Shown here: positions 1 through 64,000 of the stretch, one piece after another
Layout of the letters: every line of letters starts with the position of its first letter
Numbering within the stretch: the stretch's first letter is position 1
Assembly (NCBI RefSeq): GCF_964204645.1
Contig: NC_134030.1
Coordinates: forward strand, 19,349,110 to 19,413,109
From: Tubulanus polymorphus
Taxonomy: Eukaryota; Nemertea; Palaeonemertea; Tubulaniformes; Tubulanidae
DNA: 64,000 bases
Direction of reading: 5' to 3'
Notes under the pieces: model-generated
What the model was told of the DNA's origin: nothing
Seen by the model: only the letters and a program-made list of their open reading frames with translations
Databases searched by the model: none
Made by a program: the position numbers and the translations under genes

Positions 1-799
1 AACATTTCCTCCTCTCCTATTCCGCTCTTTCTGATACACGCAATGCATTTCTCGGCCACATCTCTGTTCCGTCCTGAATGTCCCTCGACTCGGAGGCCAA
101 TTTCTACTTAGTATTCCATGTTTTGACAACGATTTCGAAGATTTCGAACTTTACAACATTGTACGTAATCGTGTAAATCGTCTTGTGTATCTTAATGAAA
201 AATTTTTTTGGGAAATCTTGTTTTGCTGACATCAGTTTTATCAATACAAATATATCTGTATATAACCTCCTCGCTTAATTAACTTCCAATCACTGTTATA
301 CTTAAAAAGTTTATGCACTTCCTTCTTTTTTATGAAACTGTCTACTTAATATTTCTTTAGTTTATCCATTTCGTTGAAAGAAAATGCAATTAGATTTATT
401 TGCTGTCCTGTACTTTTTTACTGTATAAAACGATGATTATGCTTTGTGTTTATATATTAAGGTAAAGTTATTAATAAAGTTATTTTGAAATGAGTTGAAT
501 TGAATTGTTCGATGATACTGACCACACGTACCATGAATCTGTTAATTTGTTAAGATTGTAATGGAATTACTTTTATCAAATGGTTAAAAACGAAATTCGG
601 TTAGTTCGCTGATTTTTCATTTTCCCACGGACGTCGTACGACTGTACAACTCCAATGATAAACCTTCGACTTCGACTATGGTTGCGACGAAATAAATCCA
701 TCGGAATATTTCTATTAAGATTGAAATGACACACGAACGAGAAGGAAATTTAAATCATGATTTCGAAAGATATTTAATAACATTCAATATTGCTTTCAC
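1..799. other. No gene recognised
   Basis: AT-rich sequence with no exon-like reading frame that I can support. On the minus strand an ATTAAA hexamer (plus-strand TTTAAT at 773-778) lies about 25 nt past the stop of the cysteine-rich gene at 800-1688 and could be its polyadenylation signal. Confidence 0.5.
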
Positions 800-1688
800 T
801 CAGTCGAAAATGTTATCCGAATGCTCTACGATTCGCGATGTGTCCATATGACCGCTGAAAAATAAAAATAAATCATTTAGTCATGACATGAACGGACGCA
901 AATTTTATATAGAGACAGCCTACATCATCAGGAGCAGATCATGGATGTATAATCTAGTTGAATATATCCATTGACAGATGGATAGACGCTAGGGCACTAG
1001 AAGCAGGTACTCCAGTAATTTCCCTGTATGTTTACTACCACAGTCGATTTTTGAGGGTTGTTCTGTTTTATCAGTTCAGAGAATCCGTTTGCCTCGAATC
1101 TATTATTCGTCGCATGACTTGTTGAAGACTCCAAAACCTCCTTTCCGTCGAGGTGGCGCGATTCGGATTTTGTGTGGAGCCAACCGGAGATTTCGGATGG
1201 AGATTTTTGGAGGTCATGATGATAGACTATGATGTATTCGAATCATCTGCATTCGTTAGGAAAATGTAACCAATAATATCAGATTTCGATAAAATGGTGA
1301 TTCTAAATGCAGCAAACATTTGTTACTGTGTTGCCGGTACCTATAAATCTTATATTGCCAACGATGTTATAAAGGTTATTCGATATTTCTTGAAAAATCT
1401 ATCAACTTACGCGCACTTGTCATCCTGACTCAAATCACATTCACAGCATACTTTGTCACAAACCGCCGATTTTGGGACCTTCTTGTCGACACAGTAACTG
1501 TTTCCAGAAGGGTATTCCTTGGAACCCTCGGGACAACTGCTGTCTTCACAAGTCACAGTTGAATCAGCCGCGAAATCCACTGATCTCCTCTTACTTTTCA
1601 ACTCCTTAAAGTCGCAGCGACCACAATAGATATGGTTGATCAAACCGATCAACACCAACAACCCGATTACGCAAGTCTTTCCCACCAT
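800..1688 (-). CDS. Secreted cysteine-rich protein, two coding exons
   Basis: I do not recognise the family. Exon 1 runs 1688 to 1411 from an ATG at 1688; an in-frame TTG slightly upstream was not used. It opens with a signal peptide (about 20 hydrophobic residues, ending near HIYCG), then a Lys/Arg-rich stretch and a cysteine-rich domain spaced C-x4-C-x13-C-x10-C-x3-CC-x-C-x6-C. The exon ends in phase 2 at a consensus GTAAGT. Exon 2 runs 854 to 800 after a TTTTTCAG acceptor, restores the frame and adds a 17-residue polar tail before TGA, giving about 110 residues. Without the splice the frame stops two codons later. The Cys spacing resembles a disulfide-knotted secreted domain and loosely matches exon 3 of the peptide genes P1-P3. 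The gene stands alone, with no close neighbour. The secretion call is firm; any function is unknown. Confidence 0.75.
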
Positions 1689-2054
1689 TCTTCTCAAAGT
1701 TTATCTGAAAATGATGAATATTCACTTGAAATCAGTGTACATTTACTGATTCTTAAAAATGAACCAAAAAGTATGACGATTATTGGTCGATATCTGCGAA
1801 CGCATAATTGTGGTTATCATATATATTTCCAATATCGATTTCCAATCATATACAATCTATCGCCAGACACTCGTCAGAATTCGAATGACTAAAACATATC
1901 GCAAACGCCGGCTGAAAGTACAACGAGTTCGGACACGTGCCAGTATAGTACTGCCCTCGAAAGCGTTTCGCGAAAAAAACAGTTGATACCACCGACTGGA
2001 ATGCAGGAATCGTCATGCGAGAAAATTACTTTTACACGCATGCCTATTTTAACC
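1689..2054. other. 5' flank of the cysteine-rich gene
   Basis: Presumed upstream region of the minus-strand gene that starts at 1688. Short open frames are present on both strands, but none has splice sites or recognisable protein features. I see no convincing TATA box. Confidence 0.4.
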
Positions 2055-2555
2055 GGTGACTTCACAGGCACTCGCCGATGGGCTTGGGATACAGGTCCTG
2101 GGGTTTTTGATAGTGTATCTGTGTTTTGAGTGGTTATTCTGCAATAAATGCGAGAAAAAAACGTCTTGGTACTGTTACGTTTAAAAGATAATGGCCGCTG
2201 GCTCCACACACGGCGACCTCACAAAATACTGAACAAACTTCGTTTTTCAATCTAAAATCAAAACTTTTATTTTATATGACACTTACTAGTGATATGACAG
2301 TTATATATCCTCTTATTCCATCCGACTGTGAGACACTATCAATTTGTGAAACGTCTTTAGTAATATAAAAGAAAAGGAAGTTGACGAAGCGTGAGCGTAT
2401 AGGAAAAACTTTACAGGCGTTGAGACGGCAACACTAGGTCACCGAACGTCGTTCAACCGCTGAGTGACGACTAAATATAACCACTCAAAATACAGATACA
2501 CTATCAAAAACCCCAGGAACTGTATCCCAAGCCCATCGGCGAGTGCCTGTGGTGA
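2055..2555. repeat. Inverted repeat element, arms about 80 bp
   Basis: The segment starting GGTGACTTCACAGGCACTCG near 2055 recurs as its reverse complement ending near 2555, with only a few mismatches over about 80 bp. About 330 bp lie between the arms, with no transposase-like frame. It is either a non-autonomous foldback/MITE element or two inverted copies of a dispersed repeat. Confidence 0.75.
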
Positions 2556-3471
2556 CTTCCAGATTTGCTAATGGTCGGTAGGTAAAAATCTTCAACAGAC
2601 TGTACGAACAGTTGCTCAAATATATATTTTTATCTACACCTAAACATTTCATCTTAGGCTGAATTTATTTTTCATATACGTCAAACGAATATTGTGTTTC
2701 TTCTCGACTTAAAATCTTTGAACCAATAGCTAGAAAATCCCAGCTGAAAAGGAGCTCCAATTTAGTAATTTCATTTTTCCCGTCGGTGAAGAATATCACT
2801 GTCTACTTGTTTGTCCTCGAATAACTGAGTTTGGAAAAAGTATCATAGCGAAACATATGATGAAAAACGTTCAGACATAAGATACCGTTAACTGATAAAT
2901 CATGAGGACAAAGTAGCAAGATGTCGACATGTAAAATTTCCCAGTAGTAGTGATAAGCATTATCACGAATTTGTGATTAAAATTTGAATTGTCCGAAAAT
3001 AGGAAAATTGACATGTAGAAATTTTCATTCGCAGAGAAGCCTAGTTTTTCTTTCTATAATCAGGCATTTAACTTAGTATGTTCGTATTCAATGTGAGTTA
3101 TTACATTTTAAGCTTCCTTATCCAGTCCATTCTAATCGGGAAAATAAAGCTATATATTTTGATGTTTACTCATCGAAAAGCGGTATATTTGTCGCATTGA
3201 CACTTTGCTGATAACGTGCCCAAATATGCCCTGGTACTAACAATGATTTAACACCGAACCCGAGTTGTTGTTTGTGGCGTTTCAATTCCACAAATATCAA
3301 ATTTCCTGGGAACGTTTAAAACAGTGAACATTAAATTCACTTGAGGCATATAGTAGACTGTGCTTACGCGTTGGCTAATTTTCAAGGAACGAAATCTCTA
3401 CACCAGTCGTAGATCAGAAACCACAGCTGTAACTGCAATGCATTTTACCAATCTTTTATTCTTTCGAACGT

Positions 3472-3537
3472 AAATCCACCTGTTTGTGAGCAGAAATCCA
3501 CCTGTTTGTTAGCAGAAATCCACCTGTTTGTGATTGG
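3472..3537. repeat. 22-bp tandem repeat, three copies
   Basis: Three head-to-tail copies of a 22-bp unit beginning AAATCCACCTGTTTGT, differing at a few positions. Confidence 0.85.
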
Positions 3538-3663
3538 CATTCGGAGAACGAAAATGATACATGTGAAATCGATTTTCATTCCAGAGATATTTCCAAAATG
3601 TAGTGCTTAGCGTATAATGGTGATTTTATAACGCCAATACGATGGCAAAACGGTAAAATAAAA

Positions 3664-3708
3664 TTGAATGAATGAATGAATGAATGAATGAATGAATGAA
3701 TGAATGAA
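3664..3708. repeat. (TGAA)n microsatellite
   Basis: About eleven uninterrupted copies of the tetranucleotide. Confidence 0.9.
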
Positions 3709-4415
3709 ATGCTTTTTTCAAATATAATCCACAGCATAGTGTACAAAAGCATAATACAAATTCTGCTAAATTAGACTTGTAGGTGTCTGAAGAAACTTAG
3801 AGATAGTTTATATAAAACAGGTCCCTCAAAAGAGGAAGGTGAAGAAGAAAAAAAAATGAGAAATGTAATAAGAAATACAATTGGACCTGTATTCAATTTG
3901 TTTAAGGTTCCGTTATTTTCATAGTGTAAATACACGACTCGGCAATTCTTTATACAATGTACTAGTATTTCACTTGTGCTGCACTAACTGGGGTGAGCTC
4001 TGTAGACTAGAACCTACATATACCTACGTAAGATGTTTTCCGTACTTATAATGCTGAGGGTAACTAAAACGGCGTCCTGCGACACCGTGGTCAAAATATC
4101 CATAGCTGTAGCGTCAAAACAAAGGGATACCGGCAAGGCTACTAAGGGATGCGAGGATTCAACAATCCTCCTCCAGGATTTCTAGTGGCACTGGGTTACC
4201 ACACTAAATTTCTTCTACATTTCAATAAATTCGAGTAAACTTTTCCGATTAGTTAATCAATTTTCAGTGAAATCAATACCATTCACTGAGTGAGAGAGGG
4301 AGTTATATGTCTATCCGATGGATTATATCTGCCGGATTTGCAAGCTAAAAATTGGGTTCAAACGGAATTGAACTGATTTTCACTTCGGCTAAGAATGGAA
4401 TAGTTTATATCTCTC

Positions 4416-5247
4416 TTAAGCCGGGCGCATACTAGGCGATTTTTAGTCGCCAGTAGAAAGATTTAAATCGTCGGCGATTTTTATGAGAATCGCCGTCCGT
4501 TGTCAACGACCGCACATTAGACGATTTTTATCGCCGAATCGCAGGCATCCCCACTTGCCGGAGCTTGATTCCCGTCCACTGGAGCTCACGCTAACACAAA
4601 CCCTTGCCGCACACCCTCATTATCTATAGTATATTAGATTGCCCATTTCTTGGCCGGACAGCGTTCACCAGTCTATATTTCAGTCCACCAATCAGATGCG
4701 TGGTAATTATATAGAACAAACCTGCCGGGAAAAATCAATGCATCTGTTCGGCTAGATATTATATAGACTGGAGGGCAATGAGTGTTAACCTGTCCGCCCA
4801 AGAATCTTGGCTTTTTAACCATTATTATGAAGGGTGTGCGGCCAGGGTTTTTGTTGACGTGAGCCCCGACGAGTGGAAATCTAACCCTGACAATCAAGGA
4901 TGAATCACAGGTCGTAAAGTGGTGCCACATGATTACAAAATGGCCGCATTTCATTTTCGGCTGTGGGGGTCGCCATTTTGTGAATGCACATGATTTCTAT
5001 CTTGGCGCTGATTGGCTGTTTTTAAATGGATTCGAAGCGATTCGTCGCTAGTAGCCGCACACTAGGCGATTTGCTGCCGATCTTGTCGCCGAATATCTAG
5101 CATGCCAGATACTGAGCGATCTTGTCGCCGGCGACGATTTGTCGGCCGACAATGGTTGCCAGTGACCGCGCACTAGGCGATTTCTCGGCGATTTTGTCGC
5201 TTGCGACGAAAATCGCCGAGAAATCGCCTAGTGTGCGCCCGGCTTAA
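4416..5247. mobile_element. TTAA-flanked TIR element (MITE), about 830 bp
   Basis: Left end TTAAGCCGGGCGCATACTAG and right end CTAGTGTGCGCCCGGCTTAA are inverted repeats, continuing inward as GCGATTTTT-type sequence. The flanking TTAA on both sides suggests a TTAA target duplication. The sub-terminal motif CACTAGGCGAT occurs at several inner positions. No transposase frame is visible, so it is non-autonomous. Confidence 0.8.
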
Positions 5248-5365
5248 CCAAACTTTGGTACATAGAGGTAACAAGAATTTATACCAATAGAAATGTATCA
5301 ATTTTCAAAACGTAGGAAAAAGAGACACGGAAACAAAAAATTCACATAAGAATAGAATTATGATT

Positions 5366-5384
5366 GTTATTATTATTATTATTC

Positions 5385-5448
<64 letters not shown>

Positions 5449-5498
5449 CACTATCACTATTACTATCATTATCATTATCATCATTATTATTATTATTA
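5366..5498. repeat. (ATT)n microsatellite with variant (ATC/ACT) end
   Basis: A long ATT trinucleotide array grading into CACTAT and CATTAT variants on its right side. The isoleucine-rich open frame across it is an artefact. Confidence 0.9.
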
Positions 5499-5724
5499 CA
5501 CATGGTTCACTTGAGTAATTTGAGCCCGAAAATAACCCGGTGATTGTTGCGTGTTGCCGGTACGTATCCAATCGAATAGGTCTTGTTGATAGACTGTGAA
5601 CGATAGGTATAGATAGCCACACAATACAATCCTTTCCATAATAGCCATCCGTACATGAAGTAGGTTAAGCCACTGCTATTTGATATTTTCATTTACTGTC
5701 GTTCGTTTCGTATCGTAAAATAAT

Positions 5725-5854
5725 TAGCCGCGATCATACGGAAACGATTTGGCCCGGGCCAAATTGACATGGATCAGGCTCGGGCCAAATTTGGCCCATT
5801 TGGCACCCGTGTGAACAGTTGTTCCGGGCAAAAATGCTTGTGTGATCGCGGCTA
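5725..5854. mobile_element. Small TA-flanked TIR element, about 130 bp
   Basis: TAGCCGCGATCATACG on the left is matched by TGTGATCGCGGCTA on the right, and an inner GGCCCGGGCC-type palindrome follows. The TA borders fit a Tc1/mariner-type target site. Confidence 0.7.
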
Positions 5855-7133
5855 GTCGTCGAATACCGTTGACGGGTTACATATAGACTTTAGGTCTATT
5901 ACTGTGTGCACTAGAACTGAAACCGGTAGAATTCTACTCGGGATTGGCGCAAAGTAAGAGGTTGTGAAATACCATCTACGTAATAATCGTTGAAATATTG
6001 TTCCTGGTCAGTCCGAAATTCTTACTACAGCGTTATTATCCGACGGCTGTTAACGGCATGCCCACAAGAAACCAATATTATGAATGTTTTTTGGAAATCT
6101 TGCTGTGAGTCAATATGAGCAGCTACGTAGAATCGCTGCCATCCCTTTTAGTGGTCTGTTAACGCTAACATTTTCCAACATCCTATCAAAACATCTACAT
6201 CTAACTCAGTAAGGAACGCCATAACGTTTAGTTATCAATGTCACCATATAATAGAAAGTTGCACTTATTTGAGAGAAGTAGGGTTTTTAAAGTATTCAAG
6301 TAAATTTGTGAACTGGTTCTAGAATGGGAGAACTCGTACACCCGGCCTAATTGGAGCTGAAATTACCTGTGCACAAACCGCTCTTTAACTCAAGAAATAA
6401 CAACGATATTGAACACATCAAACACGACACAGTCACAACAGAGCGCCAGCGATGAGCGACATGAAATCGGATACACCAGTTAACGATGCTTCGAGCAGTT
6501 ATGATACTAAAAAACTTTTAATGTTATGGTACTTACGTATATCTCCTCTAGCGTTATGAGTATGCTACATCAATGTTATGGGAATTAAAACCTCCACAAG
6601 TGTTGTGTCAACTGAATCTCCTCTAGTATCCCTATTCTAATAGTTCACTAAATGCTGTACTGTCGGATCTCCGGTTACTGAATCCTCGACTGGCTTCCTC
6701 GTCCAGTTAGATATCATGTACTAATAATCTTGAATGGTCACGCTTTATTGCTCTTATCTTTATTTTCTTCGACTAACTACATTCCTCGACTTCTACTAAC
6801 AAAACCTTTTACATTTTGTGCATCCCTCAAATTCCTAAGCCATTACCTCGCCCTCTTCTGACCTTACCCTATTTGATATGTTCAGTCCCTGCTATCTCCT
6901 TTCTACTCCCTCCTCACCAACCTTCCTATATAAGTCTATGTGTTTAATTATAGTAGTAAATAATTGCATTTCTAACTTCCCAACAGACTCCCACCTTGTG
7001 ATTTGATCCACTTATCCACTTACTTGGCTCAATAGAGCTGCTCTTTTTTCTATTTACAGCTACAATTACCAATTACGCGAAAAAGACAATTAGTGGGGAA
7101 ACTCTATAACACGCCTGGCCTGGAGAAGAGCAA
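5855..7133. other. No gene recognised
   Basis: Non-coding AT-rich DNA. I saw no exon-like frame, RNA gene or clear repeat. Confidence 0.5.
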
Positions 7134-7608
7134 GGGAGCATCACTAAATTTCTATAGTTGCGTCAATTAGAATAACTGTCGTATTGGATTTAACCCTACC
7201 CAACTCCCCCCCCCCCCCCCGGTTTGTCTAGACAAATGCCAAAGTTGGAACTATTGATTTTCTAATGAGAGACCACGGACAAAGATGAGACATCTCACGA
7301 GTGTATTTCGATCACAACTTTTAATTGAAAGATATATTAGTAAAATTACATGTGGAAAACCTAAACTCTAATAGACTTTATAAACAAAATCAAATATATC
7401 TAAAATACCAACAGCATCTAAAAAAGAGACGGTTAAATCTACTCTGCTTGTAATGTATATATATTTGAAACTGCAATGCAATTCAATGTTATCTTGCACC
7501 GCAATAAATCGATAGTTCGGCAGTCGTGATGAATCTACAGGAGGCCTTAACCACCCCTTCCGCGAGTTATTCTTATTGAAGTAACTATCGACATTTTGAG
7601 ATGCTACC
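7134..7608. mobile_element. Solo copy of the GGGAGCATC MITE
   Basis: Begins GGGAGCATCACTAAATTTC and ends AACTATCGACATTTTGAGATGCTACC, which is the inverted repeat of the start. The same termini bound the MITE inside the intron of the glycine-rich gene in the tandem array. This copy lacks the large (TA)n expansion and the nested TTAA element, so it is a good reference for the unrearranged structure. It contains a run of 16 C at about 7206. Confidence 0.8.
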
Positions 7609-8445
7609 TAACTTACGTATCTACATCGGGCAACCTATTGGAAGAAGTATTTCGAAAACCGAAAGTGTAGCTAGTCTGCAGTAACATCCAGTTATTGAAT
7701 TTGTGGAAACGAATTAACAATTTCGATTACAACAAAAAGCATGTTATTCTAAAAGAGAAGCAAAAGCATCACATGATCGTTTGTAATAGTTTGCTAATAT
7801 TTACCTTTCCTGGTCTTTTGATACTTATAAACAAGAATTTAATGAGTAATAACGTATATGTCGGTATATCACGTTTAATGATCAGTTAATTCACGAAATA
7901 TTTAGGCCTCGCAAAACAGTTGCTTATTTCCAATCAGTTTCATTTTCCGCACGGGTCAAAAAAGGTCGTCCTCAAAAAATTAAAATTTGCATACGGCAAG
8001 CAAAATGCTGATTTCATTTCTATTTTCTACAAAAAAATCACTCGCGCACGCATCCAGATAATCTATCTAATCGATTTTTTGCAGTCAATCACCAAATGTT
8101 ACTATGGCAGGTGAGTATCGCGTGACGAAGTGCTTTCCATCTTGATTCCAGGTCGATGAACTTAAATTTCCCCAATTAGAAAAATAAAAAATAGTCGCCC
8201 TCGACACTTTTGGAATACGGAATAAGACTTTTTCTTTCTGTCTTTTTTTCTTTAAAAAGGGATGTAAAGATAAAAACCTGCCACTCTCGTCACTTTTTCA
8301 AAACAGGGTTGATGAGAAACGAGGGTATTTCTTTGTGTTCCCTTACATGCCACAACAATCTCGTAATTGAACGGTGATTAATTCAAGCATATTCAGTTTA
8401 ATATAATGAATCATATGATCTTCCAGGATGTTCAATTGTGAATAT
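7609..8445. other. No gene recognised
   Basis: AT-rich DNA. Two 64-codon open frames lack splice sites and protein features and are taken as chance. Confidence 0.5.
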
Positions 8446-8800
8446 TGTGACGTGTGTGGGTACGTAAACACTCCATACATGGGTTTCGTGGAATGTTGTG
8501 ACGCATGAATGCGTCACAATCCGTGAATGTGTGGTAAAGGGTGCACACGTTACTAAACAGTTAACAATATTAAAAGGGAGGGAATATAGTGAGGTTTTAG
8601 AGGCCGTAGAGTTTTAGAGGTTGTAGAGAGAAAGGAGTCAAAGTTTAGCTTTGGGAAGATTGTAGTGAAACAGAGAGGAAAAGCATGAGCTGTATAGACA
8701 AACTGTATATATCCGTATACGTACGAACAAATAACACAAGTAAGAAGATTTACCAACACTGCACACAACTCTGGAGGCACATATTCAGCAACCATAACAA
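8446..8800 (+). repeat. LTR-like dispersed repeat, copy 1
   Basis: Begins TGTGACGTGTG and is homologous over most of its length to 53216-53640, sharing CTCCATAC, GAATGTTGTGACG, AAAGGGAGG and GAAGATTTACCAACACTGC blocks. The second copy has a TATAAAAAG and an AATAAA in the order expected of a retroviral-type LTR. No internal gag-pol sequence is next to either copy, so these are probably solo LTRs; the right border is uncertain. Confidence 0.5.
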
Positions 8801-9350
8801 TTGCTGGAGAACCATAACGAATGGTCGAAACGCTACCACGACAGATTCAACGTGAACATTTGATCATAAAGTAATAAGCTACGTTAAAATTGACGGTAAG
8901 TGAATGAATTTGCTGTTATTGATATCTACTAACCGAATTAAGTCATCCTCCACGCGCGAAATCTTACCGACGCGACTTGAAATGATACATTGTTTCTGAA
9001 AATCTACCGGTAGGCTACATATAGAAATTTGTTATCAGTTCATTTATTGAACCATACCAAACCCTTAATTTCAAAATCAACAATACCCAATACAAGTAAT
9101 ACTAACCCAGTATCATACAATTATGCAGTATCTTCACATGTGCATGTTAACGTATATTGTTACTGCTATCTTTAATCTTGTTTATTTTATATACTTGATA
9201 TTATTATCATTATCATAATTTTTTTAACTTTTTTCAAGTGTAGTACCTGTACAGCCTATAGGCTATACGCTTCTTCCAATTAACTTATTCGTTGATTGTC
9301 ACTGTCATATATTGTATTTTCTCATAAGTTTAATGAAGAATTAATTATCA
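8801..9350. other. 3' flank of the lectin gene
   Basis: Downstream of the minus-strand PAN/C-type lectin gene. Plus-strand TTTATT at 9181-9186 reads AATAAA on the minus strand, about 165 nt past the stop, and is the best polyadenylation signal candidate. Confidence 0.5.
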
Positions 9351-11238
9351 TCACAGAGATTCGCACAGAGAAGATGATCTACTTTGACAAAGTATATCAT
9401 TCATTAACGATTGATTTGTGATGAGATTCATACATCGTTCCTCCGAATTACTAGGGTTCCCTCCGTACCAGTTGTAGTAGGTTATAGAAGTGTTGTCACT
9501 CAGCCACACCCATGGATCCCGTGATGATGACGGATTACTCTGCATATCGTAACCTCCTATCAGTGCGCTCTCTGCAACAAAAACGTAAAAGTGAACTCCT
9601 TCGATTTACTAAGATCTTCCTAACCAATCACCCAGAAATGACAAAATGACAAATATCTTTTAAAATTTGAGAGTAATGATCGCACAATAAACCATTAATC
9701 AATATTTACCTAATGGGTCATTTGTCACATGGTTTCTCAGGTAACTTCTCAGCGAATCAAGTGAGGCTTTAGATCTCGGTTCGGCCAGCTTCCCTCCTAA
9801 CTTCGCGCAATTGTCTCTGGCCCCCGCAAAATTCAACTTAGGGTTGGTTACTAGTTCGTACCACCCGGAACCGACACGTACTGTAAACGCATCGGGGCTG
9901 CTGACACCTGATTTACAAGAATGAAAACTGAATGAATGATTGTATAAACCCGTTTAAACTATGTTCAAGATCATCGCCAAAAAGGGCAGGCTGGTAACAA
10001 ACAAGGTTCGTTACATCTTTAAATCTAATGATTCTGAAAACTAATAATAAAATAACTACATCGGTTTTTTCTAACTACTTGCCCTATTGGCCCCGATCAC
10101 GTTGGACCAGGCAACGATGTTTTAGTGCAGAAATTAGCGCGCACAGCCTACAAAGCCCAACATATTTTCAAATTAGATAGTGTACTTGAAATTAACTTTC
10201 CAAATGGCAGGTTTAAAAAAGCAACTGAGAAACAATACAATTTTCACTCAAAAAGATCGTTCGTTTTATCGGACGAACATCACTCCTCTCCCCTGCCTAA
10301 GACTGCAAATATGCGACCAGGGTGCATATCCTTATCGTTTGCTAAACAAGCATCGGCGTTACCAAATTAAAGAAAAATCAGTCGTAGGTCGTAATTTATA
10401 TAGTGAAGACAAAGTCCTAAATTCCTATTCCGCACCCGAAAACTGCTAAGACATTTCAATCGCCTGCAAAGGTCAAAAGCCACAGGCAACATCCACTCTC
10501 CATCTGGAACACATATACCTATTCATAAAAGATAGGGACAGGTTTGGCGGCCATTCTAGTGATCTAAAACTGTTGACTGTAGAACGGAAGCAACGTATTC
10601 CCACATATCAAAAAGTTGGTGGACACAGGTGAGTATGATAGGAACAGATATTTCAGTTCAAAATGCAGGCGAAGTCTGGACGATGCGGTTTGAGAGCTTA
10701 ACTGATTCAATGTCTCATGTCTGTGTTTTAGTTCATTTTCAAATGGAAGAGATGAAGTCCAGAAAATATATGACGTGTGAACGGACATAAAATGTAAGAT
10801 ATAATGGCGACAAAGTATCGAATATTTAAGAGGTCCAGACTACAGATTCAATGAATGAAAGCGGGCCCAATGGTATTAAATCCCGTTCATAGCTGCGAGT
10901 TTCAGAAATCCTATTATCTTACCTGAAGTTTCTTTGATGTAAACCTTTTCGCCACTAGCGGGCGCTTCAGCTTTAATCAATAGAGCATAGAGTTGACAGT
11001 GTTTAGCCTGAAAACTGATCCCGACGCAGACGATTCCTTCTTGCGAACACCATGCCGCGCATCGGGATTTCGACTGGACGTTACTGTCAGTTTTATACGC
11101 TGTTCGAGTCGCCGGATCGACTTTAACCTTTCGATAGAAATGAGAAGTCGTTCCCGCGATTGTAGATTCACGTGAGTTTTGAGCGTACAAAAGAAACCAG
11201 AATATGATGACAGGTTTTTGTAAAATTGCCACCTTCAT
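9351..11238 (-). CDS. Secreted PAN/apple plus C-type lectin protein, three exons
   Basis: Exons, read on the minus strand, are 11238-10923, 9907-9710 and 9571-9351, all with GT-AG borders and consistent phases, giving about 244 residues. Exon 1 encodes a signal peptide (MKVAILQKPVIIFWFLLY) and a PAN/apple-like segment with RCAAWC, GIVCVGISF and KHCQLY. Exons 2-3 encode a C-type lectin domain with the usual landmarks: GSGWYELV, ARDNCAKLGGKLAEP, WVWLSDN, NWYGGNPSNSEERCMNL, then NDILCQ and LCES at the end. The usual EPN or QPD calcium/sugar motif is replaced by NPS, and the WND site by MND, so classical calcium-dependent mannose or galactose binding is doubtful. The architecture suggests an extracellular recognition or innate-immune role, by inference. 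A decayed relative of exon 1 lies at 48354-49650. Confidence 0.88.
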
Positions 11239-12154
11239 ATTGCCGTCGCTGCAGCGGCTGTAAATGACTACAGTAATTGGCTAAGTGAACAGGGGCTTGT
11301 GTTACATATACATGTTTTTTGACGTGAGAGTTTAAAGCGATCGTTGTTCAAAATTTACCCGTATAGCGGCACTTGGTAGTCAACATAGCTAATAAGCAAA
11401 ATTTCCATTAGAGAAGTTTCTTTTCAACCGATGCATTAGAATATGTTCTGTCGAGTATAAGGAGTTTGAGTGGGCCTACAACGCAGCGCACTGTTTCCGC
11501 CCTCTCGGGTTCGTAGCGCGGGTGTTACCCGCAGTCTTGCCGCAACTCGAGAGTGCTCGAGTACCACAGTTTTATCCTTTCTGTTTGTATGTATACAGTC
11601 TGTAAACGGGAGTATTTTAACAGTTCCATTAGCATTGCATGAAAATAGAAATATTGAGGCCTTACGTAAATGGGATACAATACGATAATATTTATTTGCA
11701 CAGAATAAAGCATTGACACAACGAATTACATGCATAAGGTCAAAAGACTGGCCCTTCACAAATTTAAACAAACCGTTTACGCGAAGCAGCGTAAACGGGT
11801 TTTCTGCCTAGCAGAAATCATTGATATGCAAACCTTCGGAAATTAGAAATGAAAGATATTGTTAGGGATTTGAACCTGAAAATCGTAAATGTACTATAAC
11901 ACAGCAAGTCTTTACAAATAATAACTCACACGATATACGTGTATTATATATACAACATCTGTTTCCCTGAATAAGTGTGTAGTTATGGGCCAAGTTTCTC
12001 AAAAAAAGATTAAGGCCTAAATCGATTTAAGATAACTGAATTGACGAAGAAATTAAACCGAGAGTTAAACCAAGTGAAAGTGGGCCCTGTGGACATCGAC
12101 ACAATGTTAAGCTCCATTGATTAAATGGCAAATACAAAAAATATATTTCGATCA
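11239..12154. other. Flank of the lectin gene; no gene recognised
   Basis: Contains a perfect hairpin at 11773-11798 (10-bp stem CCGTTTACGC, loop GAAGCA). Otherwise I see nothing supportable. Confidence 0.5.
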
Positions 12155-12292
12155 GAACGCTATTCCATATCTCTCGATCTAGTTCAAGAGACTGACATTC
12201 AGAGACCTTTCCACGATGCCATAGAACGCTATTCCATATCTCTCGATCTAGTTCAAGAGACTGGCATTCAGAGACCTTTCCACGATGCCATG
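12155..12292. repeat. 69-bp direct tandem duplication
   Basis: Two adjacent 69-bp copies beginning GAACGCTATTCCATATCTC differ at only one or two bases, so the duplication is recent. Confidence 0.9.
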
Positions 12293-13355
12293 CTACGGTA
12301 AAACTATCGGTTCTATTTATATTTATATATACGTATACAAAATGCTGCCGTGCGGTCATTGACCTACCGGCTTTTGTGATTCTCCACTGCGCATGCGCAA
12401 ATCTGCTGTAACATTCGCTGAAAATCCTGAGTGATATTCGAACGGGATTCGAACACGCAATGTGGTGTTGCGAGTCACAAAGAAGACCAGGTTCGGAGAT
12501 AAAAGAAGAGAAAGACTAAAAACACGACGGGTTCAGTCTACAGATCATAAGATACTCGTTTATTTCGGTCACACACAGGCTAACCACCTGTCCCGACTGC
12601 ACATGCGCATGCTAATATATTTGATGATTCGCTACATAGGCTAAGGGGGAGTGAACACTATATGGTTACTGACATATTTACATAAACATCCTTTTCTCGA
12701 CAATCCAGCCGGAACGGTGGCGGACTGTGTTTTTGCCAATGCCTTAATCTAACGCCTCCCGAAAGGTGAGAGTTCGCCCGTTTTCCAACTGCCCGTGCTC
12801 TAGCAGGGAACCGAAAAAATTAAATCTGAGTAAAAAGCAGGAAACCCTTATGATAATACGCCGGAATGCAATACGGTTTTCTGTGAGAAGTAGAAACCCT
12901 GATTATCACAAATTACTTTGAAAAGGCAACAAACGCAAGGAATATGGGGACATGCTGATACAACATCAGTGAAAGATAACTTAACGATCAGATCATTTCA
13001 ATTCCAGACAGTTCCACACTTGGGTGAGGAGGTTGAATAATTTGTTTCTGAACCTCAGTAGCTGTGTTGTTTCGATTTGACTTCAAACGCAGTTCCACAG
13101 CTGTTACGTACAAGTTGACTGTGGATCCAGTTCCACTTCTGTGTGGATATCGACTATAGACCCAGTTTCACAGTTATGCGGGTTGAATTTCACTCTGGAA
13201 CCAGTTCTATAGTTAGTGGTTTCAATCTGACTCTATAGACGACGTTCAGCAGCTATGCGGCGAAAAACACGCCTGTTAACGATAGTTAACGAGAACGATA
13301 GTATTTATTGAATACTGTACGTTTAGTGTAACGTTTCAGATCTTAATTGTTACCA
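12293..13355. other. No gene recognised
   Basis: Non-coding DNA. A GTGTTCGAATCCC (minus strand, near 12436-12450) resembles a Pol III B box, but no tRNA fold or A box could be placed around it. Confidence 0.45.
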
Positions 13356-13492
13356 GGGGCCAGTTACGCAGTCGCGAAAGTCCAGAAGTGTTCTTAAATC
13401 TTAAAACTGGTCTTAAATTGTTAGATTGGCTACAGAACAAAGTTGGTCTTAGACTGGTCTTAAGTCTAAGCCATGACTATGCAACTGGCACC
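13356..13492. mobile_element. Short TIR element, about 137 bp
   Basis: GGGGCCAGTTACGCAGTC at the left end is matched by GACTATGCAACTGGCACC at the right end. The interior is made of TCTTAA-rich short repeats. No coding capacity. Confidence 0.7.
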
Positions 13493-14013
13493 ATGATACT
13501 AATTTTTGTCACCACCTTTTTTTAATTTTTCTTTTCTCTTTCTGTTTTGTGCTTTCTCTTATGTAGTCGTATACATGTATTAAGAAGTATAATTTAATCG
13601 GCCTGTTAATAATAAATGTAGTTTTTTTCTTTAATACTAATAATGTCCGTATGGACTTCAGTACCATGTATAAATGTGTTTATGTAAAAAACAAGGCGAA
13701 TAAACTTCTTATATATATATGAAAAAGATGATTGCTACCAACGTTTCTTAGCTGCACTAAGATTACCATTCCATGTCACTTGTTTGTGGACGAATTCAGA
13801 TTTCATGAAAAAAAGCGGTGTGTTTCTTAATTTTCAATTCGGCCCGCGGTTGGGAGCCCTGCAAAGCCACGACGTTTCAGTTCTAGTAAAAGCCAGCGCA
13901 AGACTCAGAACGGAAGAATCTATTTCAAAAACAAACAAAGTATTCTTTTGTTAAAATGTTCTTAAAAAGCAATTTTTGTTAGCTCTTTCTCATCAAATTA
14001 GAAATGAATTGAC
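13493..14013. other. Left flank of the tandem array
   Basis: Non-repeated sequence ahead of unit 1. Homology to the unit junctions starts at about 14014 with AAAGCGGGTG. An AATAAA near 13700 and a short TA run are present, but no gene. Confidence 0.5.
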
Positions 14014-14250
14014 TTTAAAGCGGGTGGCGACAAATCCTAAGTTCTAATCAAACCACTAACACTATTTCTATATCAGCGGCTAGTCAACGTAGCCCTAAGA
14101 AACCGTTTAAAAATGATAAAACCGTCGATCTATATACATATTTCACTAAAATAAAGTCGATGGATGCTCGATCAAAATGCCTTATTCAACGCTGAACGGA
14201 TTGAATGAATTCAAAGACAATTGCGAAGATCACAAGCCATAGAAGTAGGC

Positions 14251-14547
14251 CTAACAGTGGAACTCACAATTCAAATAAAGCTGCAGGTTGCACAACTTTG
14301 ACAGAGAGACAGAACAGCTTTCAAAATGAATCGATTCAGAGCTTGGTAAATATTCGTCACCGATGAAGAAGATTTTTAAAAAATCTTCGCATTTTGAACG
14401 GGAACAGTTGTTTCTACATTTGCAGTTGCCACACAATGACTTCACACATAAACCCATGTTAGTTTTGTTCACGCCAAGATTTGCTAGTACAATAGATTCG
14501 TAGAGGCTCGTGTTAGTTTTGTTCATGTCTGAATAAATATTATTCAC
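14251..14547 (-). other. Conserved antisense ORF, unit 1
   Basis: Up to 98 codons with a cysteine-rich core (LCVKSLCGNCKCRNNCSRSK), just upstream of the glycine-rich gene promoter and on the opposite strand. The core is kept in all units, but after it the frame differs between units 1/5 and 2-4. I therefore do not call it a gene; it may be an exon or a relic. Function unknown. Confidence 0.3.
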
Positions 14548-14591
14548 TTCGTAACATGTTTAAAATATTTAGATTTCTGAGGGAAAGATGT

Positions 14592-14641
14592 AGTGTCGCA
14601 GTGTGGAGAAACAGTGACGTTTTACAAGCTACAAATTGAAG
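14592..14641 (+). promoter_or_regulatory. Non-coding first exon of glycine-rich gene, unit 1
   Basis: By comparison with units 2-4, transcription should start about 30 bp past the A/T-rich TTTAAAATA (near 14560). The leader exon ends ATTGAAG at 14641, followed by GTAAGT. Here the TATAAAATA of units 2-4 reads TTTAAAATA. Confidence 0.5.
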
Positions 14642-14986
14642 GTAAGTGCATCGACTATAGGAGTTAGTTTCATCGTGGACAGTTCCAAAGATTTTGGGTC
14701 AGTGTAAAAGGACTGCGTCAGTTGCATAGACTGCCAGTCAGTTACATAATATTAAGAGTCAGTTAGAGTCAGTATCACAGACGAGAAGTCCGTTCCATGG
14801 GGACTAGGTGCCGGATTAACAGACAACGAGGCATTTTCAGAGACTAACGGCCGGTTTTATTGACTCTATAATTCAGTTTCATAGACTACAGGGCCAGTTT
14901 CATAGACCGTTCCAATTTGTCACGTAATTCAAAAACAGAAATATTACATCTATCTCTTTCTTCAGACCGACAGTTTGTGTGTAAAG

Positions 14987-16912
<1,926 letters not shown>

Positions 16913-17204
16913 ACACATCATTTCAACAAAATTGGAGCTGCTAAAACTGGAAGTCAAACAAAATTGAGCTCGACAATTCGAAAAAAAATTATCGTTTGCA
17001 ATACGAATTGAGAAATAAATAATCATATAGTTAGAAATAAACATTTTGTTTGATCAATATTTAAAAGGCTTCAGTTGAGATGCAGAGATCTTAGATGAGG
17101 AACACGAATCAAAACGAGTTTGTAGTTTCTCAGCGTGTGTCTGCAACCTTCGAGGTCGCATAATTCTAGTTATTCAGCAAAACAATCACGACTGGTCTTG
17201 GCTT

Positions 17205-17352
17205 TTTTACAGTACTTCCAAAAGACGAGATAGAATGACATAATTTCAGATTTTTCTGCACAGAGTTCCAGAGTTTTGGGCCTTTGTGGATTATTGTAAA
17301 TTTCCTATAATTATGCTTTGCGAAAGTTACATCTAATTCCTTACATCGACGT
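17205..17352 (+). mobile_element. Internal LINE fragment replacing GPCR sequence, unit 1
   Basis: This stretch is nearly identical to 18098-18250 in the same unit (the 3' part of the LINE ORF) and replaces about 340 bp of GPCR-side sequence present in units 2-5. It has neither a LINE 3' tail nor a target duplication, so it did not arrive by ordinary retrotransposition. Confidence 0.85.
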
Positions 17353-17620
17353 GAAAGAATGCGAATTAGATTCGAAGAACGCTATTCGTTTGACTGTAGC
17401 CGTTTCAGTTATATTGTTGGTATTCGAACTGCCCAGTTCGTTTCAAAGCTATAAAAGATTTATCGGACTTTTCGTCGATTTGCCGAAAATACCGTATCAC
17501 GGAGCGACGAAAAGTATGGAGAGATTTTCGTCGAGTTATTTCCGATTGCCGACTCGTCGGCGAACTTTGTTATTTATTGTTTGGTGCATGATCGGTTTAG
17601 ACATACGGCAAAAACATTGA
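17353..17620 (+). pseudogene. GPCR TM6-TM7 fragment, unit 1
   Basis: Encodes the TM6 segment (NAIRLTVAVSVILLVFELP) and the start of the third extracellular loop. One T is missing in GAGATTTTCG relative to unit 5, so TM7 is out of frame. The upstream TM5 part is lost, replaced by the LINE fragment at 17205. Confidence 0.75.
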
Positions 17621-17797
17621 TAAATATAGTATGCACAGGAGTGCCATAGGTTCGAATACATACAGGCGCTAGTCATTACTGAGAAATAGTTGACCGTGTG
17701 AATAACATATTAAAAAGAGAGAAATAGGAAATGATTAAATAGACATATTCTATATACTCTATGGTATAATATGCACCTGCCGTCTGAAGTCAAAAAT

Positions 17798-18536
17798 ATG
17801 ATAATAATAATAATAATAATGATGATGTTTTATTTACGAATTAAATTACAATTTAAGGTAGTAGGAATTAGTACAAATTATTGTCAAATAGGACGTTGGA
17901 CGACAGTTGAAGTTAAAATTAACTTATTACCTGAGAGGCCTAGTCGCCCACACACTCACATTCACGCCCCATTCATACATACAAGTTACATGACAAAAAC
18001 ATTCAACATAGAAAATATGATAATTCCAGGATATTCAGTATATTAGATTGATCAATTAGAAGTACATAATTTCATCTAAACATATTGGGAAATGAGATAA
18101 TTTTTTACAGTATTTGCAAAAGACGAGATAGAATGACATAATTTCAGATTTTTCTGCACAGAGTTCCAGAGTTTTGGGCCTTTGTGGATTATTGTAAATT
18201 GCCTATAATTATGCTTTGCGAAAGTTACATCTAATTCCTTACATCGACGTGTATTGTGGTTGTGTTTAACTTTGTTTGTAAATAAATTATTGTATCGCTT
18301 AGGAAGTAGGTCATTTGTAGATTTAAACATGAAGTGTAGAACTTGTTGATTATTGATATCGAATATTGTGAGTTGTTTCGTAGATTTGAAGAATAGTCCT
18401 GAATGTTCTAGGTAATGTTTCTTATTTATTATGCGCATACCTTTTTCAGTAGGGTATAGAGATTGTTTATTCTTGAGGGGTAGCTGTTAGCCCAGACGAT
18501 ATTACAGTGTTGTATGTGAGGTAATGCTAATGATTG
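17798..18536 (-). mobile_element. Truncated CR1/L2-like LINE, unit 1
   Basis: Retains the 3' short-repeat tail (ATT/ATG repeats, minus strand) and the C-terminal ORF piece at 18076-18438 (LLPKRYNNLF, HNHNTR). The rest, including RT and endonuclease, is deleted up to the peptide gene intron, with the break at about 18536. Confidence 0.85.
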
Positions 18537-18821
18537 TCTCAACTTGATGGCAGTAAGAGACAGATACTATATCGTTTAGTAGAATCCACTTCATTCGGAT
18601 CATTTGGGACCAACAAAATTCATCTGGTTTACGCTAATTCTGGATTAAAGTCTAAATTTTCTGTAAAAAAGTGAACTGCAAATATTGTCCGGATAAGGCC
18701 AAAATCTGGATTGAATCGATCCGGCTTAAGCGGGTTTGATTGCATTTTATTAACTCTTGGTATTTAGCACTAATTCGGTGCTTACAAACCACGAATTCAT
18801 CGCACAACTATTCTATTACAG

Positions 18822-18870
18822 CTATTCTGATGATGAATCTAATTCTCCTGGCGTTCATAGACATCTCAAA
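18822..18870 (+). pseudogene. Orphan exon 2 of the cysteine-rich peptide gene, unit 1
   Basis: A 49-nt exon with TTACAG acceptor and AAAGTAAGT donor. It codes for the hydrophobic second half of the signal peptide (LMMNLILLAFIDIS). Exon 1 is deleted and exon 3 lies only beyond unit 5, so the gene cannot be made from this unit. Confidence 0.75.
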
Positions 18871-19215
18871 GTAAGTTACAACATCAGATATATCCTAATA
18901 GAATAATCACACTCAGACGTGGTGAATTGATTCTAAAGCAAAAACCCACTATGTTTTAATCAAAAGTTTTGTGTAAAGCGGGTGACGACAAATCCAAAAT
19001 TCTAATCAAACTACTAAAACAATTCTATATCAGCCACTTGTCCACGTAGCCATAAAAAACCGTTTAAAAATGATAAAACCGTCAATCTTTATTCATATTT
19101 CACTACAATGAAGTCGATGGATGCTCGATCGAAATGCCACGCTTAACGGAGAGAATAAATGCAAAGACAATTGCGAAGATCACAAACCATAGAAATAAAG
19201 GCCTAACAATGGAAG

Positions 19216-19497
19216 TCACAATTCAAATAAAGCTGCAGGTTGCAACTTTGACAGAGACAGAACGGCTTTCACAATGAATCGATTCAGAGCTTGGTAAATA
19301 TTCGTCGCCGATGAAGAAGATTTTAAAACAAAATCTACCCATTTTGAACGGGAACAGTTGTTTCTACATATGCAGTTGCCACACAATGACTTCACACATA
19401 AATCCATTTGAGTTTTGTTCACGCCAAGATTTGCTGGTACAATAGATTCGTAGAGGCTCGGGTTGGTTTTGTTCATGTCTGAATAAATATTATTCAC
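19216..19497 (-). other. Conserved antisense ORF, unit 2
   Basis: The Cys-rich core (LCVKSLCGNCICRNNCSRSK) is kept. The frame after DF differs from units 1 and 5 because GTTTTA replaces TTTTA, so the C-terminal part is not conserved as protein. Confidence 0.3.
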
Positions 19498-19508
19498 TAC
19501 GTAAAATG

Positions 19509-19591
19509 TATAAAATATTTAGATTTCTGAAGGGAAGATGTAGTGTCGCAGTGTGGAGAAACAGTGACGTTTTACAAGCTACAAATTGAAG
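19509..19591 (+). promoter_or_regulatory. TATA-box promoter and leader exon, unit 2
   Basis: TATAAAATA at 19509-19517; the expected start is near 19540. The non-coding leader exon ends ATTGAAG at 19591 before GTAAGTGC. It splices to the TTTCAG acceptor at 19902. Confidence 0.7.
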
Positions 19592-19923
19592 GTAAGTGCA
19601 TCGACTATAGGAGTTAGTTTCATCGTGGACAGCTCCAAAGATTTGGGGTCAGTGTAAAAGGACTGCGTCAGTTCCATAGACTGCCAGTCAGTTACATAAT
19701 ATTAAGAGTCAGTTTCACAGACGAGAAGTCCGTTCCATGGGGACTAGGTGCCGGATAAACAGACAACGAGGCAGTTTCAGAGACTAACGGCCGGTTTTAT
19801 TGACTCTAAAATTCAGTTTCATAGACTAAACGGCCAGTTTCATAGACCGTTCCAATATGTCACATAATTCAGAAACATAGATATTTCATCCATCTCTTTC
19901 AGACCGACAGTTTGTGTGTAAAG

Positions 19924-21693
<1,770 letters not shown>

Positions 21694-22017
21694 AAACATC
21701 ATATCAACAAAATAAGAGCTGCTAAAACTGGAAGTCAAACAAAATTTAGCTCGACAATTCGAAAAAAAATAATCGTTTGCAATATGAATTGAGAAATAAA
21801 TAGTCATATAGTTAGAAATTAACATTTTCTTAAATCAATATTGAGAAACGCTTCAGTTGAGATGCAGAGATTTTAAACGAGGAATACGAATCAAAACGAG
21901 TTTGTAGTTTTTCAGCGTGTACCTGCAACCTTCCAGGTCGCATAATTCTAGCTATTCAGCAAAACAATCACGACTGGTCTTGGTGTTGAGCTCATCATCG
22001 ATCCAAATCCTGATATC

Positions 22018-22571
22018 TACGTGTATATATCTAATATCCTGCAGTGGTCAAATTCCAGCTACTGGGCCCATTACCTCTTGAAATATACGGTATCTACACG
22101 TCTGTCCTTGTCTGCCTCTGATTTCCGGGTCTGTTCTGAGGCGTACACAAAAGTCGTGGATCTCCTTTTGAATTTGTTTTATATTTGGATCCGATGGCCT
22201 ACAGCGAATTACACGTATTTAGATCCGGCGATTATCGTTATTTGAATGTCTACATCGTCGGTAAAGTTCGCTAAATTTCGCGAAATCGGAAGAAAATGAC
22301 GGCGAAACAATGCGAATTAGATTCGAAGAACGCTATTCGTTTGACTGTAGCCGTTTCAGTTATATTGTTGGTATTCGAACTGCCCAGTTCGTTTCAAAGC
22401 TATAAAAGATTTATCGGACTTTTCGTCGATTTGCCGAAAATGCCGTATCACGGAGCGACGAAAAGTGTGGAGAGATTTTCGTCGAGTTATTTCCGATTGC
22501 CGACTCGTCGGCGAACTTTGTTATTTATTGTTTGGTGCATGATCGGTTTAGACATACGGCAAAAACATTGA
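22018..22571 (+). pseudogene. GPCR fragment (TM5-TM7), unit 2
   Basis: Reads through a second-loop-like stretch (RWPTANYTYLDPA) to TM5 (IIVI), then a frameshift and stop codons, then TM6 (RLTVAVSVILLVFELPSSF) in the frame of an ATG at 22296. A missing T before TCGTCGAG shifts TM7 out of frame. No TM1-TM3 is visible upstream. The class A (rhodopsin-like) assignment rests on the ELP-type TM6 and the TM7 seen in unit 5. It is a decayed fragment, not a working gene. Confidence 0.75.
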
Positions 22572-22746
22572 TAAATATAGTATGCACAGGAGTGCCATAG
22601 GTTCGAATACATACAGGCGCTAGTCATTACTGAGAAATAGTTGACCGTGTGAATAACATATTAAAAAGATAGAAATAGGAAATGATTAAATAGACATATT
22701 CTATATACTGTATGGTATAATATGCACCTGCCGTCTGAAGTCAAAA

Positions 22747-22748
<2 letters not shown>

Positions 22749-22778
<30 letters not shown>

Positions 22779-25700
22779 TTTTATTTACGAATTAAATTAC
22801 AATTTAAATTAGTAGGAATTAGTACAAAATATTGTCAAATAGGACGTTGGACGACAGTTGAAGTTAAAATTAACTTATTACCTGAGAGGCCTAGTCGCCC
22901 ACACACTCACATTCACGCCCCATTCATACATACAAGTTACATGACAAAAACATTCAACATAGAAAATATGATAATTCCAGGATATTCAGTATATTAGATT
23001 GATCAATTAGAAGTACATAATTTCATCTAAACATATTGGGAAATGAGATAATTTTTTACAGTATTTGCAAAAGACGAGATAGAATGACATAATTTCAGAT
23101 TTTTCTGCACAGAGTTCCAGAGTTTTGGGCCTTTGTGGATTATTGTAAATTGCCTATAATCATGCTTTGCGAAAGTTACATCTAATTCCTTACATCGACG
23201 TGTATTGTGGTTGTGTTTAACTTTGTTTGTAAATAAATTATTGTATCGCTTAGGAAGTAGGTCATTTATAGATTTAAACATGAAGTGTAGAACTTGTTGA
23301 TTATTGATATCGAATATTGTGACTTGTTTCGTAGATTTGAAGAATGGTCCTGAATGTTCTAGGTAATGTTTCTTATTTCTTATGCGCATACCTTTTTCAG
23401 TAGGGTATAGAGATTATTTAGTCTTGAGGGGTAGCTGTTAGCCCAGACGATATTACAGTATTGTATGTGAGGTAATGCTAATGATTGATATATTGTTTTT
23501 AAGGTGTAATTAGGAAGTTTATGTTTTAGTATGCTAAGGATAAAAAGTATTCTGCGAAATTTAATTTCAACTTGATGTATGTGGTGTTCCCATGTGATTT
23601 TGTCGTCAATTATAACGCCTAAAAATTTGGCCGCTGTCACCTTTTTTATTGTTTCATCATCAATGTTTAGTTTAATGGTCTTCGTTATTTTGATTCTTCC
23701 CGAAAATAATAAAAGGTTGGTCTTATCGATATTCAGAGATAGTCTATTTGCGGAGAGCCACTTGCTTACTAATTTTAATTCATAGTTCATTTCGGTTTCG
23801 AGGGTTTTGGGACATCTATTACTGTGCATTAAACTTGTGTCGTCTGCAAAAAGGATGAAGTCTAGGATTTTCGATGATTCTGTGATATCATTGATATATA
23901 TCAAAAATAAAAGTGGCCCTAGGATTGATCCTTGTGGTATTCCCGTTTTAATGGCTTTGAAATCCGATAATGCTGAGTTTATGTTAGTTAATTGATATCT
24001 ATCTGTTAGATAATTCCTAAACCATGCATTTGTGATACCTCTGATCCCATAATGATTTCATTTAAACAATAAAATCGAATGATCTATTGTATCAAAGGCC
24101 TTTTTAAGATCAAGTAGAATAAGCGCTGTAATTTTTCCATCTTCCAGGTTTTTAGTGATTTTGTCTAGTAATGTTATCAATGCTAAATCTGTAGAATACT
24201 TTTTTCGAAGGCAAAATTGTTTGTCGGAGAGAATCGCATCACAGAAGTTTGAGAGTCGATTATGAGTTTTTCTAGAATTTTGGAAATAGAGGGGAGAATT
24301 GAGATAGGACGATAATTTCTTGCTTCGCATGTGTCACCTGATTTAAAGATAGGTACAACTCTCGCCGTTTTGAGTTTACTAGGAACAGCTCCACAATTGA
24401 ATGACCTGTTGAAAATATGGCATTAAGGGTCTACGATTTCTGGTATAACATATCAAATAATTTTCATGGGTATACCATCTGTGCCAGCAGTGTTTGAGCT
24501 TTTGAGTGTTCGTACTAAATCAATAATTTCTGTCTCGACTACTGGAAATAGATAAAAGCTTGATGGGTTTTGATTAGGTAAAAAGTGTCGAAAATTTTCG
24601 TTGCTGTTGATGCTGTTAGCAAGTTTGGGACCAACATTAACAAAATAATTATTGAATTCGTTGGCGATATCTTGTTCTTTGATTATAGATCTAGAATTGT
24701 TTTTTAGTTCCGTAATTATTGTAGATTTTCCCTTGGAGCCAATGATATTGTTTATGATTTTCCAAGTGTTTTTCATATTGTTCTTCTGTTTTAAGAGATT
24801 TTGCTGGTAGTAGTTTTTCTCCGCCGTTTTAAATATATTATTGAGTTTATTTTTGTAATTTAGATATTTATTCTTATCCCTTTCGGATTTGCTTTTTAAG
24901 AATATCTTATATAATCTTTGTTTAGTAGAAATTGATTTTAAGAGACGACCGACCGTAAGCCAGGGATTATGGGGTTTACTACTGTTGACTGTGAATTTTT
25001 TCAGTGGAAAGCTAGATTCAAATAATCCGATGAAAATGTCAAGGAATACGTTATAATCGGTTTCGCAATCGTCTTCATCCAGGACGCTAGTCCAATCTGA
25101 CGCGACTAGATTATTTTTAAAGTAAGCCATATTATTTTCGTTAATCGAACGATTAGTTATTTCATATTTTGTATTCTTCATTTTAGTTGGTATTAGCGTA
25201 AAGATAGGTAGATGGTTGGAGATATCTGAAATGATCACCCCTGAAGTGTTGTTGTTGGAGAGAGAATTTGTGTAGATATTGTCGATCAGAGTAGCTGTAT
25301 AGTCAGTTATTCTTGTAGGTACATGGATGAGAGGTTTAAATCCTGTAGATATGACTTCGTTTAGAAATTTTGAGATTTGGTGGCAAAGATCACTCTTTAA
25401 TAGATTTATGTTATGATCTCCCAGTAAATAGCACTCGGTTTTGCTCTTTTCAATAAGTTGGAGTATTCTCTCAAATTCGGTATTAAAATTATCAATCTTT
25501 GTCCCTGGAGGTCTATATATCGTACCCAGTATGATATTCTTATTTTTACAGGATAATTCGATAAATAAACATTCTAATACATGCGTATCATCGGAGATTA
25601 GATCCGATCGTAATTTGAAATTTACATCTTTTTTAATATAAAAACCGACACCACCACCGACAGAGTAATCTCTGCTTAAAAATACGTTATTATACGCATG

Positions 25701-26067
25701 GTGGTTGTACAAGGTGTCATTATTATTTTCAGGTTTCGTCCAAGTCTCAGAAACCGCTATTATCGTAGGATATGAATTCAGGGAATCTAGTAAATAAGAG
25801 ATTTTATCGAAATTAGCTGTTAAGCTTCTACAGTTAATGTGTACTAGACTTAAGGGAGACGAGCAGTTTAAAAGAGAGTTGACAGTTTCTACATCGTAGT
25901 ATTTGCACGGATTATCATCCGTTATAAATTCATCTATTGAATTAGGCATTTATTTGTAGTTAGTTAACAATGAATTCAATTAACAATTACGATGGATTGA
26001 GATTCAATTTTTAGTTTTCTTTTCACTCGGCTTATCGGCAGAAGTTGTAGTCTCTGATAGTGACCTT
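22749..26067 (-). mobile_element. CR1/L2-like non-LTR retrotransposon, most complete copy (unit 2)
   Basis: About 3.3 kb, minus strand, ending in an (ATT)n-type tail at 22749. The ORF at 25949-24453 starts with an APE-type endonuclease (HINCRSL, SETWTKP, GTIYRPPG, GDHNIN) and runs into the start of RT (GTDGIP). The endonuclease motif usually written SDH reads SNH here. RT then continues in broken frames: DLKKAFDTIDH at 24330-24058, FADDTSLM at 23904-23380, and the C-terminal HNHNTR piece at 23389-23027. Frameshifts and stops make it non-functional. It lies between GPCR sequence and the peptide gene promoter. Confidence 0.92.
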
Positions 26068-26253
26068 CTTCTGGTGCCGCTAAATATTCAGTTAGATCGA
26101 TTGCAGCACCTAACGTGGCGATAGAGAAATTAATCATCGATCTTTTGTTAGATGTCTATTTAAACTATAGCGCGGAAATGTATATTGTCTTAGATCAACT
26201 CGACAATTCAATCAGTATCGAACGACGGAAGAGAAAATCATCAATTTCAACAT

Positions 26254-26815
26254 ATGAAGCTCGCTTGTGGTAAGTTTCTAAATTGATCTATGAATCAGTT
26301 TTCTAAACACTTACAGAAAAGCAGACGCAGTTTAGGTGTATCGTGTATCACAAACTCTCACTCAGTATTTGACACCAAGTCGGGGTATAATTTCACCCGC
26401 TCCAACTTTACCACAAAAAGAGACAAAGTCTACTGTAATTCACAACTTCTCAATCTTGACAAAAAACTCGGGTAAAATTTGCCTCAACTTGATGGCAGTA
26501 AGAGACAGATACTATATCGTTTAGTAGAATCCACTTCATTCGGATCATTTGGGACCAACAAAATTCATCTGGTTTACGCTTATTCTGGATTAAAGTCTAA
26601 ATTTTCTGTATAAAAGTAAACTGCAAATATTGTCCGGATTAGGCCAAAATCTGGATTGAATCGATCCGGCTTAAGCGGGTTTGATTGCATTTTATTAACT
26701 CTTGGTATTTAGCACTAATTCGGTGCTTACAAACCACGAATTCATCGCACAACTATTCTATTACAGCTATTCTGATGATGAATCTAATTCTCCTGGCGTT
26801 CATAGACATCTCAAA
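26254..26815 (+). pseudogene. Orphan exons 1-2 of the peptide gene, unit 2
   Basis: Exon 1 (26254-26269, MKLAC, then GTAAGT) and exon 2 (26767-26815) have intact splice sites and phases. The upstream region keeps TATTTAAAC about 90 bp before the ATG. Exon 3, which codes for the whole mature peptide, is absent because the unit junction falls in intron 2. Confidence 0.78.
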
Positions 26816-27160
26816 GTAAGTTACAACTTCAGATATATCCTAATAGAATAATCACACTCAGACGTGGTGAATGGATTCTAAAGCAAAAACCCACTATGTT
26901 TTAATCAAAAGTTTTGTGTAAAGCGGGTGACGACAAATCCAAAATTCTAATCAAACTACTAAAACAATTCTATATCAGCCACTTGTCCACGTAGCCATAA
27001 AAAACCGTTTAAAAATGATAAAACCGTCAATCTTTATTCATATTTCACTACAATGAAGTCGATGGATGCTCGATCGAAATGCCACGCTTAACGGAGAGAA
27101 TAAATGCAAAGACAATTGCGAAGATCACAAACCATAGAAATAAAGGCCTAACAATGGAAG

Positions 27161-27442
27161 TCACAATTCAAATAAAGCTGCAGGTTGCAACTTTGACAGA
27201 GACAGAACGGCTTTCACAATGAATCGATTCAGAGCTTGGTAAATATTCGTCGCCGATGAAGAAGATTTTAAAACAAAATCTACCCATTTTGAACGGGAAC
27301 AGTTGTTTCTACATATGCAGTTGCCACACAATGACTTCACACATAAATCCATTTGAGTTTTGTTCACGCCAAGATTTGCTGGTACAATAGATTCGTAGAG
27401 GCTCGGGTTGGTTTTGTTCATGTCTGAATAAATATTATTCAC
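27161..27442 (-). other. Conserved antisense ORF, unit 3
   Basis: Same sequence as in unit 2 by translation, which shows how recent the duplication is rather than proving selection. Confidence 0.3.
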
Positions 27443-27453
27443 TACGTAAAATG

Positions 27454-27536
27454 TATAAAATATTTAGATTTCTGAAGGGAAGATGTAGTGTCGCAGTGTG
27501 GAGAAACAGTGACGTTTTACAAGCTACAAATTGAAG
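27454..27536 (+). promoter_or_regulatory. TATA-box promoter and leader exon, unit 3
   Basis: TATAAAATA at 27454-27462; the leader exon ends at 27536 before GTAAGT. Confidence 0.7.
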
Positions 27537-27868
27537 GTAAGTGCATCGACTATAGGAGTTAGTTTCATCGTGGACAGCTCCAAAGATTTGGGGTCAGTGT
27601 AAAAGGACTGCGTCAGTTCCATAGACTGCCAGTCAGTTACATAATATTAAGAGTCAGTTTCACAGACGAGAAGTCCGTTCCATGGGGACTAGGTGCCGGA
27701 TAAACAGACAACGAGGCAGTTTCAGAGACTAACGGCCGGTTTTATTGACTCTAAAATTCAGTTTCATAGACTAAACGGCCAGTTTCATAGACCGTTCCAA
27801 TATGTCACATAATTCAGAAACATAGATATTTCATCCATCTCTTTCAGACCGACAGTTTGTGTGTAAAG

Positions 27869-29448
<1,580 letters not shown>

Positions 29449-29772
29449 AAACATCATATCAACAAAATAAGAGCTGCTAAAACTGGAAGTCAAACAAAAT
29501 TTAGCTCGACAATTCGAAAAAAAATAATCGTTTGCAATATGAATTGAGAAATAAATAGTCATATAGTTAGAAATTAACATTTTCTTAAATCAATATTGAG
29601 AAACGCTTCAGTTGAGATGCAGAGATTTTAAACGAGGAATACGAATCAAAACGAGTTTGTAGTTTTTCAGCGTGTACCTGCAACCTTCCAGGTCGCATAA
29701 TTCTAGCTATTCAGCAAAACAATCACGACTGGTCTTGGTGTTGAGCTCATCATCGATCCAAATCCTGATATC

Positions 29773-30326
29773 TACGTGTATATATCTAATATCCTGCAGT
29801 GGTCAAATTCCAGCTACTGGGCCCATTACCTCTTGAAATATACGGTATCTACACGTCTGTCCTTGTCTACCTCTGATTTCCGGGTCTGTTCTGAGGCGTA
29901 CACAAAAGTCGTGGATCTCCTTTTGAATTTGTTTTATATTTGGATCCGATGGCCTACAGCGAATTACACGTATTTAGATCCGGCGATTATCGTTATTTGA
30001 ATGTCTACATCGTCGGTAAAGTTCGCTAAATTTCGCGAAATCGGAAGAAAATGACGGCGAAACAATGCGAATTAGATTCGAAGAACGCTATTCGTTTGAC
30101 TGTAGCCGTTTCAGTTATATTGTTGGTATTCGAACTGCCCAGTTCGTTTCAAAGCTATAAAAGATTTATCGGACTTTTCGTCGATTTGCCGAAAATGCCG
30201 TATCACGGAGCGACGAAAAGTGTGGAGAGATTTTCGTCGAGTTATTTCCGATTGCCGACTCGTCGGCGAACTTTGTTATTTATTGTTTGGTGCATGATCG
30301 GTTTAGACATACGGCAAAAACATTGA
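29773..30326 (+). pseudogene. GPCR fragment (TM5-TM7), unit 3
   Basis: Carries the same frameshift after TM5 and the same one-base deletion before TM7 as unit 2. The lesions therefore predate the duplication that produced units 2-4. Confidence 0.75.
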
Positions 30327-30501
30327 TAAATATAGTATGCACAGGAGTGCCATAGGTTCGAATACATACAGGCGCTAGTCATTACTGAGAAATAGTTGAC
30401 CGTGTGAATAACATATTAAAAAGATAGAAATAGGAAATGATTAAATAGACATATTCTATATACTGTATGGTATAATATGCACCTGCCGTCTGAAGTCAAA
30501 A

Positions 30502-30503
<2 letters not shown>

Positions 30504-30533
<30 letters not shown>

Positions 30534-33500
30534 TTTTATTTACGAATTAAATTACAATTTAAATTAGTAGGAATTAGTACAAAATATTGTCAAATAGGAC
30601 GTTGGACGACAGTTGAAGTTAAAATTAACTTATTACCTGAGAGGCCTAGTCGCCCACACACTCACATTCACGCCCCATTCATACATACAAGTTACATGAC
30701 AAAAACATTCAACATAGAAAATATGATAATTCCAGGATATTCAGTATATTAGATTGATCAATTAGAAGTACATAATTTCATCTAAACATATTGGGAAATG
30801 AGATAATTTTTTACAGTATTTGCAAAAGACGAGATAGAATGACATAATTTCAGATTTTTCTGCACAGAGTTCCAGAGTTTTGGGCCTTTGTGGATTATTG
30901 TAAATTGCCTATAATCATGCTTTGCGAAAGTTACATCTAATTCCTTACATCGACGTGTATTGTGGTTGTGTTTAACTTTGTTTGTAAATAAATTATTGTA
31001 TCGCTTAGGAAGTAGGTCATTTATAGATTTAAACATGAAGTGTAGAACTTGTTGATTATTGATATATATATATATTGATTGAATATTGTGACCTTGTTTC
31101 GTAGATTTGAAGAATGGTCCTGAATGTTCTAGGTAATGTTTCTTATTTCTTATGCGCATACCTTTTTCAGTAGGGTATAGAGATTATTTAGTCTTGAGGG
31201 GTAGCTGTTAGCCCAGACGATATTACAGTATTGTATGTGAGGTAATGCTAATGATTGATATATTGTTTTTAAGGTGTAATTAGGAAGTTTATGTTTTAGT
31301 ATGCTAAGGATAAAAAGTATTCTGCGAAATTTAATTTCAACTTGATGTATGTGGTGTTCCCATGTGATTTTGTCGTCAATTATAACGCCTAAAAATTTGG
31401 CCGCTGTCACCTTTTTTATTGTTTCATCATCAATGTTTAGTTTAATGGTCTTCGTTATTTTGATTCTTCCCGAAAATAATAAAAGGTTGGTCTTATCGAT
31501 ATTCAGAGATAGTCTATTTGCGGAGAGCCACTTGCTTACTAATTTTAATTCATAGTTCATTTCGGTTTCGAGGGTTTTGGGACATCTATTACTGTGCATT
31601 AAACTTGTGTCGTCTGCAAAAAGGATGAAGTCTAGGATTTTCGATGATTCTGTGATATCATTGATATATATCAAAAATAAAAGTGGCCCTAGGATTGATC
31701 CTTGTGGTATTCCCGTTTTAATGGCTTTGAAATCCGATAATGCTGAGTTTATGTTAGTTAATTGATATCTATCTGTTAGATAATTCCTAAACCATGCATT
31801 TGTGATACCTCTGATCCCATAATGATTTCATTTAAACAATAAAATCGAATGATCTATTGTATCAAAGGCCTTTTTAAGATCAAGTAGAATAAGCGCTGTA
31901 ATTTTTCCATCTTCCAGGTTTTTAGTGATTTTGTCTAGTAATGTTATCAATGCTAAATCTGTAGAATACTTTTTTCGAAGGCAAAATTGTTTGTCGGAGA
32001 GAATCGCATCACAGAAGTTTGAGAGTCGATTATGAGTTTTTCTAGAATTTTGGAAATAGAGGGGAGAATTGAGATAGGACGATAATTTCTTGCTTCGCAT
32101 GTGTCACCTGATTTAAAGATAGGTACAACTCTCGCCGTTTTGAGTTTACTAGGAACAGCTCCACAATTGAATGACCTGTTGAAAATATGGCATTAAGGGT
32201 CTACGATTTCTGGTATAACATATTTGATAATTTTCATGGGTATACCATCTGTGCCAGCAGTGTTTGAGCTTTTGAGTGTTCGTACTAAATCAATAATTTC
32301 TGTCTCGACTACTGGAAATAGATAAAAGCTTGATGGGTTTTGATTAGGTAAAAAGTGTCGAAAATTTTCGTTGCTGTTGATGCTGTTAGCAAGTTTGGGA
32401 CCAACATTAACAAAATAATTATTGAATTCGTTGGCGATATCTTGTTCTTTGATTATAGATCTAGAATTGTTTTTTAGTTCCGTAATTATTGTAGATTTTC
32501 CCTTGGAGCCAATGTTATTGTTTATGATTTTCCAAGTGTTTTTCATATTGTTCTTCTGTTTTAAGAGATTTTGCTGGTAGTAGTTTTTCTCCACCGTTTT
32601 AAATATATTATTGAGTTTTTTTTTGTAATTTAGATATTTATTCTTATCCCTTTCGGATTTGCTTTTTAAGAATATCTTATATAATCTTTGTTTAGTAGAA
32701 ATTGATTTTAAGAGACGACCGACCGTAAGGGATTATGGGGTTTACTACTGTTGACTGTGAATTTTTTCAGTGGAAAGCTAGATTCAAATAATCCGATGAA
32801 AATGTCAAGGAATACGTTATAATCGGTTTCGCAATCGTCTTCATCCAGGACGCTAGTCCAATCTGACGCGACTAGATTATTTTTAAAGTAAGCCATATTA
32901 TTTTCGTTAATCGAACGATTAGTTATTTCATATTTTGTATTCTTCATTTTAGTTGGTATTAGCGTAAAGATAGGTAGATGGTTGGAGATATCTGAAATGA
33001 TCACCCCTGAAGTGTTGTTGTTGGAGAGAGAATTTGTGTAGATATTGTCGATCAGAGTAGCTGTATAGTCAGTTATTCTTGTCGGTACATGGATGAGAGG
33101 TTTAAATCCTGTAGATATGACTTCGTTTAGAAATTTTGAGATTTGGTGGCAAAGATCACTCTTTAATAGATTTATGTTATGATCTCCCAGTAAATAGCAC
33201 TCGGTTTTGCTCTTTTCAATAAGTTGGAGTATTCCCTCAAATTCGGTATTAAAATTATCAATCTTTGTCCCTGGAGGTCTATATATCGTACCCAGTATGA
33301 TATTCTTATTTTTACAGGATAATTCGATAAATAAACATTCTAATACATGCGTATCATCGGAGATTAGATCCGATCGTAATTTGAAATTTACATCTTTTTT
33401 AATATAAAAACCGACACCACCACCGACAGAGTAATCTCTGCTTAAAAATACGTTATTATACGCATGGTGGTTGTACAAGGTGTCATTATTATTTTCAGGT

Positions 33501-33831
33501 TTCGTCCAAGTCTCAGAAACCGCTATTATCGTAGGATATGAATTCAGGGAATCTAGTAAATAAGAGATTTTATCGAAATTAGCTGTTAAGCTTCTACAGT
33601 TAATGTGTACTAGACTTAAGGGAGACGAGCAGTTTAAAAGAGAGTTGACAGTTTCTACATCGTAGTATTTGCACGGATTATCATCCGTTATAAATTCATC
33701 TATTGAATTAGGCATTTATTTGTAGTTAGTTAACAATGAATTCAATTAACAATTACGATGGATTGAGATTCAATTTTTAGTTTTCTTTTCACTCGGCTTA
33801 TCGGCAGAAGTTGTAGTCTCTGATAGTGACC
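30504..33831 (-). mobile_element. CR1/L2-like LINE, unit 3
   Basis: Same insertion as in unit 2. A 4-bp loss (GTAAGGGATT instead of GTAAGCCAGGGATT near 32728) splits the long endonuclease-RT frame into 33715-32708 and 32594-32193. A short TA insertion is seen near 31063. Non-functional. Confidence 0.9.
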
Positions 33832-33910
33832 TTCTTCGGGTGCCGCTAAATATTCAGTTAGATCGATTGCAGCACCTAACGTGGCGATAGAGAAAATCAT
33901 AAATTTCAAC

Positions 33911-34478
33911 ATGAACCTCGCTTGTGGTAAGTTTCTAAATTGATCTATGAATCAGTTTTCTAAACACTTACAGAAAAGCAGACGCAGTTTAGGTGTATCG
34001 TGTATCACAAACTCTCACTCAGTATTTGACACCAAGTCGGGGTATAATTTCACCCGCTCCAACTTTACCACAAAAAGAGACAAAGTCTACTGTAATTCAC
34101 AACTTCTCAATCTTGACAAAAACTCAGGTAAAATTTGTCTCAACTTGATGGCAGTAAGAGACAGATACTATATCGTTTAGTAGAATCCACTTCATTCGGA
34201 TCATTTGGGACCAACAAAATTCATCTGGTTTACGCTAATTCTGGATTAAAGTCTAAATTTTCTGTAAAAAAGTGAACTGCAAATATTGTCCGGATTAGGC
34301 CAAAATCTGGATTGAACTGATCCGGCTTAAGCGGGTTTGACTGTATTTTATTAACTCTTGGTATTTAGCACTAATTCGGTGCTTACAAACCACGTATTCA
34401 TTGCATCTAAATACAACTATTCTATTACAGCTATTCTCATGATGAATATATTCTCCTGGCGTTCATAGACATCTCAAA
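33911..34478 (+). pseudogene. Orphan exons 1-2 of the peptide gene, damaged, unit 3
   Basis: Exon 1 at 33911-33926 (MNLAC). Exon 2 at 34431-34478 has lost one base (AATATATTC for AATCTAATTC), giving a frameshift and an early TAG. About 115 bp of promoter, including the TATTTAAA, is deleted upstream. Exon 3 is absent as in the other inner units. Confidence 0.78.
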
Positions 34479-34823
34479 GTAAGTTACAACATCAGATATA
34501 TCCTAATAGAATAATCGCACTCAGACGTGGTGAATGGATTCTAAAGCAAAAACCCACTATGTTTTAATCAAAAGTTTTGTGTAAAGCGGGTGACGACAAA
34601 TCCAAAATTCTAATCAAACTACTAAAACAATTCTATATCAGCCACTTGTCCACGTAGCCATAAAAAACCGTTTAAAAATGATAAAACCGTCAATCTTTAT
34701 TCATATTTCACTACAATGAAGTCGATGGATGCTCGATCGAAATGCCACGCTTAACGGAGAGAATAAATGCAAAGACAATTGCGAAGATCACAAACCATAG
34801 AAATAAAGGCCTAACAATGGAAG

Positions 34824-35105
34824 TCACAATTCAAATAAAGCTGCAGGTTGCAACTTTGACAGAGACAGAACGGCTTTCACAATGAATCGATTCAGAGCTT
34901 GGTAAATATTCGTCGCCGATGAAGAAGATTTTAAAACAAAATCTACCCATTTTGAACGGGAACAGTTGTTTCTACATATGCAGTTGCCACACAATGACTT
35001 CACACATAAATCCATTTGAGTTTTGCTCACGCCAAGATTTGCTGGTACAATAGATTCGTAGAGGCTCGGGTTGGTTTTGTTCATGTCTGAATAAATATTA
35101 TTCAC
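34824..35105 (-). other. Conserved antisense ORF, unit 4
   Basis: One amino-acid change (VSKT for VNKT) from units 2 and 3 in an otherwise identical frame. Confidence 0.3.
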
Positions 35106-35116
35106 TACGTAAAATG

Positions 35117-35199
35117 TATAAAATATTTAGATTTCTGAAGGGAAGATGTAGTGTCGCAGTGTGGAGAAACAGTGACGTTTTACAAGCTACAAATTGAAG
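35117..35199 (+). promoter_or_regulatory. TATA-box promoter and leader exon, unit 4
   Basis: TATAAAATA at 35117-35125; the leader exon ends at 35199 before GTAAGT. Confidence 0.7.
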
Positions 35200-35531
35200 G
35201 TAAGTGCATCGACTATAGGAGTTAGTTTCATCGTTGACAGCTCCAAAGATTTGGGGTCAGTGTAAAAGGACTGCGTCAGTTCCATAGACTGCCAGTCAGT
35301 TACATAATATAAAGAGTCAGTTTCACAGACGAGAAGTCCGTTCCATGGGGACTAGGTGCCGGATAAACAGACAACGAGGCAGTTTCAGAGACTAACGGCC
35401 GGTTTTATTGACTCTAAAATTCAGTTTCATAGACTAAACGGCCAGTTTCATAGACCGTTCCAATATGTCACATAATTCAGAAACATAGATATTTCATCCA
35501 TCTCTTTCAGACCGACAGTTTGTGTGTAAAG

Positions 35532-36940
35532 ATGAAGTTGTTTTGTTTGATGGTCTTGTCGTCTGTCGTGTGCGGCGTTGCACTCGCGGATGAAAGATAC
35601 AGTAAACGATATTATCCGGGTAGTTATCACCCCGGTAGCTGTGGCGTATCCAGAGAGAAGGTAAATCTTTTTCCTGCATACAATTTGATTGTCTTCACGA
35701 CTGAGTTGGGGATTTCGTTTCTGGCCATGTTGACGATTGTGTTATTCAGTTCCAATAAAGCGGTGATGAACACAAACCGTGTAGGCGACTCAGGGAGCAT
35801 CTCAAAACTTCTATAGTTCCGTCAATTGGAATAACCGTCTAATTGGTTTTAAATTCCCACCGGTTTGAATAGACACATGCCAGAGTTGGAACATATTGAT
35901 TTTCTAATGAGATACCACAGACAAAGATAAGACGAGTGTATCTAACGAGTGTATTTCGATCATAACTTTTAATTGAAAATAGATTAGCAAAATTACAAGT
36001 GAAAACCTATTAAACTCTAATAGACTTTATAAACTAAGTCAAATATAGCTAAAATGCCAAAAGCATCTAAAAGAGAGACGTTAAATCAACTACGTGTAAT
36101 ATATATATATATACCACCCCCTTCCGCGATTTTTTCTAATTGAAATAACTATCGAAATGTTGAGATGCTCCCTTAGATATTTTTGAAAAAGATTTTGAAT
36201 TAGACTAGTGACTAGGCTAATGGGTTCAATGGTCCAAGGCCCAATAGTAGGCAATTATTATTTTGGCCCTAGGCAAATCTATATTTACAAACTCTGGTTG
36301 ATCTTTTTGGTTCATATGGAGACTATTGGTTTTTTGTTCAATGAATACCACAAATCTAACACTTTTATCGATTAATATTCATGTTGTACTTGCACATTCT
36401 CAAAAAAACACAAAACAATCCTCAATTGCCGCAGCAGATCACACAATCGTCATTCTCCTATTGCATTATTGTTTCATTCATTTTTAGCATATAATCAAAA
36501 GGGAAGCAGGAATGCTATGGAGTCGCGTCATTGATAAATTCCTAGAGGTTTTATCCTGCGACGATGGGTTAATTCTGCAGGACATCGGTCACGCTCTACG
36601 CGATATCTTGCACCAGGATAGATTCGACATGAAATTATGCAAGGTTTTCACGCATTATTTTAGAGATCCAAATGTGATTAAACACATTCCTCAGATGCTA
36701 AAGAATGGTGTGCATGAGCTGGAAAAAGAATATGAAAAGTTAAAGGAGAGTGAAAGGGGCAACAAGAATCAAGAAGGCACCGGGAAGCAAGGAGGTTCTG
36801 AGGAACTAGGAGGCACCGGGGTCCTTGGCGGGAACGGGGCCGCAGGAGGTAACGGAGGTCTAGGAGGCATCAGGTTCGGGGCCGCAGGAGGTGACGGGGG
36901 TCTAGGAGGCACAGGAGCCAGTGGTGGAGCAGTGCCATAG
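35532..36940 (+). CDS. Secreted glycine-rich repeat protein, unit 4
   Basis: Coding exons 35532-35660 and 36488-36940 (acceptors at 35510 and 36487) give about 193 residues. The mature start is DERYSKRYYPG, as in unit 1. Exon two begins HIIKREAGMLWSRVIDKF and has DDG where units 2 and 3 have ADE, so this copy has diverged at several residues while staying open. The Gly tail has one GGSEEL block and GGNGAAGG. The first intron is shortened by loss of most of the TA array. Confidence 0.82.
35793..36172. mobile_element. GGGAGCATC MITE, internally deleted, unit 4
   Basis: Both termini are present. The TA run is only about 14 bp (36099-36113) and the adjoining ATCGATAGTTCGG block is gone. Confidence 0.8.
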
Positions 36941-37264
36941 AAACATCATATCAACAAAATAAGAGCTGCTAAAACTGGAAGTCAAACAAAATTTAGCTCG
37001 ACAATTCGAAAAAAAATAATCGTTTGCAATATGAATTGAGAAATAAATAGTCATATAGTTAGAAATTAACATTTTCTTAAATCAATATTGAGAAACGCTT
37101 CAGTTGAGATGCAGAGATTTTAAACGAGGAATACGAATCAAAACGAGTTTGTAGTTTTTCAGCGTGTACCTGCAACCTTCCAGGTCGCATAATTCTAGCT
37201 ATTCAGCAAAACAATCACGACTGGTCTTGGTGTTGAGCTCATCATCGATCCAAATCCTGATATC

Positions 37265-37818
37265 TACGTGTATATATCTAATATCCTGCAGTGGTCAAAT
37301 TCCAGCTACTGGGCCCATTACCTCTTGAAATATACGGTATCTACACGTCTGTCCTTGTCTGCCTCTGATTTCCGGGTCTGTTCTGAGGCGTACACAAAAG
37401 TCGTGGATCTCCTTTTGAATTTGTTTTATATTTGGATCCGATGGCCTACAGCGAATTACACGTATTTAGATCCGGCGATTATCGTTATTTGAATGTCTAC
37501 ATCGTCGGTAAAGTTCGCTAAATTTCGCGAAATCGGAAGAAAATGACGGCGAAACAATGCGAATTAGATTCGAAGAACGCTATTCGTTTGACTGTAGCCG
37601 TTTCAGTTATATTGTTGGTATTCGAACTGCCCAGTTCGTTTCAAAGCTATAAAAGATTTATCGGACTTTTCGTCGATTTGCCGAAAATGCCGTATCACGG
37701 AGCGACGAAAAGTGTGGAGAGATTTTCGTCGAGTTATTTCCGATTGCCGACTCGTCGGCGAACTTTGTTATTTATTGTTTGGTGCATGATCGGTTTAGAC
37801 ATACGGCAAAAACATTGA
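37265..37818 (+). pseudogene. GPCR fragment (TM5-TM7), unit 4
   Basis: Identical in translation to unit 2 over the TM6 frame (37543-37818), with the same disabling changes. Confidence 0.75.
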
Positions 37819-37993
37819 TAAATATAGTATGCACAGGAGTGCCATAGGTTCGAATACATACAGGCGCTAGTCATTACTGAGAAATAGTTGACCGTGTGAA
37901 TAACATATTAAAAAGATAGAAATAGGAAATGATTAAATAGACATATTCTATATACTGTATGGTATAATATGCACCTGCCGTCTGAAGTCAAAA

Positions 37994-37995
<2 letters not shown>

Positions 37996-38025
<30 letters not shown>

Positions 38026-39972
38026 TTTTATTTACGAATTAAATTACAATTTAAATTAGTAGGAATTAGTACAAAATATTGTCAAATAGGACGTTGGACG
38101 ACAGTTGAAGTTAAAATTAACTTATTACCTGAGAGGCCTAGTCGCCCACACACTCACATTCACGCCCCATTCATACATACAAGTTACATGACAAAAACAT
38201 TCAACATAGAAAATATGATAATTCCAGGATATTCAGTATATTAGATTGATCAATTAGAAGTACATAATTTCATCTAAACATATTGGGAAATGAGATAATT
38301 TTTTACAGTATTTGCAAAAGACGAGATAGAATGACATAATTTCAGATTTTTCTGCACAGAGTTCCAGAGTTTTGGGCCTTTGTGGATTATTGTAAATTGC
38401 CTATAATCATGCTTTGCGAAAGTTACATCTAATTCCTTACATCGACGTGTATTGTGGTTGTGTTTAACTTTGTTTGTAAATAAATTATTGTATCGCTTAG
38501 GAAGTAGGTCATTTATAGATTTAAACATGAAGTGTAGAACTTGTTGATTATTGATATCGAATATTGTGACTTGTTTCGTAGATTTGAAGAATGGTCCTGA
38601 ATGTTCTAGGTAATGTTTCTTATTTCTTATGCGCATACCTTTTTCAGTAGGGTATAGAGATTATTTAGTCTTGAGGGGTAGCTGTTAGCCCAGACGATAT
38701 TACAGTATTGTATGTGAGGTAATGCTAATGATTGATATATTGTTTTTAAGGTGTAATTAGGAAGTTTATGTTTTAGTATGCTAAGGATAAAAAGTATTCT
38801 GCGAAATTTAATTTCAACTTGATGTATGTGGTGTTCCCATGTGATTTTGTCGTCAATTATAACGCCTAAAAATTTGGCCGCTGTCACCTTTTTTATTGTT
38901 TCATCATCAATGTTTAGTTTAATGGTCTTCGTTATTTTGATTCTTCCCGAAAATAATAAAAGGTTGGTCTTATCGATATTCAGAGATAGTCTATTTGCGG
39001 AGAGCCACTTGCTTACTAATTTTAATTCATAGTTCATTTCGGTTTCGAGGGTTTTGGGACATCTATTACTGTGCATTAAACTTGTGTCGTCTGCAAAAAG
39101 GATGAAGTCTAGGATTTTCGATGATTCTGTGATATCATTGATATATATCAAAAATAAAAGTGGCCCTAGGATTGATCCTTGTGGTATTCCCGTTTTAATG
39201 GCTTTGAAATCCGATAATGCTGAGTTTATGTTAGTTAATTGATATCTATCTGTTAGATAATTCCTAAACCATGCATTTGTGATACCTCTGATCCCATAAT
39301 GATTTCATTTAAACAATAAAATCGAATGATCTATTGTATCAAAGGCCTTTTTAAGATCAAGTAGAATAAGCGCTGTAATTTTTCCATCTTCCAGGTTTTT
39401 AGTGATTTTGTCTAGTAATGTTATCAATGCTAAATCTGTAGAATACTTTTTTCGAAGGCAAAATTGTTTGTCGGAGAGAATCGCATCACAGAAGTTTGAG
39501 AGTCGATTATGAGTTTTTCTAGAATTTTGGAAATAGAGGGGAGAATTGAGATAGGACGATAATTTTTTGCTTCGCATGTGTCACCTGATTTAAAGATAGG
39601 TACAACTCTCGCCGTTTTGAGTTTACTAGGAACAGCTCCACAATTGAATGACCTGTTGAAAATATGGCATTAAGGGTCTACGATTTCTGGTATAACATAT
39701 TTGATAATTTTCATGGGTATACCATCTGTGCCAGCAGTGTTTGTACTAGACTTAAGGGAGACGAGCAGTTTAAAAGAGAGTTGACAGTTTCTACATCGTA
39801 GTATTTGCACGGATTATCATCCGTTATAAATTCATCTATTGAATTAGGCATTTATTTGTAGTTAGTTAACAATGAATTCAATTAACAATTACGATGGATT
39901 GAGATTCAATTTTTAGTTTTCTTTTCACTCGGCTTATCGGCAGAAGTTGTAGTCTCTGATAGTGACCTTCTT
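37996..39972 (-). mobile_element. CR1/L2-like LINE with internal deletion, unit 4
   Basis: The 3' tail, the C-terminal piece, the FADD block (39151-38627) and the DLKKAFD block (39577-39305) are present. At about 39742 the RT start (GCAGTGTTTG) joins directly to the endonuclease start (TACTAGACTTAAG), removing about 1.3 kb. Confidence 0.9.
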
Positions 39973-40155
39973 CTGGTGCCGCTAAATATTCAGTTAGATC
40001 GATTGCAGCACCTAACGTGGCGATAGAGAAATTAATCATCGATCTTTTGTTAGATGTCTATTTAAACTATAGCGCGGAAATGTATATTGTCTTAGATCAA
40101 CTCGACAATTCAATCAGTATCGAACGACGGAAGAGAAAATCATCAATTTCAACAA

Positions 40156-40717
40156 ATGAAGCTCGCTTGTGGTAAGTTTCTAAATTGATCTATGAATCAG
40201 TTTTCTAAACACTTACAGAAAAGCAGACGCAGTTTAGGTGTATCGTGTATCACAAACTCTCACTCAGTATTTGACACCAAGTCGGGGTATAATTTCACCC
40301 GCTCCAACTTTACCACAAAAAGAGACAAAGTCTACTGTAATTCACAACTTCTCAATCTTGACAAAAAACTCGGGTAAAATTTGCCTCAACTTGATGGCAG
40401 TAAGAGACAGATACTATATCGTTTAGTAGAATCCACTTCATTCGGATCATTTGGGACCAACAAAATTCATCTGGTTTACGCTAATTCTGGATTAAAGTCT
40501 AAATTTTCTGTATAAAAGTAAACTGCAAATATTGTCCGGATTAGGCCAAAATCTGGATTGAATCGATCCGGCTTAAGCGGGTTTGATTGCATTTTATTAA
40601 CTCTTGGTATTTAGCACTAATTCGGTGCTTACAAACCACGAATTCATCGCACAACTATTCTATTACAGCTATTCTGATGATGAATCTAATTCTCCTGGCG
40701 TTCATAGACATCTCAAA
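40156..40717 (+). pseudogene. Orphan exons 1-2 of the peptide gene, unit 4
   Basis: Exon 1 (40156-40171) and exon 2 (40669-40717) are intact with good splice sites, and the TATTTAAAC promoter is kept. Exon 3 is missing. Confidence 0.78.
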
Positions 40718-41069
40718 GTAAGTTACAACATCAGATATATCCTAATAGAATAATCACACTCAGACGTGGTGAATGGATTCTAAAGCAAAAACCCACTATG
40801 TTTTAATCAAAAGTTTTGTGTAAAGCGGGTGACGACAAATCCAAAATTCTAATCAAACTACTAAAACAATTCTATATCAGCCACTTGTCCACGTAGCCAT
40901 AAAAAACCGTTTAAAAATGATAAAACCGTCAATCTTTATTCATATTTCACTACAATGAAGTCGATGTATGCTCGATCGAAATGCCACGCTTAACGGATAG
41001 AATAAATGCAAAGACAATTGCGAAGATCACAAACTATAGAAATAAAAGCCTAACAATGGAAGTCACAAT

Positions 41070-41252
41070 TCAAATAAAGCTGCAGGTTGCAACTTTGACA
41101 GAGACAGAACAGCTTTCAAAATGAATCGATTCAGAGCTTGGTAAATATTCGTCCCCGATGAAGAAGATTTTTAAAAAATCTACCCATTTTGAACGGGAAC
41201 AGTTGTTTCTACATTTGCAGTTGCCACACAATGACTTCTCACATAAATTCAT
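41070..41252 (-). other. Conserved antisense ORF, unit 5
   Basis: The Cys-rich core is kept but the start differs (GTTAGTTTTTTTTCAC), so the upstream frame is broken here. Confidence 0.25.
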
Positions 41253-41387
41253 GTTAGTTTTTTTTCACGCCAAGATTTGCTAGTACAATAGATTCATAGA
41301 GGTTCGTGTTGGTTTTGTTCACGTCTGAATAAATATCATTCACTACGTAAAATGTTTAAAATATTTAGATTTCTGAAGGGAATATGT

Positions 41388-41438
41388 AGTGTCGCAGTGT
41401 GGAGAAACAGTGACGTTTTACAAGCTACAAAATAGAAG
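41388..41438 (+). promoter_or_regulatory. Non-coding first exon of glycine-rich gene, unit 5
   Basis: The leader exon ends AATAGAAG at 41438, followed by GTAAGTGC. The TATA position reads TTTAAAATA (near 41355), as in unit 1. Confidence 0.5.
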
Positions 41439-41841
41439 GTAAGTGCATCGACTATAGGAGTTAGTTTCATCGTGGACTCTGCGAACAGTTTTCAGAATTT
41501 GCGATTCCAAGGATCATGGATCAGTTTTAGAAGGCGACGAGTCACAGTTCCAAAGATTTGGGGTCAGTGTAAAAGGACTGCGTCAGTTCCATAGACTGCC
41601 AGTCAGTTACATAGTATTAAGAGTCAGTTTCACAGACGAGAAGTCCGTTCCATGGGGACTAGGTGCCGGATAAACAGACAACGAGGCAGTTTCAATGACT
41701 AACGGCCGGTTTTATTGACTCTAAAATTCAGTTTCATAGACTACAGGGCCAGTTTCATAAACCGTTTCAATATGTCACATATTAATTCAGAAACATAGAT
41801 ATTTCATCTATCTCTTTCAGACCGAAGGTTTGTGTGTAAAG

Positions 41842-43849
<2,008 letters not shown>

Positions 43850-44222
43850 TGGGGGTCTAGGAGGCACAGGAGCCAGTGGAGGAGCAGTGCCGCCATAGAA
43901 ACATCATTTCAACAAAATTAGAGCTACTAAAACTGGAAGTCAAACAAAATTGAGCTCGACAATTCGAAAAAAAATTTTCGTTTGCAATACGAATTGAGAA
44001 ATAAATAATCATATAGTTAGAAATTAACATTTTCTTAAATCAATATTGAGAAACGCTTCAGTTGAGATGCAGAGATTTTAAACGAGGAATACGAATCGAA
44101 ACGAGTTTGTAGTTTTTCAGCGTGTACCTGCAACCTTCCAGGTCGCATAATTCTAGCTATTCAGCAAAACAATCACGACTGGTCTTGGTGTTGAGCTCAT
44201 CATCGATCCAAATCCTGATATC

Positions 44223-44821
44223 TACGTGTATATATCTAATATCCTGCAGTGGTCAAATTCCAGCTACTGGGCCCATTACCTCTTGAAATATACGGTATCT
44301 ACACGTCTGTCCTCGTCTACCTCTGATTTCCGGGTCTGTTCTGAGGCGTACACAAAAGGCGTGGATCTCCTTTTGAATTTGTTTTATATTTGGATCCAAT
44401 GGCCTACAGCGTATTTGGATCCGGCGATTAGAAAAGTTCTACCGTTCACGATTATCGTTATTTGAATGTCTACATCGTCGGTAAAGTTCGCTAAATTTCG
44501 CGAAATCAGAAGATAATGACGGCGAAAGAATGCGAATTAGATTCGATGAACGCTATTCGTTTGACTGTAGCCGTTTCAGTTATATTGTTGGTATTCGAAC
44601 TGCCCAGTTCGTTTCAAAGCTATAAAAGATTTATCGGACTTTTCGTCGATTTGCCGAAAATACCGTATCACGGAGCGACGAAAAATATAGAGAGATTTTT
44701 CGTCGAGTTATTTCCGATTGCCGACTCGTCGGCGAACTTTGTTATTTATTGTTTGGTGCATGATCGGTTTAGACATACGGCAAAAACATTGATAAATATA
44801 GTATGCACAAGAGAACCATAG
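44223..44821 (+). pseudogene. GPCR fragment with in-frame TM6-TM7, unit 5
   Basis: The frame from ATG 44516 to 44821 encodes TM6 (IRLTVAVSVILLVFELP), a loop (FVDLPKIPYHGATK) and TM7 with helix-8 start (PIADSSANFVIYCLVHDRFR). The NFVIYCL and FR pattern is typical of class A peptide-type GPCRs of invertebrates. Upstream, 44226-44465 reads toward TM5 (RKVLPFTIIVI), but a missing base and a TAA separate it from the TM6 frame. TM1-TM3 are not visible. The fragment is best read as the least decayed relic of a receptor gene duplicated with the array; less likely, it is a spliced exon pair of a gene I cannot reconstruct. Confidence 0.75.
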
Positions 44822-45074
44822 GTTCGAATTCATACTGGTGCTAGTCAATACTTAGAAATAGTTGATCATTTTAATGTGAATAACATATGAAATAGATAGA
44901 AATAGGAATTGATTAGATAGACATATTCTACAACTCTATGGTATAATATGCACCTGCCGTCTGAAGTCAAAAATATTCAGCTTCGGGCGACGCTAGATAT
45001 TCAGTTAGATCGATTGCCGCACCTGTCATAACGTGGCGATAGAGAAATTAATAATCGATCTTTTGTTAGATATC

Positions 45075-45115
45075 TATTTAAACTATAGTGCGGAAATATA
45101 TATTGTCTGAGATCA
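45075..45115 (+). promoter_or_regulatory. Core promoter of peptide gene P1
   Basis: TATTTAAAC at 45075-45083, with the expected start about 30 bp on, near GATCAACTCGAC. The same block is found in units 2 and 4 and, altered, upstream of P2 and P3. Confidence 0.55.
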
Positions 45116-45169
45116 ACTCGACAATTCAATCAGTATCGAACGACAGAAGAGAAAACCATCAATTTCAAC

Positions 45170-46580
45170 ATGAAGATCGCTTGCGGTAAGTTTCTAACTC
45201 TCCGATGAATATTTCAACACCGAAAGCAGAATCTACTGTATTTCAAAAACTCTTCCTCAGTATTTGACACCAACTCGGTTTAGAATTGTGGTTAGTTTCT
45301 GAATTTTTCTATGAATCAGTTTTCTAAAAACTTACAGAAAAGCAGACGCAGTTTAGGTGTATCGTGTATCACAAACTCTCACTAAGTATTTGACACCAAG
45401 TCGGAGTATAATTTCACCCGCTCCAACTTTACCACAAAAAGAGACAAAGTCTACTGTAATTCACAACTTCTCTATCTTGACAAAAAGACTCGGGTAAAAT
45501 TTGTCTCAACTTGATGGCAGTAAAAAGCAGATACTATTGTACAGTAGAATCCACTTAATTCGGATCATTTGGGACCAACAAAATTCATCTGGTTTACGCT
45601 AATTCTGGATTAAAGTCTAAATGTTCTGTATAATAGTGAACTGCAAATATTGTCCGGATTAGGTCAAAATCTGGATTGAATCGATCCGGCTTAAGCGGGT
45701 TTGACTGCATTTTATTAACTCTTGGTATTTAGCACTAATTCGGTGCTTACAAACCACGTATTCATCGCACAACTATTCTATTACAGCTATTCTGACGATG
45801 AATCTAATTCTCCTGGCGTTCATAGACATCTCAAAGTAAGTTACAACATCAGATATATCCTAATAGAATAATTACAATCAGACGTGGTGAATGGATTCTA
45901 AAGCAAAAACCCACTACGTTTTAATCAAAAGTTTTTTTTAAAAATCGAAAATTTATTACATCAAAAAACAAACTAAAAGAACTCACGACGTTTCGATCTC
46001 AACCTAGAGATCATCGTCAGGTGTGAGATCGAAACAGGTCGTGTTCGTTTAATTCTTTGATTAATATATTCTCGAATTTTAAATTGACTTTTAATTTGTA
46101 CATAGTGACTGGGTATTGTCAGATATATCTAATTCGAGAAAGGGTAAAACGCAAAAAGGGCTAGCTACCCCGTGGGCCATTAAGGTATGAACCGATGCAC
46201 AATGTTAGAAACTGCTGTTTAGCTACTCGTCGCACCATCGAGAAATAAAGCAAAATACATTGATTGATTATTGACCCTGATTTGCCATAAGTTTTTAATG
46301 AAGTTCTTTTCGTTACGCGTAACCCTTTCGAAAACTGAAATATTCGCGTCTCGGGGAGTTTAGCCATGTATCACACTGTTTCAGGATCGCTTGTAACGCT
46401 GATGATTGTCTGTATGTTCCTGAACATGAATGCATCAAAGCTGAGAGGAAATGTCAGCTTGGGCAATACTGCTGCACTAGTCATAATAATGTAAATCCGG
46501 AAGGTGAAACAATGGTAAAATCATGCCCATGCTCAGAAGCCCATTCCTATTATTGCCCTCCAAGGAAACCCGGCAAGTGA
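45170..46580 (+). CDS. Cysteine-rich secreted peptide P1, three exons, intact
   Basis: Exons 45170-45185, 45787-45835 and 46385-46580, all GT-AG and in phase, give about 86 residues. Exons 1-2 encode the signal peptide (MKIAC plus LTMNLILLAFIDIS). Exon 3 encodes the whole mature part: nine Cys spaced C-x4-C-x7-C-x6-C-x5-CC-x16-C-x-C-x7-C, ending RKPGK before TGA. The paired CC and even spacing suggest a disulfide-stabilised fold. I do not recognise the family and assign no activity. Exons 1-2 lie in the last array unit and exon 3 just outside it. Two paralogues (P2, P3) follow. The short split signal exon is shared by all copies. Confidence 0.85.
45936..46384. other. Peptide gene intron 2 with dispersed repeat
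   Basis: Contains a hairpin-forming block (AACTCACGACGTTTCGATCT and AGATCGAAACAGGTCGTG) that recurs in intron 2 of P3 (about 55150-55200) and P2 (about 51090-51120). It shows that the three genes arose by segmental duplication including introns. Confidence 0.6.
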
Positions 46581-47480
46581 AGCATTACTACGTATCTTCT
46601 CTCTTATAAATTTCATCGCGTGATTCTTGTAAATTCTATTCTATGAAATTCTTATCGTCTTTTTCCTCCCTAAATTGGTTTATATTGCTTCCGAATCCGG
46701 CAAGTCGCATTAGCACTGCATTTCGATACTTTAGTGAGATCCGCGCAAGAACATCAGAGAATTTCGATTTCAATTCGATCGGACTTTTGAAACCGAATTT
46801 AGATTCGTATATCATATGGGTTATTAGGCATTTATCCGTTTAATAGTTAAAATCTCGTAGCGTTAGAAGAATTAATCTTATATATCATTTCTGCTGTGGA
46901 TTCTTTCATCACCAAATCATATATACATGTACAACCTAATCTAAAATCAACGGGTCATCGAGTTCCTCTGTTCTAGGGTTATATGTACTCTCAATTGAAA
47001 TTGTAACAATTTCCTAAACTTTGGATCCAGATCTAAATCAAGAACGATGAAGATTGATTTATGATTTTAGATTGTGGTCTATGGTATTATAAACATAATT
47101 ATTACACAACCACACCACTAAAGTTAAACACAAATCAGCGACCATTTCTAGTAATGAATTTATGTACAATTTTCTGCACGTTATTTGTGTTAATAATTCT
47201 AAGATTTTGTAACGAATAAAATTCGAAGTTCAACGATGAAATCACGAAAGTTTTTATTAGATTCTGTTTTTGTTTTGCTGCTGGTTGATCGGAATCAAAT
47301 ACGAACAAAGTAAACGGTCAAAGGCAGTTCAATGATCATTAAATCATCGGAACGGTTCAAGCGTAGAATCCGGTTAAGTAGTTTCAGGACGAATCACGTA
47401 GTTATATTCATCCGCAGTACAGTGTATATTCGCAGCTGACTAGACTAGGCGACTGCGTGACTGGACGACTGGATGACCTT
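46581..47480. other. 3' flank of P1; no further gene
   Basis: Part of it (about 46680-46810) is similar to the region after P3 (about 55770-55870), so the duplicated segment extends past the stop codon. An AATAAA occurs near 47214. No other gene seen. Confidence 0.5.
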
Positions 47481-47604
47481 GGCCAGTTGCTCAAAACTTG
47501 ATGTAAGTTAACCGGCCGATAAATACCATAGTAACAATGAACTTTCAATTGTCACTATGTCAACTATCCACTGGTTAACTCTAACCAACTTTTGAGCAAC
47601 CGGT
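47481..47604. mobile_element. Short TIR element, about 124 bp
   Basis: GGCCAGTTGCTCAAAACTTG and CAACTTTTGAGCAACCGGTC are inverted ends, continuing inward through GTTAACC. Non-coding MITE. Confidence 0.75.
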
Positions 47605-47785
47605 CTCTGGAGATGGATGACTGGGTGACTGGACGAGTGGATGACTAGGCCATACCGACCACACTCTCTGTTTCATGAAAATGTAGCAGCTCATACCAAG
47701 ACAACGAGTAAGTTTTCTAGGTACTAACTGCTATTTGAAAATGTGTATCAGTTTTCATTATTGGCTTCACTATTATCTATTCATA

Positions 47786-48282
47786 ACTGTGTGTCACACC
47801 CTGCTCTACGTGCGATGTTTTGTTCCGTAATTTCGTTAATAATCGGTTTATCTTTAAATACTATGCCTCAATTTGTTCAGTAAAGAATTTGCATTCAGAA
47901 ATAAACTTTTTGCTAAAGTTGTTTTTGTTTTCATTTATGAGCGATAGTTTACTCAGCATACGCTCGCGTAATGCTGAAAAATCCGCACCGCGGACGCTCG
48001 GAAACGTTACAGTGACGTCATCACCTGCTCATTAACATATCAAAATACAGTAGGTGGCGCCACGTGACGGGCCGCGAAACCCGTTTTTCAGAATTACGCG
48101 AGCGTATGCTAGGTAAACTATCGCCGATAGATGAAAACACAAACAATCTTATACCAATTCATAATTTATTTCTGAATGCAAATTCCTTACTAAACAAATC
48201 GATGCCTAATATTCAGAGATTATTTTATTATTAACGAAATTAAGGACCAAAACGTCGCACGAAGAGAGGTGTGACAGACAGT
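47786..48282. mobile_element. Palindromic MITE, about 500 bp
   Basis: ACTGTGTGTCACACC at the left end and GGTGTGACAGACAGT at the right end lead into arms of nearly 200 bp each, meeting around a CpG-rich centre (GTGGCGCCACGTGAC). A second, interrupted member is at 57001-57610. It could form a long hairpin RNA if transcribed. Confidence 0.85.
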
Positions 48283-48447
48283 AGTAGATTTGAATGATTT
48301 TATGGAGAAAATATATACGTAACAGAAATCATAAGGAGGTTGCTTAAAACATAGCCTTACCTGAGGTTTTCTTTCCTTGAACGTCTTCACCAGTAAAGGG
48401 CGCTACAGCTTTTAAAAATTGATCGCAGAGTTGACGATGTTTTAACA

Positions 48448-49425
48448 AGCCCGTAGCCAGGGGGTTTCGTCCGTTCGAACGAACGCCCCATTTAGAATGT
48501 TGCCCTTCATGATTTCGGTAATTTCTTAGCCTATGTAACCGGTTCAGAGGCACCACTTGAGATCGAGTGTAGGCTACATCCTACCGGCGACTCAGCGGGC
48601 AGGCCATTCGTTTATAATGTTTACAGTAACACATATGGCTCACACTAGGCTCACACAGTTGACGAATCAAAAAAACTTTGTTCATATTTCTTTGATAACA
48701 TTTTCATCATAGTATTCTTTTAAATTACAATTCGGAGATTCTATAGATGTTTTTTTAAGAATATTGCTCCAGCAATTACAAAAAATACAAAAAATAATTT
48801 TCAAATTCACTACTCACCTTACGTCGGCGAAACAACTACATGCAATGTTCAATGATGTAGGGACCTCTTTGGCCTTCATGCGAATACATTACGTTGAGTA
48901 TATTTAGATAGAAAAGCTATGACGAAAATATTCGCGGGATAACGCCCAAGACGAATGTAGTTAGCAAACATTTTAAACAATCCAGAGTTACTTACAGGCC
49001 CGTACCCGGGGAGGGGGGTGCGTTGGGTGCTTTGAGGATTAAGTACATTTTTTTCAGTGACATTCTTATGTGAAATATTCTAAAATCTGGCCAGATATGC
49101 ATCTAAAACGTTTCCATTTTCAAAATGTTCTTCCCAAAACCCCCCTGTGGGGCTTCGCATCTGCGTCGCTCGCAGTCGCCACCCAACGCAATCAAATAAG
49201 TTCCACCCTCTCTAAATTCGCACCCAGCCATAAGAGAGGCTGCGTACGGGCCTGACTTACTGCATAAATTAGTTGTGAATAAATTTCATCATTACATTGT
49301 TGTTTTGATTGTGTGTGGAATAGCTACAGAATTCTGTTTTCAAGCATAGCCTTGGATACTGAACATGCAAATGTGCCCTTTTTTATAATCTAAGAACACC
49401 CCTTTCAAAATCCTGGCTACGGGCT
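48448..49425. mobile_element. Outer TIR element inserted in the PAN relic
   Basis: AGCCCGTAGCCAGGG at the left and CCTGGCTACGGGCT at the right are inverted termini. The host exon homology stops and resumes exactly at these ends. It is about 980 bp including the nested element, with no transposase frame. Confidence 0.8.
48995..49254. mobile_element. Nested 260-bp TIR element
   Basis: CAGGCCCGTAC and GTACGGGCCTG are exact 11-bp inverted ends, flanked by ACTTA on both sides (48990-48994 and 49255-49259), a clean target duplication. Non-autonomous. Confidence 0.85.
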
Positions 49426-49798
49426 CGTTTAGCGTGGAAACTGAACTAAACGCATACGATTCCTTCTTGCCAACGCTCGATATTAGCGACATACGCTATT
49501 CGACTTTTACTCTCCGATAGAAATGAGAAGTCGTTACCGCGATTGTAGATTAACAGGAACTTGGAGTGTAAAAAGAAACCAAAACGGCAAAACGTGATCA
49601 CGGTTTTTCGTAAGTTGATGAGTACTACGTCGTGGATGCGAATCATTACTACTACTAATTTTAGTAGAACTTCGCCGTAAAGACGACAGTAATAGACATA
49701 GCTAACATCGACGAATATCTATTCTTCGGAATATTTGTATTTTGTAAGTGTGTTATTGGTTTTCGTAGAGTAGCCGTGTTAACCAGGTTTTGAAATAA

Positions 49799-49927
49799 GT
49801 AACGAGACGAGTAGTACTGTATAGGTTAACTATTTATTTTGACGCACGATTTTTCGCTTCTAATGAATAGAAGCTTCATCAGGTGAATGAGTCTATACAG
49901 TAGGCCTACTACTCGTCTCGTTACTGG
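49799..49927. mobile_element. Short TIR element, about 130 bp
   Basis: GTAACGAGACGAGTAGTACT and AGTAGGCCTACTACTCGTCT-type ends are inverted. The centre has a palindrome (GCTTCTAATGAATAGAAGC). A related left arm is seen near 50165. Confidence 0.65.
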
Positions 49928-50575
49928 TTTTCGTAGAATAACTTGAACTGTTTCGCATTTTACTCTCTAGAGAGGGCGTTATTTTCGGAGTATACAAACG
50001 TAACGTTCAACATTGTCCGAGTGCGACATAATCGATAATTTGTGAGTGAAAAAAGAAAGCGGGAGAAAGTGCTTAATCCTTATCAGGCCTCCAGAACAAC
50101 CTACAGGACCGTTCATGAAATCAACCTCTGGACATATATGCCACTAGCAAAACTCGATGAGAAAATTCGTAGAGGAGCCGTGTTGACCGGGTGTTGAATA
50201 AAATAGAACCAGACGATTAGTGCGATATAGCTAATATAACTAATTTATTTGATGCACCAGCACCAATCCAGAGATATGAACGAAATAAAAAATCAAACGG
50301 GGGAAAATAGGGACAAAAAATTCAACAATGCGGACCCGGCGGGTACCCAAAAAATGGCGCCTGTAAACTGTGAAAAGGCTTATTGTGAAATTCATTTCAC
50401 AAGTTTGCAACAATTGGACACCGATAACTGCCCAATTTTCGCCAAAATAACAGAAAGACAAATAATTTCACAGCATAGAATTTACTAGAATTACACGATA
50501 AACTTAATACGGACGAAATAGCATATTTACAGGAGTTCAGCCAATATGAAAAAAAATTTCGTTTCGTAATAAACT
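49928..50575. other. 3' flank of P2; no gene
   Basis: Short overlapping frames on both strands have no support. A minus-strand AATAAA (plus TTTATT near 50244) could serve P2. Confidence 0.4.
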
Positions 50576-52222
50576 TCACTTGCCATGTGGCACTCTCAGA
50601 GGGCAATATCTGTCAGCTGGGCAAGGTTCGGATAAGACATAGCGATTATTGTTACGGTCGACTTTATTGTATTGAGTGCAGCAGTGTTCCCCCTCCGTAC
50701 ATTGCCGTCCAGCTAGGAGGCATCTACTTTGCTCAACCCACTCACATTGTCCGGCGTCACAAGCGATCCTGAAACAAAGTGATACAATGGTTTAACTACC
50801 CGAGACGCGAATATTTCAATTTTCGAAAGGGTTACGCGTAACGTAAAGAACTTCATTAAAAACGTGTGGCAAATCAGGGGTCTATAATCAATCAATGTAT
50901 TTTGCCTCGTTTCTCGATGGTGCGACGAGTAGCTAAATTGTCTAATATTCTGTATGAGTTTTTACCTTAATGGCGCACAGGGCAGCTAGGCCATGTTTTA
51001 CTTCTTCCCTTTCCCGAATTAGATATATCTGATGATAAGATAGCAGCCTACTATGTACAAAATTAAAGTCTATTTTAAGAAACGAGATCTTACACCTGAG
51101 GTTGGATCGAAACATCGTGCTCTTGTGATTTTTTTTTTGATTAACTGAATTCTCTAATTCTAAATAAGATTTTTTAATTTGTACATAGTGGCTTTCTTTT
51201 TATCCGTTCACCACGTCTGACTGTGGTTATTCTACTAAGATGTATCTGATGTTCTAACTTACTTTGAGATGTCTATGAACGCCAGGAGAATGATATTCAT
51301 CATGAGAAGGGCTGTAATGGAATAGTTGTATCTAGATGCAATGACTACATGCATTGTAAGCACCGAGTAAGTGTCAAATACCAAGTCAGAGTTAGTAAAT
51401 GAATGAATACAGTCAAACCCGCTGAATCCGGAACGGTTTAATCCAGATTTTGGCCTAATCCTAATAACACTGTCACCCTGATATAAGTTGCATATTCTAT
51501 AATCATATATATCTACAATTTCATATCGAATGGTTCATGATATTTCATATCTCTTACTACATGGAAATGCTTAACAATAATAATAATAATATTAATAATG
51601 GAAATAACTTATGAATATAGTATCAATATGTGCTTTAATCGTAATCAACATGTGACATTACTCAATATGTTTTCATAGTAATTAGCTCTTGTCAGCGCTA
51701 ATCAATAATTATTTAACGTCTTTCAAATATATCACTAGGTGTTAGTTTGTGAGTCCTGATGTCTACAACTTGTCTGATACATAGTTCTCACATTATACTC
51801 ATGATTCTGTATATAAAGACTGTGTAAAGTTTTGATAATCATTCTCATTCCGGGATGCAATAAAGATTGTACATAAAAGGTTTAACTGCCTCGTTGTTCC
51901 TGATGGATGGAATCCTGTACCGCTGGTGTAAATGCTAGTTCCCCAGCCAGCCTGCCGATACAACTAGCCGGTTACAATACCTGCAGTCCTTTTGTTCACT
52001 TATATACAGAAAATGACTTTTAATCCAGATTCGTGAATTACAGTAGACATTGTCTCTCTCTGTGGTAAAGTTGGAGCGGGTGAAATTATACCACGACTTG
52101 GTGTCAAATACTGAGTGAGAGTTTGTGATACACGATAGACCTAAACTGCGTCTGCTTTTCTGTAAGTGTTTAGAAAACTGATTCATAGAAAAATTCAGAA
52201 ACTTACCACAAGCGAGCTTCAT
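50576..52222 (-). CDS. Cysteine-rich secreted peptide P2, three exons, intact
   Basis: Minus-strand exons 52222-52207, 51311-51263 and 50768-50576 have GT-AG borders and the same phases and sizes as P1 in exons 1 and 2, giving about 85 residues. The signal peptide is split in the same way (MKLAC, then LLMMNIILLAFIDIS). Exon 3 has eight Cys: C-x4-C-x7-C-x6-C-x5-CC-x18-C-x4-C. One of P1's late cysteines is missing and the tail ends VPHGK. It is inverted relative to P1 and P3, yet introns and 5' flank are homologous, so an inverted segmental duplication is inferred. The TATTTAAAC of the P1 promoter is absent. Function unknown. Confidence 0.85.
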
Positions 52223-52519
52223 GTTGAAATTGATGGTTCTCTCTTCCGTCGTTTGATACTGATTGAATTGTCGAGTTGATCTCAAACAATATACATTTCC
52301 GCACTATAGACATCTAACAAAAGATCAATGATTAATTTCTCTATCGCCACGTGATGACAGGTGCAGCAATCGATCTAACTGAATATGTAGCGGCACCCGA
52401 AGCTGAATATTTTTGACTTCACACGGCAGGTGCATATCATATCACAGAGCCGCAGAAAATATCTATATATTTCATATGTTATTCACAGTAATATGATCAA
52501 TTATTTCTCAGTATTGTTA

Positions 52520-52992
52520 CCCCTTTATAGAAATTGATATTCACTTATGAAATAATGGAAAATAATCGGAAATAATGGAAACAACAGGAAGAGGTAACCA
52601 GATATACTCTCAATCACTCATTCGCACTCCAACTACACCGGCAGGTGGTTTTTGAAACAATATATGCTACAATGCAAAGTGAAAACTCTAAGTTATCTAA
52701 ACATTACTGTAATGGGCGTTTATAGATACAGTTTCTGAAGTCTTCGAATATTTTATTATGATAATTTAGAAATGATGGAACTGTGCGCATAAACGCCCCT
52801 TAAAGAAATGTTTAAAGATAACTTCGAGTTTTCACACTATATTCCATTGTAGCGTATTTTGTTTCAAAAAGCACCTGCTGCAATTGGCGTACTGTGAGTG
52901 AGTGATTGAGAGTATGTGGTTACCTGTCTTCTTCTTGTTACCATTATCTTCAAACATTTTCCATAAGCGAATATCAATTTCTATAAGGTGGT
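52520..52992. mobile_element. Foldback element with arms of about 220 bp
   Basis: Left arm (CCCTTTATAGAAATTGATATTC, ACTCTCAATCACTCA, CAGGTGGTTTTTGAAAC) and right arm (GTTTCAAAAAGCACCTG, TGAGTGATTGAGAGT, GAATATCAATTTCTATAAGG) are imperfect inverted copies over most of the element. It lies upstream of P2. Confidence 0.8.
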
Positions 52993-53215
52993 TATGTTGG
53001 GTAGTAGTTTAACAGTTAATAAATGTAAGGAAGCTGGAGTTTATGACCGGTGTTGCTATTATCAGACAAACCTGCGTTGATATTTGCGTAACTGATGAAA
53101 ATAAATAGTTATGTAAAATAAACATGTCTGGGAAATGACGTAAGTATCCGCGTAGGAAAACCCAATATGGCGTGGCAATGAGCTCTGGCGAGTGCAATAG
53201 ATATTTTTATAATAT

Positions 53216-53640
53216 TGTGATGTGTAGGTACGTAAAAACTCCATACGTGGGTTGGTGGAATGTTGTGACGAATGAATGCGTCATATACCAAACCATGTGA
53301 GGTAAAGGGGCTGCACACATTACTAACCGGCAAGCGATATAAAAAGGGAGGGTTTTTAGTTTAGAAGAGAAGAGGGTTTGGTAGTTTTAGAGAGAAACAA
53401 ATCTCAGTTAAGCATTGGGAAGAGATTGTAGTCAGAAGGAAAGAAAAGCAAGAACTGTTTAGATAGAATGTATATATCCGGTTAAGAAAAAATAAAGATG
53501 GATAGATAAACTAAAGACGTCGTTCGAGTTGTTTTACAAAAAGGATCAATGAGATCTATTCCAACAACACAAGTATGAAGATTTACCAACACTGCACACA
53601 ACACTGGTAGACATTTGGTGGAAACACCACAATAACAGTA
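53216..53640 (+). repeat. LTR-like dispersed repeat, copy 2
   Basis: Starts TGTGATGTGTAGG; TATAAAAAG at 53338-53346 and AATAAA at 53491-53496 stand in the order of an LTR (U3 promoter, then R/U5 poly(A) signal). Homologous to 8446-8800. No gag-pol next to it, so a solo LTR is inferred. Confidence 0.55.
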
Positions 53641-53932
53641 ACAATACTGAGGAATACCTGATGTTATCAATGTGAATAAAATATGAAATAGATAGACATA
53701 TTCTACAGTTCTGATATGATATACACCTACCAACTGAGGTAAAGATATTCTTCCTAACGCTAGATAGCCGATCGGCTCGTGCACCTGTCATAAACGTGGC
53801 AATAGAGAAATTAATCATCGATCTTTTGTTAGATGTCTATTTAATTAAACTATAGTGCGAAAATATATATTGTCTGACTCTCGACAATTCAATCAGTATC
53901 AAACGACAGAAAAGAAAACCATCAATTTCAAC

Positions 53933-55751
53933 ATGAACATCGCTTGCGGTTAGGTTCTTAATTATTCTATGATTATTTCGATCAGTTTCTAAACTCTTAC
54001 AGAAAAGCAGATGCAGTTTAGGCTTCTGTACTTCACAAACTCTCACTCAGTTTTTGACACCAACTCCGGGTAGAATTCCATCCGCTCCACCTTAACCGCA
54101 GTAAGGCTATGCCAAAGATATCCTGTTTCTCGGGTGGGGCAATCACCAACATGGGTAGGTAGGTAGGTAGGTAGGGGATTTTTTTCTTTTTATAGAAAAT
54201 AAAATTTGGGGTAAACTTTCGAAAATGGGTAGGTCACCGTAAATACATTTACTAGACTAATTTTTTAGGAATGAATATGATTAGCAGCCAGTAGATCATC
54301 ATAATAAAACGGAAGTTGGGGTGTTTGTACAATTAACTATTCAAAAAACTAAATTTTGAACATATTTACATATTTCACGGAATTCCTGGAATTTTACAAT
54401 CCACGGTCGCCATCAATGTCTTATTAAGCTCAGCTGTACCATTTCCAGAATCAAATTGCTAAATCCGATGTAATAAAATATATTTCACGATGTTGATCTC
54501 AGTGCCAACATCATGATTGGATTAAAAAGAAAAAAATACGAGAATGGAGAGTTTGGTAGTCGGTCGGCCACGTATATATTTTTGAAATATCGGGGCGGTC
54601 GGGCCGAGAAACAGGGTTTTCTTTTTGGAGTGGCCCAAGAGACAAAGTCTACTGTATTTCACAACTTCTCACTCTTGACAAAAAACGCGGGTAGAATTCG
54701 TCTGGACTTGACGGAAGTAGAGAGTCAGATACTGTTGTACAATAGAATCCACCCAATTCGGATCATTTGGGACCAACAATATTCATCTGGTTTACGCTAA
54801 TTCCGGATTTAAAGGTCATTTTTGTATACAAGAGAACAAATGGACTGCAAATATTGTCCGGATAAGGCCAGAATCTGGATTAAACCGATCCGGATTCAGC
54901 GGGTTTGACTGTATTCATTCATTTACTAACTCTGACTTGGTATTTGACACTAACTCGGTGCTTACTATCCATGTAGTCATTGGCATCAAGATACAACTAT
55001 TCTATTACAGCTATTCTGATGATGAATCTCATTCTCCTGGCGTTCATAGACATCCTCTAAGTAGAATAACCACATTAAACGTGATGGATGAATCAAAACC
55101 CACTCTGTACGAATCAAAAGTTTTCTTTAAAAACAAGACTTTGTAAAGACGTATCGACCCAACCTCAGGTTTAAGATCGAAACGTAGTGTTCTTTTGATT
55201 TATTGATTAGACAAATTCTCGATTTAGCCTTTCAATTTGGACAAAGTGGGTATTTATCTAATTATCAGATATATCAAATTCGAACAAGGGTAAAAGCAAA
55301 AAGAATGGCCTAGCTGCCCCGTGGCCGTTAAGGTATGAACCGATGCACAATGTTAGAAACTGCAATTTAGCTATTACTCGCACCATCGAGAAACAAAACA
55401 AAATACATTGATTGATTGTAGACCCTTGATTTGCCATAAGTGTTTAATGAACTTCTTTACGTAACGCATAACCCTTTCGAAAAATGAAATATTCGCGTCT
55501 CGGGGAGTTAAACCATTGTATCACTCTGTTTCAGGATCGCTTGTAACGCCGGAGAATGTGTGTGGATTGAGGAGAATGAATGCATCAAATCCAGGAAATC
55601 CTGTGCTGACGAGGAATACTGCTGCACTAATGAAAATAGGAACAATACCAGCGGGTCACGCGATGTCCGGTCCTGCCCATGCCCACCGATCAAAAGCTGC
55701 CCAAGTTTTAGACCATTACCTACACTATTGATACTTAACCGAGGCAAATAA
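53933..55751 (+). pseudogene. Cysteine-rich peptide paralogue P3, damaged
   Basis: Exon 1 at 53933-53948 (MNIAC) is followed by GTTAGG instead of GTAAGT. Exon 2 from 55011 codes for LMMNLILLAFIDI, but extra bases give ATC CTC TAA and destroy the AAAGTAAGT donor. Exon 3 at 55535-55751 is open, with nine Cys in the P1 pattern (EECIK-type spacing, EYCC, SCPCPP) and a longer tail ending NRGK. The TAA stop overlaps an AATAAA at 55747-55752. The intron is enlarged by about 500 bp of unrelated sequence. Loss of function through exon 2 is likely unless another donor is used. Confidence 0.75.
54150..54172. repeat. (GTAG)n microsatellite
   Basis: Five to six GTAG tetranucleotides in the enlarged first intron of P3. 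Confidence 0.85.
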
Positions 55752-56397
55752 AGTATATTTACATGTCTCTTGCAATTCACATTAGCGTCGCGTTTCAACA
55801 GTTGCGTTTCATGTACAAACATCAGAGAATTTCAATTCAAATCGATCGGACCTTTGAAACTGAATTTAGATCTCATATACATATCAGTGGTAGGCTGAGA
55901 CATCTCCGTTTTATAGTCAAAGTCTCGTAACGTGATAGAAGAATTAATCTCATACATAATTTCTATCGTGAGATTGTTTTTTTTACCAAATCATGTAAAA
56001 TCCAATTTAAAATCTACGGGTCACAAGTTCCACTGTTCTGAGGTTACACGTACATATTCATTTAGTTTGGATGACTACGTTTTGGTAGTTTGTTGGTGAA
56101 ATGCAGGCCCGTAGTCTGCCATCTCTAGGAAAGTTGAATTGGTGCCCACGCAAATGTCAGGTGCTAACAGTACTCGCGCAGAAATGTTTTCATGATCAGA
56201 TGCGAGGAGAAGCCATTTCGCTTCCAGTATATTCGGGGTGAACATTTTGCTTATTTTTCTTATCATTTGGCCGCAAATCAAGTTCGATCGTGAAAGCGTG
56301 ACCATATTCCGAATGAAAAGGAACGAAAAAGCGTTACCTAGCTTTCAGAACGGGACATTTTCGGGCACGGGTCCGAGTATAGGGTATATTCTCAAGA
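55752..56397. other. 3' flank of P3
   Basis: The first part is homologous to the P1 3' flank. No further gene recognised. Confidence 0.45.
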
Positions 56398-56772
56398 ACT
56401 TTACCAGTTTGCTCAATATCTACAGGAGGTCCTACACCGGGAACAGATGTTAGAAAGTAAATTAGCAATGTTACAACGCCTTGTTCAAAATACTCAGGAA
56501 GCGTCGGAGACAGGTTGGCAGGCTTTAATAGATGAAGATCGACTCTTGACACGGTTAGAGGTGTTAGAAAGTCAACTGCAAGTTTATGCAAATAACCAAA
56601 CCGAAGATAACTTACGACAAGAATTAGTAGCTTTACAAGATGATAAACATACGTACGAAACAACAGCCAAGGAGTCGTTACGGAAAGTATTACAAGCGAA
56701 TGATAGAAGCCGTACGGAAACTATCCGATCTTGAACAATCATTAAGCAATACCGAAGTTACCAATGATTGAA
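56398..56772 (+). pseudogene. SLMAP: SLMAP-like coiled-coil fragment, frameshifted
   Basis: An intronless stretch codes for coiled-coil sequence typical of sarcolemmal membrane-associated protein (SLMAP): LAMLQRLVQNTQEAS, WQALIDEDRLLTRLEVLE, NQTEDNLRQELVALQDDKH, YETTAKESLRKVLQ. After LRKVLQ the frame changes near 56700; the next SLMAP-like residues (AVRKLSDLEQSLSNTE) are read one frame over until TGA at about 56772. SLMAP is a tail-anchored STRIPAK component in animals. No start or further exons are nearby. A TCTACAG before GAGGTC could be an acceptor, so a stray exon cluster cannot be excluded, but the frameshift favours a processed-copy fragment. Confidence 0.7.
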
Positions 56773-57000
56773 CCTTTCAAAATCGATGCTACAATTTCTT
56801 TAATGAAAATGAAAATCCAGTTCGAGTTCTACTCCCATTTTGAACGTTCATGTTTTGCGGTCATTCCAGTCCTCTATCGGCCCATTACCAAATATCTATT
56901 GGGTGTCCAATGGGCTACTACTAAATTGAGAAGCCACTTAAAATCCTAACTATCATTGGGTGCCATTGGGATTGGGGTCGATTTCTAAGTGTTACTACTA
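56773..57000. other. No gene recognised
   Basis: AT-rich spacer between the SLMAP-like fragment and a MITE fragment. Confidence 0.45.
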
Positions 57001-57610
57001 ACTGTCTGTCATCCTTTCGCTTCGTGCGACGTTTTGTTCCTTACTTTCGTTGTGTACACGATTGATCTATATTATGTATCAATTTGTTCAGTAAGGAATT
57101 TGCATTCAGAAATGAATTGGCATAAATTTGTTTCTGCTTTTCATCATCCTCGCTTGCCAGGGGTCCGGTATCGCTCGCACTCGCTTCCACCAGCCCCCTG
57201 GCCTCACGAAGCATGATTTCATTACTGGCGCTGTTGCGCATGACGTCATTTATCGATTTGCGAAATACTTCCTTGTTCGATAAAACGTTCGCTGATTGGT
57301 CCATTTAACGGGAAAACCAACAGAAGCCTAATGTTGTTTGTTACAGGCGCTATGATTGGTACGACCTGATTCTGGTCGGCTAGTAACGACTCCAACGACT
57401 CGTGAGGTCAATGGGGTTCGGGGAACAGTTTTAGCGTAGTGGGTTCGAATCCCTTGACGGGTGAAGATGGCTTTTCATCTACGAGCGATTGTTTACCTCG
57501 TATACGCTCCCGTAGTCGAAAACAGCTTCGCGGTCCGTATAGTGGCGCCGCCTGTTATGCTAATGAATGGGTGATGTCATCATATGGTGACGTTTCCGAA
57601 CAGTGGCCAG
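57001..57610. mobile_element. Interrupted member of the palindromic MITE family
   Basis: The left arm (CTGTCTGTCATCCTTTCGC, CGTGCGACGTTTTGTTCC) and the centre (GAGCGATTGTTTACC, GTGGCGCCGCC) match the element at 47786-48282. About 330 bp of other sequence interrupts them (57130-57464) and the right arm is missing. The insert ends with GTGGGTTCGAATCCC, a Pol III B-box-like motif next to an A-box-like TAGCGTAGTGG, perhaps a SINE remnant. Confidence 0.65.
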
Positions 57611-58558
57611 GGTTTGTGTAGACGCCGTCTACGCTTGGCGATACCGCACGCCGGACGGAAACTCACACCATTACAAGCCCTCGTCGCAAACCCTTCATAG
57701 GTATATGAATGAACGGAATCAAAGACACGAAATGCGGAAACGACGCTTGGTTGAATGAATTGTTTTTATTTGCAAAACTAACAACATATTCCTTTACTTA
57801 GTTTAAGCTTCATTCACAGGTTTAACTTCGAAGGCTGCAGCGTTTAAATACACGGTTTTACATTAAGGCCACGTAGAACATGTACTTTACTATTTGGCAC
57901 TTTAATTCCCGTGCAGTTTGTATCAAACGAAGCACATTATATTCAAATCATCGCATCTACATATTGTAAAATTACGATTTCAAAATCAGGGATGACCCTA
58001 CCCCATCTCACGCAACATATGTGATGGGAGTAAGGGATAACGCTAGAATTAAAACTTTTTACAAGAGGCTTGCCTTAATAATCGACTCATTAACAAAAAC
58101 ATCACTATCATTATTTCGTCCCATTTGTCATTTCTATGAAATATATACATATATATAAATAGATCTTGCACTCATCTCACATGAAATGTGTTTTCATCTA
58201 AGCAGAATCAGACCTTTCTGTAATGAAGCTGCCTTAATTCCCAGTGCCCGGTGTTTGTAGTTATTTTCAATCAAAGATGTCTCTGGTGAAGTCCTGAACA
58301 CATGTAACACATGTGAGGTGTTGACGATCACGTTCGCAATTTGAATGCATCAAAATCTTCATCAATACCAATATCAAAACGGAACTGGACACATAGCTTG
58401 AATCTACTTTACGTATTCATCAAATATTTTATTCTCAGCGCAAATTTACAAAGCTTCAAAATAAGCTTTTTAACTGTACAATATACATTAAACCAGTGGC
58501 TAAACTTGGCAGCGATTTAAATATACGTTAAACAAAACTAACAGAAATCGTGTCCAAT
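57611..58558. other. 3' region of the TBRG4-like gene
   Basis: Minus-strand AATAAA (plus TTTATT at 58428-58433), about 126 nt past the stop, is the likely poly(A) signal. Another AATAAA is read near 57768. No other gene seen. Confidence 0.5.
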
Positions 58559-61500
58559 TCATTCGCAGTTCTTGATACGATTTTTGATTTTCTCTTCCAA
58601 ATATTGAACTTGTTTCACGACCGTGTTCATCTCTTTGAATTCAAAGTACGGGATCTGAAATATAGAGGGCGACGTGATAGGAGACGAAAAACAAGTTCTA
58701 CACATCGGAAAATATAACTACGTCGTCTACATTTGTTTCTCATACCCGGGTTACGCGTCTACGCCACGCACGCGACACACCGGTTCAATGCCATCCTCCC
58801 TCGGCAGGGATTCGACAACGACCTTGACCTACTTACCTCGATAACCTTGTAACCCTCTTTCGCGAGCAGACGCGACGTCAGATCGTGCAGTCCGATTGGG
58901 TGATGCGTTTTCCACGTCAGATCGGGGAATTCGTAAACTCGAATCGCCAATCTATCAGATATGAAAAAGATGATATATCGATGTTGTAATGAAGGTGCGA
59001 TGGCCCTGAGCGCTCACCATCAAATTTTAAGCGTAAAAAAAATCATTGAACTTAATATGAATTAATTTGGATTAGAATCGAATGCGCTGTTATGAGATAG
59101 ATGGCATTGGTAGTCGATAGAATAAAACGTTATCAGCGTGTATTGCTGAAGATGATAGATCATTGATTAACGCAATCATCCGCCAAATTGATAGGCCTAT
59201 TCATACGCCAATTCCATCATAATAAGTACATTTTGACAAGCGCTCATTTTGCACAATCTAATGATGACCCTGATGACGTTTATCATTTAAGTTAACATGG
59301 TGAAGTAAGTTTTTCTGGTGGAAGACTTGAGTTTATCTTAGTAAACCATTTAATTCCATGGAATCTGTGTGTATAAAAACTAGACCAAAAACCTAAAAAT
59401 TTTCTAATTGTCGATTTCTCAAATTTCAAGTTTTCAAGGACTTATGCTCAAATTCAAGGATATTCAAGGACCTTGAAAAATATTTTTGGTTTAGGAGTTT
59501 TCTAGGAATCAAGGAGTTGTAGGGACCCTGCTTAATGTGAGTAGTAAACAGTGTGATTTTGGGCAGTTCAGAAGGGCTGAATGAAGGAATTATGGTAGCT
59601 ACCAGGTAGCTCTTCGATTAGTACCTGTGATGCTGATTACTCGTCGTCTGTTCTGTTAATGGCTGAGGCTCTCCACTGTCGTTTACAAGCATTTCGGCAT
59701 CTACAAAATAATGTTATCTTTAACTTAAAATTTAGGGTACGAAAAATCTGTTAGATTTATCATCATTGCAACCAATATGAAACTCAAGTTTGTTATATCT
59801 GAGTCCACAATGGACCCGGAGCCAAATTTTAATTCAATTACCTTCATACTTGAGAATTACACTAACTTTAGGGTGCTATTTTGAGTTTCAGCCATGAAAT
59901 TTTTTTTGGGCCACTTTTTTCGCAAAAATTGTATGGCAGGTTCTATGTACCAGTACATTGCTTCTCAATGTCAAGAATCTATGGAATTTCGATTTAAATG
60001 TCAAAGTCCTAAACCATGCTCAGTGTCTTAACTACACCTAAAACCGTCATTCTAGTATGTAACTGACTAGATGCAATGGTCAAAGAATTGAGAATTTTTT
60101 TAAAATTTGAACTGAGAAATTAGGTCACAGAAGTTAGTGACCCAATAGATGGCGTCACAATATTGTACAGAATACTGTGCACTGGGTCTCAGCGGTGTAA
60201 AATATCATTTCTAAAATGGTACACAGGACTGTACGCGGGGTCCGTAGAGGATATCTGATGAATTGTAAAGGCATATCCGAGACCAAACAAACCAACACAT
60301 TTCAAATTGGTTGATTAAAGCAACCCACTTCAAGACGCCAGAAAAATAAAATGTTTGAAGGATACACTGACCTATATAACAAGCGCAAGTTGACATCACT
60401 CCAGACTTCAAATATTTATCAATAGGAGCTATATTCGATAAAGCTTTTACAACTAGATTCGTTAAATAGCGAGTCGTTCTAACTGGAACCTGAAAAACAA
60501 AAAAACGGAAAATACATATCGCAGTTGTACAGGTACATAATGATTCAAACCCAACGCATTCCTACAGGAATTAGTACGGCATCACAGGACAAACATGAAT
60601 CCCTTGCAATCGGCGAGTCACCCTCCTCTGCAGACGACAGAGATTTGATCCCGATGACATTGTGAGATTCTACCGCGTTCCCCCGTCTCAGGGATTCGAA
60701 CCTGATAGCGTTGTGAGACTCTGCCACGGTCCTTCTCGCAGGGATTTGATCCTGATGACATAGTGAGACTCTGCAATTTCCTCCTTCACTGGGATCTGAA
60801 CCAATGTGATGCTCTCCATGGCTGGGTGACCACCTTCAGTCCTGAGCGGGGAGTAACTATTATGAACTGACCTCCGTATTTTTGGCCATGACAACATTAA
60901 CAATTTTCCTAATCCTTTCTTTTGTTTGTTTTGTAATCGATGCAGAAGCTTTGAAAATATTTCCGGGGTTTCCGCGATCCCATCATAACTGGTTCACCTA
61001 TTCAAATTTATATACACATCCAAGCCTAAAAGGTTTCGGACTCCTCTTTCCGAAGTCCTTGATTCGCCCCGCAGAATTATTTACCTGTAATTGAGAAGCC
61101 TCGATGAAATCTTTCGACAGTTTAGCACCGGTGTAGTCCGATTGTAACATGTGAGCGGCACAGTTGATGTTGTGCAGTTTTAAACGATGCGATGTCGCCT
61201 GATGCGATTCGCAGCTTCCTAAAAATAACAAACAGCGAAAATTAATAACAACAAATAAACAGCGAAAATTATTGATTTTCACAGGTACTCATACAGCGGA
61301 ACCTCGTTACAGCGATCGTCACACGACCAGATAAAATGTTCGTTATAACCAATAGTTCTTAACCGTTTCAGTGCGTCTACACCGCCGTGCGGTGTATGAA
61401 TCGGTGATGGATTTTGCTAGTACACCGCACCGCGGTGTATTGATTTAATTAGTAATTAGTAATTATCTCTATTGAAAGATGGCAACACCTGTCAAACATA

Positions 61501-63650
61501 GTGAAATATTAGTAACTAATGATACACTGCGCCGCGGTGTAGACGCACTATAGTGGTATTCTCGTTATTCAACACACTAGGGTGGAATTTTTCCAAATTT
61601 CTGAATCATCTCCAGCGCTATAGGGTATTGATTAGTCAGCACTGAAAGGGTTAATTATATCCAGTATGAAATTGATTTAGTCAATTTTAGGGACGAAATT
61701 CGACGGTTGTTATATCCGATAAATTGTTAGTTCGTTATAACAAGGTTCCACTGTATTCAGTTTTACGATTCACTCTTGAATCGCTTTGATGTGGTTTATT
61801 CGGCTCATCATTTATCGATTAAAGACTTCAACCGTTTTTGATTAACATATATTCGAACTAATGACTTTAGATGACATCGTGAGACTCTGCCACATTCATC
61901 CCTCGCAGAGATTTGGATTTGATGGCATCGCGAGACTCTGCAACATTCCTCCCCTCAAAGAAACTCGAACCTGACGACATCGCCAGACTCATTCCTCCCT
62001 CACAGCATCGGACTCGCACGGCAGGGATTCTATTTTCTCTAACTCGGTTCTCCACACTTTCCTTGCTTTGATCAAGGTGATCTCTCCCGGCGGGGAGGGG
62101 TGCATCCTCTCCGCCAGGGATTCGAACCTGATGGCATCGAGATTGCCACGGTACGAAACCCTGCCACACTAGACCGAGTGTGCAGCTTCGACGATGTCAT
62201 TATTAGCCAATCAGATAAGCCGTTTTACTTAAGCCCGGATTTTTCCGGCATTTGTAGTAATCGCCTGATGTACCGACCCATGAATGTTGCACCCAAAAAC
62301 TTCGAATTACTTACCGTCTTCGAGAAGTTGCGATATGAATTGCGAATCCAGTACGGAGTTGATATCTCGATTACTCGCGATCCCGAGCACGACTTTCGAC
62401 CAGACGACCGACAGCCACAGTCTCGGGTCGGCCATACCCGAACACCGATCAGTCAGTTCGTTCAACGTCGCCGCGTCATCCGGTTTGAAATTCAAATTCG
62501 CCAACGTCAACAGCATCGCGGCGACGTCGCGTTCCGACAGCTCGTCGGCGCGCGACGCCAAAAACTCGACGTACGCCTCGAGCAGGCGCTCGTCGCGCCA
62601 ACGCAGCACGCTGAACGACGTCATCAGCCGCGTGACGACGGCCACCGAGGCGGCGCGCGTCGTCAGCGAGTCGGCGACCGTGCGCGACACCTTCTCGAAC
62701 AGATTCTCGTCGTACAGTTTGAACAACGCGCACGCGTACATCAGATTCTGCAGCTGAACCGGGTTCAAGTTCACCGGGAACCGGTTCATGTGGTAGAGCA
62801 ACGCGCGCAGCAGCGGCGTGTTGCGCGTGCGCTTCTTCGCGAGTATGTAGACGACGCGGTAGAGGTCCTTCCAGCCCATGCGGTCGGCGACGTCCAACGC
62901 GCGTTCCTCGAGCTTCGCCATCAACGCGCGATCGTCGAGCCCGAATCGGTACATGAGCGTGACGATGTCGCGCGGGTTCGCGATCTCCGCCCAGCGTCGG
63001 TCGAGCGTTTTCAGCGCGGCGTCGTAGACGCGACGTCGCGTCGGCGTCGTACGAGCGTCGCGGTGTGCGTCCAACGCCTGCACGAACAGCGTCGGCGCGA
63101 CGCGCGGCAGCAGCCACAGCACGTGCTGTTCCAACGATTCGATCAGGTAGTCGTCGCGCGACGGGAACAACTCGAGCAGACTCTTCAACGCGCGCATCAC
63201 CAACGCGGCGTCCAGGTCGACGACCGAGCGGTCAACGACGGCGGCAAGCGTCTCGTAGTTCGGCGACCGCGTGATCGCGTCGATGGCCGCCGCGTCCAGA
63301 CTGCCGGTGCGCTTGAAATCGACCAGTCGTTCGAACGTGAGGACGACATCGCCGACCGACAGCTCGCCGACGAGCGCGGCGAACAGTTCGCTCGGCGTTC
63401 GAGCCGCGCGAATCTTCTCTTCGATTCCGTCAGTGACCGCGAATTTGTAGCCGAGGCTCTTCGTCGATAAAATCGCAGGCGCAGGCGACGACAACGCGGC
63501 TTCCGCCGACAGATCTTCCGTTAAGCCGACCAGCGGACGGACTTGCGTCGGACCGGCGGAGTAAAATGACACGGGCGTCGTTTTGGCGCGGTAGAAGCCA
63601 ATGGCGCCACGGCGGACCTGACGCCCTCCGAGCGACAACAGTCGTATCAT
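58559..63650 (-). CDS. TBRG4: FASTK-family RAP-domain mitochondrial protein, TBRG4/FASTKD4-like, six exons
   Basis: Minus-strand exons 63650-62315, 61218-61085, 60489-60372, 59700-59625, 58951-58837 and 58654-58559 all have GT-AG borders and matching phases. They give 624 codons, close to the roughly 630 of vertebrate TBRG4. The N-terminus is Arg-rich with few acidic residues (MIRLLSLGGRQVRRG), like a mitochondrial presequence. The middle is helical repeat sequence (NLMYACALF, LLTLANLNF), followed by the FAST region (LKLHNINCAAHM, RYLTNLVVKALSNI, then DAEM across exons 3-4). Exons 5-6 hold the RAP domain (LAIRVYEFPDL, AKEGYKVIEIPYFEF). The family regulates stability and processing of mitochondrial mRNAs. 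Exon 1 is strongly GC- and CpG-rich, unlike the rest of the window. The choice of FASTKD4 over other FASTK members rests on length and domain order and is less certain than the family. Confidence 0.92.
60600..60830. repeat. About 50-bp minisatellite in TBRG4-like intron 2
   Basis: Degenerate tandem units of the form AGGGATTCGAACCTGATG, then GTGAGACTCTGCCA, with a period near 50 bp. On the minus strand each unit carries GGTTCGAATCC-like sequence, a Pol III B-box consensus. Confidence 0.8.
61292..61755. mobile_element. Pogo/Tigger-like MITE in TBRG4-like intron 1
   Basis: TACAGCGGAACCTCGTTAC at the left and GTTATAACAAGGTTCCACTGTA at the right are inverted ends with TA borders, the form seen in pogo/Tigger elements. 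Another element is nested inside. Confidence 0.75.
61359..61654. mobile_element. TTAA-flanked MITE nested in the pogo-like MITE
   Basis: TTAACCGTTTCAGTGC and GCACTGAAAGGGTTAA form inverted ends with TTAA outside. Inner arms (GTGCGTCTACACCGC and GCGGTGTAGACGCAC) extend the palindrome. piggyBac-like by target site. Confidence 0.75.
61860..62170. repeat. About 50-bp minisatellite in TBRG4-like intron 1
   Basis: Same unit family as at 60600-60830, with repeated GATGACATCGTGAGACTC and GGGATTCGAACCTGATGG. Two introns of one gene thus carry the same degenerate tandem repeat. Confidence 0.8.
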
Positions 63651-63779
63651 ACCAAACTCAGTCTGTAATCGATAAAAAAAACATTAGATCTCATCAATTT
63701 AGAAACGTCGCTCCCTCGAACCTTAATCGGTCTAATTGTAACTTAGCCCAAGCAACAAGCAATGAGCCAAAATCTTTGT
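63651..63779. promoter_or_regulatory. 5' flank of the TBRG4-like gene
   Basis: Sequence directly upstream of the ATG. TTACAG about 20 nt before the ATG could be a 5' UTR splice acceptor. No TATA box is evident. Confidence 0.35.
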
Positions 63780-64000
63780 ATCGTCAGATCCCCATCTGAC
63801 CTACGACCAGCCTAAATCTACCCTAGAATCCTTACCTGACATCTAAATCTACCCTCAAATCCTCCTCTAACCTCTCATCTGCCTAAATCTACCCCCAAAA
63901 CCTTATCAAACCTCTCACCTGCCTAAATCTACCCTCAAATCCTCATCTGACCTCTCACCTACCTATATCTATTCTCGAAACCTCATCAAACCTCTCACCT
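63780..64000. repeat. 40-bp minisatellite, runs off the window
   Basis: CCTCTCACCT recurs at 63911, 63951 and 63991, an exact 40-bp period. Units of GCCTAAATCTACCCTCAAAT and close variants fill the rest, and earlier copies are more degenerate. Confidence 0.9.

What the first reader, a model, noticed from the sequence alone, without database searches (positions are those of the whole stretch)
14014..45935. Five-unit mosaic tandem array of a secreted glycine-rich gene, a GPCR fragment and a peptide-gene 5' end
Five units of 5-8 kb repeat in the same order and orientation. Units 2 and 3 are nearly identical, so expansion is recent. Units 1 and 5 at the edges share features that 2-4 lack (nested TTAA element, TTTAAAATA, long Gly repeat), while unit 1's right half resembles 2-4. 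This suggests an edge type and a centre type with recombination between them. All five glycine-rich genes stay open while the other cargo decays, which points to selection on that gene.
Basis: partly seen in the sequence, partly recalled or inferred. Interest (0 to 1): 0.85.

Follow-up and report, generated by a model that had tools for sequence, protein, structure and literature searches.

The report
Mosaic gene array in ribbon worm
A ribbon worm carries five back-to-back copies of a gene for a secreted glycine-rich protein that we found nowhere else; the copies have swapped pieces of DNA, yet the part coding for the mature protein stays unusually different between some of them, which hints that variety in the protein may be useful.

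Summary
The array is real: five same-strand units (14016-45942) with one shared internal junction, so one founding duplication was later expanded. The genome is that of the palaeonemertean Tubulanus polymorphus: NCBI model LOC141907536 equals unit 1's gene letter for letter. Each unit holds a two-exon orphan gene (signal-peptide exon, phase-0 intron, exon with a Cys-containing domain and Gly-rich tail), a broken 3' piece of an Srw-like GPCR, and the 5' end of a Cys-rich peptide gene, cut because the duplication breakpoint lies in that gene's intron 2. The 'antisense ORF' is a dispersed non-LTR retrotransposon.

Other blocks group the copies differently: a patchwork of three lineages (u1, u2-4, u5). 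Exon 2 is a divergence peak in several comparisons (units 2 and 4: 14 of 285 sites there, 21 of 5958 elsewhere), but not between units 1 and 5. Synonymous sites are raised too, so older exon-2 versions seem to sit in homogenised flanks. Diversifying selection is suggested (omega about 1.8), not established. 'All five stay open' is nearly right: unit 5's C-terminus is frameshifted.

The parts
14016..18973 (+). Unit 1 (4958 bp). Exon-2 block nearest unit 5; right part (from ~17350) nearest units 2-4
18974..26918 (+). Unit 2 (7945 bp)
26919..34581 (+). Unit 3 (7663 bp), 0.43% substitutions from unit 2; own indels; conversion-like tract near its right end
34582..40820 (+). Unit 4 (6239 bp), 35 substitutions from unit 2, 14 of them in the exon-2 N-domain
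40821..45942 (+). Unit 5 (5122 bp), runs on into the complete Cys-rich peptide gene
14987..15103 (+). Unit 1 gly-rich gene exon 1 (signal peptide and KR site; 12 nt shorter than in the other units)
   Evidence: residues 1-39 of P0001/LOC141907536
16334..16912 (+). Unit 1 gly-rich gene exon 2 (N-domain plus Gly-rich tail)
19924..20052 (+). Unit 2 gly-rich gene exon 1
21241..21693 (+). Unit 2 gly-rich gene exon 2 (short-tail type)
27869..27997 (+). Unit 3 gly-rich gene exon 1
28996..29448 (+). Unit 3 gly-rich gene exon 2
35532..35660 (+). Unit 4 gly-rich gene exon 1
36488..36940 (+). Unit 4 gly-rich gene exon 2
41842..41970 (+). Unit 5 gly-rich gene exon 1
43208..43849 (+). Unit 5 gly-rich gene exon 2 (long tail; frame shifted near its end)
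44334..44809 (+). Unit 5 fragment of an Srw-like GPCR (about residues 206-365 of 373), split over two frames; homologous pieces at 17354-17637, 22165-22588, 29920-30343 and 37412-37835
23027..25949 (-). Non-LTR retrotransposon pieces in unit 2; relatives in unit 1 (3' end only), unit 3, and unit 4 (1345 bp missing)
42577..42913 (-). Retrotransposon piece inside unit 5 intron 1, beside a long (AT)n run
45170..45185 (+). Cys-rich peptide gene copy A, exon 1 (coding part); homologous sequence in units 2-4, absent from unit 1
45787..45835 (+). Cys-rich peptide gene copy A, exon 2 (rest of signal peptide); homologous sequence in units 1-4
46385..46580 (+). Cys-rich peptide gene copy A, exon 3 (mature peptide; 8 Cys at positions shared by copies A, B and C); lies outside the repeated unit

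Best explanation
One tandem duplication in Tubulanus polymorphus had its left break upstream of a secreted gly-rich gene and its right break in intron 2 of a neighbouring Cys-rich peptide gene. It gave a two-unit array that later grew to five by unequal exchange, most recently units 2-4. Conversion and exchange between units homogenised parts of the flanks and made a patchwork. Exon 2, which codes the mature domain and the Gly-rich tail, kept older, distinct versions. Shown: the array, the common junction, the mosaic, the peak at exon 2 in several comparisons. Inferred: the order of events, and that diversifying selection on a secreted (probably mucus or gland) protein preserves those versions. 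I put about 0.9 on the structural history, about 0.45 on selection at exon 2, and about 0.35 on a mucus/gland-secretion role.
For: Identical internal junctions. Blocked site patterns, p <= 2e-4. Exon-2 N-domain against the rest: u2-u4 14/285 v 21/5958, odds ratio 14.6, p 1.2e-10; u2-u5 46/285 v 36/1077 (5' flank plus exon 1) and 9/292 (3' flank); u1-u2 52/285 v 65/1063 and 26/291. Synonymous differences are raised as well: u2-u4 4 of ~55 v 21/5958, p 7e-5; u2-u5 7 or 8 of ~57 v 42/1290, p 0.004 or 0.0008. One-ratio omega 1.75 for the exon-2 N-domain and 1.84 with exon 1 added; two-class model 2dlnL 8.3 for exon 1 plus exon-2 N-domain. Amino-acid changes avoid residues shared with the C10 paralog in two of three comparisons (p 0.05, 0.01; the third 0.48). 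Conversion-like tract in unit 3: 9 of 13 differences from unit 2 match the inverted peptide-gene copy B, at 5 of them against all four other units. My gene models equal NCBI's for unit 1 and for the C10 paralog.
Against: Omega is not significantly above 1 for exon 2 alone: 2dlnL 2.7, or 2.0 without the indel block; exon 1 alone 1.1; two-class 4.2 and 3.1 for exon 2 with and without the block. The models assume one tree although blocks have different histories. There is no peak between units 1 and 5: 21/288 against 68/1063 and 23/291. Exon 2 is not the only cluster: units 2 and 3 peak at 26569-26854, in the peptide-gene piece (13 differences in 285; 0 of 2000 shuffles as high). Intron 1 is full of different inserts and the tail varies in length, so mismatch beside exon 2 could itself have blocked conversion. 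A raised local mutation rate was not excluded. Only unit 1's protein came back from the database search. Both AlphaFold models are low confidence, mean pLDDT 41 and 60.
Confidence: 0.6

Rival explanations
1. Neutral patchwork. Tandem units exchange DNA freely except where local mismatch (transposons, (AT)n runs, variable Gly repeat) blocks pairing. Exon 2 lies between two such mismatched stretches and so diverges without selection; some copies may be decaying.
For: Intron 1 carries different inserts in different units. The tail differs by several repeats. Synonymous sites are raised along with nonsynonymous ones. Omega is compatible with 1 for exon 2 alone. A cluster of differences also occurs in the truncated peptide-gene piece. 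Unit 5 has a late frameshift.
Against: Changes avoid residues shared with the distant C10 paralog in two of three comparisons. Splice sites, N-domain frame and its two cysteines are intact in all five units, while 83% of 5000 neutral simulations with 54 substitutions gained a stop. The right edge of the u2-u4 peak falls near the end of the N-domain: 14 of 285 there, 1 of 168 in the tail.
Confidence: 0.4
2. Part of the array is an assembly error: haplotypes or misjoined reads placed in tandem (most likely for units 2 and 3).
For: Units 2 and 3 differ by only 0.43% in substitutions, which could be within-species heterozygosity; long (AT)n runs and repeats are hard to assemble.
Against: Against unit 2, unit 3 lacks 189 and 107 bp and has 14 and 8 bp extra, and unit 4 lacks 329, 30 and 1345 bp (the 189 and 329 bp gaps start in an (AT)n run and are the least certain). 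The closest pairing switches along the unit: in the right-most part u2 is nearer u4, further left nearer u3. Units 1, 4 and 5 are clearly distinct.
Confidence: 0.08
3. The array is a dosage expansion: more copies give more of one secreted product, with no value in variety.
For: Units 2 and 3 encode the same exon 2 and an exon 1 with two amino-acid differences; the recent growth is of one type.
Against: Two exon-2 types about 16-18% different in the N-domain coexist, and only unit 1's protein came back from the database.
Confidence: 0.3

Closest known systems
Duplicated genes under gene conversion with a selection-maintained divergence peak (human red/green opsin exon 5; work of Teshima and Innan as described in the review PMC3924837, passages read)
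   Same: Low divergence in flanking non-coding DNA and a peak on one coding exon
   Different: In opsins the functional sites are known and other primates are compared; here there is no function, no other species, and intron inserts give a neutral alternative
Rodent Esp secreted pheromone genes (PMC3477143, abstract read)
   Same: Clustered small secreted proteins, gene conversion, conserved signal peptide, fast-evolving secreted part
   Different: No sequence comparison with Esp was made; Esp is a larger family with a proposed signalling role
Clustered spider dragline silk genes MaSp (PMC9779670, abstract read)
   Same: Clustered secreted repeat proteins with intergenic conversion and changing repeats
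   Different: Much smaller proteins here, with a Cys-containing N-domain; no Pfam match of any kind, so no silk domain seen
C10 paralog LOC141912209 of the same genome (P0002)
   Same: Two exons with a phase-0 intron, signal peptide, KR site, KFLEVxSC and KLCKVFT motifs, Gly-rich repeat tail
   Different: No tandem copy found; 36% identity over the N-domain; tail rich in Gly, Ser, Tyr and His instead of Gly, Ser, Glu and Asp

Membership tests
Tandem paralogs with conversion and a divergence peak (Innan type) | Tandem duplicates from one founding event | tested here: met
   identical junctions, self-BLAST
Tandem paralogs with conversion and a divergence peak (Innan type) | Evidence of exchange between copies | tested here: met
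   blocked site patterns; unit 3 tract matching copy B at 9 of 13 sites
Tandem paralogs with conversion and a divergence peak (Innan type) | Peak of divergence at the coding target, low flanks | tested here: met
   seen in u2-u4, u2-u5, u4-u5 and u1-u2; not seen in u1-u5, and u2-u3 peak elsewhere
Tandem paralogs with conversion and a divergence peak (Innan type) | Selection at the peak | tested here: inconclusive
   omega 1.7-1.8; 2dlnL from 2.0 to 8.3 depending on model and data
Tandem paralogs with conversion and a divergence peak (Innan type) | Versions maintained across species or alleles | not testable with these tools
   one genome only; no relatives held
Any Pfam-catalogued protein family | Match above the curated cut-off | tested here: not met
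   0 families for P0001 and P0002; no match above cut-off for the exon pieces of units 2 and 5
Srw-like / rhodopsin-type GPCR (for the GPCR piece) | Complete seven-transmembrane receptor frame | tested here: not met
   only about residues 206-365 of 373 remain, split over frames; unit 5's piece scores 21.3 bits to PF10324, cut-off 22.2; the full ORF of L020 scores 61.3
Non-LTR retrotransposon (for the antisense ORF) | Reverse transcriptase and endonuclease domains, dispersed copies | tested here: met
   RVT_1 54.4 bits, cut-off 29.6; Exo_endo_phos 21.9 bits, just under its cut-off of 24.5; 13 of 15 listed matches lie outside the array
Known nemertean toxin families | Sequence match to a described nemertean toxin | not tested

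The most novel reading that the evidence does not exclude
A Tubulanus-specific secreted protein family uses its second exon as a swappable cassette: conversion keeps the signal-peptide exon and the flanks alike while distinct mature-domain and tail versions are kept and moved between tandem units, so the array makes a standing set of different secreted proteins.
Probability: 0.22. Interest if true: 0.6.

Novelty: new member of a known kind. Interest (0 to 1): 0.42.

Why it matters
It is an orphan secreted gene family in a little-studied animal phylum, caught during expansion, with an exon-sized divergence peak inside partly homogenised flanks. If selection is confirmed, it gives a natural test of how tandem arrays keep variety in one exon under conversion. 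It also corrects the reading of the locus: one founding breakpoint explains the peptide-gene 5' ends repeated in the array.

Tried and rejected
Tried without result: homologues of the gly-rich gene outside Tubulanus (1 protein at E <= 1 among 3675 candidates; 1 at E <= 10 among 60 candidates; both Tubulanus polymorphus); a homologue of the Cys-rich peptide (no candidate shared enough words); solved structures related to the gly-rich family (two hits at E 0.48 and 0.94, not meaningful) or to the receptor (none at E <= 0.001). AlphaFold gave mostly helical, low-confidence models, so no fold search was run.

Papers: I did not find this array in print. The searches were 'Tubulanus polymorphus' with 'genome' (11 papers), 'nemertean' with 'glycine-rich' (5), 'LOC141907536' (0) and 'Nemertea', 'genome assembly', 'tandem duplications' (7). 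For these I saw listings only, plus matching passages of PMC8557429, PMC9415933 and PMC6410017. Three wider searches for similar patterns (20 of 78 listed; 12 of 27; 10 of 518) gave the comparisons; of those I read abstracts of PMC3477143 and PMC9779670 and passages of PMC3924837.

Rejected: an insect origin, my first guess, by the exact match to a Tubulanus protein; a chimeric transcript from peptide exon 2 to gly-rich exon 2, because the splice phases (2 and 0, read by eye) do not fit.

Weak points of my own tests: substitution scans and Fisher tests treat sites as independent, which conversion tracts break; the omega models, written by me in Python, use one tree for sequences of mixed history; the neutral stop simulation puts 54 changes on one sequence; low-identity rows (35-58%) are unrelated inserts aligned by force and are not used as divergence. 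In one search, columns with a gap, with disagreement among units 2-4, or in poorly aligned stretches were dropped before counting, as were 2 sites where all three lineages differ, leaving 224 informative sites. The printed alignment was cut off, so the state of unit 1 there rests.
Full report
WHAT IS THERE. Self-comparison of the window gives five direct units beginning at 14016, 18974, 26919, 34582 and 40821 and ending near 45942; their lengths are 4958, 7945, 7663, 6239 and 5122 bp. The bases around all four internal junctions are the same, so the simplest reading is descent from one duplication. The left break lies upstream of a secreted gene and the right break in intron 2 of a neighbouring peptide gene, whose exon 3 follows only unit 5. 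This explains why the earlier units carry only a 5' part of the peptide gene.

WHOSE GENOME. The window lies in a 267.8 Mb genome. The protein search with the array gene returned one protein, an uncharacterised protein of the ribbon worm Tubulanus polymorphus (LOC141907536). It is letter for letter unit 1's exon 1 plus exon 2. A second family member on C10 matches LOC141912209 over its whole length with my two-exon model. No other protein came back at E <= 1 (3675 candidates) or E <= 10 (60 candidates). In the same genome all 12 matches scored belong to the five units (10) and the C10 gene (2).

THE GENE. Exon 1 encodes a signal peptide (judged by eye) followed by a short stretch with a conserved dibasic KR; the intron is phase 0; exon 2 encodes a domain of about 95 residues with two invariant cysteines and then a Gly-rich tail. 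All five units keep the same donor and acceptor sequences. Units 1 and 5 have 5 and 6 GGSE[DE]LGG repeats, units 2-4 one each. Unit 5's frame shifts near its end, so its C-terminus differs; unit 1's signal peptide is four residues shorter. No Pfam family matches P0001 or P0002.

THE CARGO. The GPCR piece matches at most about residues 206-365 of a 373-aa open frame (L020) that scores to the Srw and 7tm_1 families; its matches are split over frames in every unit, least in unit 5. The receptor family is large in this genome: 150 matches were listed, 9 of them in the array, with 150 of 369 first-look candidates scored. The antisense ORF is a non-LTR retrotransposon with a reverse-transcriptase domain and an endonuclease-like region; of 15 matches to a 1301-base piece, 13 lie outside the array. 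It lies downstream of the GPCR piece in units 1-4, with only its 3' end left in unit 1 and 1345 bp missing in unit 4; unit 5 lacks it there but has a separate piece inside intron 1. Intron 1 also carries dispersed elements: one with 128 listed matches, flanked in unit 1 by 46-base inverted repeats, and a TTAA-type insert in units 1 and 5 with 41 listed matches.

MOSAIC HISTORY. I classed each informative site by which of three lineages (unit 1, units 2-4, unit 5) stands alone. Of 224 such sites (74 centre alone, 85 unit 1 alone, 65 unit 5 alone), the left end (14016 to about 14330) and a stretch near 16978-17180 set unit 1 apart; the stretch from about 14330 to 15146 is mixed; the block from about 15147 to 16875 mostly groups units 1 and 5 against the centre; and from about 17600 rightwards most sites set unit 5 apart. 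There are 93 switches along the unit, against a mean of 148 in 5000 shuffles (p <= 2e-4). Exchange is also visible at small scale: 9 of 13 differences of unit 3 from unit 2 near its right end match the inverted peptide-gene copy B, and at 5 of these all four other units agree against it.

THE EXON-2 PEAK. Units 2 and 4 differ at 14 of 285 sites in the exon-2 N-domain and at 21 of 5958 elsewhere (odds ratio 14.6, p 1.2e-10). At 6 of the 14, unit 4 has the state of units 1 and 5; at the other 8 it has a state of its own. Units 2 and 5 differ at 46 of 285 there, against 36 of 1077 in the 5' flank with exon 1 and 9 of 292 in the 3' flank; units 1 and 2 at 52 of 285 against 65 of 1063 and 26 of 291. 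Synonymous sites share the excess, so the exon-2 versions look older than their flanks, unless the local mutation rate is higher; selection on amino acids alone would not do that. Against a special role for exon 2: units 1 and 5 show no peak (21 of 288 against 68 of 1063 and 23 of 291), and units 2 and 3 have their own cluster in the peptide-gene piece (13 in 285).

SELECTION. Nei-Gojobori ratios between the exon-2 types are 1.4-1.8 and within types 0.6-0.9. A one-ratio model gives omega 1.75 for the exon-2 N-domain, not significantly above 1 (2dlnL 2.7), 1.68 without the indel block (2.0), and 1.84 with exon 1 added (3.7). Two-class models give 2dlnL 4.2, 3.1 and 8.3 for the same three data sets. 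Changes avoid residues shared with the C10 paralog in two of three comparisons (p 0.05, 0.48, 0.01). This suggests constraint at a core with diversification elsewhere, from effectively three lineages, and is not proof.

COMPARISON WITH WHAT IS KNOWN. The pattern works like duplicated genes under conversion whose differences at one exon are kept by selection; the example in the review I consulted is red and green opsin exon 5 (PMC3924837, passages read). Rodent Esp genes (PMC3477143, abstract) and clustered spider silk genes (PMC9779670, abstract) show conversion in secreted gene clusters. Papers on nemertean toxins were seen only by passages (PMC9415933; PMC6410017); the passages shown did not mention these genes.

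VERDICT. The structural history is well supported by sequence; whether selection preserves exon-2 versions, and what the secreted protein does, are open. My preferred function, a mucus or gland secretion protein, rests on the signal peptide, the Gly-rich tail and general knowledge of ribbon worms, with no expression data.

Noticed in passing
window 45170-46580 (+), 50576-52222 (-), 53933 to about 55750 (+): Three copies (A, B, C) of an orphan three-exon Cys-rich secreted peptide gene. The signal-peptide exons are alike and the mature exon much more variable (pairwise dN/dS 0.55-0.77); copy C has an altered exon-1 donor and exon 2.
   Followed up: partly
G000:C6:19806660-20145291: Seven further matches to the Cys-rich peptide exon lie 0.40-0.74 Mb downstream on the same chromosome; two pairs are exactly 232,300 bp apart, suggesting a segmental duplication.
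   Followed up: no
G000:C3:6508554, 6516895, 6525232: Three copies of the intron-1 dispersed element lie about 8.34 kb apart with nearly equal scores, suggesting another tandem array.
   Followed up: no
window 1407-1700 (-): An open frame with a signal-peptide-like start and many cysteines, no Pfam match.
   Followed up: no
genome-wide, e.g. L018-L024: A large family of apparently intronless Srw-like GPCR genes (many open frames of about 350-450 aa), with several clusters, for example on C3, C9 and C11.
   Followed up: no
window 62307-63683 (-): A FAST_1-domain gene in a GC-rich stretch (57% in 62001-64000, 33-43% in the other 2-kb steps).
   Followed up: no
window 34237-34517 (unit 3): A tract in unit 3 resembles the inverted peptide-gene copy B at 9 of 13 sites, as if converted from it.
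   Followed up: partly
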